This document shows, piece after piece, positions 1-64,000 of a stretch of DNA of 64,000 nt (positions are counted from its first letter, which is position 1; each line of letters begins with the position of its first letter). The notes under the pieces are model-generated. The model saw nothing but the letters and a program-made list of their open reading frames with translations, did no database searches and had not been told where the DNA came from. This DNA is from Tachypleus tridentatus (taxonomy: Eukaryota; Arthropoda; Merostomata; Xiphosura; Limulidae): assembly GCF_004210375.1 (NCBI RefSeq), contig NC_134837.1, forward strand, positions 19,105,586 to 19,169,585. Reading direction: 5' to 3'. Both the position numbers and the translations under genes were made by a program.

Positions 1-690
1 TATTGGATATTAATTATCCCTTACTTACACTAAGTGACACTGAGAAATACTTGACAATTTCAGTTGGCAGTTGAGTTCTTAACCACGTTGACTTCAGTTC
101 TTCAGAATCTATCTTCCAGACTAAAATCTAGTTCTTAAACATTTTTACCATATGTTTTGATGACCTCTGCTTTTCTAATGTGCTTAATGGTTTTATCTGA
201 TGTTAGATAAGTAGAAAGCACCATTATGGTTCCTTTTAGAATAAAAATAACTTATATGTATCCACATCCATAAACCTCTTTTTAAACGCGTCTTAACTTC
301 ATTATTCCTCAACATGTCACCACCCGTTAAATCATTTACGAGATCTTATACTTCAGAAAGTGTGAAACCACAACTATTTTTCAACATAAGCATCACAGTT
401 TTACTTAATTTCTCAAAAGCTGTATCATTAAGGGAAGATGTATTCTGAGTAACACACTGCTTAAGAAGTTTGTCTTAACCTAAGCTTCTACACATACTTC
501 GTGGTAAAGTACATCTGCTTCAAGGACTTGGGATTTCACGTCTGCATATCGAGAGAAGACATCATCCTGGAGATAAAAGTATCTACTAAATCTTTGGAAG
601 CCATTGTTTTTTCACACATACAAAATTTATCTCTTATTTTTGTTATGGCTTTTCTGGTTGCATGTAACACAATAAAGATTTTCTAAGGTT
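1..690. other. Unannotated 5' flank
   Basis: AT-rich sequence with only chance short open frames. No repeat or gene recognised. Confidence 0.5.
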
Positions 691-963
691 TGTTTTTGTT
701 TTTTTTTTCGCGCAAAGCTACTCGAGGGCTATCTGCTCTAGCCGTTCCTAATTTAGCAGTGTAAGACTAGAGGAAAGGCAGCTAGTCATCATTACCCACC
801 ACCAACTCTTGGGCTACTCTTTTACCAACGAATTGTGAAACTGACCGTCACATTATAACGCCCCCAAGGCTGAAATGGCAAGCATCTTTGATGTGACGGG
901 GATTCGAACCCGCGACCCTCGGATTACGAATTGAGTAGCTTAACCACCTGGCCATGCTGAACC
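691..963 (-). repeat. SINE-A copy
   Basis: SINE-A is a ~270-bp tRNA-headed SINE: head with box A-like TGGTTAAGGC and box B-like GGTTCGAATCC, central AGAGTTGGCGGTGGGTGGTG domain, tail CTTTGCGCGAAATTCAAA plus (CAAA)n. This copy is complete in reverse orientation, with T-rich tail at the low-coordinate end. Confidence 0.9.
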
Positions 964-1930
964 AAAACTACAGTTAATACAGGACCAGTAGCCGGCCATT
1001 AGAATAATAAACAATAAAAGATCACATGATAGACTGAACAGTTCAATAACTTTTATTTACTTATTAAAATAAGACAGAAGTAGAACAATATATGGTAATA
1101 GCTTCTTCAATTACATTGATATGGAACTTGCAAACCTACTTTGTTGTTACCGTGACATTGAGAATACCTTTATTGGATTATTTGAGCTTGAAAACATTAT
1201 GTTAAACATCGAAATTTCTTGAGTACAACACTTTGTAGAGGAAATACCAGTCATCAAAAACGATTATTATTATTTTCAAAAATCGTGCTCTCTCATGTTC
1301 TGTGCACAAAATTGTGAGACTATACAAGCATTTTTTGTCCTTTTATATATGTTTTCTTAAGCACATGCAATTACTTTAGTCAGTTTTGATTTTTCTACAG
1401 GAGTCTATGCCAATGACTGAATTATCAGATAGAGTAATTACTTTGTTAGATTCCTGCTACAGAGCCTAATGCCTAAGGCTTAATTCAGCACATAGCCTGC
1501 AATATGTTTTCTGATAAAAAAAAGCTGGGAAAATATTTGTAAATTTTAATTAAAGGGGAACAGAACAGAAGCGAAGAGGGAAAACTTGTATCAAGCTGAC
1601 CCCACCTGCAGCCCTATTTTAAACCCTATTTAAAATTCTCGGAAGATTTACACATCTTCTTTAAATCTGATAAAACTCTTTGTAATGCTCAGGTTCATAT
1701 AAATAAGTCTGAGATAATTTGAATACTGTGGTATTTTCAGATAAACTGATTTTCACACGAGTATTAATTAAATCTGGTTTATAGCGGGATATTCGTGCAG
1801 AATAATTGCATATTAAATATGAATTTATCAAAACTACCAGGTTTTCAGATAAGAAAATAAACAGATCGGATACATGTTGTAGAGTGAATCACAATATTTA
1901 TGTATTTATTTATATTACTTCCTACCAGGT

Positions 1931-2056
1931 TGGTCTTCAGTGGCACAGCGTTGTATCTGCGGACTTACAACGCTAAAAACTAGGTTTCGATAGCCGTGGT
2001 GAGCAGAGCACAGGTTGTCCATTGTATGACTTCGTGCTTAATTTCAAACAAATAAA
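1931..2056 (+). repeat. SINE-B copy
   Basis: SINE-B is a ~125-bp family: box A-like CAGTGGCTCAGCGGTA, GGACTTACAACGCTAAAA, box B-like GGGTTTCGATACCC, then TGGTGGGCAGAGCACAGAT and tail AGCTTTGTGCTTAATTCAAA. This copy is moderately diverged and ends in CAAATAAA. Confidence 0.8.
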
Positions 2057-2141
2057 CTCTTACCAGATCTGTAATGTGATCAAAAAGTGGCTTTCTATTA
2101 ACCAGTTCATTTCAGAAACAAACAGAACTGATGCTAACCCA

Positions 2142-2440
2142 GTGATGTCGAGAAAACCCACTTGCAGAGAAAAATATATATTTAAAAACGGCTCGTTTGG
2201 GTTGAGAAAATTTTTTTATGTCGAGGAGTGAACAACGTTTCGACCTTCTATCATCGTCAGGTTCACAAAGAAAGGAAGACGTAACTGACCGGAAGCTGAC
2301 CACATGTTTGAAAGGGGTTGTATAACTGAGTGTCGGAATGTAGAGGGCGTGCTAGATATTTGAATAATCGAAGGTCGAAACGTTGTTCGCTCCTCTACGT
2401 AAAAAATTTTCTCAACCCAAACGAGGCTTTTTTACATGTA
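2142..2440. repeat. HR element P1a: head-to-head inverted pair with 13-bp target duplication
   Basis: Two arms face each other around a ~110-bp spacer: about 2183-2257 (AAAACGGCTCGTTTGGGTTG ... CAACGTTTCGACCTTC) and about 2367-2435 (GAAGGTCGAAACGTTGTTCG ... CAACCCAAACGAGGC). The whole is bounded by TGATGCTAACCCA at 2129-2141 and 2441-2453, a perfect 13-bp duplication. Its outer left end, GATGTCGAGAAAACCCACTT, is shared with the P2 elements further on. Long variable duplications point to retroposition rather than cut-and-paste transposition. Confidence 0.8.
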
Positions 2441-2868
2441 TGATGCTAACCCAAATCTCCTTACTAATAACATAGGCCTGCAATAGTTTTACAACCCTTA
2501 TTTTTACATGTTATACAGTTATTGCTGTATGCTGAATCATAAAATTATAGCCATTTTTTACTTCACATCCGGGTTTTTTCCAAAACGTCACATGTTCTTT
2601 TCCACTAGTAAATCAATGTCATCAAAATTGGTTCACTTTTTGTTACACTTATAATTTTGACAAACACTGGCTATAGATTTCTCTAGACCAATCGCAACAT
2701 GAGAATCTTATCGATCGTTTTAGAACCCAAATATAATAATTAAAAAATGTTCACTGTAATAAACTAAATAATGATTTGATCTAAGTGAGAATTGTTGTTT
2801 TTTCTTCACGATTTGCAAAAAAAATTCTTACGTGATAGAAAAAAAAGAATATTATTTTCAAAACTTGT

Positions 2869-3174
2869 ATAAATGTCAGATGTACCCATAACTAGTGTTA
2901 TTATAAATGTCAGATGCACCCATAACTAATATTATTATAAATGTCAGATGTACCCATAACTAATGTTATTATAAATGTCAGATGTACCCATAACCAATGT
3001 TATTATAAATGTCAGATGTACCCATAACCAATGTTATTATAAATGTCAGATGCACCCATAACTAATATTATTATAAATGTCAGATGTACCCATAACTAAT
3101 GTTAGTATAAATGTCAGATGTACCCATAACCAATGTTATTATAAATGTCAGATGTACCCATAACTAATGTTATT
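2869..3174. repeat. 34-bp minisatellite, 9 units
   Basis: Exactly nine 34-bp units (306 bp), each containing ATAAATGTCAGATGTACCCA followed by TAACTAATGTTATT, with single-base variants (TGTACC/TGCACC; AACTAAT/AACCAAT/AACTAGT). No spacers, so not a CRISPR-like array. A SINE-B abuts its right end. Confidence 0.95.
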
Positions 3175-3300
3175 GCCCCTCAGTGGCTCAGCGGTATGTC
3201 TGCGGACTTACAACGTTAAAAACCGGGTTTCGATACCCCGTGGTGGGCAGAGCACAGATAGTCCATTGTGAAGCTTTGTGCTTAATTCAAAACAACAACA
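3175..3300 (+). repeat. SINE-B copy inserted at the edge of the minisatellite
   Basis: Complete SINE-B with tail AATTCAAAACAACAACA. The duplication ACTAATGTTATT (3163-3174) / ACTAGTGTTATT (3301-3312), 12 bp with one difference, places the insertion in the last minisatellite unit. Confidence 0.85.
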
Positions 3301-3737
3301 ACTAGTGTTATTGTCGTGGTTGGTCATTCTCATACAGCCTAGTGACGGCTGTAATCATTAGATGTCATTTTCTTGATCAGTGAAACACAATGCTTTCGTT
3401 GACCTGTTTTGTACAATATGCAAATTGTAGTAATTATTCTGTGGGCATGATAGATATTATCTAGCAGACAACAACAAATGAACAAAGATAACTAGAACAA
3501 AAGCAACTCAACTGTTTTCTGTCCTACGTTATATACTAAAATTGCATAGATTCAGACTAAAAATTATTAAAGTTCTGACATTAATAAAAGATGATAGAAA
3601 ATATATAGTAGATCTGCAGAATACAACTTTTCCTTCCCCTGTATTTCTGGCATTTTTTCAAGTCGATAATTAAATTTAACTTTAAATTCGTGACATGATC
3701 AAGAAAAACATCAATTTTCCCTCGTTCCTAGAAATGA

Positions 3738-3857
3738 CGCCCCCGCTAGTACATCGGTACGTCTCCGGCTTTACAACGCTAAAATCATGAGTTCGATTCC
3801 CCTAGGTGGGCTCAGCAGATAGCCCATGTGGCTTTGCTATAAGAAAACACAAACACG
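3738..3857 (+). repeat. SINE-C copy with 12-bp target duplication
   Basis: SINE-C is a third tRNA-headed family: TACAGCGGTAA-type box A, ACTTACAACGCTAAAATCA, box B-like GGTTCGATTCCCC, then GGGCTCAGCAGATAGCCCA and tail GGCTTTGCTATAAGAAAACA. This copy is flanked by TCCTAGAAATGA at 3726-3737 and 3858-3869. Confidence 0.85.
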
Positions 3858-4069
3858 TCCTAGAAATGAACGATCTTTAAATAAAAACCGTGCACTCAGA
3901 TACATTGAAATGAATAACTTTGGTGATAAGTTGAAATGCAACAAATTATATAATGAAGTAATAAAGAAAAACTCTACAGTTATGACTTATAATAAAAAAA
4001 TAACGTTTAAAATGAAACTACAAAAATACATTTAAAAACTTATACCTTTGTAATTGCTAGAAATGATTG

Positions 4070-4345
4070 TTGTTGTTTGTTTTTGAATTTCGCGCAAAGC
4101 TACACGAGAGCTATCTGCGCTAGCCGTCCCTCATTTAACAGTATAAATGTAAAGGGAAGGCAGATAGTCATCACCACCCACCTCCAACTCTTGCGTTACT
4201 CTTTTACCTACGAATAGTGGGATTGACCGTCACATTATAACATACCTACGGCTGATAAGATGAGCATGTTTGGTAAGACGTGGTTTCGAACCCATGACCC
4301 TCGGACTACGAGTCGAGTGCCTTAACCACCTGGCCATGCAGGGCC
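4070..4345 (-). repeat. SINE-A copy
   Basis: Near-complete reverse copy, from T-rich tail to the GGCCATGCAGGGCC head. No target duplication seen. Confidence 0.9.
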
Positions 4346-5101
4346 GAAGACCAAATGGTAAACCGTATGTTTTTGTTAAATTGTGTTATAGATTGAAATT
4401 CTTGGATTAGATGTAGAGAGAAGCGTGATTGGTTCAGATTTACCAACATATTTTTCAAATGCTTTATTTTGTAATTAATACTGTTTTCTACTTCACTATT
4501 TTCGATGTTATGATCTTTCTGTTGATGTATTTTTATACTTCAATTTTGTAATCACATTTTTTTTGGCACTTTGTTTACAATTTGTGCCCTTAAGTTACTG
4601 CTGTTATTATCCTCAGCATATCTTCAATAGCTTATTCGATTTTGTCTTCATCGAGTTTATTTTCTTCTTCATTTTTCGTTAAATCTCGAGTTTCTTGTTT
4701 TTAACTTTTAACTTCTCTCTCAAATTCCCATCACTTATTTCTTTTTTTTTCAGTATTCCTTAGTGTTACCAGCAAACACTGAATCTCTACATAATTTGAT
4801 TACTTTATAAGCAAAATGTTAGTGCATAAAAACGTGTAGTATAAAGTCGACGGTATGACAGAAAACAATTTACGAAACTACTTGAAATTACGTTTGAAAA
4901 ATCTAATTTGCTACCATATTAATTTATTTGTTCTTTTCTCATCATGAAACCAATTGGTTAAAGTCATGTCCGTCCCAGTTCGCCGCCAATAATTACGATT
5001 AGATTATTTCTCTAAGAATCTAAAACATAACCTTTACACTTTATTTGTATTATCGTATAATAAACAATACACAGGCCGTCCATCTTGCTTTCTTTGGTAG
5101 A
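4346..5101. other. Unannotated 5' flank
   Basis: AT-rich. No gene or recognised repeat. Confidence 0.5.
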
Positions 5102-5229
5102 TGCCCCCCAGTGACTTAGCGGTATGTCTGCGGACTTCAAACGCTAAAAACCAGCTTTCAATGCCCGTGGTGGGCAGAGCACAGCTAGCCCATTGTGTAG
5201 CTTTGTGCTTAATTCAAAACAACAACAAC
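5102..5229 (+). repeat. SINE-B copy
   Basis: Complete, with tail GTGCTTAATTCAAAACAACA. Box B is decayed (GCTTTCAATGCCC). Confidence 0.85.
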
Positions 5230-5349
5230 CGTCCCAGTTTAAATTATTAGTTTATAAAAGATACGTTGAGAACACTTTGTGTTCAGAAAGCAAAACCGTG
5301 TCAAAATTACCAAGATTATTTAAATTCAAAGCACACGAATATCTAGTTC

Positions 5350-6055
5350 ACAGTTGAAGAGCAAAAAGAATCGAACCTGCCTTTTTTAGATCTAGAAGTC
5401 GGAACAACAGATTCTATCATAACCCAACGTTTTGTGGCCTGTACTGTTGGATCAGCACATTTGTATCTGACTGTTACGAAACTAATTTATGGTTATTTTT
5501 ATGCTGAAGTTATCAATATTAAATAATATTTTATTAGAAATGCCTTCTCTCTGACATTCATCAACAAAAATATTTTTGAATATATAACAATAAGGTTTAC
5601 AATCCCAAAATTCCTGACAACAACATTCCTAAATGTGCTATCACTTTGGTGTTACCTTGCACTGATTCTCACGGTATCAAACTAAAATGTAAAATAAAAG
5701 ACATTCTGCGATCAACTTATACCCAAGTCAGCCTAAGAGTAATCTTCAAACCGGATATTCAAGTTTTTTTCTGGTTAAAAACAAAGTACCTCCCTCGATA
5801 GAGAAAGAGAAATCACTGATAGTATACAGATATTTGTCTTTGATGTAGACAAGTCTATATTTGGTCAATGACTCGATTCTTGGCTACCAAAATCAGGAAG
5901 CATGCATATAGCAACCCTTTCAATAACTCGAGAACTTGCATGCAATAAAGGTAACGAAAAACCGAACAGTGAACACTTCTGAATAATAAACTTAGCGAAA
6001 GACGAATGGACGCTAAGCAAATAGGAAACGTTCCGAATTCGTAACCTACAACATG
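5350..6055 (+). pseudogene. Penelope-like element remnant (C-terminal RT to GIY-YIG region)
   Basis: Decayed reading frames, moving between frames and broken by stops, show the end of a Penelope-like reverse transcriptase: LPFLDLEV (about 5377), FYHNPTFCGLYCW (about 5412), then LPCTDSHGIKLKCKIKDILR and SLRVIFKP (about 5660-5757). The following frames suggest the downstream GIY-YIG endonuclease region (ACNKGNEKPNSEHF near 5937). The element is inactive. Recognition is from remembered family motifs; no profile was run. Confidence 0.65.
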
Positions 6056-6835
6056 AGATGAATAATCACCTAACAACGTCACTGCATCTCAAACTAAATA
6101 ATCACCTAACCACGTCACTGCATCTCAAACTAAATAATCACCTAACCACGTCACTGCATCTCAAACTATAATAATCACCTAACCACGTCATTGCATCTCA
6201 AACTAAATAATCACCTTACCACGCCACTGCATCTCAAACTATAATAATCACCTAACCACGTCACTGCATCTCAAACTAAATAATCACCTAACCACGTCAC
6301 TGCATCTCAAACTATAATAATCACCTAACCACGTCACTGCATCTCAAACTAAATAATCACCTAACCACGTCACTGCATCTCAAACTATAATAATCACCTA
6401 ACCACGTCACTGCATCTCAAACTAAATAATCACCTAACCACATCATTGCATCACAAACTATATTAATCACCTAACCACGTCACTGCATCACAAACTATAT
6501 TAATCACCTAACCACGTCACTGCATCTCAAACTAAATAATCACCTAACCACATCACTGCATCTCAAACTATAATAATCACCTAACCACGTCACTGCATCT
6601 AAAACTAAATAATCACCTAACCACGTCACTGCATCTCAAACTATAATAATCACCTAACCACGTCACTGCATCTCAAACTATAATAATCACCTAACCACGT
6701 CACTGCATCTTAAACAAAAAAATCACCTAACCACGTCACTGCATCTCAAACTATAATAATCACCTAACCACGTCACTGCATCTCAAACTAAATAATCACC
6801 TAATCACGTCACTGCATCTCAAACTATAATAAATT
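6056..6835. repeat. 36/37-bp minisatellite, 21 units with dimeric higher-order pattern
   Basis: Twenty-one units, each containing AATCACCTAACCACGTCACT and GCATCTCAAACT. Linkers between units are AAAT (36-bp unit) or ATAAT (37-bp unit), alternating strictly over units 3-10 and mostly elsewhere, so the effective repeat is a ~73-bp dimer. Units 11-12 carry a private ATATT linker and GCATCACAAAC variant. Confidence 0.95.
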
Positions 6836-7390
6836 CGTCGTGCTTGAGATGGGCAAAAAGTGAAAAGTTGCCCAACAGATTAGTTTCAATATATACTGAA
6901 ATGAAAGAGAAAAACGCCGACAACGCATAGCTGTAACACTACTCCAAATTAGCTAACAAACTCAGTAATCCATTAATAACATGGTAGCAGGTTAATTAAC
7001 TAATGAATCCACTCATTGACTGAATTTACTCTATAACTCTCTCAGTGACTAATTCATTGATTAATTCTTTATAACTCAAGTAGTTGTCACGTCAGACCTA
7101 GAATTCAGGAAATTTTTCGACGCCATGGTAAAAACTCTCTCTCGCAGCCGAAGCCTATTTTTCACTTTCTAAATATTCAACGTGATAAAATTAAAAATGT
7201 TTGCTTCTAGAATAGAGTTAAAGCATATTCTGGCTCATTTTCACCTTATTTGCTAACTTCTCTTTTAGAAACAGCACTTTAAAGTATCACTATTTCTTCA
7301 TCGAAAGCAAGCGAAACATTAAAAAATAAAACTCAACTAACTAGCTAGCTAGCTGACAGTGACAAACAAAAATATTCGATAAGTTATTCC
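6836..7390. other. Unannotated 5' flank
   Basis: No gene seen. It contains a short (CTAG)n run near 7341-7355 and irregular repeats of ATTAACTAATGAATC-like words around 6970-7070. Confidence 0.45.
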
Positions 7391-7500
7391 TGATGACGAG
7401 AAACCCACTTGAAGTAAAATTGTATCTCAGAACGACTGGTACAGGTATTAACACTTTTACTAGTAAAGCAGAGAACAATGTTTTGACTTTTCTAGAGAAA
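7391..7500 (-). repeat. HR element P2, single-arm fragment
   Basis: GATGACGAGAAACCCACTTG through ACGACTGGTACAGGTATTAA to AAAGCAGAGAACAATGTTTT matches one arm of the P2 elements at 14085, 19947, 38589 and 59558. The core block is decayed here (GTTTTGACTTTTCTAG). No clear target duplication. Confidence 0.7.
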
Positions 7501-7575
7501 CTTGTTGTTTTTTTATATGGCTCGGGCAGTTTTTAAAAGTTCAGAAATTTCCGAACTATTAAGCCATATTCATTA

Positions 7576-7670
7576 TATATGTAAAAACGGCTCGTTTGGG
7601 TTGAGAAAATATTTTACGTAGAGGAACGAACAACGTTTCAACCTTCTTCGGTCATCGTCAGGTTCACAAA
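7576..7670 (-). repeat. HR element P1b: solo 95-bp unit with 8-bp target duplication
   Basis: One P1 arm alone, bounded by ATTCATTA at 7568-7575 and 7671-7678. Read on the minus strand it starts TTTGTGAAC, then the core CTGACGATGACC GAAGAA GGTTGAAACG, and ends AACGAGCCGTTTTTACATAT. It shows that a single arm is a complete insertion unit and where its ends lie. Confidence 0.8.
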
Positions 7671-8009
7671 ATTCATTACGTTATATTTAATTTCTAACTA
7701 TACAAACTGCGTAAAACAATAATTTCATAATTTTGATGGAACTGCATCCTAGTGTTCAGAATATTTTTAATAACAAATGTTAAGATATTCCTTGTTTAAC
7801 TCTATCATCCTCATTTGTCATGAAAATGGTATAATGAAGAGTTTTTTTGTTTTGTTTTACAATGGTATATCATGATAATCGATATTACATATAAGTTTTG
7901 TGTGCGTGTGTTGTTGTTTTTTTATGCTGGCAGCAGCTAATAATATGAAGATGTTTCTTTTATGTTAACATTTAATAACATTGAGATGTTACAAATATAT
8001 ATTTCTTTG

Positions 8010-8660
8010 TTGATGTAAACTAAACTCAGAAGTTTAAAAACTTCTCTATTCTAGACGAGGAATTTCCTTTCAATATTAAAGTTAATTTGTTTGTTTTAGA
8101 GAAATATTACACAGTGGGCTACCAGTGCTTTTTTAACCACAGAGAATCAAGCCCTGAATTTATATTAAGTCCTCTGACCCACGAGAGAACGAGAGATTAA
8201 AACGCTGAACAAAGTGTAATGAACACGTTTGCTCTTCTATCTCTCAATAGCCCACTGATGGCATAACACTAAAGACTAAATTTCTCTAGCACAGGCGATC
8301 TATTGTGCATCTTTATGCTGAACAAGAAGCAAGTATATTTAAACGAAAATAAATATATGTGGGAACTTAAAACTTCCTATATGTATAAAGTTACTCTCAG
8401 TCAGTAAATACAGCATTTAAAAGTTTGCAAACACAACATGAAATATATCTTTAATACTGAAGATAATAAACATCTCAACAGATATTTCATAAGAGCTTTA
8501 AAATATAATTTAATAAAACAAATACAACTTTGAATACTCACCGTAATAATACAGTTTTTAACTAACAATGAAACAAATAAATGTCTTTGTTATACCATAT
8601 TGTTGTTTAAATTTCTTACAATCCAAGCGATGGCGACACTATACAAAAGATCGTAAGGAT
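8010..8660. repeat. Gene-proximal copy of a diverged ~0.5-0.65-kb duplicated segment
   Basis: Collinear similarity to 20690-21150 inside intron 1. Shared anchors in order: GTTTAAAAAnTT...ATTC AGA GAG AA TCCTTTCAA; GAGAnTAAAACnCTGAACAAA; CATAAGAGC / GATAAGAGC followed by AATAAAACAAA; TTGTTATA and GATG(G/A)CGACAC. It lies 0.3-0.95 kb before the start codon. Whether this is an old gene-end duplication or two copies of an unnamed transposon is open. Confidence 0.6.
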
Positions 8661-8954
8661 GATGAAATAATAGTGGTGTGTTGCTGGATAACAACACATG
8701 AAATGTGGCATTTTGTAATTGTAATTTCTTAATACGAATAATTACATCTCTATAATTCACCAGTTTTCGATTGCTCTACAAACACGTGAACTCACTGTCA
8801 TGAAATTTCTAATTATTTTTTGTTATACAGTCTGATTCAAATCGTCCAATCAAAGCATAGCTGAGTCCGCGCAGATCAGATCTTTAAACGAGAACGCAGG
8901 CTAGGTGAATGTGAAATACATCAGGTAGGATTGCAACTAAGGAAAGAAATAACA
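8661..8954 (+). promoter_or_regulatory. Presumptive proximal promoter / 5'UTR of the transporter
   Basis: No clear TATA box at a useful distance is seen. A T-rich tract ending TTGTTATACAG at 8830 would make a good 3' splice site, so a 5'UTR exon may begin at 8831 with an untranslated first exon further upstream; the alternative is a start site inside this block. A minimal start-stop upstream frame, ATGTGA, lies at 8909-8914, 40 nt before the main ATG. The exact transcription start is not visible from sequence. Confidence 0.35.
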
Positions 8955-9441
8955 ATGTCTTTAAACAATATTCCAGAGAAACAACTGATGAATCCAGAAG
9001 GGCAAAAAAAGGAAAGAGATTATGTTAATGGTGTTAAGCTTGGAAAAGAACTTGGACTTTTAAATGGAATTGCACTGATTGTGGGGATAATTGTTGGATC
9101 TGGAATATTTGTATCACCTCGTGGCGTATTACAAGAAGCTGGCTCAATAGGAATGGCTCTCATCGTGTGGATATCATGTGGCGTTATATCTATGCTTGGC
9201 GCCTTGTGCTACGCAGAACTCGGAACAGCTATACCAAAATCAGGTGGAGACTATGCCTATATTTATGAAGCTTTTGGACCCCTACCAGCGTTTTTGTTCT
9301 TGTGGGTAGCAGTTTTAATTATCATGCCAGTAGGAAGTGCGATAGCTGCCTTAACTTTCGCCAATTATATCCTCGAACCTTTTTTTCCCGACTGTGCCCC
9401 TCCACCCAATGGAGTGAGACTGATAGCGGCAGTTGTAATAT
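8955..9441 (+). CDS. Transporter exon 1 (residues 1-162 plus one base)
   Basis: The start is the ATG at 8955, with A at -3 and an in-frame TGA at 8862 and no ATG between. The TTG eight codons earlier (8931) is not a credible eukaryotic start. It encodes a polar N-terminus (about 33 residues), TM1 with [10 protein letters not shown]2, the KSGGDYAY loop, TM3 and the extracellular loop with Cys147. The donor is T|GTAGGT at 9442. The stronger-looking AG|GTAAAT four bases later would shift the frame, whereas GTAGGT gives ...[15 protein letters not shown], which aligns with LAT1 without a gap. Confidence 0.93.
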
Positions 9442-12400
9442 GTAGGTAAATTACTAATTGTAATTAATAGTATGTTATAAAATAGTATTTCCTTTTTCTA
9501 AATACAGATGACTTAATGTAATATGTGACTATAAGTAGAATATAATAATTTTATTAATCAGTGTAAATGTTTATTAACTTACGATCCGAAAAATCTACCT
9601 AGTTAGAACTTGAACACTTACTAATTTAGAACAACAAAATTAGTTTTAGTACAACATCTAGATGTGATGCAGGTGTAAGTAATTCACAGGCTGCGTATTT
9701 TTCCAAATTATTTTTATTTAAATTTAAGTTCTTTAGAAAACAGAAAAATATGACAGTGGATGAATTTTTTTTTTGTTTGTAATGGTTCAGAAACAAAGTT
9801 GTTGAGCAAGTCTTAGAATTAAATAATTTTGTTTAATATCAAAATATCATACTGCACACTTTGCGGTATTGGCATGAATATGCGTAAACTGGAATGCTCA
9901 CACCTTAAAACGAACTATAGAAACAATAAATAAAATCGTGGTTAGTATTTGTATATTACAAAATGACTTTTAATGTTATATTTTTTATTAGATGAAAAAC
10001 TTAGTAACTAGGAACGTTGCAATTAATTAATTTAGCTGTAGAATATCCATGAGACTACTAATTAATTTATTAGATTTTTAATAGATGAACAAAATTTGTA
10101 TTTTTACTTTTAGAAATAAATTATTTCTAATTAAGCTAATTCTAAAGTGACTTTAATTTTAAGTGTGATAATGAAGTTGCTGGAAAACTTCATACCTTTA
10201 TAGCTAATTGAAATTGATTTTTGCTGCATATTTGGCCAATTTAATGAAACTGTTTTGTTTTTTATTAACACTGATTTGATTACCTACTTCTGTTTTTCTC
10301 AAGCTAACATTTAAGACACTAAATCATATCTTTCTCAAAGCTAGTGTTTCAGGTCTTTTGTTTTCCATATGAATCTGTTTATAATTTATATCATTTATAA
10401 ATATATAATTTATTATAAAGAATAAGTCTTCCCAAACTTGAGTAACATTGATTATATCTAAATTCTGGCATTTTATTCAAGTGGAAAACAATTAAAAATT
10501 TTACAGAACGATGAATTTTGATATGCATTTTCTTATTGGATAAGTTAAACACTAATAAAAAATGTGGATTACACATCAGCTCTAGATTCATGCTAAATGA
10601 ATCATAGAACATTTGTATTCTTAACTGAGTTTTTCATAATAATATTAACTTTAATAAATACAAAGTATAAAGAATAATATTTCCTCTTCTTGCTGTTATG
10701 TGAAATCAATAAAGGGCATTTTTGTGCCAGAAATTCCTGTCAGCAGACCCCACAGAGGTCATGGCTTTTGAGTTCTTTCTAAATAGCTAGCTGATTTTCA
10801 CTTTGTTTTGATTATTTTGAATTTATAGAAGGTATAAAACAAATTTATTTTACATTGTTTGACAGCTGCAAGAACATACCACTCTATTATGTCATTTCTT
10901 AAGCCTTTAAAAAAAGAAAGGAATGTTAAGTGTTTATTTATTTTGCTCAGATCAAATTATTAAGTGTTTCACACAGAGTTAACTTATTTATTACACAGGT
11001 ATAGTTTGAGATTCAACTACTTAGAAACCTGATTTTTTGTTATTAATATATTTTTAATTATGATACTGACCTCATTTTATTGTTATGTTGAATAAAGTCA
11101 ATATGCTTATTACAGAAAGTTTTGTTGATAGAAACCAGAGAACTTTAACTTTTGTAAACTTATTTAATAAAACAACTGAAATCATTCATAAAATAGATCT
11201 TATCTATTACTATAGTAAAATTTACAAAAACTATATGTTTGTTTTTTAGTTTTATAATAGTGCCTTATAAGTATAAAAGGTGATTGCACAATGTTAAATT
11301 GTATATACTTTTAAATTCATTAGATAAAATATGTATCATACAGTATGTATTTAAATGAAAACTATAAAAACATTTAATCAGTAACCAGGCAGATAATTAA
11401 GTAACATGGTAGTCTATACCATCAGTATCATTAGGCCATGTCAGCTCTGTTTAATTTAAAACTAATTTATCTGGATTATGTACCTATTTATAGATGTTAA
11501 TAAATATAACATGTATTGTTTTACTTACAATCTATTCTTCCAGTGTATTTAAGGGCTGTTGATTAAGTCAAAGTATGATGGATTTATTACTAGTATTAAA
11601 TAATACAATTAAAAAATTCGTTTCTTGAAAACGTTTTGATGAGCACTGAGATTGAATAATAATAATAATAATGTATTATTATTGAAAGTAAAGTTGGACA
11701 AGCATTTAAATATTTGAGTAAGTATTTGTATTGTAGAAATCAAAATTAATTTTAAACTTGGATTCAAATATTTTAATAAGTATTTTTAATGCAGAAGTTG
11801 AAAGTGAAATTTAATTTATCCAATTTTTTTTTTTTTACAAAATATGTGTTTGTTGACCACATTTCTACATTTATGAGTTGTAAAAGATTGTTTAGTAAAA
11901 GTATTAATATAGTTACAGAATATATTATTAATTATTAAAGTTTAACATCCATTACACTTATGCTACAAAGACAGTTTCAGGTGGATATTACTGCAACTAT
12001 TTATTTAATTTCCACAGCTTTTTGTTTTCAGTTTTCATTTTTAAAAAAATACTACTGTGTGAATTTGAGAAATGGGAGGTAGTTTGTAAGTTCACCAGAA
12101 ATAACATACAATTTAAGGACAACAAGGAACATGTTAGTCCACATCGGTCATTCCATCAGCTAATCTTAATCAAAGATTTAAAACTAAAACTGTTTTAGCT
12201 AAATATATGCTTTATTATTAGTGTACCATTAAAACTTAGAGTTCTTGATTTGTGGTGCAGAAATGTACTGTTATTTCCATTATGTTTTAATCATTTATCT
12301 ATTTTTAATTTTTCTTTGTTCTGTACATGTGCAGATTTCATGCAACATATGGTTGATCAAGCTGTTAAAGTAGTTATTGTTCTAGTTACCTTTGTCTCTT

Positions 12401-15400
12401 TGTTATTCTCTTGTCAACCTGAGGAATATTTTTACAATACTGCACATTGTTCAAGATTATTTAGTAGCAGAGTTCTTCAAGTGCTATCTGGAGGTTACAA
12501 CTTCTCATATATTGGCTTGGAACAACAAGTCCTGTGAGTGGTGCTGGTCACTGTGGTTAAATGTGATGTTTCTTACAAACTAAAGAATGTTGAATATTGA
12601 GAGATTTCAGCAAGAAACACATGTGAGGAAAAGCAAGTATACACACACACAAACTGTGTTTGTGTTTAATGTTGTAATAAAGATTTTTGCCTTTCACTTT
12701 GTGTTCAGTCATGACTCTCTAGGAAATTTAGTGTTATTTGTAATTAATATCTTGACCAAATCTTCAGTCATTAAGCATACATTAATTCAGTTTTAAGTAG
12801 ATATGCCAAATGCTTGTAAAATGTATGGTTTAAATGCCAAAAACCTAGAAAATAATCAGAAACCATGCCTTTTATTTTAAATCCAAAATGAACAAAGTAA
12901 GAAGAATTTGGAAATAAAAAAAAACATTTTCAGTTTCTGTGGCTTTGACTCAAATATCCTGGGTCAACATTAAGTTGGAATATGCTATGAAACTGGTAGA
13001 GTTTTGACTTCACAAGTTTAGTTCAAGTGTAGAAGTAAGGGGGATAGACTTGTTTAATAACAGGAGATTCAGCATGAGTAGTACTGAATCTCTGAGTAAC
13101 TGAGGTCATGAGAATGGAATACAGACTGGACACAAATTAATATAAAACAAAGAGTCTTTATTGTTTGTGTGTGCTTGCATTTATAGACTCAGCACTGGAT
13201 CAGATATCTTCACTTCAAACTGATGGGAGGAAGTCATCTTGATTGTGTAAATTCATTATAACTTTGGATTTTCCCAGAACAACTAGTGCTATGCACGATT
13301 GGTCATTTTTATGTAAACATAATTACTATCATAAGATTGAGATACCATTTAACTTACAATTAAATGACACTACTGTGCATGTTTGTATAATGTGCAGCAT
13401 CACAAACAAACCATCCATGAGCAAAACTGGTGTGAAGTCAACAAAATAACAATAAATATAGGAAGTGGAGCAACTTTCGTGATTATGTGCAACGTGAAAA
13501 CTGTACCCTGCTGAGATAAAATGATAAACTTATGATAAAACTATTAAAAATAAGAAGATAGAAACTCATGGTATGATTATATACCACAAATGGACTGAAT
13601 GAAAGGTTTATAAATGATAAACGTAATCAAAGGGTTAAAGTCTTAAAATATTTTACACTTGTTAGACAGTTCTTTACCTCATGTTTAGTATTTTTCCTTT
13701 ATTTAAGGCCAGTAGCATTCAACACCAGTTGAACTGGATTTTGGTTATTTCTGAATTCTAAGAGGTTTCATTTTGTGGTCATGAGCATTCGAAAAATAGG
13801 AGTAATGCCTTTAACTATGTTGAGAATAACTCTAGCACATTTTCAGTTTGTATTAAAAACGTATCATTAACCCTTGTTCTTCTGCTTCTTTTTGTGTAAT
13901 GATATTTTACTGTTCTCGTATTTTTCTCTACTGTACTTTAGAATCCATTGCAGACTCGTTTTAAAGATTTCATCGATTCACCCTCAGAATTTGACAACTA
14001 ACTATAACGCCCAAACTTATGATATAATGTGGAGAATTTATATAAACATGGCCGACGCATGACTGAGCTGTTACGTAAGGTTAATGGTCATGATGAAGAG
14101 GAACCCACTTCAAGTAAAAAATGTATTATTAAACCAGGTGGTATGGGTAATAAATTTTAATTAAAATAAAGTGCAGAACTTGTTGTTGTTTTGTTTTTGA
14201 ATTTCGCACAAAGCTACTCGAGGGCTAGCCGTCCCTAATTTTGCATTGTAAGACTAGAGGGAAGGCAGCTAGTCATCACCACCCACCGCCAACTATTGGA
14301 CTACTCTTTTACCAACGAATAGTGGGATTGACCGTCACATAATAACGCCCCCACGGCTGAAAGGGCGAGCATGTTTGGCGCGACGGGGATGCGAACCCGC
14401 GACCCTCAGATTACGAGTCGCACGCTTGGCCATAAGGGCAGAACTACATTAACCTGAAGATGACCTAATAAGGTGGAAACGTCGTTCTGTACTTTATTTT
14501 AATTAAAGTTGTAATACCCATACCAGCCGTCTTGAAAATACAAAGTTTATATCCCTTAGAAGCAAAATAGAGCATGAAAACGTTTACTCGTAGCTCTGAA
14601 TAACATTCGAATCCCCGTCATATCAAACATACCTGCCCTTTCAGACTTGGGATCATTATAAATGTGACGGTCAATCCCACTATTCGTTGGTAAAAGAGTA
14701 AGTAGCCCAAGAGTTAGCGGTGGGTGGCGATGACTAGCTGCCTTTCCTCTAGTCTTGCACTGTAAAATGAGGGACGGCTAGCGCAGATAGCCCTCCTGTA
14801 GCTTTGCGCGAAATTCAAATCAAACAAACAAACCTGATTAACCAATTATACACGATCTTGCGCATTATAGATTTTTTCATAATTGTCGTCTAGCCTACAA
14901 CTAATATTTTTATTTTTCTAACTTCTTTTTTGCTGTGAATGTTATTCTGGTCACAGTCAAATAAAACCAAAAGCATTATTTTCGGTAATAAATGAAAAAT
15001 ATTTTCATTATTTCAACAAAGTTATTGATTTGGAAAAAATAAAACAAAAGTAATATTGGCTTCTTTGAGCGTAAAAAACAAACAAACACGTTTGGTTATA
15101 TTAAACGTAGTTCATAAAAAATTATGATTTATTCTTTAACGTTATTGCAAGTTTAATAACCGTGTTTTTGTTTATTTTTCTTAATATTACAAAGTGTCAG
15201 GTTTAATTACATTAAATAAATTGTACGCAAGACACAAAAGAAACGTATAAGGAAGTTAATTAAGACGGGGAATGTTGTCAAAGACACTAACACACTGCAC
15301 ATCCGTATTACATATACAGATATCCCAAACGTGTAACTCTTCAGACGTAAGCCTTACATTGATTTGCTGAGCAATGTTTCAGGTCAGTCAACATAAATTC

Positions 15401-18400
15401 TGTCAGTATGGAAATTTTATATATCTTGTACAGAGAGTAGGGAAAATAAAATGTGTACAGGAATTCTTTATTTTTAATTTGATCTACAAATTATGCTTTA
15501 ACTTGCAGTTTCACATGCATTCGATTTTTTCCCTTCTTTTCCTACACTTATTTGGCCTGGTATGGCCAGATGGTTAAGGCACTGGACTCGTAATCTGAGG
15601 GTCACGGGTTTGAATCCCCGTCATACCAAACATGCTCGCCCTCTCAGCCGTGGGGGCTTTATAAATGTGACGGTCAATCCCACTATTCGTTGGTAAAAGA
15701 GTAGCCCAAGAGTTGGCGGTGGTTGTGATGACTAGCTGCCTTCCATCTAGTCTTACACTGCTAAATTAGGGACGGCTAGTGCAGATAGCCCTCGTGTAGC
15801 TTTGCGCGAAATTCAAAAACAAACAAATCGTTATGCACGAGTTACAATTCTTAGTAGATATCTTTTGCTACAATAGTGAAGCTGGCTACCGTTTAATGTT
15901 CGTCTTAATACGTGCAATGAGTAACAAATAGCTCGTGCTCAGTTGTTGAACACGTTACAGACAGATAAGCTGTTTGACTATCAGATCAAACTTGTACTAA
16001 TCAAACATGACCAATCAATTAACAGGTCACCTGCTTGACAGCATACAAACAAACATTAAATGCAATTTACTCTTGCTTTGTGTTCATTCTTCCATCACTT
16101 ATGTGCAGACAGACAAATGAAGTGAACCGCATGACATGAATAAGTTTAGCTATTTTTATACGAGTCAAGCTAATTTGTGATGCACAAGGTTGCCAAACTG
16201 TAAGTCATGACTCCTTGTGGGGTTGCGAGAAAACGAATAAAATTATATCTTGCTTTTTTTTTATTTTTAAAGCTTTTAAAATTACCCCATGAATGTGATG
16301 GTTGCTAGGAAACATTAACTTTCCGTCGTACATCGTAAAAACACTGTTGGTTGTAATAGTTGGAATACACGTAGTTTTGATGGACTTTGGTGATTCGCCT
16401 GTGGCAAAGAACGATTATTATCACACAGAGAAAAAGTAGGGTTTTAGAATGTCGCCGACAGTTATTTCGGGTCCGGAGTTAATCATCAACATATGGACCA
16501 CCATAATATCAGTTAACCATAAAATACGACTTTCCAGCCTTTTTCGTGGCAAAGGTTTTAATTCACCTGGAAAGTCAATTTGGCGAGCCTTCATACGGTT
16601 CCCCTAATGACTCCGTACTCGGGGGGTAATTCTTCCGTTAACCCCCCATCTGTGGTCCTAGATCTTTAAATTCAGTAAAGGATACTCTTTTTATTCAAAC
16701 TGCTATGTTGTAATCATGTTTCACCAACTTAAACACATTTTGTTATAAAGTTCTGCCCAACGTAGTTACCAAGTTATAACTGTTTAAAGTGAAAAGGCCT
16801 GGCATAACCAGGTGGTTAAGGCACTCGACTCGTAATCCGAGAGTTGTGGGTTCGAACCCCCTTCGCACCAAATATGCTCGCCTTTCAGCTGTGGGGGCGC
16901 TATAATGTAACGCTCAATTCCACTATTCGTTGGTAAAATAGTAGCCCAAGAGTTGGCAGTGATGATGAGCTGCCTTCTCTCTAGTCTTACACTGCAAAAT
17001 TAGGGACAGCTAGCGCAGATAGCCCTCGTGTAGCTTTGCGCGAAATTCAAAACAAACCAAACCAATCAAAGTGAGAAAGAAGAACGTAACATTTGACAAC
17101 CTGACTTCAAACTCATCAAAACGTAGAGCTTTATTAAACAAAATTATAAGTCTTGTTTGTTTGTTTTTGAATTTCGCACAAAGCTACTCGAGGGCTATCT
17201 GTGCTAGCCGTCCCTAATTTAGCAGTGTAAGACTAGAGGGAAGGCAGCTAGTCATCACCACCCACCGCCAACTCTTGAGCTACTCTTTTACCAACGAATA
17301 GTGGGATTGACCGTCACATTATAACGCCCCCACGGCTGAAATGGCGAGCATGTTTAGCGCGACTGGGATGCGAACCCGCGAATTACGAGTCGCACGCCTA
17401 ATGCGCTCGGCCATGCCGGGCACAAATTATAAGTCGTCAGTTCAACAGTATATTTCCAGAACGGTTTTCTTTAAGGACAAAATTTTAATATCTTCAGTGA
17501 TAAATCTCTATTTTGAAACGGATTGGAATTAAAATTAGGTACAAGGAACGAGTTTTATCAAAATACAATATTTATATTTTCAAGTCTACAACTAGGGACT
17601 CAAGGAAAGTAAACAAACAAGGCTGGAAATATTGTCTGCATTATTCTCTCAAGCTACAATTTATTATTTTGATTTCAATAAAACTGATACGTACTGTAAC
17701 CACGTAGAATCGTTTGCGTACTTTCTCAGAGTCCCTTGTTGCAGGCTTGAAAATGTTATCTTTACATTTAGATTCAAATGTTTATGTACGTTTTCCATTA
17801 TCCCCCATTTCTTTTCCAAATTAACAGCTTTACTCATCTTGGTTCTTGTGTTTTCATGACCGTTTATTCAGAATAAATTTTTAGTTGAATGTCACGTGTT
17901 TTTCAACAGTTTACCAACGTTTTTCTTCTGCCGAGCCAACACACTGAACGTATTCAAAATAAATAACAAATGAACTTTGTTTGTTTTTGAATTTCGCACA
18001 AAGCTACTCGAGGGCTATCTGCGCTAGCCGTCCCTAATTTTAGCAGTGTAAGACAAGAGGGAAGGCAGCTAGTTATCACCACCCACCGCCAACTCTTGGG
18101 CTACTCTTTTACCAACGAATAGTGGGATTGACCGTCACTTTATAACGCCCACACGGCTGAAAGGGCGAGCATGTTTGGCGCAACGGGGATAACAAATGAA
18201 CTACAAAGAATAAACGTACGTTCCGGTATGCAACTACAACAAATTAAATTTAAAGTAGTTTTCAAAGGACCAGTTTAAAGAAAAGGATTGTAACATCACC
18301 GGTTTGATAACCAGCTTCTATCAATGTTAGTGTCATGTAACAAAGGCGAACAGCAATAGAGCTATCTTGTCAGAACAGAATGATGTTTCTTCTAAAATAG

Positions 18401-21400
18401 TACAACATATAAACAGAAGCAGTAGCATGCTAATCTTGTTAGGACTACTTGCCACACACACACGATTTCAGTTAAGTATGGGTAACATTAGAAATCAATC
18501 AACATCGTTGTTTTAGTTGGAAGATCTACCGTGGTAATCGTCTTCTGTTAAAAACTTGCTAAAATACGATCCTGGATATCCATGTTGACAAAAAATTCGA
18601 GTAACTATATGCAACAGAAAAATCGGGAGCTTTTCACGTGTTAATAATGTGCTGAAAAATGCACGAGGTATGATTTTTAATGAACGCGCACGCTAGGAAA
18701 ACACCGAATTTTTTTGATGGCCGAAAGTGAAAGGCTTAGGAAATTTCGTAGCCCGAGAAAATTGAGATGATCGAATTAAGTTTTAAACTAACCTCTCGTG
18801 TGTTTTTTTTTCTTTTGCAAAATTTATGTTTATTTAATACCATGCTACAGTAGATATCATTTGCAACGGTTTTATAGCGGAATCACAATAGACATTTGTA
18901 GATTAAGAAAACTGTTAGTAGTAGATCAGTATTATTTCAGATCTCTATTATTAGGTTTTAGATTCCCAATTGTTAATTATTTTGTACGTTAGTTCTTTAA
19001 ATACACAGAAATGGGTAAATGTATGCCTAGAATAAGCAGCCTCCCCATTAAGCGCGTATAGAATTTTATCAGTAAAAAATCAGCCTTTTCAAGTAAAATA
19101 TGTTACGTCTAAAACATCGTTTTGAATACAGCTTCGTGTCTTTGTAATTTTTACCGCGCCAGATGGCTAATGTGCCCGAAGTTTCGTGTTAAGCACGCAT
19201 CGAGTACAAAAGCAGCCGCTCAGAGCAACATCGTATGGTTTCATTCGGTTACCTGGCTGTGAAAGTTGGTTTTCTCGGAGCTCTCCGTTTTCCCCCTCAG
19301 TTAAATCCCAAATCCAGCCCTGAAAAGGTGCCTACTCAGTATCCAAAATTCCATTTTAATTCTATTCAAAATTTCAAGAGCCCTGAGATCTTCCTACGGA
19401 GACACCTGCTCACTTTTCAAGACTGCTGGTCAGGCTAGCAAAACAACAGATCAAGTCAACTCAGAACTCCACGGGTATGGGGGGGGGGAGAGTTCCTGAG
19501 TACCCCACTTGGGGAGAGAAGTCTTGTGGCTTCTCTCTGATCAAACTAAACACCTGCCACGAAAATGAAATGAACGCCGTTTGGTTTGTTTGTTTGTATT
19601 TAAGCACATAACTACATGAAGGGCTATCTGTGCTTTGCTCATCACGAGTATATAATAAACCTGGTTTCTAGCGCTGTAAGTCCGCAAACATATCACTGCG
19701 CCAATAGAGGGCTTAAAACCGTGTAAAGCAACTTTTTGTTTATGTACTTTTTGTTTTTCTAATTGTAAATATTTTTGTAATTATCGTACATATTTCATTG
19801 TTTTTAACAAACACAAAGTAGTAAACCAACTTTTAAATTGGTCATGCATGGACATTCGAAGTGTTTCATATAGCATATCTGCCTAGAATTTTGTGCAAAA
19901 TGCCAAGCCTATTTTGCTGTAAGTTTGTGAAACAATATTAATAATATGTGATGACGAGAAACCCACTTGAAGTCAAAATCTATTCACAAGACGGCTGGTA
20001 TGGATATTAAAATAAAGTACAGAACAACGGTTGCAAACTTTTCTTTGTTAACCCGAAGATGACTTAATGAGGTCAAAACATTTTCTGTACTTTATTGAAA
20101 TTAAAGTTTTAATAGCCATGCCAACCATCTTGATAATACAATATTAATAATAATAGGAACAAAGGACATATTTTGATTTTGTATACAGTCGTGAAATCAC
20201 TTATTTTGCTTAATATCAATTTTGGGGTGGTCTTAACTATCGAAGGCCCGGCATGGCCAGGTGGTTAAAACACTCGACTCGTAATCTGAGGGTCGCGTGT
20301 TCGAATCCCCGTCACACCAAAAATGTTCGCTCTTTCAGCCGTGAGAGCGTTATAATGTGACTATCAATCCCACTATTCGTTGGTAAAAGAGTAGCCCAAG
20401 AGTTGGCGGTGGGCGGTGATAACTAGCTGCCTTCCCTCTAGTCTTAAAGATATGAACTTGCATTTTTTAAACGTAAAAAAAATTCTAGATGGCGCTGAAA
20501 CTTCTTTCGACATTACATGTTTGGTGTCTTGATGTTTGAGTCGACAGAACACACTTTTCCATTCGTCAACTTCAATATCCACTCATGCGCAGTCCACACA
20601 TGATTCATATACATTGTGTACAAAACTAAAACTAGTTTAAATTATTGTGTTTTATTGGAAGTAATTTCATTTTTCTAGAACAGTAAACAGAGGCGTTTAA
20701 AAATTTTGATTCCAGATGAGAAACGTCCTTTCAAATTCAAGAGAATAAAACTCTGAACAAAAATTTGGACACATCCTACTCATTGATCTTATAATGGTGG
20801 GGTTTGTGTTAACATCCATTAAAGGAAAAATATAAATATACGTGAATTTACTCACTTCGAAATATATCAAAAAAAATAATCCCTCTTAAGTTAATAACAG
20901 GTGAAAATTCTGAGACATAAAAATAAATATATTTTATATAACAAGGGCAATAGACATTTAAGCAAACTTTGATAAGAGCTAAGAAAAGACGTAATAAAAC
21001 AAACACAAATACCGGTATTCACTGTAATTATAGTGAGCAATAAAAAAGATAAATATATTTGTTATAGAATATTATTGTGTAAATTTGACTCCATCGAGTG
21101 ATGACGACACCTATGAAAGTTGTTACTGCATCATTATGATGAAACAAGAATCGTGTATTGCCTAATGCTGGTGTCAGGCTCTGGCATGCCAGGTGGTTAG
21201 GATGCTCGACTCGTAATCTGAGGGTCGCGGGTTCGAATCTCTGTCGTACCAAACATGCTCGCCCTTTGTGTTAGTCAACCCTACCATTCGTTGGTAAAAG
21301 AGTAGCCCAAGAGTTGGCGGTGGGTGGTGATGACTAGCTGCCTTCCTTCTAGTCTTACACTGCTAAATTAGGGACAGCTAGCACAGATAGCCCTCGAGTA

Positions 21401-24400
21401 GCTTTGTGCGAAAATTCCAAAACATTCAGTATCTAGGAAACTCACATAATTGGTTTCTGTGTCGAAAATCCACGAGACTACTGGTTGTTGTATAACATAA
21501 TCAATAGGTTATGACACCAAGTTGTCCAGAAATATTTAAAAAATCCGTATTTAAAATTTAAAGGCCGATTTTGCAGTATAATATACAGACATTATTTTGC
21601 GAGAATTACCTCTTATTTCATTTTGCAGGACTAAATTGTGTGTAACTTGCTCTTTTACTGTTTTATATGTTATAAAATAGTGTTTCTTTTTATTCTCACT
21701 CACCACTGTTACTACACAGATAGCCCTCGAGTAGCTTTGCGCGAAATTAAAAAAAACAATGAGCTCAGGTCTGTTCATTGGTGAAGGAGGAAGAGGTCAT
21801 AGAGAACCTGACCCTCCAGGGTACGAACATATCATACCCAAACCCCGAGAGAGAGAGGAAACGATGATCATTGGTGAAAGCTTCCATGGCATAGTAATAT
21901 GTGTGTCTGCATACTTACAACGCTAGAAACCGGATTTTGATAACCGTGGTGGGCAGAGCACAGATAGTATAGCTTTGTGCTTAAATTCAAACAAATAAAC
22001 AAATATATAGTGGAAACTTTAAAATATTTATTTTTGATCTTTCCTAGGCCGAACATTGTTTTTACTGACAGTAATAATGAATTAAAGCATTGTAGCTTAA
22101 TTTATCACAATTATTTTTATTCAGTAGTGGGAGCTCTTCCCTCCATTTGCTCGGGATTTCCACAGTTAAAAGTTGGCAACCACAGTCATTGCGTGATCAG
22201 CAAATTTAAAAGTATGATGCAAGTTATGTTGAAACAAGTAAATGAGAATAAACATGTTAATAATTCTGAATTTTTGTTGCAGTAGTAATAAAAATATTTT
22301 GAAAGAGTTTTGTAATAATGTCAAAATGTGTAATAAAAATTAGTTACATGGACAATTCAATATTTCATAGAACTTGCGAACTCCAAGGTCAAATCATTAT
22401 AATGTTTTCTTGAAAGAAAAATGAATATTTCATACTCATGGAGGTGTGTGTGTGTAAAAACAGCTAGGAGATGGGGTGAGGGTCTTATATGGTGGCACTG
22501 TTATTAAACATTGTTAATTTAAAAGTGGAATATGGGTCATTAAAAATACAGAAACAAGTTGAATCAAAAAGCAAAGATAATATTTTTAAGCCTATAACTA
22601 TCTACTGTAAAAAAAATAAAGAAATTAGGTTAAGTTTATTGATTTCAGAGTAGATAGTGTTAGGCTTGAAAATATAATCTTTGCATTTTGATTCATCTTG
22701 TTTCTGTAGTTTTTTGACGAACCCTATTCCCACCTTTTAAAATAAATAAATATTTTTTTTATATATTGTTTCTTAATTTTTATGTTCATTTATGGAGAAT
22801 AAATTTTAAGCTACATATGTACATATGCATTCAGTTTAATGTCACATGTTTTTCAGTAGTCTAATCCTGCATTAGCCCACCCACCACCGAACTATTATTT
22901 ACTGATCCTGAAGTTTCGTGTGAACACGCGTTTAACAAGCGTCGAGTACAAAAGAAAGTGCTTACAACAACATCATACATATTATGTGTTTATAGCTACG
23001 TGAATTAACTTTCAGTGAAAAATAATCAATTTTTTAAATAGGTCGTAGACATTTGCAGCGTTTAATATCGTATATCTACCTAGGTTTGGATGCAAAATAC
23101 CCAGCCAGTTTTGCTGTTAAGTTCTGAAGAAACAACAACAAAAACTGCAATGAAGTACGAAAATCAGTAGAATAAATCACCACTCACAAAATTAATCTAC
23201 CACAGTTATCGTTTACTGTTAGAAAACTTACTGAAATAATCGCAGAAAACCATATGGAAACAAAGTACAAGAGAAAAACTCGAGAAATGATGCTTAGTTG
23301 TATTAAGTTGCCCAAATTATTTTCCAATTAATGCATGTGTAAGGCTAGATGGAAGGCAGCTAGTCATCACCACCCACCGCCAACTCTTGGGCTACTCTTT
23401 TACCAACGAATAGTGGATTGATCCTCACATAATAACGCCCCCACGGCTGAAAGAGCGAGCATGTTTGGTGTGACGAGAATTCGAACTCGTGACCCTCAGA
23501 TTACGAGTCGAGTGTCTTGACCACCTGGCCATGCCGCCCTGTGAAGGACTTAGAGAAATTCTTCAGGAGATAAAACACGTGTATGAATTTTAGAGCTACC
23601 TTATGACATACTCAGTACTGCTTTCATTAGTATTGTGTCTATTTCAGTAAAACATTCGTGGCCATGTTTTCTGTTGTGGCCTGTAAAACTATTATCAATA
23701 ATAATAAGGCTGAATTCATTGTTATAAATATTCACTGTGTTTACTCTAAGAGTAGCATTCCCGATTAGTATAACGGTGCTTGAAGGGCTTTGAAGAGCGT
23801 ATGTTATGTTATGGTGTTTCAGCTTCAGTTTTACATTGTTTTGTTTATATAGATTATACGTATAGCAGATACAGTATGGCAGGCTAATCTTATGTAAATA
23901 CTCTTATAGACTGGTATACGATAAGAAATACGTTGTGTGTAATAGATAAGCGGACACCAGGGGAAGGAGGTGATGTCTTTGATGTATGTCAGTTTTTCTG
24001 TTTTATTTTCATTCACTGCATTGTTAATGAAACGTTTGATCTTGCAGACGGAGTAATCATATCGGTACCTTTGTTTGGTGAGGCTTACAGAATATATCTT
24101 ACCGACCGGTGTAGATGTTCTATACCAAGGGTAGCCAGTAATAACTGTTGCACTTCAGAATTGTGTTAATATAAACGGAGGTGAATTATGTATTGCAACT
24201 TGTGATCACCTTGTTTATATTTATGTATTTTCCAGTGGCTAATGAGTAAAAACAACTAAATATTAAATATGTGTTAATTACACAAGAAACAAATGATAGT
24301 CTACTGAAATAACGCTGCTTCCACCTTGTGGGTATTTGGGTATGTTGAATTTTAAATACCCAGGAGTGCACAAGACCTGTTTCTCCATCTCTAACTTTCA

Positions 24401-27400
24401 TGTCGGTTACTACTATGTTGTTGTTGTAGTGTTTTGGGGGCCAGAGTATCTCACAGTACTTCTGCCCTTTTCAGGGCAATGTATTAATTTGCCCATTTGT
24501 TTTTCATTTCTTTTATTTTTTATTTTACTTTATTAAAATATGAATAGTATACTAGTTTTAAACTCTACCGCATGGTGGCCAGCTTGGTTTATATTTCTCA
24601 AATATATATTTATAGAAGAGAGGTACTTTGGACTATGTTTACCATGTACGTAGATTACACAATAAATCATTTTTATACCAATTTTTATTAAAATAATTTA
24701 GTGCATTATGCAAGAATCTTACAGATATTGTTTTTATGTTTGCATACCTGTACTTGAATGTGGATGAAGTGCAACGTTGGTACTTTATAGGCTGAAGTTA
24801 AGACTGAATTTTGTATAGTATGTAATTGTTTTTGTGTTATGTTTATCCAGGCTGGACATGCGTATTCTATTATAGGTCTAATTTATGTTTTGTAGATTTT
24901 AGTTATGTTGTCTGGTGATGTCCCTTGATTTTTACCTGAAAGACTTCTTGCATAATTTGCTCTTTTCCAGATTCTAGTCAGGATATTGTTAGTATGTTGT
25001 ATCCACGTTAATTTGGTATCATAAGTTAATCCTAAACATTTAGCCGAAGTAACAGTCTGTAAAAGTGATCCGTTCATGTATAACTTGGGTGGATCTTTTT
25101 TCAGTTTATTCAGTCTACTGAATAATATTATCCGGGTTTTCGGAATATTAATTTTTATTCTATATTTCTGGCAGTATTCTTCTATATTATTCTGGACTGG
25201 TTGGAGGTTTGTTGCTGCTATTGAAGGAGTGGGGGCGCTTTTCCAGACCGCTACATCGTCAGCAAATTGTGATGTAAAACCTATGTTTAGGTCCGACAGT
25301 GGCATATTACTCACATATATGATAAATAAGATAGGGCTAACTATCCCTCCCTGTGGGACTCCTGTCTCAGGTGAAAGGGACTCTGAGTGGGCCCTATTCA
25401 CATCTACTTTACACATTCTATTGTCCAGAAAGTTAGATAGTCAGCGAATAATTCCCTGGGGTAAATCCGTTTCCGTTAACCAGTGACATAATCCGTTATG
25501 CCAGACATTGTCAAATGCTTTCTCAATGTCGAGAAAGCAAGCTACAGTGCATTCGTTTTTGTTATAGCTGTCTGTAATTGTTTCTGTTAATCTGATTGGG
25601 TGCTCTGTAGTTTGTCTATATTTTCTAAATCCGTTTTGAATTTCGGGTAATTTTGAATTTGTTTCTAAGTACATGGATAGTCGATTACTAATTATTCTTT
25701 CTAAAATGTTGCCTATGCAGCTGGTTAGAGTAATCGGACGGTAATTGTTTGGTTTATTTGCTGGCTTTCCTTCTTTCTGGAACATTAAAATTACAGCTTG
25801 CTTAAAAGAAACAGGGATATATCCAGCTGAAAATGATAAGTTAAGTAGATCTGTTAGGTGTTCATATAATTCCTGAGTACCTTTTTTTTTTTTTTTTTTG
25901 GAAGGATGGCTTATATACCATTTTCTCCAGGAGCTTTGTTTTCTGTGTGTGTTTGATGGCTGCTAGTACTTCCACTACTGTTATATCTTTTATTAGTTGA
26001 TGAGTGCTCCAGTCTGTTGTTTTCTCTGGTATTATTACTAAACTAACGCATGTGGTTACGTTTGTGTGTATTGATTTTCGCGCAAAGCTACACGAGGGCT
26101 ATCTGCGCTAGCCGTCCCTAATTTAGCAGTGTAAGAGGGAAGGCAGCTAGTCATCACCACCCACCGCCAACTCTTGGGCTACTATTTTACCAACGAATAG
26201 TAGAATTGACTGTAACATTATAACGCCCACACGGCTGAACGGGCGAGTAGGTTTGGTGTAACGGAGATTCAAACCCGCGACCCTCGGATTACGAGTCTAG
26301 TGCCTTATCCACCTGGCCATGACGGGCCTAACGCATGTGAATGAAAAACTCTTGCTGTGACAAGGATTAAATTTACCCATAATTCATCAGTTGCTTTATT
26401 GCAACAGACGGCATGCAATTAGTTCTGTAAGATAATTTCGATGTACAGGAAACGTGAAGAACGTTAAAGGCTAAAAGAAACAGATGGCTGAGTAGAAGTC
26501 AGAAAACCTTGCTAGAAATTGGGGACAAAATTGTTTAATGATAGATATAGATTAAATAATTATAAGAACTTATTTATGAAAGTAAATAGTATTTTATAAT
26601 TTTCAATCACTACATCTGTCATATTCAGTACCGAAGAGACCTAAGAAAATAGCAACGCCGAGACTGGCATCAGTTAAAAACAAACCAAAAAACACACGGA
26701 GCAGATGGTCTTGTAATACATGCTGAATTAACTGGAGGCCATGTTTAACTTGTGACAACGGTATATAATTGCTTTATCTTGTGAAGCCATGGAACGTATG
26801 AACAGTAACAAGAACTTTTTGGCACTAGAAAGACATTTGATGTATTGGTAAATAGGTCATTTTTCTTTTTTGTTTGCTTGATGATTATTTCTTTTATTTG
26901 CCTGTATCCATGAACTGAAACGTGTTTTGGTATACAAAAAAAAAGTTAAGAGTAGCCTAAATTTGTAAAACAACACTCAACCAAGAGTAGTTGAAACCTA
27001 GCATTTAATTTTGAAAATACTGCATTATCCTTTAAGGTATACTTGGTACATAAGGACTAAAACGAAACGCCACTACAGCCAAAGTCAAACAAAAATAACT
27101 TATTCAAGTACAGAAGTAGTCAAAAATAAAACTTTCAAACAACTCCAGATTTCATCATAAAAAAACAACAAAACAATCATTAAACTTTAACCTGTTGACT
27201 GCCAAGTATTTCAGCTGCTACGATGCAACTCTAATGCTTCTTCATTTTTTAATTTTTTTCCGTGACGCCATTGTGGATCGAAAGTGAAATAATTTGTAAG
27301 TAGGTCAAATGCATGTATGGTGCTGACATCTAGGGTTCAAGTTAGGTATTATTGTGAATGAATTAACTCGTCCGTGGCACTGTGTTACCGATCGGTTTGG

Positions 27401-30400
27401 ACGAGTTATCTCGTCTACGGCACTGAACAGGTTAATGAAAAATACAAAACAAATCTTAATGTTGTTAATATGAATAAAATGATCTGCAAAAATTATCAGT
27501 AGTCGAAAACCAAATTCTCTCACACGTACGCACACACACACACACAAAATATGTTCCGAAATTAAACCACTTCTCAAGATGAATGATATCGGGCGATAAT
27601 CAGCAATAGTTGTAACTTTATCACATGAACTACCTCATTTTTAAGATCAACGAAGGCTCTTTATTTAGTATTTAGGTCACGAGATAACATTTCGTGAAGA
27701 ACTATTACCATTATTTTACAATGTTGCCGCTAGGTTGTGCTAGTATCAGTTTTATAATATCTGCTCCAGCTGGAAAATGGGTCAGGGCTTTAATATATAT
27801 CCAAAAATTCTTAGATGAAGTAAACAACAAAAGGAATAATAAATGGACGGAGAACAAAATAAAAGTAACATTCGCTATCTCACAGCACAAATAAAATTTA
27901 ATACAGACAAGACCGTTAAACCGTTGTCTAATATCATTTTACTGTAACATTAAATAACTTAAGTCATCTCTGTATACAATGCACTGTGTACACAGGGACC
28001 GGGACTGCCTATGGTTATTGTGTTTGACTTCATGGTTCGAGATACGATGCTGCTGAATAGAATTATCACTCTCGGCTGTGTCATACAAATGTTAGCCATT
28101 TTCCAAAGATTTCTACTTGGAAAACTTCGTGTATAATTTTGAAGCATTGGACCATTATAAGGATATAACTAACATTTTCCATTGTTAAAATTTTTGTCTT
28201 TTTTCCATCTCAATTTCAACTTGAAAAGGTGAGATATTTTTGGATGATGACTTCTTGACATAGACAGGGTTTTAAAACCTGAGAACACGAATGATTGGTG
28301 CACTGTTCCAGAAGTAAGTGATTTGGACTTGTTAGTTCAGCCATTAATAGATAGTCGTAATAATATCCTTGAAGTGCTTTATCTTATAAACCGTATATAT
28401 CGGCGAATATGTTCATAGTGTATTGTTACTGGTGCGTTTATTTCTGGTTTCAAAGAGCAGGATGAAGCCGTTACGACTGCGACACGTTAAAAATCCATAT
28501 GCAGTAAAACCTGTCTAAGGCGAAACCGAGTAAAATTTCCGGTTTAAGCAGGTTTTCCGTCTTAGACAGTGAACATGCATTTCCTTAATTATACATAATT
28601 TTTGAGAGGAACATTATACTTGCTTGACTCAAGGAAGGAAGACATTTGTGAATAAAGTTATTATACTGTTTATGCTATATTTATTAGAATAAGAACACAA
28701 ATAGACATTCAAAATATACATAAGTATGTCTTAATAAAATTTATTTGAAGAAAGTGTTCAGTTTCAACTGTTTCGTTTTTTTAATGAGCTTTCTCATGTG
28801 GTTAAAAGAGAACGCCATTTCTACAGCCTTTTCATGAAGTTCATTTTCCTTCACTTTTGCATACAATTTGATAGCATTAATATAACTTAACACTTGCGAT
28901 GATATAGTAATTTCTATTTCCTCACTATCTTTTTCATTTTGTTCATTTTCTGAATCTCTCATACTGGTCCCTCGCAGGTACAGCGGTAATTCTACAGACT
29001 TACAACACTAAAATCAGGGGTTCGATTCCCCTCAGTGAACTCAGCAGATAGCCCAATGTGGCTTTGCTATAAGAAAAACACTCTCACACTGTTATCATCT
29101 TGCGATTGTATTATATATTTTAAATCAATTTGAATAGTTTCTGGTAAAACATTCTTGTCAACGTTCACAAAACTTTCTACGTTCACAGAATCATCTGCAT
29201 CAATCTTCTCAATCAGAGTTTGGATTCAGTCAATCATTCTTACGAATAGCGACCTCCGGAATAATGACGGTAGAAAAAAGAACAGAATATATTTAACCAA
29301 TACTTACTGTTACAAAATGTCCGAGAATTATTAATTAAACAATAATTTATTAATATTTAATGAAATTATTAATTAAATAAGAAATTAATATTAAATCAAA
29401 AACATTTTTTCCGCCTTACTCGGGTTCTAATCCTACTTCTTGATAGATGAGGTGGGTGAAAAATGGTCTTTCGTCCGCGTCACGCATGTTCCGCCATATA
29501 GAGGGTATTTTATAAGAGAAATCTTAAGATAATGCTGCAAAATTTTGATATTTCCGACTTATACGGGTTTCCGCCCTATATAAACGCCCTGTGCAGTTTC
29601 CGGCTTAGACAGGTTTTACTGTATATTCTAATGAAGCAACTGTTATATAGTCACTTACCTCACAATGTGTGGTTTGCTCCACATTTGAGTAATATTAATT
29701 ATATAGTAGAGATTAAAAATTACCTTTGAAAGGAACTGAAGGTCACTTATTAGGTGTAGCTAGCTTGATAAACGTCTGACCAGTGCAACCATTGCCATGA
29801 TCATCTAGTGATTAGGATATTAAATTGCGACTGCATTAATCCAGGTTCAGTTCCTGCACAGGCCCAGCATGGCCACGTGGTTAAGGCACTCGACTCGTAA
29901 TCCGAGGGTCACGGGTTCGAATCCCCGTCACATCAAACATGCCCACCCTTTCAGTTGTGGAGGTATTATAATGTTACGGTCAATCCCACTATTCGTTGGT
30001 AAAAGAGTAGCCCAAGAGTTGGCAGTGGGTGGTGATGACCTGCTGCCTTCCATCTAGTTTTACACTGCTAAATTAGGGACGGCTAGCGCAGATAGTCCTC
30101 ATGTAGCTTTGCGCGATATTCAAAACAAACCAAACCAGTTGCCCCCAGTGGCTCAGCGGTATGTCTGCGGACTTACAACGTTAAAACCCGGGTTTCGATA
30201 CCCGTGGTGGGCAGAGTACAAATAGCCCATTGTGTAGCTTTGTGCTCAATTCAAAACAACCAAATCAGTTCTTGCACACGGCACTATAATTCTTATCCAC
30301 TATATGGTACATGGCGGTAACACTGATTATTCTTAGAACGATATGCCAGTTCTGCTGAATAACAGGAGGTTCAACAAGATATTTATAGTGCAGTTCTAAA

Positions 30401-33400
30401 TTTCTTTGAGTAACTGAATTCGTGTGAATGAAATAAAGATTAAACAACCTTCAAAATACAAATGGACAGTATTATTACAACACAAACGCCATCTGTGTGT
30501 GTACTTGCTAAGACACTGAACTGTTACTTCTGCTGGTTTTTAAGCTGTCTTCTTTGAGATCATGTACAATACTTGTTTAAACCCAACGTCCCTCACTCAT
30601 CAGAGTCACCCAGAGGGACTGGAGCTACCACATAATGAGTAACTTTAATTCAAAGATGATGGAGGCGGTAACCTCGAGATTATCACCTGATTTAGCATTG
30701 GAAGATATACCTGTCTTGACCAGGTGGTTAAGGCGCTCGACTCGTAATCTGAGGGTCATGGGTTCGAATCCCCGTCACACAAAACATGCTTGCCCTTTCA
30801 GCCATGAGGGCGTTATATTGTGACCGTCAGTCCCGCTATTCGTTGGTAAAAGAGTAGCTCAAGAGTTGGCGGTGGGTGGTAATGGCGAGCTGCCTTCTCT
30901 CTAGTCTTACACTTCAAAATTGCGTGGTTCGTTACTGTGTTAAAAGAGGTGTGGTTCTTCACATAAATCCATTTGATACATCAAGCTATTCATGGTTCTG
31001 CTATATGAATAACAATTCGAAACCAGATAACACAGTAGGCTCTGAATATAATACATGTAATAGCTCATTCTTTAAAGTTTGGATAACGCAGTCATATCAA
31101 TAATTTTCTCCAGTTTGGTGTTTCATCCATATTAATTTATCCAAAGCATACCGTAGTAGTGAATTCGCCTCAATTTGAATGTTGAGGCGCCAAGAGGACC
31201 AACACATTGCGTCCGTGGTTGTGATGAGCATGTTATGGACTGCCGCTTGATTCCAATTCATATCAGTACGAAGCTCTGTTGATATAGAAGGTGTATTGAC
31301 CGACTTTCAGTCGTACGTTTATGGTACTTATAGATTAGTGTTATTTAAAGGAACACAAAATGAATTAAACAAGCTGTGTAAGTGTACACAAGAGACACAG
31401 AACTGGGTGACTTTTCGGGTATCAGGTGTCCTCTTGCGGTAAAGTTGTTAAAGTAAATAAAATTGAAAGGTAGAAGGTATGGTTTATCGTCAAATGAAAA
31501 TAATAGCATGCAAATTATCATGCAAATTGAAATAATTTAGTGGTCGAAGTTGGTTTTCATAATTTAATATTATTGTACAAAAAATAATCTTTTCCGATTG
31601 GTGCCCGTCAACAGATCGTTTTTAAAATAACACTAATAATAAAGTAAATCAAAATAATTGATAAAACATTACGTGAATTGTTTTTTGTTTTTTTTATCTT
31701 TTGAATTTCGCACAAAGCTACTCGAGGGCTATCTGCGCTAGCCGTCCCTAATTTATCAGTGTAAGACTAGAGGGAAGGCAACTAGTCATCACCACCCACC
31801 GCCAACTCTTACCAACAAATAATGGAATTGATCGTACATTATAACGCCCCCACAGCTGAAAGAGCGAACATGTTTGGTGTGACGAGGATTCGAACCCGCA
31901 ACTCTCAGATTTCGAGTCGAAATTTCGCATAATTCATTAAATAGCTATAACACTTTATTATTCTACTGCATTGCATTGCTGGTGCTGATTTCAAAACGAT
32001 CTGTTGGTGGTCATCAAACGGGAAATATTCAAAATACAATTGTGTGTGTTTTCTTATAGCAAAGCCACATCGGGCTATCTGCTGAGTCAACCGAGGGGAA
32101 TCGAACCCTGATTTTAGCGTTGTAAATCCATAGAGTTACCGCTGTACCACTCATTAAACGTCACTCGTCTTACCATTTTATCAATGATAACGTAAAGGCG
32201 GAAGGTAGGCCCGGCGTCGGCATGACAAGGTGGTTAATGTGTTCGACTCGTAATCCGAGGGTCGCGGGTTCGAATCCCTGTCACACCAAACATGCTCGCC
32301 CTTTCAGCCGTGGGGACGTTATCATGTGCGGTCAATCCCACTGTTCGTTGGTAAACGAGTAGCTCAAGAGTTGGCGGTGGATGATGATGACTAGCTGCCT
32401 TCCCTCTAGCCTTACACAGCAAAATTAGGGACGGCTAGCGCAGATAGCCTTGCGTGAATTTCAAAAACAAAAAATAACGAGAAGGTAATACAGAAAATTA
32501 ATTTGTTTTTTTAAAAAAAAACAAGGAATATGTTATTTTGTATTTTTTATCTTTTTATGATAATAATTTCATTAGACTTGTTTAACAAATGCATTTGTAA
32601 ATGGTTGTTTAAATTTATGGAATGAACATTTAATGCTGCTGTACATGGGTATGGAGAGGCCATCTTATTAGAAATGTGCCTGAACCTAAATATAACCTTT
32701 ATAACAATAATATGAATTATCTTTGTATAGGTATAAACACTTTAATCCAGCAAAGGCTCTTGGTAAGTCCCCACGTTCCCCAAGGGGTGGGATGAAAAAA
32801 TAAAACACAACCTTGTAAATCCTGGGACTGAGATGATTATTTGGTATAATGTGAAGGCCCTACAGTGGTTTAGGAGAAGCTGTGAGACTCACAGACATTG
32901 AATCTTGTTTTATTGATCTGGCCCGGCATGGCCAAGCGCGTAAGGCGCGCGACTCGTAATCTGAGGTTCGCGCCCGCGTCGCGCTAAACATGCTCGCCCT
33001 CCCAGCCGTGGGGGCGTTATAATGTGACGGTCAATCCCATTATTCGTTGGTAAAAGAGTAGCCCAAGAGTTGGCGGTGGGTGGTGATGACTAGCTGCCTT
33101 CCCTCTAGCCTTACACTGCTAAATTAGGGACGGCTAGCACAGATAGCCCTCGAGTAGCTTTGTGCGAAATTCCAAACAAACAAACAAATGTTTTATTGAT
33201 AGATATCTTGTATTGTGTGAAAATTAACTTTTCTTTCTTTGTAGGTTTATTGCTGTTTGTGAATTGCTACAGCGTGAAGTTGGCAGCAAGTGTTCAAGAC
33301 GTCTTCACCTTCGCCAAAATTATTGCATTAATTATAATAATAGTAGCAGGTTTAGTTCATATAGGCATGGGTAAGTTAAGAATCAAAATTCTTTTAAAAT

Positions 33401-36400
33401 GTTAGTTTATTTATTTTTTAATGCTGTCATTTTCTACGTAATTAATATAATTAAAAGATGTGTGTTTATGTACGAAAGAGACATTGGTATTATCTATTGG
33501 ACAATTATGGAGTCAAATGTTTTGCAACCCTAATAACATTTTGACCATTTTGCCAATTGCACTTTTGTTCACCGTTAGCATTAACATAAAAAAGGAAAAT
33601 GTGAATAGAAAGATAAAATAAAATGACTTGTTTTGGGAAAAATCACTGGCTGTGTATGTATGTGTCTATAGGGAAGTAAATAGCTTCAATACTATTAATT
33701 ACATTAATTGTTGATAGGCAATTAAAAACAGCACTATAAAGCAATAAGGAACTTAATATGAAATAATCATAAATAATATTTTATTAAATAATTCATTGCC
33801 AACTCCAGTTGTCACCTTAAAGTTATAACAGTCATGGATTCTTTACTAAATTTTTGTCAATGAAATGTCAATATGTATTTTTTTTTTCAGGTAATACCCA
33901 TAATTTCCAGAATACTTTTGAGGGGACCACCACTGAACCGGGATATATTGCCTTAGCATTTTACTCAGGAATATTTTCCTATTCTGGCTGGTATGTACAA
34001 AAAATTTGTATCTGTTACCATTTAATTAATGTACTCTGAATATTCAAATGTGATTTAGTAACTGCATGCTTATGTGTACCATTTTGTATTTTACATATCT
34101 TGTATTGCTTATATTTTAAAAACAATTCCTTTGTGTTGTTATGAGATATGTCAAAATAGAGGATTTGTTGTTCATTGTATTAAATAGAGTAGTGATGTAT
34201 GATTAATTTGAAATTTATTACAATTATAATGGTTTAAAGTTTTGCATCAATGCACTATGAACAAAGGTGGTTTAAATTTTCAAAGAATATAAATGAACAA
34301 TTAATCATTTGGTTTTTATTCCAGATTTTGTTACAAATTTGAAAACTATGGTACAAGGTTTGGATAAAAACATTTGTTTTAATGATTTATATATTAGGAT
34401 TTGTTGCAAAGACAAGTCTTCTGTATCCATAACTCAAACTGAATTTCAGTGATTATAAAACTGTAAATTGTTAATTTGTCAAAAAAAGAATTAATAAGTA
34501 AAACAAAATACTTTCTACTGGATTTTATAGAAGTTAGATAATTCTATGTGAAATTAATGTGATGCTTTCTTCTGATAACAGCAACAGATTAACACTAATT
34601 CTGAACTACCTAGAACTTTCAAATTTCTTGCTTCTTTTGTTAAGCAAGGTGGATTATTTTGAGCTTCATAATTATCTCTAAGATAAAACTCCTAAAATTA
34701 TGTCACATAATTCTGAGTGGTTTGTAAAAGAATATGAAACTTACATGACAAATAACACAGGCCTACAGATTTAAACTTGATGAAAATTGATTTGGTTTTA
34801 ATAACAGATTTTCCATAATTTAGCTATGCAGGTTTCAAAATTTTTTTTTAACATGTAAGGATGTTTTCAATTTGGGAAGGAAAAAATTCTTATTCAGATC
34901 AAATTTACAACAAATATTTCACAAGTATGACAGGTATTTTGGATCATTTAGAAAACTTCTTGTTGCTTGAGCATTTGATAAACAATGTCAAAGTGCACAC
35001 ACAAACATATTATATACAGAAATAGCATGTCATGCAGCCTGTTAAACATTTATGTACTAGCGGTGTTTCTCATGTATCTTAGAAGGATTGATAAAACTCT
35101 CATCATAGTTGGTCTTGATAATTCTATAGCCAGTGGTTGTCAACAATTTATGCATAACAAAATATGACCTGATTTCAATGAAAATTATTCACCTATATAA
35201 AAGTACATGTGATGTTTTGTGAAAAATCTGTACAGGATGGATAAAAACGGATATCGTTTGTGGACTGAGCATGCAGGAGTTAGCATAGAATATGCCAAAA
35301 TTTCAAGATAATAAAACCATCACAGGCCTGTGTACTTATTCTCTTAGTTCACATGTAATATTTATGTTTCTTTATTAATTTCTGGATGTCACTTTTACTT
35401 TTTGTAAATTGAGTCAAATGAATGTATTGTTAAGGGTTTGCAAGGGTGATGTGGGTAAAGGCATGCATTAATATTATCAAAAAAAGTCTTGACACAGTTA
35501 CCCGTATGGTGACTTTTTTCTGTTTATGTACGAGTCTTTACCTATATATTTGCCACTAATGATTTACATAAACATTAAATAATATAGGGGGAATTATAAC
35601 ATCTTTGTGGTATTTGAGAAAACAAGAAAAGTGGTTTTAATTAATGTAAATTAATGTTTATGATTGATGATTTTAATCAGTTCCCAGTATTTTCAAATTG
35701 TATCATTTGTTAGATTTGACTGTAAATTTTACGTTAATTTTGTTTGCATAAAAATACTTGTATAACATTATTTGAAATACGATAAATATAAAACTTAAGT
35801 GAAAAGTTGAGACTTATCATTGTTATTTAATACTTTGTAAGGTCTTTTTCAATTTAACCTTTATTTTTTTTATAGGAATTACTTGAATTTTGTTACAGAA
35901 GAATTGAAAGATCCCTATAGGTGAGTTTAATTTTAGATCTTTTTTGTTTCTTTAGGGATTGTTGTAACAATTTCTACAATATGGTAGGTTTGTTGGGTTT
36001 TTTTCAATTATTCTATAAAAATAATGCAAAGCCCAGTCTACTTAAGTTATTTGTTTCTTCACTGACTTTCTATAAAGGCTATGTTCACTGATAAGCCAGA
36101 CCTAAGTTCACAAAATTTCAACAGAAAATTTTTAAAATGAATTATATGTCTTACCTCACAAATAAAACTAGCATTATCAAATTTCCTATCTGTTAATGAC
36201 ACAACCTAAAACAGGCTAACTAACACACATTCTAGTCAGCCAATAACAAAAGTACCAAGTAACAAAGTTCTAAGCTCTGAATAATGAACTAGCCCAGTGA
36301 CAAGCTGTGTTTGAATAACTAACTGAAATACCAATTCATTCATTCAAGTATTTCATTATTTTTATACTATTTTTAGATAAATACTTAGAGAACTCCAGAT

Positions 36401-39400
36401 TGTTTATCACTTCAGGTTAGATCTCAAGCTTTGGAAACTTCTAGATGTCATACAATCATTAAATCATGTCAAAATTCCCTTTAGTGAAAAACATAAAAAA
36501 ATATCAAAATTATAGCCTGCAACATTGTTCCCTTCCTGTAAAGTGAAGTCCCTTGAACAATTTTAATACACAAATAAAATACTATGTTAAGCTTGAAATC
36601 CGCAATTAACGATAAAGTCATTTACTTACAATTAACAGAAATGTTTTATTTTGAAATAGATGTTATATTCATGATTTTGTTTGGGAAAAAAAAATGAAAT
36701 TTTGTTTATTTTACTTATTGTGTCTACTTTTCACTCACCAAATAATCTTTTGGTGGTTTTCATTTTCTAAAGGATGCCGATAGGATGACCCCTTGTTACT
36801 GAGAGAATTCCCTTTGGGTAGGTGTTCAAGAGAACCCACAGGTTGACTGTATGTGTGGTGATATTCTGGAAGTAGTCCCATCAAGAACCTTGGGCTGTTC
36901 AGAAGGTCATATTTCTTTCTGCTGGCATATTCTTTTCTGAAGCTATCTTGACACAAAGAACCTGAAGTTATTCAGTAAATTTACTTGCCAGTATATTTCT
37001 AGAAACAATCAAGATCAAGGAATGACCTTTGGCTTCGACTGTGTGGCCTTCTGAAATTTGTAATCCACGTCATTCATTCTCTTCACTACAACACATGGGT
37101 TTTTTTCAACACCTGTTTAACTTTAAGAGTTCATCCATATCTGCAGTGTATATTGTACAGTCATACCATATCAACAAGATAAAATCTCATCTTATTAGTA
37201 TTAACAGCATAGCAAGTTTCAAGTTTGTTACTAGCTGGTATAAGTCTTTCCCATATATGGCATCAGTGGTGTTCCTTAGATACTGTGTACTCTGTTCAAA
37301 ACTGCTGAATAATTATACTTTGTCCTCTGGACGTAAGTATAGAAGGTCCAATGGCACACTTAGTTCTCTCTCAAACATCAATGATGCTATTTCGTTTGCC
37401 TGTAGCTTCATGCAATACTGTTCATTAACTTGTAAGTAGCAGTGGAAGATCTTGACCCCACATTTTCTGAGCTTAATCTAAATAAACGGTTAACTGATTT
37501 GAAAGTGTACATTTCTATATTCACACAGTTCCATGAGAAGTTAGATGAAGGTCTGTTATTTTGGTCTTTATTATTCAGAAGATTTAACAATCTTCAATGA
37601 ACAATGAACAAGGCTGATTCAAAGTTCCGTAGACACTCTGAATGATTGAAAAAAAAATCATTGACATTTTTCTTGCTGGAGCTTCTGTTCCCTTATTAGA
37701 AACTCCATTTGCTTCTGGCCATTTAATGAAATAGTACATCACAACTGTGATGTTTTTATTCCCACTGTTACTATGTTAAATACGATCAAGTACATAAACT
37801 GCAACTATCAATGGTGCTTCAACATTGCTCTAGTTGCTGTGTTTTTGCTTTCAAGAATATTTTCACTCACAACAGTTCACACCAATACTCTACAGTCCCC
37901 TGATAACCCAATGGAAGTGCTCTTTCTTTAGTTTCTTCTGATGTCCAGCTCTTGGAAGATTGTGAAGATGATGGACTGTTTATGACTGTAGGAGTACCTA
38001 CTGTAGTCATTGTTTATGTTTGCAGGTATCTTCTCATTTCTGGCATAACAAGCCTTCTCGTTGGTGTAATGAAAATCCAGGATTTTCTTCTTCACTATTA
38101 TTGAACTGCTGAATAATTGGTTTCAAAGACATATCTTTTTTTCTGGACAACTCTTAGTTGAGAGTTGGATAAAAATAACATGGCTATCACTTGCAGTAGT
38201 CCTTTGTTCAAAAGGGCTTGCTGGCACTGGATATGACATATCTAATATATAAAACAAGCTACCTTTTGGTAATTATCTGTTAATTTGTGATATTTAGCAA
38301 CAAACAATGCAGTTATATTGTTGTCTTAAGTATGTATATAATACTTTGATCATTCACAAGGGCTGGCTTGAAGTAAAAATTTTTAAATGATTTTAATTTA
38401 CGCATACACTTAGTTTTAAAAGCATTCAAATTAGAGGTTTTCATGAAGATTTCAGTTTTTTATTATTATTTCAAACATCTTTCTTTTCCCAAATGCATTG
38501 TCATTAGACTTAACTGATGATGGTACTTGAAATTAATTTTTAGGTTTTAAACTTTGACATAAATGATAAAAATACCTTAAGCCTATTGTATCTCATAATG
38601 ACTGGTATGGGTATTAACACTTTTACCAATAAAGCATCTTAATCTGAAAATAACCTATGAAAGTCAAAATGTTGTTCTCTGCTTTATTAGAAAAAGTGTT
38701 CTGAGATACATTTTTACTTCAAGTGGGTTTCTTGCCATCAAGAATTACATTGGCCTATTGGTTTGGCATGTTTCATCTTCTGTAAACCATAATTTTTAGT
38801 TTTTATGACAATTTAAAAATTTCATCTGGTACATGGGTTAAATATTTCTTTGTGAAATCTTCCAGTTACCACTAACCCACTTAAAAAAGATAACTTCATG
38901 AAACAGTTAAATTAGGTAAACTTCAACAATTTCTGTGGGACATTAGGATACAAGGTTGGGGTAGTAAGATGTTAGTGAGACCTTGGAATACAATTGTCTA
39001 GAGTTATTACTGCCATTGGTAATGTGGGTTACATACATGGCCTTGAGATGAAGACATAATTATAACATATCTTAAACTTTAATAGATCTAATATATGTGT
39101 ATAAAAGCTAGTATCTCTTTCCTTTTGTTTTTTTGTTGTTGTGCATTAAAACGGCCTGGCATGGCCAAGCGCGTAAGGCGTGCGACTCGTAATCCGAGGG
39201 TCGCGGGTTCGCGCCCGAGTCGCGCTAAACATGCTCGCCCTCCCAGCCGTGGGGGAGTATAATGTGACGGTCAATCCCACTATTCATTGGTAAAAGAGTA
39301 GCCCAAGAGTTGGCGGTGAGTGGTGATGACTAGCTGCCTTCCCTCTAGTCTTACACTGCTAAATTAGGGACGGCTAGCACAGATAGCCCTCGAGTAGCTT

Positions 39401-42400
39401 TGTGCGAAATTCCAAAAACAATAATGCATTAAAAATTTGTTAAAATTAGAAGTCTCAAATTACAAAGAATTTAGTCATTAAAATAATGAGCTATTGATGT
39501 TGTACCTATAAAAAGTAATCAAAGAATTACTGTTTTTTTAAGAAACAAGTTGTAAGGTAAGAAAAAAAACTTTCATATTCATTGTAATTTAGGACTTTTT
39601 CTAAACATTTTTTTTTATTTTATCTTTGATCATTTCAACTATAATGGTTTGAATTAAAATTCTATCATTGGAAATGTCTTTCTGTATTTCTATATATTTG
39701 TAATAATGAAAATGTTAGGTCTTAAAAACATGCATTTTAATTTTGTGTAAATTTCAATACTTTATTACAACTTGTTGAAAAGGTGTAATGAAGATGAAAG
39801 GTGGCTGAGAGAAAAATTAAAAGGCATAATTAATTAAGCAGAAAGGTTTGAAGAGGAGAGGCACTTTATCTAGTGTTCCTTAAATTGAAGTAATAATAAA
39901 GTAATACAACTGTTTTAAGTTGTTAATAAAATAATCTGAAGTTTAATTAATTATGTAATTGTATCAAAACTTAATTCACTTGCTTCAGTCTGAAACTGTA
40001 AATAATGGTTGTAATTCTGCAATTTACGTATTATTTTATTTACTCTTGCTTCTATTTTGTTAGGAATCTTCCTCGAGCTATCTACATATCACTTCCTCTT
40101 GTAACTGTGGTGTATGTAATGACCAATGTGGCTTATTTTGCTGTACTTTCTCCACATGAAATCTTATCATCCAATGCTGTTGCAGTGGTAAGCCTTCATC
40201 CGTGTGTTTGTTACTTGTCAGGAAGCTATTCAGTCTATTTGATTTCTTCGTCAAATTTTATTGTACTTTAGAATAAAAAAAAAAAAAAACATTTTCACAC
40301 AATAATTTACACTTTTATTAGCAATATCTTCACGCAGGTATTCTTAATCATGGGAAATAAATTGTTATTATCGAATTCTTTACAAAACTCTAAATCTTGA
40401 GACTCGCAATGATTAAGTTACTTGAAAACTAAATGTAGAAATCAAAAACATCTGCCTATATTAAGAATAAAAATATATATAGCTTATATATTTTGTAATG
40501 TTTTTCTTTGCATGCAAGCAGTAATTATAAATAGATATTGTAAATATAGTTATATGCAGCAATTCCTGTTTCTTATGTATTCAAATATTTCAAAAAACAA
40601 AGTAGATATTATAATACTTTATTTATAAGCAGCTTATAGAGAATGTTATTCAGCCATTCCTTGTCACTCACTGCTTCACTTTTTTTCTTTTTTAATGTTC
40701 CATTTATTTCATAGACTTTTGGAGAGAGAATGCTAGGAGTGATGGCATGGGTCATGCCTGTCTCTGTAGCACTTTCAACTTTTGGGGGCTTGAATGGAGG
40801 AATTTTTGCATCATCAAGGTATGAATAGCTTTGTTTTTGGTAGTCACTTAAATCTGCAAATTTTAGTGTGATTTGTTTTTCTTACAGGTGACAAAACCTG
40901 AGTCAACTTGCATGAAAGTAACAATAAAAAAAACAAGGAATCTGTACTAACTATAATTTGATTATTAAAGTTGTAGGTGAAGGTATCTGTTCACTGATTG
41001 GCCCCTTGGTGTGGATTCCTGTACGTGGCGAGGGGACCTCTCAGGAAAGGTTCTGTTCTTTCAGTTTATCTTCTCTGGGATCTAAACATCCACCCACGTG
41101 TTTGCGTGCATGGTGGCCTTTTAAAGGATGGAGAGGATTCTGGTGATTGAGAAGTCCAAACCTAGCATGCCACTTTCGCCTTGAATTCCTATAAATGGGC
41201 AGCTTTTGGGTGGCCCCCATTGGGTCAATTGGCTGGTCCACTTGGGCTACAGTCAACCAAGTACCAGTGTTGGATGTTCTCAACAGGTGTTGTGGACATT
41301 GTATCTGATGCTGGTGTTTGAGTATAATGCTCATGAAACCCTGGTGTTGCTGCAGTGTCCTTGATTGACATTGCAGTGCATCCCCTTGTTGGGCTCCATG
41401 GTGGGTGGGGTCAGTGGGCACCAAAATATTCCTTTTTTTATTATGGATCATCCAAATAAAAACTTAAATAAAATAGTGAAAAAACAATCCATAGGTAAAT
41501 GGCCATCTCTTGAAGATTCTAAGCAGCAACCTTCAACATCTGTAACACCTGGTGCTCCTCATTGTCTTGTCCTATTTCTTTTTCAGACAAACCTTTAGGG
41601 CAAATGTTTCCCTTTTTCTTTCAGAAGGGACTAGAGGGACTTTCTGGCTCTTCAAAGTCAGTAAAGAAGCTTCTATCTAGTGAAATATTGGTGGAAACAT
41701 CCACATCTCAACACAGTGAATGCCTCTTGCATTCAAAGGCAATTGGGAATATACCTATTGAGGTTACACCTCATGCTACTTTGAATTCCTCACGAGTAGT
41801 TATTGTTGAGAGGGATTTGAAGAATATCCCAGAGTTGGAGATTCTCGCTCGTTTCTCTACCCAAGGAGTTTCTTCAGTGAGGCATATATCTACTCGTAAA
41901 GATGGATTTATGGTGCCGACCAATGTCCTGATTCTCACATTTACGTCACCACATCCACCTGCCACCATCAAGGCAGGTTATCTTAATTGCAGGGTACGGC
42001 CATACATTCCAAACCCTTTACAACTAGCATATCTTCTACCACCAATTCCAAAGTCATATGGGTCAAGATTCAAAAGGTCAGTGGGCAACATAACTCTGTC
42101 CCCCTCTTGATCTTGCTCTCTGATGGCCAGGAAGTAGGTGATACCCCGAGCATCTCCGATACTCTCGGTGAAAGCTTTTGCTGAGTATCTAGTACTTCTG
42201 CTTCTTCCTTCACCTTCTCAGCCATCAAGACTCAGGCAGAGTGATCTCCTCTTTCCTTTCAAGCTTATTTTCACTATGACTATAATTGTTCCTTTACACT
42301 GGTGGAACACAAACTGGCCCTTCATCGGTCAGACCTGATGATGTACAGTACGAAACACTGTGTCATCTATCTCCTGCTTCTCTTGCTGTTCTTCTGATTG

Positions 42401-45400
42401 TTTTTAACTGGATCTGGCAGGAGAATGTTTTTCCTGATGCTTGGTGCCAGGCTATTGTCCTACCTTTCTCTAAGCCGGGTAAGGATCCTGATATTCCTTC
42501 AAACTACCATCCAATTGCTTTAATGAGCTGTCTCTGTGAGACCTTAGAGAGGATGGTTAATGATCGTCTTGTTTGGTTCTAAGAACCAAACAACCTCCTC
42601 TCGCCAATCCAATGTGGGTTCCGACGACAGAGCTCCACCGTGGACCACTTGATTAGACTTGAAACATCAATCAGAGAAGCCTCTCTCAAACGACGTCTTA
42701 TATCAATATTCTTTGACATCGAGAAGGTTTATGATACAACATGGAGGTATGGCATTTTGTGAGACTTCCATATATATATGTGGGTTACGTGGCCATTTGC
42801 TCATTTGTATTAACATTTTTTAAATGGACAGGAAATTCCAAGTTTGTGTGGGTTTGACACTTTCCCATTTTTTTCTGCATGAACTTAGAGTCCCTCAGGG
42901 CTATGTTTTGAGTGTCTCACTTTTCAGTATAAAGATTAATGCCATCCCTGAACAACTCCCTCTCACTGTTTCAATTGGGTTCTATGTCGACGATTTTCAC
43001 ATCTCATGTCAGTCGTTGAACATGAGGTATATTGAGCTGCAGCTACAGACTGCCCTCAGTTGTTTACTGAAGTGGACCACAGCTAATGGTTTTAATTTTT
43101 CTCTCTCTCTAAAACTACTTGCATGCACTTTTGCTGCCATCAGGGTATTTACCCTGATCCTGAATTCCATGTCGGTGAAGTTGTGCTCCTTGTGGTCCCT
43201 GAGACAAAGTTCTTGGGGCTTATCTTTGACCATAAGCTGACCTTTATACTGCACATCAAGCAGTTATGGGTCAAGTGTACAAGAGCACTGAACATCCTCT
43301 ATGTCCTCTCTTCCACCACTTGTGGAGCGGATCAGTTTTCTCTGCTAAAGATATATCATGTTCTTATTCGATCGAAACTCGACTATGGACCACTGGTCCA
43401 TGGCTCTGCCAAAACCTCGGCCTTAAAGATCCTGAACCCCATTCATCATCAAGGACTTCGGGTCTACATTGGGGTTTTCTGCACTTCTTCAGTTCAGAGC
43501 TTATACATAATCTCATGAACCTTCTTTGCACCTCTTCCGTTTGCAACTGTCTTTACTATATGCTTCAAAATTTTGTTCCTTACCAAAGCATCCCACCTGT
43601 GGTTGTGTTTTCCTTCCTCAGTGGGCCAAACTTTTTCAGAACAGGCAGTCTGTCATTGCTCCTTTTGGCCTTCGTATCCAGGCGCAGTTGGATGAATTGG
43701 GTCTGTCCTTGGTATCCACTGGTCAGCCCATTCCACCATGGCTTCTTACAGTCTCCAAATGTGACCTATCTTTAAGTCATCTGAGAAAAGCAGGCACTCC
43801 CAATTGGAAATACTGTCTGTTTTTGGCTGAACATTTTTTGAACCATCTTTCCATTTATATTTATACAGATGGTTTGAAATCAGGTAACTGTGTGGGCTCT
43901 GTCATGGTGTGTTGTGGTTCAGTGGTTGCTCATAGAATCCCCTCTACAGCTTGTGTGTTCACTGCTGAACTGTATGCCATTTTTCTTGCCTTGGAACATA
44001 TAGAAGCTAAGCAGTACTCAAACTGCACTATTTATACTGACTCACTTAGTTCTCTACTGACCCTTGAATCACTTGATGTTAGTTCACACCCTGTTCTTGC
44101 CGATATTCAATACTGACTGTCCCATTTCTCTTTAACATCTATTTCTATCTAGTTTTTCTGGATACCTGGCCACATTGGTATTTGCTGGAATGTGTTCACC
44201 AACACCGCAGCTAATTCTATTTGCTCTGGCACTATCACCACTGTGCCTGTTTTATACATGATCTATGGTCCTGTATTCAAAGCTCGGCTCTGTGCCAGCT
44301 GGCAGTTAACTTGGAGTGAGTGATGTGAAAACAAGTTTTTCAATTTGGTTGTCTTGCTTCCATAAGAATCGGAAAGAGGAAGTTGTCTAACTAGACTACG
44401 CATTGGTCACAGTTTTTCAACTGATTGTTTTCTTTTATCTGGAACTGATGCCCAGTGTGTGGTATGTGTAACACTCAGGTCACAATAAGCCACATTTTAC
44501 TTTCTTGCTGTCGTTATGACTTTCAGTGATAGCACCATTTTAAACATGTTCTGTTCCAAGGTTTGTCCATAACGTTAGACAGTGTTATTGGTGATGGTGA
44601 TAATTTTGCCAGTAAATCTAACTGAAACCACTGTAATATTCTTTGAATGGACACTGTTAGAATGGTTTATTGTTGCATGATCATCTTTGAAAAACTTGTC
44701 CATAAAATTTGAAGTTTAGTATTGTGGGATGAACATGATCATTACAGTGTTAGGGAACATTAGAGGTTACTCATTCTTATAAAGGAATTAAAAGAGCTAA
44801 TATCTGCTGTTAAAACATTTCCTCATACCTTTACTTCATCTCCAACATCTTACATTATCAAAATGATGCAAGTCAAATACCTTATGGTTGTTTCCAAACA
44901 TATACGATTCATTAGATCATGTTTTTTATCATTTATAGTCCACCTCTGGGTTTTCAGTGTGGCTTTACTATTTTTTTTGGTTACATTATGACTGTTTTGT
45001 ACAATATCCTTTTTTATAGTATTGTTGGAAGTAAATGAAACCTGACAAATCTTGAAGAAATTTGACAGTTAGAACATAGTTTGAAGATTGTTGCACTTTA
45101 TATGCTTGTTTGGACATCTTTCATCCTTTGAATTGTCACCAGCAATTAACATCCTCAGTTTGATTTAGTGGCAGCCATATTCTGCTTTGAATGCCACTGT
45201 TGATAAATGCTGACAGGTGAATTTGAATAGACAATAAATAAAAGTGTTAACTATACTGCTGGTAATGGTCGTCTCTTTAAAAGTCAAACAGACATTTGCT
45301 GTCTTATGGAGTAACAATCATATTACTACATAATGATCACTCTTATGGAGTAACAATCATATTACTACATAATGATCACTCTTATGGAGTAACAATCATA

Positions 45401-48400
45401 TTACTACATAATGATCACTCATATGGAGTAACAATCATATTACTACATACTGATCACTCATATGGAGTAACAATCATATTACTACATAATGATCACTCTT
45501 ATGGAGTAACAATCATATTACTACATAATGATCACTCTTATGGAGTAACAATCATATTACTACATAATGATCACTCTTATGGAGTAACAATCATATTACT
45601 ACATAATGATCACTCATATGGAGTAACAATCATATTACTACATAATGATCACTCTTATGGAGTAACAATCATATTACTACATAATGATCACTCTTATGGA
45701 GTAACAATCATATTACTACATAATGATCACTCATATGGAGTAACAATCATATTACTACATACTGATCACTCATATGGAGTAACAATCATATTACTACATA
45801 ATGATCACTCTTATGGAGTAACAATCATATTACTACATAATGATCACTCATATGGAGTAACAATCATATTACTACATAATGATCACTCATTAAATATTTT
45901 ACTTTGAAATTCAGAGGAACTTATTCTTATCCATGGCATAACTTCACTTTTGTATCTATTGGACCCCAACAAGCACTTAACACATTAGAAGATCAAAGTA
46001 TTTTATACAAGAGTGTAAGTGTGAAGGCCTTATAATGGCCAATCATTGTAAGATAGAAATAAATATTCCCCCTATTTCTTATATTTATAATGGCTGATCA
46101 TATGACATACAAAACCAGTATTAAGTTGCAGCAGTGTAAATATGTTTTAATTAATGTGTAGAAAAAAAAATTATGTATATATTTGTTACAATAAAATTGT
46201 ATACTTTAATAACTTTCAGTGTACAAAATTTTTCTGCTTTGTTGAGTCTTGGCCTTGTCACTATTATAAAAATAAAAGTTTTTCTTTTCTGTAGATTTGT
46301 AATCTGGTATAACTTTTTTTGTAATGACTGTAAAGTAATACTTAATTATATTCAACATTTTATCAAATTACTCAGTAATTAGGGGTTTGGATGAAGTTCA
46401 ATATACATAGTTAATATTGTGAATGTGAGTTAATTTTGGTATTGATTGTAAAACTTCATAAACAACAGTTATTTAATCAATTTTTAAGTTTTTAACATTC
46501 TTGTTATATTGCAATGTTTTAAGTGTCTCTGTGGATAAGTTATATTTTTGGGTATAGATAATCTTTTCTTAATGATGCATATCATCTGAGGACTCAGAAG
46601 TAACTAATAACTACCAGTATCTTCCTTCTGAAGTTTAGAAATGGATTTCAGAAGTTATTAAACTTGATTTTGTTTTTATTCTGAATTGATAATTTAAAAT
46701 TGAAAAAAAACAGTATAATTTTGTTTTATATTTGTATTACTTTCAGGTTATTTTATGTTGGAGCTCGTGAAGGCCAACTTCCTGCTTTTTTGGCAATGAT
46801 TAACACTTCTTACTTTACCCCCATGTCAAGCTTGCTATTCTTAGTAAGTAGTTAAAACTGATTGTAACAGTTTTCTGTTATTAAGATTGTATGATGCAAG
46901 TTTATTGACAAACCAACAAAATTAATGCTAAATTTGTGGTAAGCCCAACTGTACCTAGTGGTTAATGTACCAAACTATGAATTCAAGGATACATATTTTG
47001 AATCTTGTTGCTATAAGATCACACTCTTTGTTTTGGGGCCATGCTGATTTTTGAGATTGATGGGGCTAATCCCAGTTTTTGATCAGGGTAGTCTCAGAGT
47101 TGGTGGTGGGTACTGTTAATTAGCCACTTTTCCTCTCATTCACTTCATATTCTCTTATATGGCTTTGGGCAAATATATTAAACAAACAGATCTGTTATTT
47201 GATTTTTTTCCTTTATGAGGAATATTTAATAGATTCAGTGAACTCTATGATAGACAATTTTGTTATATTCTTTTAGCAGTGCAATTTGTACTGTGTTAAA
47301 TGAAATAATAGGTGTTCATATCTTTTTATTTTCATTTTGAAACAATAAAAGTATCTTTTATTTTGTAGTATGTACATTAAAAAAGTCATTGTATTAAGAA
47401 ATTAAGTTCTTTATGTATATATATATATATATATATACATACAGTAAAATCTCACTTAGCACCACCCTCATATGAGCTGATTTGTTAGTTCTTGTCTCCT
47501 AGAGAGAAAAAGTAATGAAAACCCATAACACTCTGAACACTACTTTATCACAGTAATGGGGGTAGTGAACCAAATAATTTTTATTTGATAAAGTAATGCA
47601 ACAAGGAACATAATAAACAAAAAGTAAACAGTTTTTCTGCAACACGCTGCAAACCATTAAAACAACATCCATCTACATAATATTACTTCTGTAGAAAAAA
47701 GCATTCTATTAGGAAGTGATCTACAAGTCTCTGTATATGAAACAACATGGTATAATGCATCATTTGATAGATGAAAACCTGGCTTATCTATTGGTTATAA
47801 CTAACATAGTTATAAACTTGAGAGAACTACATGTATTGACAAATCCTGAAAGAGAGGATGTACAGTATCCAGAAATATAGTGCATTTTACATAGGCTTAC
47901 TACAAATTTGTATGAACTTCACCTGGTCATGTATTCATGTTAAATGTTAGTGATTATCCCTGATATTTCTAGTAAGTCTGCTGTGATTCTGTACTCACTG
48001 ACACCATAAACAACAACAGTTTTTCTTTTGTTGACTTTTTTTTTCCTTTTTTTTTCTCCCCATAAAACATAAACTAATTAGGTTTTTGAATTTTGCACAA
48101 AGCTATTTGAGGGCTATCTGCGCTAGCCGTCCGTAATTTAGCAGCGTGAGACTAGAGAGAAGGCAGCTAGTCATCACCAGCCACTGCCAACTCTTGGGCT
48201 ACTCTTTTACCAATGAATAGTGGGATTGACCATCACATTATAACACCCCGACGGCTGAAAAGATGAGCATGTTTGGTGCGACAGGAATTCAAACCCGCTA
48301 CTCTCGGATTATGAGTCGAGCGCCTAAACCTACCTGGCCATGCCGGGCCATAAACATAAACTATGGGGTTAATGTATGAAAGATTTGTGAATGCTAATAA

Positions 48401-51400
48401 AGTTTGTTTGGTGCATATGATGTTTATTGTTCTTGTTTTATTTTTTATTGTTTAGTTTAGTACAAAGTCTTTCAATTATAACAATATTGGCAGTATCAGT
48501 TATTTTACAGCTGATGTTACATCCATAAATAATACATATTATTTCATATTTATATCTTACATTGTTTCAATAAAACAAGCTTTTACAAATAATTTGCATT
48601 CTATATCAAATATTCAAATTATTGCCTAAGCTTTAGAAATATTTCCCAGCAAGTTTTCAAAATTTACTTTCTTAAAAGGCACGAGTATGTATATTGATTA
48701 TATGCTGTATGTTTCATTGAAAAGAAAATTCTATAAATGGAGAATTGCTGCACTGAGATAAAGAAAAAGATGAACATAGGTGATTACTGTTAGTGAATAC
48801 TAAATAACATGAAACTAGCCTCTGGTACAAGACATGTTTAGTGCAATAAAACCTTGTAATGTCTTACTGACTTAAACCAAGAGCATAGGATTCTCTGGAT
48901 ATAGACTAAACAGATGTTTTTTTTAAGTTCTTAAGTTAATACGTACAAAATGTTCCTTCCAACTTCAATTAGAATTCAGATACGACTAACAAAAATTCTC
49001 TGGACGTATATTGACCAGGTAATCTTTGAGTTCTTACGTTAACATAAATAAAGATTGATCGCATTAACTTTAAGAGGTTAATGACAAATACCTGTACGAT
49101 AAGAAACTTTATATAAATATCTTCAAGTATGTTGAAAATACTGAAATATGCGACGTAAGAATAAATTAAGTTGATCTAATTGTTGCATTTTATTTTTCCA
49201 AATTATAGTTAATTAGAAATGGAATTTCTTTGTCTTAGTTTTGAAGTATTAATTACTTGCAAAATGTATGCATTACTGTGAAAAGTGAACTTCTCATTTT
49301 GGTTTTGGTTTTGCTGGGAGTTAAATAATATTGGAAAATTATAGCATTTAAACATTTTCTGTTTTATTTTATAAAGTCTCATTGTATGATACTGTTGTTA
49401 GGTTGCTCATAGACCATAGATGTGTAAAAATAGGCGGTGAACTGCTCAGTTGAATTAGTTAAAAAATTCATTAGAAGTCTAATTTGAATCTATCTGTTAT
49501 GACATTACTGAATGTTTGACCAAAGTTTTCACATTCCAGGGAGCCCTTACATTAGCCTACTTATCCACAGTACAAGTGTACACACTTATCAACTATGTCA
49601 CATTCAGTGAGGCATTCTTTGTGATGTTTTCTGTGGCAGGCTTGTTGTGGTTGAGACAAAAACGACCAAATCTGAAACGGCCCATAAAGGTATTACAAAA
49701 CAGCAATTATTGACAAAGCTTGTTTGTGTCCTAATTTGTATTTCAATTTTATAATCTATTAGAGATTGAAAAGCATATTTATATAATATTATTCATTAAT
49801 ATGTTGTATTTTAACATTTGACACTAGATGTTACTTTGTTTGTCTAAAATAATGAGGGTTTAAAAAGTAGCAGGTATATAATTACCTGTGGAAAATAAGT
49901 GAAAAAAGTAATAAAATGGACTGAATTTTATTTTATATGTTGAAAGTAATTGTAATAAAAGGAAAAGAACAAATGCTAAAAGTTATTATGTTCGTTGAAA
50001 ATAAGTAAGGAAAAACTAGGAGATAAGGCATTTTATCTGTTGAAAGTAAGTAAAAATGTAGGAGACCAGATACTGCATGTTGTATTGTATGTTGAAAGTA
50101 ATTAAGACAAAAATACGAAACTAGTAAGTTATGGAAGAACTGTAAATATCTGAAAATATGCATTTTCAAATACTTAGGAATAAGAAAGCTTTAAAATATG
50201 TTGTGCAACCATATTCTACCATCCATAAGTTGTTAAATAGATATGAATTATCATGGTGGCAACACATAGTGCAAGGTGTCTAATGATACCTTCTTCTAGT
50301 TATTTTCAGCCCTATGCTCTTTTGTTACGTGATGTTTTCTACCCCCTGAGGATATTTCAGCGCTGTACCTTGAGCCTGGCTTGAACAAGTCAAAACTGGG
50401 ATATCTTTTCCTGGCCTGACTATGGTGCAAGCTAAAACTGATAGCTGGCCAATGATCTGTCAAGGGACAGAGGTAATGCCATCCATTGGACAAAGAATGC
50501 TAGGTGATGTTTGAAATCTAGGCATGCTTTCTTTGTTTAGTACTACATACTTGGCTTTTATCATGACTAATGTGACAAAAATTCATCTTGTGATGGAAAG
50601 TTGGTGAGCAATTTACTGATCTAATAGAAGCAATCATTGACTTGTCTGTGGAGTTACATACACACACATAATGTTTTTTTATGTTGTGTCTAAATATCAT
50701 ATTTACTATCATTTAAATGTGTTCAATCTGTGTATATTTTACACAACTTAAAATTCAATCAAGTTATCATCCACAGAACACCTTTTATTTTTTGGTCGAA
50801 TCTGCTGTTATTTGCAGGTTTGCCTGTCTGTTATTTGTCAGGAAATTGGCTTTGGCTGAAAATACATCAGAAACAGATAATTGTTCTTTGTAGAAGTTGC
50901 TTTTCAATTTTAAGCTGCTGTTTTATTTGGAGCATATTCATAAAAAATTATTGTGAATTTTATGGATTTGTACTGGAAAACGAATAAACTTCTGTTTTTT
51001 TAATTCTAGTAATTGGAGGTTTGTGAATAAATAGTTTTTACTTTTGTTAAATTAAAATTAATAATATTTTTTATTCTTTGATGGGTGTTGTTTAAATTTC
51101 ACTACAGGTAAACCTTATACTACCTGTGTTATTTTTTGTCATTTGTGCATTCCTGACGTTTCTGCCATTCTACGTTAATCCTTGGGAGACGGGTATTGGA
51201 GCCATCATTATGCTATCAGGAATCCCCGTTTACTTTTTTACAATTTACTGGAAGAATAAGCCCAATTGTTACAAACGTCTCATCGGTAGGTGGCGTATTA
51301 GGTTGTATTGTAAATTATTTTATCAATCAAAAAACATTATTTATATCTTGCAGCTTTATTTATATAGTGACTTGCTCATGTATTTTGCTGATAGCATTGT

Positions 51401-52950
51401 ATTCGTAACTGTTAAATATTTGTTAGGGGTGTAGTAGATATGATATGTATTTAAACATTGATGTCATTGTGCGATAATTATTTAGATACCAAAGTTTTGC
51501 CAATAGTTTGTTACAAAGTTTGACAATCTTATCTATAATTTATTATCTATATTACTAACGTTATCTCATTTAAGTACTTCATGCTTTATAGTAGTCTCAA
51601 ATTCTCTAGTTTAATCAACTATATGGCAGTTAGGTAGAGAAAGAAAATAAAAATAAAGTTAATATTTATGTTATTTTTATTTGTCATAAAAATAAAAGAA
51701 ATGAAGATAATGCGTTGTACTGAGTACTCATCTTCCTGTAGTGAATTATTAACTTTTTAGCACAAATACTTTATTTGAAATTCTGATTTTGTTCGTTATA
51801 AAGACTTGTAATGTTTAATGAAAACTTGCCAAATGTTGGGAAGATACATAAATTGTATTTGACAATATATCAATACAATTGTGTTGCAGCTTCACAATAC
51901 AATACATTTTTAATATTGATTTAATAAAGTTATTGTGGTTATTCTATTTTACAATGTATAATTACCTTCCAGTGAAAATTACCATGTACATTATTGACAA
52001 CACATGCATGTTGTTTTTTACATGATTAATGTTGTCATATTTTTGAAAGTTGAGGATACCTGTTTTAGGGTGGAACTAATGAACAATATAAGATTGTTCA
52101 ATGGTTGTATTCAAAAGCTTTATGACATGATAAATATTAACTAATAGTTTTTAAGTATTTTTCATTGGCTACGGCATGATTCTAACAATATGAATTCTAT
52201 CAATATAGATCTTTCATAAATTATGAAGAATACTACACTTCAAAGGTTTGAAGTCAAGAATTTTGAAAACATTTTTGAGCAAAATGTTTTGATACAAATT
52301 AGTTCCAATTATTATTTATATATATATATATATATATATGCACTAATTAAGCCAAGTTTGAAAACTAATTAAGACTAGTTTATTTATTGTTAGTTGCTAG
52401 CAGAAACTGGCATAATCCTCATACCTGTCTTAAATAAAACTTTTAATGAGCTATGAATGGTCTTACCTTGAAAATAAACAGGTATTAAAACCTTTCAATT
52501 AGAGGTTGATTGTCAATCTTTCATATTACAACAGCAATATACTATTTATTTTCAAAGTTACGTTTCTATAAAAGTTACTTTAATTCTTTTGCATAAGTCA
52601 ACCTAGTCTAGTTAACATTTGTTCAAAAGTAGAGGATATATATATATTGAACACTAGATGGAACTACTGTTTAAGATATTTAATAATACCTTCTAATAAT
52701 ACAGCTGGTACTGTATTAGTTAATAAAGAAAAAAAAAAGTTTATTTGATTTATATATTTCTTCATGTAAAATAGGAATGAAAATAATGCAACTTCTTTGT
52801 ATTTTAAAATGTATATTTATTTTTATAAACCTGTCATTAATTACTGTTAGTCATCATTAAAACATTTCTTTATTTCTACATCCAGGAGGAATAACAACTT
52901 TCATTCAAAAACTACTAGTCAGTGAACTTGAAAACGGAAAATTTGAATGA
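8955..52950 (+). CDS. SLC7-family light-chain amino-acid transporter, complete gene of 10 coding exons
   Basis: Join: 8955-9441, 33245-33370, 33891-33990, 35876-35920, 40064-40187, 40715-40818, 46747-46843, 49540-49689, 51108-51285, 52886-52950. The sum is 1476 nt, exactly 491 codons plus TGA, and every intron is GT-AG with matching phase. The product should be a 12-helix exchanger of large neutral (LAT) or neutral/cationic (y+LAT) amino acids in the plasma membrane, paired with a 4F2hc-type heavy chain. Visible landmarks: GSGIF at residues 48-52 (unwound TM1), Cys147 in FPDCAPP (heavy-chain disulfide position in LAT1/LAT2), F233, W238 and Y240 in [15 protein letters not shown] (equivalent to LAT1 F252, W257, Y259), [12 protein letters not shown] near 327-338, and RPIK at 408-411. 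W-N rather than W-D after the glycine, and the NAVAVTFGE stretch, lean towards LAT2. Other stretches resemble y+LAT, so I give no symbol. The length is slightly below vertebrate LATs (about 505-535 residues) because of a short C-tail. Confidence 0.93.
9442..14084 (+). other. First 4.6 kb of intron 1, repeat-poor
   Basis: Very AT-rich intron with an (AAT)n run at 11655-11673 and a short CA tract near 12640. No SINE and no conserved coding; the short open frames near 12250-12800 have no recognisable content. The stretch 13055-13200 resembles 30357-30540. Confidence 0.6.
13055..13200. repeat. Low-copy repeat (pair with 30357-30540)
   Basis: Shared anchors: AATAACAGGAG(A/G)TTCA, then TTTGAGTAACTGA-like text, GAATG(G/A)AATA and GTGTGTGTGCTTGC/TGTACTTGCTA. 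Moderately diverged; nature unknown. Confidence 0.45.
14085..14560. repeat. HR element P2, inverted pair split by a SINE-A
   Basis: Left arm 14085-14180 (GGAACCCACTTCAAG ... GGTGGTATGGGTAATAAA ... AAAATAAAGTGCAGAACT). Right part 14446-14560 begins TTAACCTGAAGATGACCTAA and TAAGGTGGAAACGTCG, then the inverted arm GTTCTGTACTTTATTTTAAT ... CATACCAGCCGTCTTGA. The SINE-A at 14181-14437 lies between them. Confidence 0.8.
14181..14437 (-). repeat. SINE-A copy nested in an HR element
   Basis: Complete body; part of the tRNA head is shortened (GAGTCGCACGCTTGGCCATAAG). Target duplication GCAGAACT at 14173-14180 and 14438-14445. The SINE is therefore younger than the P2 element it splits. Confidence 0.9.
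14600..14834 (+). repeat. SINE-A copy, 5'-truncated
   Basis: Begins inside box B (CATTCGAATCCCCG) and runs to AAATCAAACAAACAAAC. The loss of the tRNA start fits incomplete reverse transcription. Confidence 0.85.
14835..15552. other. Intron 1, unannotated
   Basis: AT-rich. Nothing recognised. Confidence 0.5.
15553..15828 (+). repeat. SINE-A copy
   Basis: Full length from GGCCTGGTATGGCCAGATGG to AAATTCAAAAACAAACAAA. No target duplication picked out. Confidence 0.9.
15829..16795. other. Intron 1, unannotated, with a G+C-richer patch
   Basis: 16440-16660 is less AT-rich and carries short C and G runs (CGGGGGGTAA, TTAACCCCCCATC). On its reverse strand it weakly resembles 19470-19570 (both have GCCACGAAAA after a G-rich stretch). 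No coding assignment. Confidence 0.35.
16796..17063 (+). repeat. SINE-A copy
   Basis: Full length, GGCCTGGCATAACCAGGTGG to AAATTCAAAACAAACC. A possible duplication AAAGTGA lies on both sides (near 16786 and 17069). Confidence 0.88.
17153..17423 (-). repeat. SINE-A copy with 12-bp target duplication
   Basis: AAATTATAAGTC at 17141-17152 and 17424-17435 flanks the element exactly. A short internal deletion removes GACCCTCAG in the head. Confidence 0.92.
17730..17930. repeat. Member of a diverged segmental pair (with 22660-22870)
   Basis: Shared anchors: AGGCTTGAAAAT, ATCTTTACATTT/ATCTTTGCATTT, AGATTCA/TGATTCA, AGAATAAATTTT, AATGTCAC(G/A)TGTTTTTCA. More matches follow at 18500-18620, 19170-19240 and 19840-19930. 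Confidence 0.5.
17977..18188 (-). repeat. SINE-A copy, 5'-truncated, with 14-bp target duplication
   Basis: ATAACAAATGAACT at 17963-17976 and 18189-18202 bounds it perfectly. The head stops inside the box B region (CAACGGGG), a textbook 5' truncation by target-primed reverse transcription. Confidence 0.93.
18203..19580. other. Intron 1, unannotated apart from segmental similarity
   Basis: 18500-18620 and 19170-19240 match 23190-23290 and 22905-22985 (GAAGTTTCGTGT, then CGAGTACAAAAG, CAACATC). 19235-19438 is an open frame of 67 codons, proline-rich, with no recognised family. A run of G lies at 19479-19487. Confidence 0.4.
19581..19713 (-). repeat. SINE-B copy, diverged
   Basis: Reverse orientation: TTTAAGCACATAACTACATG tail, GGGCTATCTGTGCT, AAACCTGGTTTCTAGCGCTG, GTAAGTCCGC. 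Confidence 0.75.
19947..20137. repeat. HR element P2, inverted pair with 15-bp target duplication
   Basis: ACAATATTAATAATA at 19932-19946 and 20138-20152 flanks it perfectly. Left arm GATGACGAGAAACCCACTTG ... AGACGGCTGGTATGG ... TAAAGTACAGAACAACG. The core CCGAAGATGACTTAATGAGG lies near 20045. Right arm TTCTGTACTTTATTG ... CCATGCCAACCATCTTGA. Its 191-bp length is close to two arms of the P1b size. Confidence 0.85.
20245..20447 (+). repeat. SINE-A copy, 3'-truncated
   Basis: Starts GGCCCGGCATGGCCAGGTGG and stops after CTTCCCTCTAGTCTTA. The 3' tail is missing, so this copy was cut after insertion or is a rearranged piece. Confidence 0.88.
20690..21150. repeat. Intron-1 copy of the segment found upstream of exon 1
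   Basis: Collinear with 8010-8660. A SINE-A begins at 21177 just past its right end. No sequence resembling coding exon 1 follows, so any duplicated exon has been lost or was never included. Confidence 0.6.
21177..21425 (+). repeat. SINE-A copy, subfamily with CTCGAGTAGCTTTGTGCGAAA tail
   Basis: Complete but missing the GGGGCGTTATAATG block (CGCCCTTTGTGTTAGTCAACC). The tail variant GCACAGATAGCCC ... TTTGTGCG is shared with 32918 and 39152. Confidence 0.88.
21426..21887. other. Intron 1, with a 40-bp SINE-A tail fragment
   Basis: 21716-21756 is only the SINE-A 3' end (CAGATAGCCCTCGAGTAGCT to AAATTAAAAAAA), forward. The rest is unannotated; 21783-21862 is purine-rich (GGAGGAAGAGG, GAGAGAGAGG). 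Confidence 0.55.
21888..21990 (+). repeat. SINE-B copy, diverged
   Basis: TGTGTCTGCATACTTACAAC, GAAACCGGATTTTGATAACC, GTGGTGGGCAGAGCACAGAT, then tail AGCTTTGTGCTTAAATTC. A short deletion removes the AGCCCATTGTG part. Confidence 0.8.
21991..23337. other. Intron 1 segment with the second copy of a diverged duplication
   Basis: 22660-22870, 22905-22985, 23020-23110 and 23190-23290 match pieces of 17730-19930, in a different order (1-3-4-2). 22441-22455 is a (GT)n run. No coding signal. Confidence 0.45.
23338..23540 (-). repeat. SINE-A copy lacking its 3' tail
   Basis: Runs from GTAAGGCTAGATGGAAGGCA to the head GGCCATGCCG. The GCTTTGCGCG tail is absent. Confidence 0.85.
23541..24699. other. Intron 1, unannotated
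   Basis: AT-rich. It may include the 3' untranslated end of the LINE fragment that starts at about 24700, but no boundary is visible. Confidence 0.4.
24700..26042 (-). pseudogene. Jockey-clade LINE reverse transcriptase, 5'-truncated and frameshifted
   Basis: On the minus strand the RT domain reads in order: [10 protein letters not shown] linker (about 25980), [20 protein letters not shown] (about 25780), [39 protein letters not shown] (about 25540), then after a frameshift [16 protein letters not shown] (about 25350), the catalytic QFADDVAVW (about 25260), [13 protein letters not shown], then [12 protein letters not shown] towards 24870. Motif order is that of a Jockey-like non-LTR RT. Conserved residues remain but frameshifts make it inactive. 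A SINE-A cuts it at the upstream end. Confidence 0.85.
26055..26327 (-). repeat. SINE-A copy inserted next to or into the LINE, 12-bp target duplication
   Basis: CTAACGCATGTG at 26043-26054 and 26328-26339 flanks it perfectly. Confidence 0.93.
26340..27186. other. Intron 1, unannotated
   Basis: It may contain further decayed LINE sequence immediately after the SINE, but no conserved motif was found. Confidence 0.4.
27191..27431. mobile_element. piggyBac-type MITE, 241 bp
   Basis: Flanked by TTAA at 27187-27190 and 27432-27435. Terminal inverted repeats: CCTGTTGACTGCC at the left and CCTGTTCAGTGCC read inward from the right. Near the right end there is a direct repeat, CTCGTCCGTGGCACTG (about 27368) and CTCGTCTACGGCACTG (about 27410). 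TTAA targets and CC-starting ends fit the piggyBac superfamily. No transposase coding is present. Confidence 0.75.
27436..28501. other. Intron 1, unannotated
   Basis: A (CA)n run lies at 27530-27547. Open frames are chance only. Confidence 0.45.
28741..29240 (-). pseudogene. C-terminal fragment of a Tigger/jerky-type transposase, split by a SINE
   Basis: Minus-strand frames read [19 protein letters not shown] before the SINE-C and [15 protein letters not shown] ... [22 protein letters not shown] after it, ending at a stop. Acidic stretches followed by a short helix and a final K-Q-x-x-L-x-x-F-F-K are typical of the end of CENP-B/jerky/Tigger transposases. The catalytic DDE core is absent. 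Confidence 0.6.
28967..29080 (+). repeat. SINE-C copy nested in the Tigger-like element
   Basis: Target duplication CTCTCATACTG (28956-28966) / CTCTCACACTG (29081-29091), 11 bp with one change. Full SINE-C with CTATAAGAAAAACA tail. Confidence 0.88.
29861..30136 (+). repeat. SINE-A copy
   Basis: Full length, GGCCCAGCATGGCCACGTGG to GATATTCAAAACAAACC, immediately followed by a SINE-B. Confidence 0.9.
30139..30262 (+). repeat. SINE-B copy abutting a SINE-A
   Basis: Close to consensus, with intact box A (GTGGCTCAGCGGTA) and box B (GGGTTTCGATACCC). Head-to-tail with the preceding SINE-A, whose (CAAAC) tail probably served as the target. Confidence 0.9.
30263..30710. other. Intron 1, with low-copy repeat 30357-30540
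   Basis: 30357-30540 is the partner of 13055-13200. No coding. Confidence 0.45.
30711..30922 (+). repeat. SINE-A copy, 3'-truncated
   Basis: CTTGACCAGGTGGTTAAGGC to CTTACACTTCAAAATTGCG; tail lost. Confidence 0.87.
30923..31693. other. Intron 1, unannotated
   Basis: A 60-codon open frame (to 31103) has no recognised content. 31595-31640 has a diverged inverted counterpart at about 31975-32025, around the SINE-A between them. Confidence 0.4.
31694..31920 (-). repeat. SINE-A copy, 5'-truncated
   Basis: Tail and body intact; ends in the head at CTCAGATTTCGAGTCGA, with the block between AACTCTT and ACCAACAAAT shortened. Confidence 0.85.
32043..32155 (-). repeat. SINE-C copy
   Basis: GTTTTCTTATAGCAAAGCCA, GGGCTATCTGCTGAG, GGGGAATCGAACCCTGATTT, GTTACCGCTGTACCA. 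No target duplication found. Confidence 0.85.
32208..32474 (+). repeat. SINE-A copy
   Basis: Full head (GGCCCGGCGTCGGCATGACA) to TTTCAAAAACAAAAA tail; some of the CTCGTGTAGC tail is deleted. Confidence 0.88.
32755..32915. repeat. Low-copy repeat (partners at 60215-60310 and 60335-60480)
   Basis: TCCCCACGTTCCCCAAGGGG, then GGGATGAAAA, and ACAGACATTGAATCTTGTTT near the right end. The partners have TCCCCGGGCTCCCAAAGGGG and ACAGACACTGAATCTTATTA. Family not identified. Confidence 0.5.
32918..33188 (+). repeat. SINE-A, GCGCGTAAGGCG subfamily, just before exon 2
   Basis: TGTTTTATTGAT at 32906-32917 and 33189-33200 is a perfect 12-bp duplication. The diagnostic head is CCAAGCGCGTAAGGCG(C/T)GCG with CGCGCTAAACATG, shared with the copy at 39152. 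The right duplication ends 27 bp before the presumed branch-point A of exon 2. Confidence 0.94.
33245..33370 (+). CDS. Transporter exon 2 (residues 163-204)
   Basis: It encodes [25 protein letters not shown] followed by a hydrophobic helix ending GLVHIGMG. Acceptor TTTCTTTGTAG ends at 33244; a branch-point-like TTAAC lies at 33224-33228. The donor is GTAAGT at 33371 in phase 1. A SINE-A insertion ends only 44 bp before the exon once its target duplication is counted. Confidence 0.93.
33371..33890 (+). other. Intron 2
   Basis: 520 bp, AT-rich, no repeat recognised. Confidence 0.85.
33891..33990 (+). CDS. Transporter exon 3 (residues 205-237)
   Basis: It encodes the extracellular loop [17 protein letters not shown] and TM6 up to FSYSG, with the phenylalanine that lines the substrate site in LAT1 (F233 here). 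The acceptor has a run of Ts before CAG at 33890; the donor is GTATGT at 33991, phase 2. The Trp codon 238 is split across the intron. Confidence 0.92.
33991..35875 (+). other. Intron 3
   Basis: 1885 bp, AT-rich, no repeat recognised. Confidence 0.85.
35876..35920 (+). CDS. Transporter exon 4, a 45-nt exon (residues 238-252)
   Basis: It encodes [14 protein letters not shown], one of the most conserved stretches of the SLC7 light chains (end of TM6 and the following loop). The acceptor is TTTTTTTATAG, ending at 35875; the donor is GTGAGT at 35921. It enters and leaves in phase 2, so skipping it would keep frame but delete part of the substrate-gating segment. Confidence 0.92.
   Translation, partial: ELLEFCYRRIERSL
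37180..37440 (-). pseudogene. Ty3/gypsy-like integrase C-terminal remnant
   Basis: The minus strand reads [20 protein letters not shown] then LRPEDKV and a stop, followed by [20 protein letters not shown]. This fits the gypsy integrase end (S-x-L-M-F-G-R-E-L-x-x-P-L-D-L-L-Y, then an acidic linker and Y-V-x-x-L helix). Neighbouring minus-strand frames (36735-36956; about 37850-38030, with [20 protein letters not shown]) look protein-like but could not be assigned. Broken by stops. Based on motif memory only. Confidence 0.5.
38589..38752. repeat. HR element P2 with 8-bp target duplication
   Basis: GCCTATTG at 38581-38588 and 38753-38760. Left arm ATGACTGGTATGGGTATTAA ... AATAAAGCA, decayed centre (ATGAAAGTCAAAATGTTG), right arm TTCTCTGCTTTATTAG ... 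ACTTCAAGTGGGTTTCTTGC. Confidence 0.75.
39152..39424 (+). repeat. SINE-A, GCGCGTAAGGCG subfamily, with 10-bp target duplication
   Basis: TGCATTAAAA at 39142-39151 and 39425-39434. Same head variant as the copy before exon 2, and the same tail (GCACAGATAGCCCTCGAGTA, GTGCGAAATTCC). Confidence 0.93.
40064..40187 (+). CDS. Transporter exon 5 (residues 253-294)
   Basis: It encodes [15 protein letters not shown]7, and the loop [14 protein letters not shown]. The acceptor is TTTTGTTAG, ending at 40063; the donor is GTAAGC at 40188, phase 0. An open frame runs on into the intron for a further 27 codons, a shadow rather than an alternative end. Confidence 0.92.
40188..40714 (+). other. Intron 5
   Basis: 527 bp, AT-rich, no repeat recognised. 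Confidence 0.85.
40715..40818 (+). CDS. Transporter exon 6 (residues 295-328)
   Basis: It encodes [20 protein letters not shown], then [14 protein letters not shown], i.e. TM8 and its cytoplasmic end, the part that looks most like LAT2. The acceptor is TTTCATAG, ending at 40714; the donor is AG|GTATGA at 40819, phase 2. Confidence 0.93.
41360..42150 (+). pseudogene. LINE gag-like ORF1 remnant
   Basis: Frames reading [20 protein letters not shown] (about 41449) and then [20 protein letters not shown] ... [20 protein letters not shown] ... [10 protein letters not shown] ... [17 protein letters not shown] (about 41600-42020) match the gag-like first protein of Jockey-related elements: an RNA-recognition-like fold whose PYIPNP end normally leads into CCHC zinc knuckles. 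The knuckles are not legible here. Frames are broken. Confidence 0.6.
42151..43560 (+). pseudogene. LINE reverse transcriptase remnant, frameshifted
   Basis: In order: [20 protein letters not shown] (about 42336), [20 protein letters not shown] (about 42468), [17 protein letters not shown] (about 42615), then [12 protein letters not shown] (about 42711), [20 protein letters not shown] (about 42884), the catalytic [10 protein letters not shown] (about 42980), and [14 protein letters not shown] (about 43204). The A-motif Asp and YVDD pair are legible but stops and frame changes exclude function. The gag-like block runs almost directly into the RT linker, with no endonuclease domain. Confidence 0.8.
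43561..44640 (+). pseudogene. LINE RNase H and C-terminal zinc region remnant
   Basis: [20 protein letters not shown] (about 43857), then [14 protein letters not shown] (about 43964) and [13 protein letters not shown] (about 44034) are the D-E-D blocks of RNase H. Further on, FWIPGHIGI (about 44154) and [20 protein letters not shown] (about 44450) are the usual end of RNase H and the C-terminal zinc-binding motif. RNase H suggests the I/Loa/R1-Jockey side of the LINE tree. The 3' end is taken as about 44640 from loss of similarity to a coding frame, not from a seen tail. Confidence 0.7.
45302..45886. repeat. 39-bp minisatellite, 15 units
   Basis: Fifteen exact-length 39-bp units (585 bp) containing TATGGAGTAACAATCATATT and ACTACATAATGATCACTC. 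Variants are limited to CTCTTAT/CTCATAT and CATAAT/CATACT. Because 39 is a multiple of three and the unit has no stop in one frame, it reads as a 13-residue peptide repeat ([13 protein letters not shown]), but there is no ATG in that frame. Very recent array by its homogeneity. Confidence 0.97.
46747..46843 (+). CDS. Transporter exon 7 (residues 329-361)
   Basis: It encodes [19 protein letters not shown], then the loop [14 protein letters not shown]. The acceptor is TTACTTTCAG, ending at 46746; the donor is GTAAGT at 46844, phase 0. The upstream intron 6 holds both the LINE remnant and the 39-bp minisatellite. Confidence 0.93.
46938..47189 (+). repeat. Diverged SINE sharing the SINE-A central domain
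   Basis: A tRNA-like start (TACCTAGTGGTTAATGTACC), then GTAGTCTCAGAGTTGGTGGTGGGT ... AGCCACTTTTCCTCTCATTC in the position of the SINE-A core (GTAGCCCAAGAGTTGGCGGTGGGT ... AGCTGCCTTCCCTCTAGTC), and a tail GGCTTTGGGCAAATATATTA then AACAAAC. Only the centre is well kept, so this is an old copy or a separate family with a common central domain. Confidence 0.6.
47442..48050. mobile_element. Possible pogo/Tigger-like 5' end
   Basis: TA followed by CAGTAAAATCTCACTTAGCA and CCACC resembles the terminus type of the 28502 element (CAGTAAAACCT...). No matching right end or transposase was found, so the extent is a guess. Confidence 0.3.
48077..48348 (-). repeat. SINE-A copy with ~15-bp target duplication
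   Basis: CATAAAACATAAACTA (48061-48076) and CATAAACATAAACTA (48349-48363), differing by one A. It is the last SINE-A before a ~12.5-kb SINE-A-free stretch. Confidence 0.9.
49540..49689 (+). CDS. Transporter exon 8 (residues 362-411)
   Basis: It encodes [22 protein letters not shown]10, then [16 protein letters not shown], the basic loop that is near-invariant in LAT proteins (R/K-x-P-x-x-x-RPIK). The acceptor is CACATTCCAG, ending at 49539; the donor is GTATTA at 49690, phase 0. Confidence 0.92.
49690..51107 (+). other. Intron 8
   Basis: 1418 bp. 49880-50160 has an irregular internal repeat of GTTGAAAGTAAGTAA-like words (GTTGAAAGTAATTG near 49939, GTTGAAAATAAGTAAGG near 49994, GTTGAAAGTAAGTAAAA near 50039, GTTGAAAGTAATTAAG near 50092): a decayed tandem repeat of about 45-55 bp. 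Otherwise nothing. Confidence 0.6.
51108..51285 (+). CDS. Transporter exon 9 (residues 412-470)
   Basis: It encodes [16 protein letters not shown], the loop [14 protein letters not shown]12 [16 protein letters not shown] and [11 protein letters not shown]. These match the last two helices and the W-K-N-K-P motif of LAT1. The acceptor is TTCACTACAG, ending at 51107; the donor is G|GTAGGT at 51286, phase 1. Confidence 0.92.
51286..52885 (+). other. Intron 9
   Basis: 1600 bp, AT-rich, with a (TA)n microsatellite at 52317-52339. No repeat of a named family. Confidence 0.85.
52886..52950 (+). CDS. Transporter exon 10, C-terminal end and stop
   Basis: It encodes [21 protein letters not shown] then TGA (52948-52950). 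The acceptor is CTACATCCAG, ending at 52885. ITTFIQKLL aligns with the amphipathic helix after TM12 in LAT1/LAT2, which supports this as the true last exon. The cytoplasmic tail is then only about a dozen residues, shorter than in vertebrate LAT2. Confidence 0.85.
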
Positions 52951-55900
52951 ATTTGCAAGATTTCTTCTCCATATGGATAAACAAAATAAAAGTATTTAAT
53001 TTTCTAGATCATAATTCAAATTAGCTATTATAACCATTTACAGTGGAACATGCATTTTTAAAGGTTCACAACGTAAAAAAAAATGTAATGGGGTTAATCT
53101 ATTTATTATCTACCAAAATAGTGAGTGATGGCAAATATATAATTAAACTAACAAAATACAACAGCTGGAACAATTACTAACTTTTAAGACCTGATTATAT
53201 ATCATCTAATAATGTTTCTTTCAAATACAACAAATGAAGCTCGTTCAAAAGTGTAGTTATTCTGCAGGAATATTTCCAGGTAAAGTTATTGACATAGTAA
53301 AGCTAAGCATCGATAAGAGTATCAAAACTTGATTTTAAATAAATCCTAACAGTTTTGATCTATTTATTCTGCAATTAATGTTTTTTGATGGGAAGATTTT
53401 CAAAAGTCTTCAGATAATTGAGTGTGCATAATGTATGCTGAAGAGTTTCTTACATATTTTGTGTTTCAACCAGTGGACACAATATTGGCCACACCCTATA
53501 GCACCTATTGGTTTAAAAGCAATCATCCAAAACCACATTCAAGCAGTTTTTAAAAGGTTATTGCAATGTGTACGTTGTCTTGAGCATAGAAAATAGTGTA
53601 AAATTGAATGGTGTGTTATGATGGCCGCACTGAATGGCACATACGAATATAAAAGCGATCATTGAAAATCACATTCCTGTGGTTTTGTACATTGCCTTCA
53701 ACACAGTTTATTTCACTGACACGCCAAACTTCACAACATTGTGTTAATTACTTTTTTGAAGGCAGTTGTCTGAATAGATAGGCTCACTTTTCAAATACTT
53801 GGTATTTAAATAATCGTAAATGACTAGACTCCAGCCTTGCTGAAATACAGAAACTGTGATCACCTGATAAAAGTGTAATGACAAAATCTTGAGGAAACTG
53901 AAGTAAATATGAATTGTTTTATATTCTGAAACATAATTATTTAAATATGTCTTCAAAAACTACAAGTCAGTTGTGTAACCAGGGGAACTGAATTGTCTTA
54001 CTAAAACATTACTCACATAATCTGAGTTTTGCTGTAGGGTAGAACAAATTAAAATGTCACTTAGAAGCAGTTAAGTACTCGTCTTGGTGTAAGGAGAGAC
54101 AGTGCTGTCTTCATGCAAGCAGATGAATAATCTTACTTAACATGCTGTCTCCCACACGACCCATCGGTGGGCCATGATAGTCTTCCAGTAAGACCCACAT
54201 GACCTACTGGTGAGTCTTGCTCTATTTCCTTTTTGAAGGGTCACTTATTGGCTGGGACACAGTGGCTACATGTACTGTCTTCCTAAAATAAGTAATTGTA
54301 AATGACTAGTAGGATCCTGGAAAGTATCGGCAAAATAGGCTTAGGATACAACGTGTTAAGAATGATAAATTTTGGTCGGAATAGTGTTAAAATGAGATGA
54401 CCTTTATTCTTCCTGAAGTTGTGCATTAACAGAATATTCTATTCACAAAAGAAAACTTTTTTTTAAAAAAAAGACGAGCTTTGTGGTGTTTTTAAGGACA
54501 GTACTGAGTTATATACTATATCGAACTATGCAGTTATAACATTATGCTATTTTTTTTCCACCTGGAAAGCTTTTATGTGAAGAACATATTTTTGATATCC
54601 TATAACTTTTAAACTATTAAAATTTAATTTTATTACTGGTATTTTTTTAAAACTAAGTATAAACGAACATGGTATTTATTTAGTCCCATGAAAATTGCAT
54701 GTAATTGTTGTCAAAGGTGTTTTATATAAATTTAAGAATGTTTTGTGAAAAATTATGGAATTTGTTAAAAGAAAAGATTTTAACCTGTGCGTTTATAACA
54801 GTTCAAGGTAGAAATCTCTGAAAAGTGAGATTTGTAAGAGATAAGTATATGAATGTGTGTTTGAGGTTATATAAAGCATTACATTTGATAGCATTTGAAT
54901 ATTTTTATTTTTGCTTTATTCATTGTATTAAAGACTTTTGACATAGTGAATAATTCAAAGTAAGATTTTAAAATTTAAATTAATTAAAGGTAATTTTTCT
55001 TTTAAAGAGTTGACATAAAGACAAAGTATCTGACCAGTGTACCTCTTATAATGACTGTCTAAAATGTTTTCTTTTGATGTTATTAGCTTGCAAAAAAATT
55101 GAGCAACATCATATGAATGCATATACTTTACTTGTATAAAAAATACAATACATAATGTAGTATACACTTGGCATTAGGCAAATAACACTATTTCTGTTTA
55201 ATCCATATTTCAATGTGATCTTTCAAAGAAATAGCTAAGTACTAATCCATAAGTTTCAATGTTTTCTTATCTAGAAAATAATGAACCAATCAAAATTCAC
55301 AAATACATTTTGTAGAAGACTGTAAACAAAACAATATGTGTTAACTTAAAACGAAGTCATTGTGTAATTATTAATAGTTATTGAAGAAATATTTATTAAT
55401 ACCGCTCAAATTTGGTGGAATGCTTGAATTATTTCAAGTTCTGGGATACATTTTTGCTGATAGTTTCTGAAACAGAACTTATATTACATTTGAAAGAAAA
55501 CTAAAATAATGTCAAAGTAAGGTTTGGAGTGATATAAGTATCCACAAAAAGAAGACACAAAAAAACTTGTGTAACTTAATTCTTTGGACCAACTATTACT
55601 CTGTGGCATGCAAGTAGGTTAGTTTTACCATAACGTTTTATAAGTTGTATGGATTTGTGATACTTGCATCTGTGTTAGTAGTTTCAGAATTTACTGAAAT
55701 TATATAAAGTAAAGAGTGACTTATGACAAAATATTGATACTTGTTTGTAAGTAACAGAGTTTGATATTGCATAGTTTTGGTTTAGCTGTTTTCCGTGTTT
55801 TTCTGCTGTTTCTTGTAAATTTAGGTAGATTCATTATGAATTATAATAAAAAACATTATCATTTTTATTAGTTTAAAACTGAAAAGTGGACCACAAAAGT

Positions 55901-58574
55901 TGTGTTATTGATTCAAAAGTTTCTATGAAAACAGTGCAGTTTTATGTGTTGCTGGTTTGTAGAAAACTAGATAGTTTTTATTTACAGTTGCTGCCTGATT
56001 GATTTGTAGGTTCTTATCCTAAAGAAACAAAGTTTCTTTTTATTTAATTAAATTCTTATTAATTAGATTGAATTTTACATAATATATAAAGCATATCTTT
56101 AACTTTTGAAAGCTGAAAGTTTTAATTCAGAGGTGTACAGTTTCATTGTCAAAACAAGGTAGTAACACCTTGTGTAAATTAAGAGTTATAGAGATTAACA
56201 ATTGATATGCATGTATGAATATGGAACATTTTAAAATATGTTTCTTACTTGTGCTATTTAATTTTTAAATTCCTTCTTACCCCACTTCCTTTATTTATTG
56301 GTTCTAAGTTTTTCATATTAAGTTTCAGATAAGGTTTTTTTATTTTACCAATGACAAAAAGGTATAAAGTATTTATGTTATTGTTGCTGTTTATTTTAGA
56401 CTGTTTTATTTAAAATATCAGTTATTTTTATATTTTCAAAAATTGAAATTTTAGGATGTTCTGTTTTGTTATTACTAGTGCAATTTCAGTTTTTAGAACT
56501 TTGGATATTTTCAAGAGGAAACTCCTTATAAATATAGACATTTGACTTAGGTAATTTGTATGTGGTGTAAATAACATATAGGATTTAAAGTCTATCTTTT
56601 GCACTTAATTTTTTATTTAAATTAAAAAATGCTGGTGATGGTAACCAGTTGTTTCAAGGACAACTTGTGCAGTTATTTTATATTTTATAAGATTTCAAGC
56701 TGTTTGTCAGACTGAATCAACGAAAAGTTTACGTTTTGTAAAAATCTTTTTAAACTAGTTTTCACTTGTAAGAAATAAAAATTCTGGATCTACAGATGAG
56801 TCACAAAGTTATAAGTAAAACTTTCTAGAACCAAAGCTGTAATTAAAACTTTCATAATAATGCTAAGTGCACAGTGTAGGATCAACTTCTGAAACAATCA
56901 GTCAGTCACATTTTTAAAACTTATCCTCAAGATATTTATAATGGAGCTGGTCGTGTTCTGTTGCACAAACTTATTCCGAGCCATTAGCTGTCATTTTAGA
57001 CCTAATACTTCTATGCACTTCTATTTTTCTAAGATAGACAATTATTAAGTTTTTATTTTTAATAATATATTTTATAAATAATATGGAACAAACTGTTTTC
57101 CTAAGGTTCAAGATTGATTTATTAATAACAGCTAACATTTGTTATGCTGATAAATGTAGAGTGAGCTTTGTTATCCTAGTTGTGTGAATTCTTAGATCTC
57201 AGCAAGACTACATGTTTCTATAAAATACAGAAAAATAAAGTTTCTGGTTTCTTCTTTGTGTGTAATAAATGTAATTTTATTTAAATTCAGTATAAATCTT
57301 GGGTTAGTAAAACTCTTAGATTTTTATATGATTGATACATAAATGTATTGGTTCATATTAAAAAATGAGAAGTGTACATATTTGACTGTATTTAGTTGTC
57401 ATCACTCATTCAACACTGTAAGTCCACATTCATGTTTGTGTTTCCTGTTTACAATTACACAACAGAAATTATCCTTTCTCATCTTCTTGTTCACAAATAA
57501 AATTAACATCAGAAAGTAGTGTTGAAAGCAAGCTCTTTTTGAAAGAGAAATTTTCCATCACAGTTACGTGTGAAAAGCATCAAATTCAACCTGTTTAGTT
57601 GGAATACCTTCCTTACACACAAAATAATTCAAGTTCCCAACATTTGTGAACAGTATAATAATCAGCATACTACACAGTTAACATGCTGGACTATGGATTA
57701 AAAAGTTTATAAAGTTTTGTACCATTAAAAATGTTCTGCACTTTTAGGTGTGGCTGTGGTATAAGTGTGACAGTTATTCCTATAATTTGGCTTAAATTTA
57801 CTAGGATTACTGTACTTGATTTATATAGAAAACTCTCGCCAAGAGATTTAGACGATGAATGTATTGCATAGGTTGAAAATACCAGTACAGTATTACAATA
57901 TAACACTTCTCATCCAAGCTATTTTTCTTTGCACTTCTGTGTAGAAACAAATAACCTGACTATATAGCAGATTTTACACTAGTATTACTACTGCTACTGA
58001 CCATGTCAAAGATCATTAGACTACTGTAGTCCTACTAATTATTATTACTTCATTGTGTTAGCATCAGGTTCCTAATCTTATTTACTATCATTTCAACTAC
58101 TGTGTGTCTGAAGATGTGAATATGGCTAATATTTACATCCAAGTACAATAAGGTATCAGTTGGAGTTAAGATGGGAACCAATGAGATAGCATCCTGAAAT
58201 GTCATTGCAACAACAAAAATGTATGGCATAAGATTTATGGATCCCAGTCCTGTAAAGGCCTGTTTGTTAAAGTTGTGTGTCATATCCCTGTCAGTGGACC
58301 TAACTGACCTTGTCTTTGCTTCACTCCTCTTCAGGTCATGACCTCTTATCCTCTATCAGTCTCTCCCTATCACAGCTTCATAAAATAAACCACCTCACTA
58401 TTGTGTCTAAATTAAATTCCTTGGTGCAGGACAGGGGAAGAAGATTCAGTTATCCTTGGACACACCAATTGATAAACAGTTTGAACCAAATAACTTTTAA
58501 AGTTATTGAACTTCATATCTTATGAATTTGAAAGTGAAAGCCATGACAAGTAAGAAAATTATCTTACTCTAACA
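52951..58574 (+). other. 3'UTR and 3' flank, no recognised element
   Basis: AT-rich, free of SINEs and recognised transposons. Probably includes the 3'UTR; several AATAAA words are present. No second gene is visible. Confidence 0.55.
57234..57239 (+). promoter_or_regulatory. Candidate polyadenylation signal AATAAA
   Basis: AATAAA is followed within 30 nt by a GT-rich stretch (TTCTTTGTGTGT). This would imply a 3'UTR of about 4.3 kb. An AATAAA at 52985-52990, only 35 nt after the stop, lacks an obvious GT-rich element. Which is used cannot be decided here. Confidence 0.25.
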
Positions 58575-59215
58575 ATCTTGAGTAACCATATCTTTATGTT
58601 AAGAAGGAACTAGTGTACTGATGAAGACAGAATGACCATGTCTTCATATTAAGAATTACCTAGCTTGCTCTGGAAGTGTAGAACATGTTTCATTATAAAA
58701 ATTACTTTGAAAAAGGTAGATAAAAACCATGGTTTAAATGTAATCAAATATATTTTTTTAATTTTGTAAAGAAATATGCAAGTATGGTTTGTACACAAAG
58801 ATGATGAAGATTTTCCATTTAATGAGTTTGCCAGGTACTGAAGTAAGATGAAGGCCTTCCAATAATAAGTGCCTGGTAGGAAGCAGAATGAATATCTTCC
58901 AATTAATAATTTTACCTGGTAGGGAAGCAGAACAAAGGCTTCCTGTATAATAGCTTTGACTAGTACTGAAGTAGAGTGAAGACCTTACATGTAGTAATTT
59001 CATATGAAACCAGGATGAACATTTTCTAAGTAACAAGTTTGCCTGCTACAAGGGCTGGATTTAGGCCCTTTGAAGTCACATTCTGGGATTCAAGACCCCT
59101 CTAAATCAGCTCTTCCTGGTACATGAGGATGAAAGTCTGTCAAGTAATGTGTTTACCCGATAGAACAGGAGGATGAAGGGTTTCCAGGTAATATTCTTAG
59201 CTATCTGGTATTTAT
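58575..59215. repeat. Decayed ~44-bp tandem array, about ten units
   Basis: Recurring in order: (A/G)GAATGA/AGGATGAA, then a CTTCCAA/CTTCCTG/TTTTCTAA block, then TAATAA-like, then GCCTGGTA/ACCTGGTA, then CTGAAG/GGAAGC. Examples start near 58627, 58798, 58846, 58885, 58928, 58974, 59010, 59127 and 59170. Units differ at many sites, so the array is old. It is interrupted at 59049-59113. Confidence 0.55.
59049..59113. mobile_element. Possible ~65-bp hAT-type MITE inside the tandem array
   Basis: CAAGGGCTGGATTTAGG at the left and CCTCTAAATCAGCTCT at the right are inverted relatives. Flanks GCCTGCTA (59041-59048) and TCCTGGTA (59114-59121) could be an 8-bp duplication with two changes, but the array itself repeats GCCTGGTA, which weakens that point. 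Confidence 0.35.
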
Positions 59216-59557
59216 TGTATGAAAATTAACAAATAAACTGCTACTACTAATTTATGATACGAGGCTTATTCCGTGTTCAGTATTCTTGGCTTTCCGTTAT
59301 AATAAGCATATTTTAGTAATCGGCATTAATGAATATCATATAAATTGAGGAAGAGTCATTTTATAAGTTGAATATTTTCTAATTTAAAATAGAAATTTGA
59401 AAATCAAGTTTTAGTTTACTGACGTTGATCACTAACGAAATTATGCTTAGTTCACCTGCCTAAGAAAACAAAATTGGTAATATACGATATCAGGGCCCTT
59501 GTTAGAAAGTGAAAAATTAGAAAATAAGTTCCGGTTTTATAAATTTCTGATTTAAAT

Positions 59558-59689
59558 GTATTCTAAAGACAGCTGGTATAGGTGTTAAAACTTTAATTAT
59601 AATAAACTACAGAACAATGTATCGTCCTTATTAGGTCATCTTTAAAATACATTTTTACTTCAAGTGGGTTGGTTTCTTGTTATCACGAG
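59558..59689. repeat. HR element P2 with 15-bp target duplication
   Basis: ATTTCTGATTTAAAT (59543-59557) and ATTTCTGGTTTAAAT (59690-59704), one difference. Left arm AAGACAGCTGGTATAGGTGT ... TAAACTACAGAACAATG, centre CCTTATTAGGTCATCTT, right end TTTTTACTTCAAGTGGG ... TTCTTGTTATCACGAG. Confidence 0.82.
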
Positions 59690-60214
59690 ATTTCTGGTTT
59701 AAATTTCAAAAATGTAAGTGCAAATAAAAACAATGCTTTGTACAATTTATGCCAAAAATAAAGCGTTTTAGATCTCTCATATTTTTTTTCAATTTCATTT
59801 CCGAGATTCAAATGCATAAAAGAGTAACTGTATACAATCCCAACGTATCACACAGTTTAGACTCAACACAGTCAGTCTGTCAAGATAGGACTAGAGAAAT
59901 ATATTTCGCCAGCTTCAAGCTCTATGCATGCCTATCTTTAATTTATCAAAAGCTAGCAGTTTTTAATAACTGTGATTTTTCAAATAAAAAAATGAAAATT
60001 TCATTTCGTGACTAGCGAGCTTACGAGTATAGGCTATATTTACAGAGTCGCTGTAATGGATATTTAATATTTGAAGTACTATTCGGCACTTCTAGTGTAA
60101 TTGCTACTACATTGCAAATTTAATTTCTTTAACCAAGTTTCGAACGGTAATTAGTAGACCTGCTTATTTATATGCTAGAGTGCAAATCGATGCCAAATTT
60201 TAAGGGGAGTCCCC

Positions 60215-60480
60215 TAAAAGTGTTTTCACGAAATACCCAGGTTCTCTAAGGGGTTGTGTGAAAAGTATTGCCTTCGTGCAAACTTCAGTTTGAGACAATT
60301 CGTTTGGCACATTTAGAAGCTACGAGTCTAACAGCCCAGAGAAATCCCCGGGCTCCCAAAGGGGTGTGGTTAAAATTTTTACTTTTGAAATATTGAGACA
60401 GAGAAGATTTGTTTGGCACTATTTGGAAATCGGTGTTTAGAAAAAGTTACGTTATACACAGACACTGAATCTTATTATAT
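60215..60480. repeat. Two tandem copies of the low-copy repeat seen at 32755
   Basis: Copy 1: CCCAGGTTCTCTAAGGGG, GTGTGAAAAGTATTGCC, ATTCGTTTGGCAC. Copy 2: CCCCGGGCTCCCAAAGGGG, GTGTGGTTAAAA, GATTTGTTTGGCAC, then ACAGACACTGAATCTTATTA. Spacing about 115 bp. Confidence 0.55.
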
Positions 60481-60822
60481 TAATGTGCAATTTTATATAT
60501 AAATGTTACTTTTAAAATGCACGAAATGCATTTTCGGCTGGGACTTTGTCCCAAAGCTTACTAAAGACGCTACCCTTAATTATATGTACTGGTTTGTTTT
60601 TTGGCAACCTTACATGTATTTAGATTAAAGTTCAATTCACACCCCCAACAAACAAGCACCCTTTCGTTCCTTTGTTTTGGTAATTTGTGTTTGTTTTCAA
60701 AAGCACTAAGTTTTCATTTACCCTTAACCAACTGATATTACTTATTATATACTAAAAAAAAAAAAAAAAAAAAGCTGTTTACCGGTTTTATTCAAGATAA
60801 ATATATATATACTTTCCAAGAT

Positions 60823-61083
60823 TGTTGTTTGTTTTTGAATTTCGTGCAAATCTATACGAGGGTTATCTGCACTAGTCGTTGCTAATTTAACAGTGTAAGA
60901 CAAAAAGGAAGGCAGCTAGTGATCACCGCCAACTCTTGGGACACTCTTTTACCAACGAATAGTGGGATTGATAGTCATATTATAGCGCCCCCACGGCTGA
61001 AAGAACGAGTATGTTTGGTTATGACGGGCATTCGAACCCTCATATTACGAATCAAGTGCCCTAACTACCTGGCTATGCCAAGT
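60823..61083 (-). repeat. SINE-A copy, diverged
   Basis: Complete outline with many changes (TTTCGTGCAAATCTATACGA; GGCTATGCCAAGTCC). A 20-nt A run lies just upstream at about 60753-60772. Confidence 0.85.
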
Positions 61084-61085
61084 CC

Positions 61086-61166
61086 TATCTGTTGTGTCCA
61101 TTGCAGAGAATTGAAACCCAGATTTTAGCCTTGCGAGTCTGTAAGTTTGCCCCTCTATCATCGGGT
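61086..61166 (-). repeat. SINE-C partial copy fused to a SINE-A head
   Basis: CTATCTGTTGTGTCC, AATTGAAACCCAGATTTTAG, CTTGCGAGTCTGTAAG, i.e. the SINE-C head and middle, without the CTATAAGAAAAC tail. Confidence 0.65.
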
Positions 61167-61561
61167 GACTAAAGTTTTTTATTGGTTATTTCTAGGTATG
61201 TGTATTTATACTTGTAAATAAAACAAATAATTTACGAATTTTTATTTAAATAAATGTGTCAACATATGTGCTCTGGATTTAATTTTCTTCGGCAAAAACA
61301 ATCAACAAAAACTTTAAATTAAATATAAAATATAAAAAACGAACAACCTGTTTTTTCTTTGATTATGTGACAGTTTTTTGTTGTTCAATGAAAACGGTCG
61401 TTGATTTATAAAAAAAAAGTTTAATTTGTTTTATTTATTTACTGAAATATCTCAAAATAAATAATTTTAAACAGAGATCTTAGCAGAATGAGTTTCAGAA
61501 TTTCATTCTTAAAGATATTTAAAATATAACATCAGTTTTAATCGTCAGCATGAATCTATAT
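61167..61561. other. 3' flank, unannotated
   Basis: AT-rich. Nothing recognised. Confidence 0.5.
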
Positions 61562-61838
61562 TTGTTTATTTTTTGGAATTTCGCGCAAAGCTACACAAGG
61601 GCTATCTGCGTTAGCCGTCCCTACTTTAGTAGTATAAGACTAGGGGGAAGGCAGCTAGTCATCACCACCCACCGCCAACTCTTGGGCTACTCTTTTACCA
61701 ATGAATAGTGGTACTGACCGTCGCATTATAACGCCCCCACTGCTGAAAGGGCAAGCATGTTTGGTGCGGCGGGGATTTGAACCCCGGACCTTCAGATTAC
61801 GAGTCGAACGCCTTAACCCACCTGGCGATGCCGGGCCA
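61562..61838 (-). repeat. SINE-A copy with 10-bp target duplication
   Basis: GAATCTATAT at 61552-61561 and 61839-61848. Head close to consensus (GGCGATGCCGGGCC). Confidence 0.92.
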
Positions 61839-62204
61839 GAATCTATATACTTTAGAGTTTTTTCTTTCCAATGATACTGTTGTCGTTTTAACAGCAAATG
61901 TCAAACGTTAATTTACTAAATTTTGGCATTAATTTGAAACACGAGTAGGTATCAAATTCCAAATTTTTATGAATCATATATTTTTATATCCCAAATGTTG
62001 TCACACAAAAATTTCAAATCTCCAGTTTATTTTTACTGAATCTTATATTTTCTCAATATATTGCAGCGTGGACTTACAACTACTGGCGAAATTTTTAAAG
62101 AGAATACCGACAACTTTAACGTGTTAAGTTTGAACATTATTTTCTGACGTTTTAGTACAGATCACAATAATCTTCACTTTGTTTATTTTAGAACTTCGTT
62201 TAAG

Positions 62205-62372
62205 CAATCCCGGATTAAGGCATGGGCTTACCAGGCTGAAGCCCAGAACCTCACACTAATTAGGGGCTTCAAGCTATAACTATAAATGTATTGCACGTAG
62301 AGGTTCTGTATCTAGGACGTGTCTACATAAGTTGAAAAACCTAGGGCCAATAAAACCTTTAATCCGGCCTTG
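62205..62372. mobile_element. hAT-type MITE, 168 bp
   Basis: Left end CAATCCCGGATTAAGGCATG; right end, read inward, CAAGGCCGGATTAAAGG. Flanks CGTTTAAG (62197-62204) and CGTTTACA (62373-62380) are an 8-bp duplication with two changes, the size made by hAT transposases. No coding. Confidence 0.7.
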
Positions 62373-62380
62373 CGTTTACA

Positions 62381-63568
62381 GATACAGTATAGTCGCCCCT
62401 AATTTTTATCTGATAAACTAAAGAAGACACATCTAATCATCAGCACCCACAGTTAAATATTTGGCTATTCTTATCTGATTCTAGAGTTTCTGGTTTCACG
62501 AATTTTAAGATATGGCATATTCAGACGTTAATTAATGAAATAATTAACAAGCAGCTAGATACAACGACTGGATAATTTGAATTGACAGTGATTTTATTTA
62601 TCCGTCACACAGATGAAAAAAACAACAACAAACTGAGCATGTTCAGCAGAATTTCATTTACTAAGTCACTCCTAGATAGTGAGAAGGTGCAAAATGTACA
62701 TGTATTTATTATTTACTAGCCTAAAATAAGCTTTCACGCACACACATTATACACTCTCACATTTAACCTTTCTTAAAATTAGCTGTGATTGTCAAATTCA
62801 TCAAAGTCGGTTTTATTTTATAACAAAGATATTACAGAACTTTCTGGAGAGTCGGGATCCAGCATGTTCCTTTTCTCTCTCTTTTCAAACTTTTTGAGGA
62901 CTTATTAAAAAGATCTTACATTAGGACGGCAGTGAGCTCATAAAAAAAAAAAAGGCAAATTCATTGTATCAGCTGTTTTTAGCTCGCAGCTTAAGCGTAA
63001 GAACGTTGATAAATTAACGAGAAATAAATATTAAATGTAAAAAGTAACAAATATATATTAATTATTACTCAAATTATTTCAGTTATTCTTGATGTATCAA
63101 GCGTCTATGTACAGAGAAGATCCAAAACTATGCTTTTTATGATTAAATAAAGACATAGCCTAAAGGTATTTTGCGGGCTTTAGAGCATAATATTTCATTC
63201 GCCTGGCCCCTTGAGCAGTTGCCCTTTTGCACCCCTGCCGGCGATTCTAAGCACTATAATTAAATTAATAACCTAACTGAGCGAATATTAAAATAATAAT
63301 TTGATGATTAATAGTATACTAAACAAAACAACATTGAGTTAACTTCAGTTTTTTTTTTTTTTTTTTTCTGTCTAAAAACCTGATGTTTAATTCCAGAACA
63401 TAAGGTTGGCTTGATTACATTCGAATGTAATACAATGATGTCATCATGTCCAAAGCTTAATAAACTATCGTTTTTTTTACAAATAATGTTAAAGATGAAT
63501 TTTATTACTGTAGAAAATTTTCTAACAGAATGTAACTCCTGGTACACGTTTGGCATGTATAGTTATTA
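62381..63568. other. 3' flank with possible old repeats
   Basis: 62395-62475 reads like a very old reverse SINE with the shared central domain (TCATCAGCACCCACAGTTAA, TTTGGCTATTC). 63205-63240 (GCCCTTTTGCACCCCTGCCG) resembles a hAT terminus without a partner. Poly-T at about 63350-63367. No coding. Confidence 0.35.
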
Positions 63569-63828
63569 TTTGTTTTGTTGACTTTGGCACAAAACTACTC
63601 GAGAGCTGTGTGCACTAGTCGTCCCTAATTTAGAAGTAAGAGTCTAGAGAGAAGGCAGCTAGTCAACACCATTACCCACCCACTGCCAACTCTAGGACTA
63701 CTTTTAACAACGAAAATGGGACTGACCGTCATATTATAACGCCGCATTGGTGAAAAGGTAAGCATGCTCGGTGATGGGATTCGAACCTGCGATTCTCTGG
63801 TAGTCCAGTGCCTAACCAATAGATCGTG
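63569..63828 (-). repeat. SINE-A copy, diverged
   Basis: TTGGCACAAAACTACTCGAG, GTCGTCCCTAATTTAGAAG, then GATTCGAACCTGCGATTCTC. Older than most other copies. Confidence 0.82.
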
Positions 63829-64000
63829 TTATTTCTGTAATTTGCTCTGTCATCCTCGAATCATTTGGGATTATTTGGTAAAAATAGTGCAAAATCCAGT
63901 CCGTAGAACGATACCAAATTAATTTATTTCTTGAATAACATTCACTAGTAGTCCCAAAGCTGGCGCCATGGGGATGGGAGTCTTAGAAGGCCTTATATGT

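Follow-up and report, generated by a model that had tools for sequence, protein, structure and literature searches.

Short hammerhead-bearing repeats of the horseshoe crab Tachypleus tridentatus as terminal fragments of Penelope-like elements

A 64,000-nucleotide stretch of the Tachypleus tridentatus genome (contig NC_134837.1; hereafter the window) contains short related insertions with a hammerhead-like core, which raises the question of what element they derive from and how their head-to-head pairs are formed. The sequence-only reading of this DNA had proposed seven insertions of one arm architecture, single or paired head to head, and arms were indeed present at all seven places. By reading the sequence and by aligning genomic arms to the window with blastn we located 12 arms in seven insertions, five of them head-to-head and two single (Table 1). 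In each arm a minimal type I hammerhead motif is followed by a family-specific body (P1 or P2) and then by an optional tail of about 34 nt. Target site duplications (TSDs) of 8-15 bp, claimed earlier for these units, were recovered in part: exact duplications of 13, 15, 8 and 8 bp were found, two of them weak, and the 59.6-kb unit has a flanking duplication matching at 14 of 15 positions by eye, but a search at the P2 single near 7.4 kb and the P2 pair near 14.1 kb gave none. In the 2.17-Gb assembly, which its coagulogen genes mark as that of a horseshoe crab, the pattern CTGANGATGACCN{3,7}GGTCGAAAC had 15,022 exact matches, and the 34-nt core pattern had 42,149 at up to three mismatches; the reversed controls gave 0 in both cases, so the arms occur far beyond chance.

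Table 1. Arms, target site duplications and well-kept hammerhead cores of the seven insertions, in window coordinates
Feature	Position	Strand	Remarks
P1 head-to-head pair	2142..2440	.	PLE 3'UTR between arms
Same pair, minus arm with 3' tail	aligned 2136-2271	-	
Same pair, plus arm without tail	aligned 2370-2441	+	
Same pair, TSD TGATGCTAACCCA	2129-2141 and 2441-2453		13 bp, exact
P2 single arm with tail	7387..7495	-	5' end within hammerhead, about +11
P1 single arm without tail	7574..7670	-	5' end about -9, just upstream of core
Same arm, TSD ATTCATTA			8 bp, exact, weak
Well-kept P1 hammerhead core	7628..7661	-	CTGACGATGACC-GAAGAA-GGTTGAAACG
P2 head-to-head pair	14088..14543	.	arms split by inserted SINE-like sequence
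Same pair, minus arm with tail	14088-14179	-	
Same pair, plus arm without tail	14449-14543	+	
Well-kept P2 hammerhead core	14454..14487	+	CTGAAGATGACC-TAATAA-GGTGGAAACG
P2 head-to-head pair	19948..20143	.	
Same pair, minus arm with tail	19948-20032	-	
Same pair, plus arm without tail	20043-20143	+	
Same pair, TSD ACAATATTAATAATA	19932-19946/20138-20152		15 bp, exact
P2-type head-to-head pair	38590..38744	.	TSD 8 bp, exact, weak
Same pair, minus arm without tail	38590-38632	-	
Same pair, plus arm with tail	38639-38744	+	
P2 head-to-head pair	59557..59688	.	
Same pair, minus arm without tail	59557-59642	-	
Same pair, plus arm	59647-59688	+	tail almost alone

Comparison of the arm ends with longer copies from the same genome revealed that the arms lie downstream of a reverse transcriptase (RT) frame (RVT_1, E 2.9e-12 in copy L009 and 5.9e-12 in L018). 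Its motifs IPKPHKPxCPLRP and FDVxSLFTxVP are what we take to be typical of Penelope-like elements (PLEs); NCBIfam and PDB sequence searches with the RT returned weak matches to other RTs alone, below cut-offs or at E >=0.075. A GIY-YIG domain was detected just upstream of the core in L024 (23.7 bits, cut-off 22.6). The scores of L057 (20.8), L014 (18.8) and L012 (17.6) were under this cut-off, and a GIY-YIG search of the 510-aa L009 frame gave no match. Family P2 is preceded by a relative of this protein (55% over 190 aa in L067; 76% over 66 aa in L037). In addition, we found 263 tail-to-5'UTR junctions at up to two mismatches and, from positions only, tandem spacings of 2,842-2,855 bp (about 2.85 kb) at three places. 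The PLE hallmarks found here comprise an RT joined to a terminal repeat, GIY-YIG, tandem and inverted pseudo-LTRs (pLTRs) with TSDs, and a tail confined to one pLTR of an inverted pair. Judged by sequence, the arms are the 3' ends (pLTRs) of at least two related PLE families, P1 and P2; the singles are 5'-truncated PLE copies, and the head-to-head units have the inverted-pLTR layout already known for PLEs.

Retroposition, as previously proposed for these units, agrees both with the target duplications and with a parent that encodes an RT. The suggestion that they are non-autonomous relatives of PLEs or retrozymes proved correct as to their Penelope-like nature, but a separate non-autonomous family or retrozymes were not borne out, and the former has to be revised because P1 and P2 have coding PLE copies in the same genome. 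Longer sampled copies run into PLE coding sequence; all sampled copies are solo or inverted, and the tandem short units with full type I hammerheads of the retrozyme layout were not encountered among them. Nor did a parent of DNA-transposon type with a transposase turn up; RT and GIY-YIG are what the parent encodes. A DNA transposon or MITE would in principle also show inverted arms between target duplications, the arms being its terminal inverted repeats. However, the arms are unequal in length and tail, the duplications range from 10 to 16 bp and, in wider pairs, RT and GIY-YIG are encoded between the arms, and we regard this origin as extremely improbable.

The hammerhead motif has the core CUGANGA ... 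GAAA, stem II, a putative stem I and an NUH cut site (triplet GUU, cleavage being predicted between GUU and GUUC), with an extra U between A9 and G10.1. The assignment of GACC/GGTC to stem II was upheld, since it is paired in 89-97% of 124 rows; this stem is nearly invariant and so offers no covariation. Stem I has 6 bp in P1 and four pairs, one of them isolated, in P2, and its outer pairs are kept in 54-65% of the 124 distinct rows; arms that begin inside the core depress this percentage. Among these rows C3, G5, G8 and G12 vary in 10-20%, and A9, the extra U and A13-A15.1 in 0-4%, versus 45% for the free N7. Conservation of the extra U, also pointed out before, was confirmed among exact cores, with another base in 259 and U absent in 3. 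Helix III in cis was looked for by reading, and A15.1-U16.1 around CG alone was seen; the ACGU at this position is self-complementary.

An Rfam hammerhead search, proposed earlier for a consensus and run here on natural copies, gave no match in the window at gathering level, nor on one P1 arm at E up to 10. Folding divided the families: for P1 RNA, stems I and II were predicted (z -3.1 and -2.8 in two variants), with part of the core paired otherwise in the minimum-energy fold, whereas P2 RNA folds no better than shuffles (z +0.8 and +0.1). The motif appears to match the minimal type I form described for PLE pLTRs, its catalysis being putative. Of the proposed variant or vestigial ribozyme, the variant core stands, but the extra U need not signal decay, because the CChMVd hammerhead has an extra A10 at this place and, according to an excerpt of a review (PMC3705267), A10-to-U raised its trans-cleaving rate 3-4 fold. 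We also considered the extra U as part of a start codon (A9-U-G = ATG). By reading, the frame stops after 13 codons in P1 and after two in the common P2 forms; this idea is disfavoured because the likely main ORF (MSELAYRTP...) begins about 70 nt past the tail.

The hammerhead may instead be a non-cleaving relic, its sequence kept for RNA folding, promoter or protein binding. The absent Rfam match, the missing cis helix III, the weak stem I of P2 and the variation at C3, G5, G8 and G12 fit such a relic, as does the finding that in vitro insertion by PLE protein needs no cleavage (PMC11167929). On the other hand, a P1 and a P2 copy are identical at 38 of 46 positions in the span -12..+33, compared with 57/101 and 19/31 in the stretches either side; A9, the extra U and A13-A15.1 hardly vary, and the anole PLE hammerhead cleaves once protein is added (PMC11167929). 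On balance, we consider a relic rather unlikely.

Head-to-head pairs sampled from the genome follow a strict rule: the 3' tail of about 34 nt is present on one arm and absent from the other in all distinct pairs (48 of 48). TSDs of 10-16 bp at up to two mismatches flank 41 of them. The sample started from 66 listed pairs, of which 54 were left after filtering; L013 and L014, with both arms tailed, were set aside (52 left), since the arm taken from them is a 5' pLTR internal to a longer copy, and four duplicates were removed. By eye, the outer ends of L013 again show one tail.

This rule bears on snap-back self-priming, in which the 3' end of a cDNA would fold on the hammerhead inverted repeat and copy itself. 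Self-priming has been argued for rotifer Penelope elements (PMC3846280, in the part available), and junctions of short inverted homology do exist, for example AGAAG, which joins loop II and body in 5 of the 34 usable sampled pairs and has 486 exact copies genome-wide. However, copying of a single cDNA should give equal 3' ends, while all 48 pairs combine a tailed and an untailed arm, and at the AGAAG junction the tail occurs on either arm (the one starting at +14 in L106, at +37 in L100, L111, L128 and L138). One tail per pair is better explained by two separate starts of reverse transcription, and snap-back seems quite improbable to us. The dominance of the AGAAG junction may partly reflect copying of a master unit.

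Junction microhomology gave a mixed picture and is not main evidence. It was analyzed in 38 of 39 distinct P1 pairs (L009 left out), 34 of them usable: 12 had at least 3 nt, against 11.5% in the permuted null, with one junction common to five of the 12, and the mean overlap of 0.12 was under the null mean of 1.05.

The 5' ends of the arms concentrate on the hammerhead, and their upstream edge, at about -13 to -2, is sharp. Of the P1 ends, counted per nucleotide at risk, 40/3339 fall in -13..+57 versus 13/4446 in -250..-14 (p 2e-6; 66 of 87 arms kept), and at the edge 7/350 in -13..-2 versus 2/1179 in -60..-14 (p 8e-4). Nine of the 40 ends are at +14 or +37, the AGAAG junction positions, and some of these are not independent; the -13..-2 test is unaffected. 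The core-anchored arm list is conditioned on the core and was not used for rates. In P2, 13 of 21 usable arms (22 seen; L152, where a SINE intervenes, was left out) begin in -11..+56, one at -22 and seven at -209 or beyond. An alignment artefact of the diverging 3'UTR is an unlikely cause, since many of these arms directly adjoin their inverted partner or a target duplication. Hammerhead cleavage at +30 is not supported as the main source of 5' ends, one of 54 uncensored P1 arms starting exactly there. A transcription start at -13..-2 could possibly make the edge, yet L013, a copy with a 5' pLTR, begins at about -50, away from it.

The same edge might point to short units as a non-autonomous family of their own, transcribed separately from just upstream of the hammerhead and mobilized in trans by PLE enzymes. 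The 5' ends do bunch at -13..-2 in P1 and -11..-2 in P2, and this is also where some singles with TSDs begin (L052 at -2, L056 at -5). Such a family is nonetheless distinctly unlikely: P1 and P2 copies of many other, greater lengths occur too, with 5' ends as far back as the coding region, and the pairs terminate on the outside at the two 3' start points, a pattern not expected if a paired unit were copied as one RNA.

We consider it very probable that the units are pLTR fragments of PLEs, with singles produced by early-stopped reverse transcription, pairs by two-sided priming and joining of same-sense cDNAs, and a putatively catalytic hammerhead. In pairs, both nicked target strands would most likely prime reverse transcription on element RNA from two start sites, one per strand, at the end of the body and at the end of the tail; the two same-sense cDNAs would then be joined, often within the hammerhead. 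Observed are the identity of the parent, the arrangement of the arms, the TSDs, the single tail per sampled pair and the clustering of 5' ends; from these we infer the two-sided priming and the manner of cDNA joining. With purified PLE protein, two RT start sites bound the tail, and both strands are cleaved and extended (PMC11167929). In vitro insertion was unaffected by hammerhead mutants (PMC11167929), which counts against the explanation preferred here.

It is conceivable, if unlikely, that the hammerhead serves as a joint of Penelope insertion rather than mainly as a cutter. Two element RNAs would pair via the self-complementary AACGUU/ACGU at the place expected for helix III, forming a dimeric particle in which they face each other head to head; each nicked strand would prime on one start site, and the two cDNAs would meet and be joined at the hammerhead. 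If true, this would account together for the loss of helix III, the inverted arrangement of the arms, the single tail per pair and the position of 5' ends at the motif.

The occurrence of one tail per pair and the accumulation of 5' ends at the hammerhead are regularities that every model of Penelope insertion must accommodate. The breakpoints of PLE ends offer new clues to the manner of insertion, and with 42,149 recognisable cores it becomes countable where cDNAs start and end and how two of them join. Moreover, the extra U provides a natural set of cores with U where a viroid hammerhead was sped up.

Minimal type I hammerheads of PLE pLTRs have reportedly been described by Cervera and De la Pena (2014) and Lunse et al. 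(2017). In the available portions of PMC7761336 and PMC6155905, such hammerheads have in common with ours the CUGANGA...GAAA core, stem II (stem I being putative in ours), a reduced or missing helix III (said to be lacking in PMC7761336) and a self-complementary ACGU that would allow dimers; the fixed extra U after A9 may distinguish the horseshoe-crab motif from those described there. Their activity and role were still called a mystery in the 2020 review (PMC7761336). The CChMVd plus-strand hammerhead likewise has one extra nucleotide between A9 and G10.1, A instead of U, no descent being implied (PMC3705267, excerpt). Metazoan retrozymes also carry type I hammerheads in short non-coding repeats; as portrayed in an excerpt of PMC7229834, they are tandem units of about 300 bp with canonical type I hammerheads, whereas here we have solo or inverted PLE ends. 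The closest correspondence is with the canonical GIY-YIG PLEs (Penelope/Poseidon; rotifer Pen, PMC3846280; anole PAc, PMC11167929), which, in the parts of these sources at hand, share RT with C-terminal GIY-YIG, tandem and inverted pLTRs, a tail on one inverted pLTR and target duplications, and anole PAc also has a hammerhead in its pLTR (PMC11167929). The anole PAc ORF starts inside the hammerhead, at stem II (PMC11167929), while the likely main ORF of the horseshoe-crab elements starts past the tail. Compared with the canonical elements as these parts present them, horseshoe-crab PLEs are distinguished by a very high copy number and many short copies, and the tail on one inverted pLTR, seen there as well, is here a counted rule.

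In total, 12 arms were found in the window when its seven insertion places were read and compared with genomic copies: five head-to-head pairs (minus arm first, then plus arm) and two singles. All seven insertions listed in the sequence-only reading are present, with coordinates matching to about 20 bases, and the repeat units are a real, well-observed feature. The arms belong to two related families of Penelope-like elements (PLEs), P1 and P2, which are told apart by the arm body. Across the assembly that contains the window (2,167,478,450 bases, 205 contigs) we found 15,022 matches to the exact core pattern (reversed-pattern control, 0) and 42,149 matches to a 34-nt core pattern with up to 3 mismatches (control, 0). 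The assembly also gave 19 hits to the Pfam family Coagulin (PF02035; best E 1.5e-25), against zero in 14 control genomes; Coagulin is not known outside horseshoe crabs. Among the loci sampled from this assembly, L009 and L011 share one insertion and one target duplication (TSD) at two places about 765 kb apart, so the locus has been duplicated; several further sampled loci are duplicated in a similar way.

Organization of the arm (position 0 is the initial C of CTGANGA)
Element	Position	Sequence or build
Stem I, upstream strand	-6..-1	GTGAAC in P1, often GTTAAC in P2
Core, 5' strand	from 0	CTGANGA, then extra T
Stem II	after extra T	GACC-6 nt-GGTC
Core, 3' strand and predicted cut triplet		GAAAC, then GTT
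Stem I, other strand	+30..+35	GTTCGC or GTTCAC (P1)
Body	downstream of stem I	end near CATATA (P1) or GATACA (P2)
Optional tail		about 34 nt, contains AAGTGGGTTT(T)CTCGNCATCA

Some other sequences of the window should be mentioned. The pair at 14.1 kb encloses a sequence (14190-14440) that by eye is SINE-like with a tRNA-like end, and related letters occur at locus L152. Rfam tRNA matches at 15559-15628 (+) and 61770-61826 (-), scoring 30.7 and 30.6 with a gathering score of 29, are perhaps SINE heads. By eye, an open frame at 8865-9449 (+) resembles an exon of an SLC7-type amino-acid transporter, and frames at 24883-25962 (-) and 43511-44116 (+) resemble reverse transcriptase and RNase H pieces of non-LTR retrotransposons. 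A minisatellite at 45281-45907 (+) has a repeat unit that maintains an open frame across about 200 codons.

Exact cores frequently occur in minus-plus order, the two arms being separated by 57 to about 4,100 bp. In the wider pairs the intervening DNA codes for a reverse transcriptase (RVT_1 matches at E 2.9e-12 for L009 and 5.9e-12 for L018), and a GIY-YIG domain lies nearest the arm; its score was 23.7 bits in L024 against a cut-off of 22.6, was under the cut-off in L057, L014 and L012, and the long L009 frame gave no GIY-YIG match. This frame terminates in ...QLKPKINQYKGMPLYLY, about 130 nt upstream of the core. The P2 arms sit downstream of a relative of the same protein (55% over 190 aa in L067; 76% over 66 aa in L037). 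At L013, one copy opens with a 5' pseudo-LTR (pLTR: hammerhead, body, tail), followed after about 70 nt by an ORF starting MSELAYRTPLL. A tail-to-5'UTR pattern with up to 2 mismatches had 263 matches; judged by positions only, three places show these matches in tandem, 2,842-2,855 bp from one to the next. Searches of PDB and NCBIfam with the parent gave weak matches to other reverse transcriptases and nothing stronger. Reverse transcriptase, C-terminal GIY-YIG and pLTRs both in tandem and inverted are the parts of a canonical PLE; they bear out the kinship proposed from the sequence, and it is close to certain that the arms are PLE ends. Two further arrangements were noted. Four consecutive tail-5'UTR junctions with spacings of about 2.85 kb (G000:C4:20159593-20168162; positions only) likely form a tandem PLE array, and in L075 and L032 the N-terminal portion of the element's coding sequence adjoins the hammerhead directly at -7, as if by a template switch or splice there.

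The distribution of the tail was analyzed in outward-facing pairs from the loci sampled from L009 on and from the window. The scan yielded 66 pairs, of which an automatic filter left 54. In 52 of these, one arm and not the other bore the tail. The remaining two, L013 and L014, are copies of the same locus and have two tails by appearance because an internal 5' pLTR was mistaken for an end. After four further duplicates were dropped, exactly one tail was present in 48 of 48 distinct pairs (39 P1, 9 P2), a count restricted to pairs in which the two body ends could both be recognised, from a directed choice of loci, mainly on a single contig. Tail scores form two distinct groups (4-10 and 20-34), and TSDs of 10-16 bp with at most 2 mismatches bound 41 of the 48 pairs. 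All five window pairs, for which aligned ranges and flanks were read, obey the rule. That one of the inverted pLTRs can carry an optional tail was previously known (PMC3846280). With purified PLE protein, reverse transcription starts at two sites, one at either end of the tail; both target strands are used, and the choice of start site does not differ between them (PMC11167929). The regularity in the present count is that every head-to-head insertion uses each start site once. This argues against the formation of such units by simple snap-back copying of one cDNA; two-sided priming is likely.

Of 38 P1 units given, 34 had usable junctions, and 12 of these overlapped by at least 3 bases, against 11.5% in a permuted null, but the mean overlap of 0.12 was lower than the null mean of 1.05. 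Five of the 12 represent one AGAAG junction, which has 486 exact copies genome-wide and carries the tail on either arm, and therefore probably arose more than once. The cores of the head-to-head pair in L023 (346-377) lie about 30 bp from each other, and its plus arm enters a tandem repeat of TTGTTGCAGTGCTGAT type in place of the body.

To locate the 5' ends, P1 arms were picked by body alone, blind to the hammerhead (87 arms; 66 after duplicates; 12 extend past the fetched stretch). Per nucleotide at risk, ends were more frequent at -13..+57 (40/3339) than at -250..-14 (13/4446; p 2e-6), and the upstream edge is sharp (7/350 at -13..-2 versus 2/1179 at -60..-14; p 8e-4). Among 22 P2 arms (21 usable), 13 ended at -11..+56, one at -22 and seven at -209 or beyond. 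Some TSD-bounded singles begin at the same edge (L052, -2; L056, -5), and the window's two singles have 5' ends at about -9 and +11. The edge may reflect an RNA start, a reverse-transcriptase stop or the joining of two cDNAs. Titles and abstract openings searched held nothing on horseshoe-crab PLE hammerheads, the one-tail count or hammerhead-clustered 5' ends; subscription literature was mostly outside this coverage, and we do not claim absence from print.

The hammerhead core proposed in the sequence-only reading stands in part. In its favour, the arms contain a full core with a predicted GUU cut triplet, stem II is paired in 89-97% of rows, stem I has 6 bp in P1, and folding was better than in shuffles for P1 (z -3.1 and -2.8). 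Against it, folding was no better than in shuffles for P2, and the outer pairs of stem I are kept in 54-65% of rows. In the window no Rfam hammerhead model reached the gathering level, one P1 arm gave no hit at E up to 10, and helix III in cis is absent from the arms; the motif departs from a hammerhead in these two formal features. At the position of helix III stands ACGU, which is self-complementary in both families. When a P1 copy is compared with a P2 copy, 38 of 46 positions are identical at -12..+33, versus 57 of 101 aligned columns on the upstream side and 19 of 31 directly downstream. Among 124 distinct rows, variation is 3% at A9, 1% each at A13 and A14, 0% at A15.1 and 4% at the extra U, against 45% at N7 and 40% at the first loop base. 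C3, G5, G8 and G12 vary in 15, 20, 12 and 10%, the left-hand values being inflated because some rows are arms starting inside the core; G8 and G12 fall in CpG pairs in P1, and this variation may represent decay or tolerance. The extra U is fixed: against the 15,022 cores with it, found with a pattern accepting loops of 3-7, another base occupies its position in 259 and it is missing from 3, while 107 cores with a five-base loop give a rough gauge of single-deletion frequency.

Judged from sequence, the build and placement of the motif are like those of a minimal PLE hammerhead, and a working ribozyme in the arms is possible. The missing helix III is a trait that two reviews give for PLE pLTR hammerheads, which may cleave as dimers (PMC7761336, PMC6155905). 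The plus hammerhead of CChMVd has A10 at the position matching the extra U, and its change to U increased trans-cleavage 3-4 fold, according to a review (PMC3705267).
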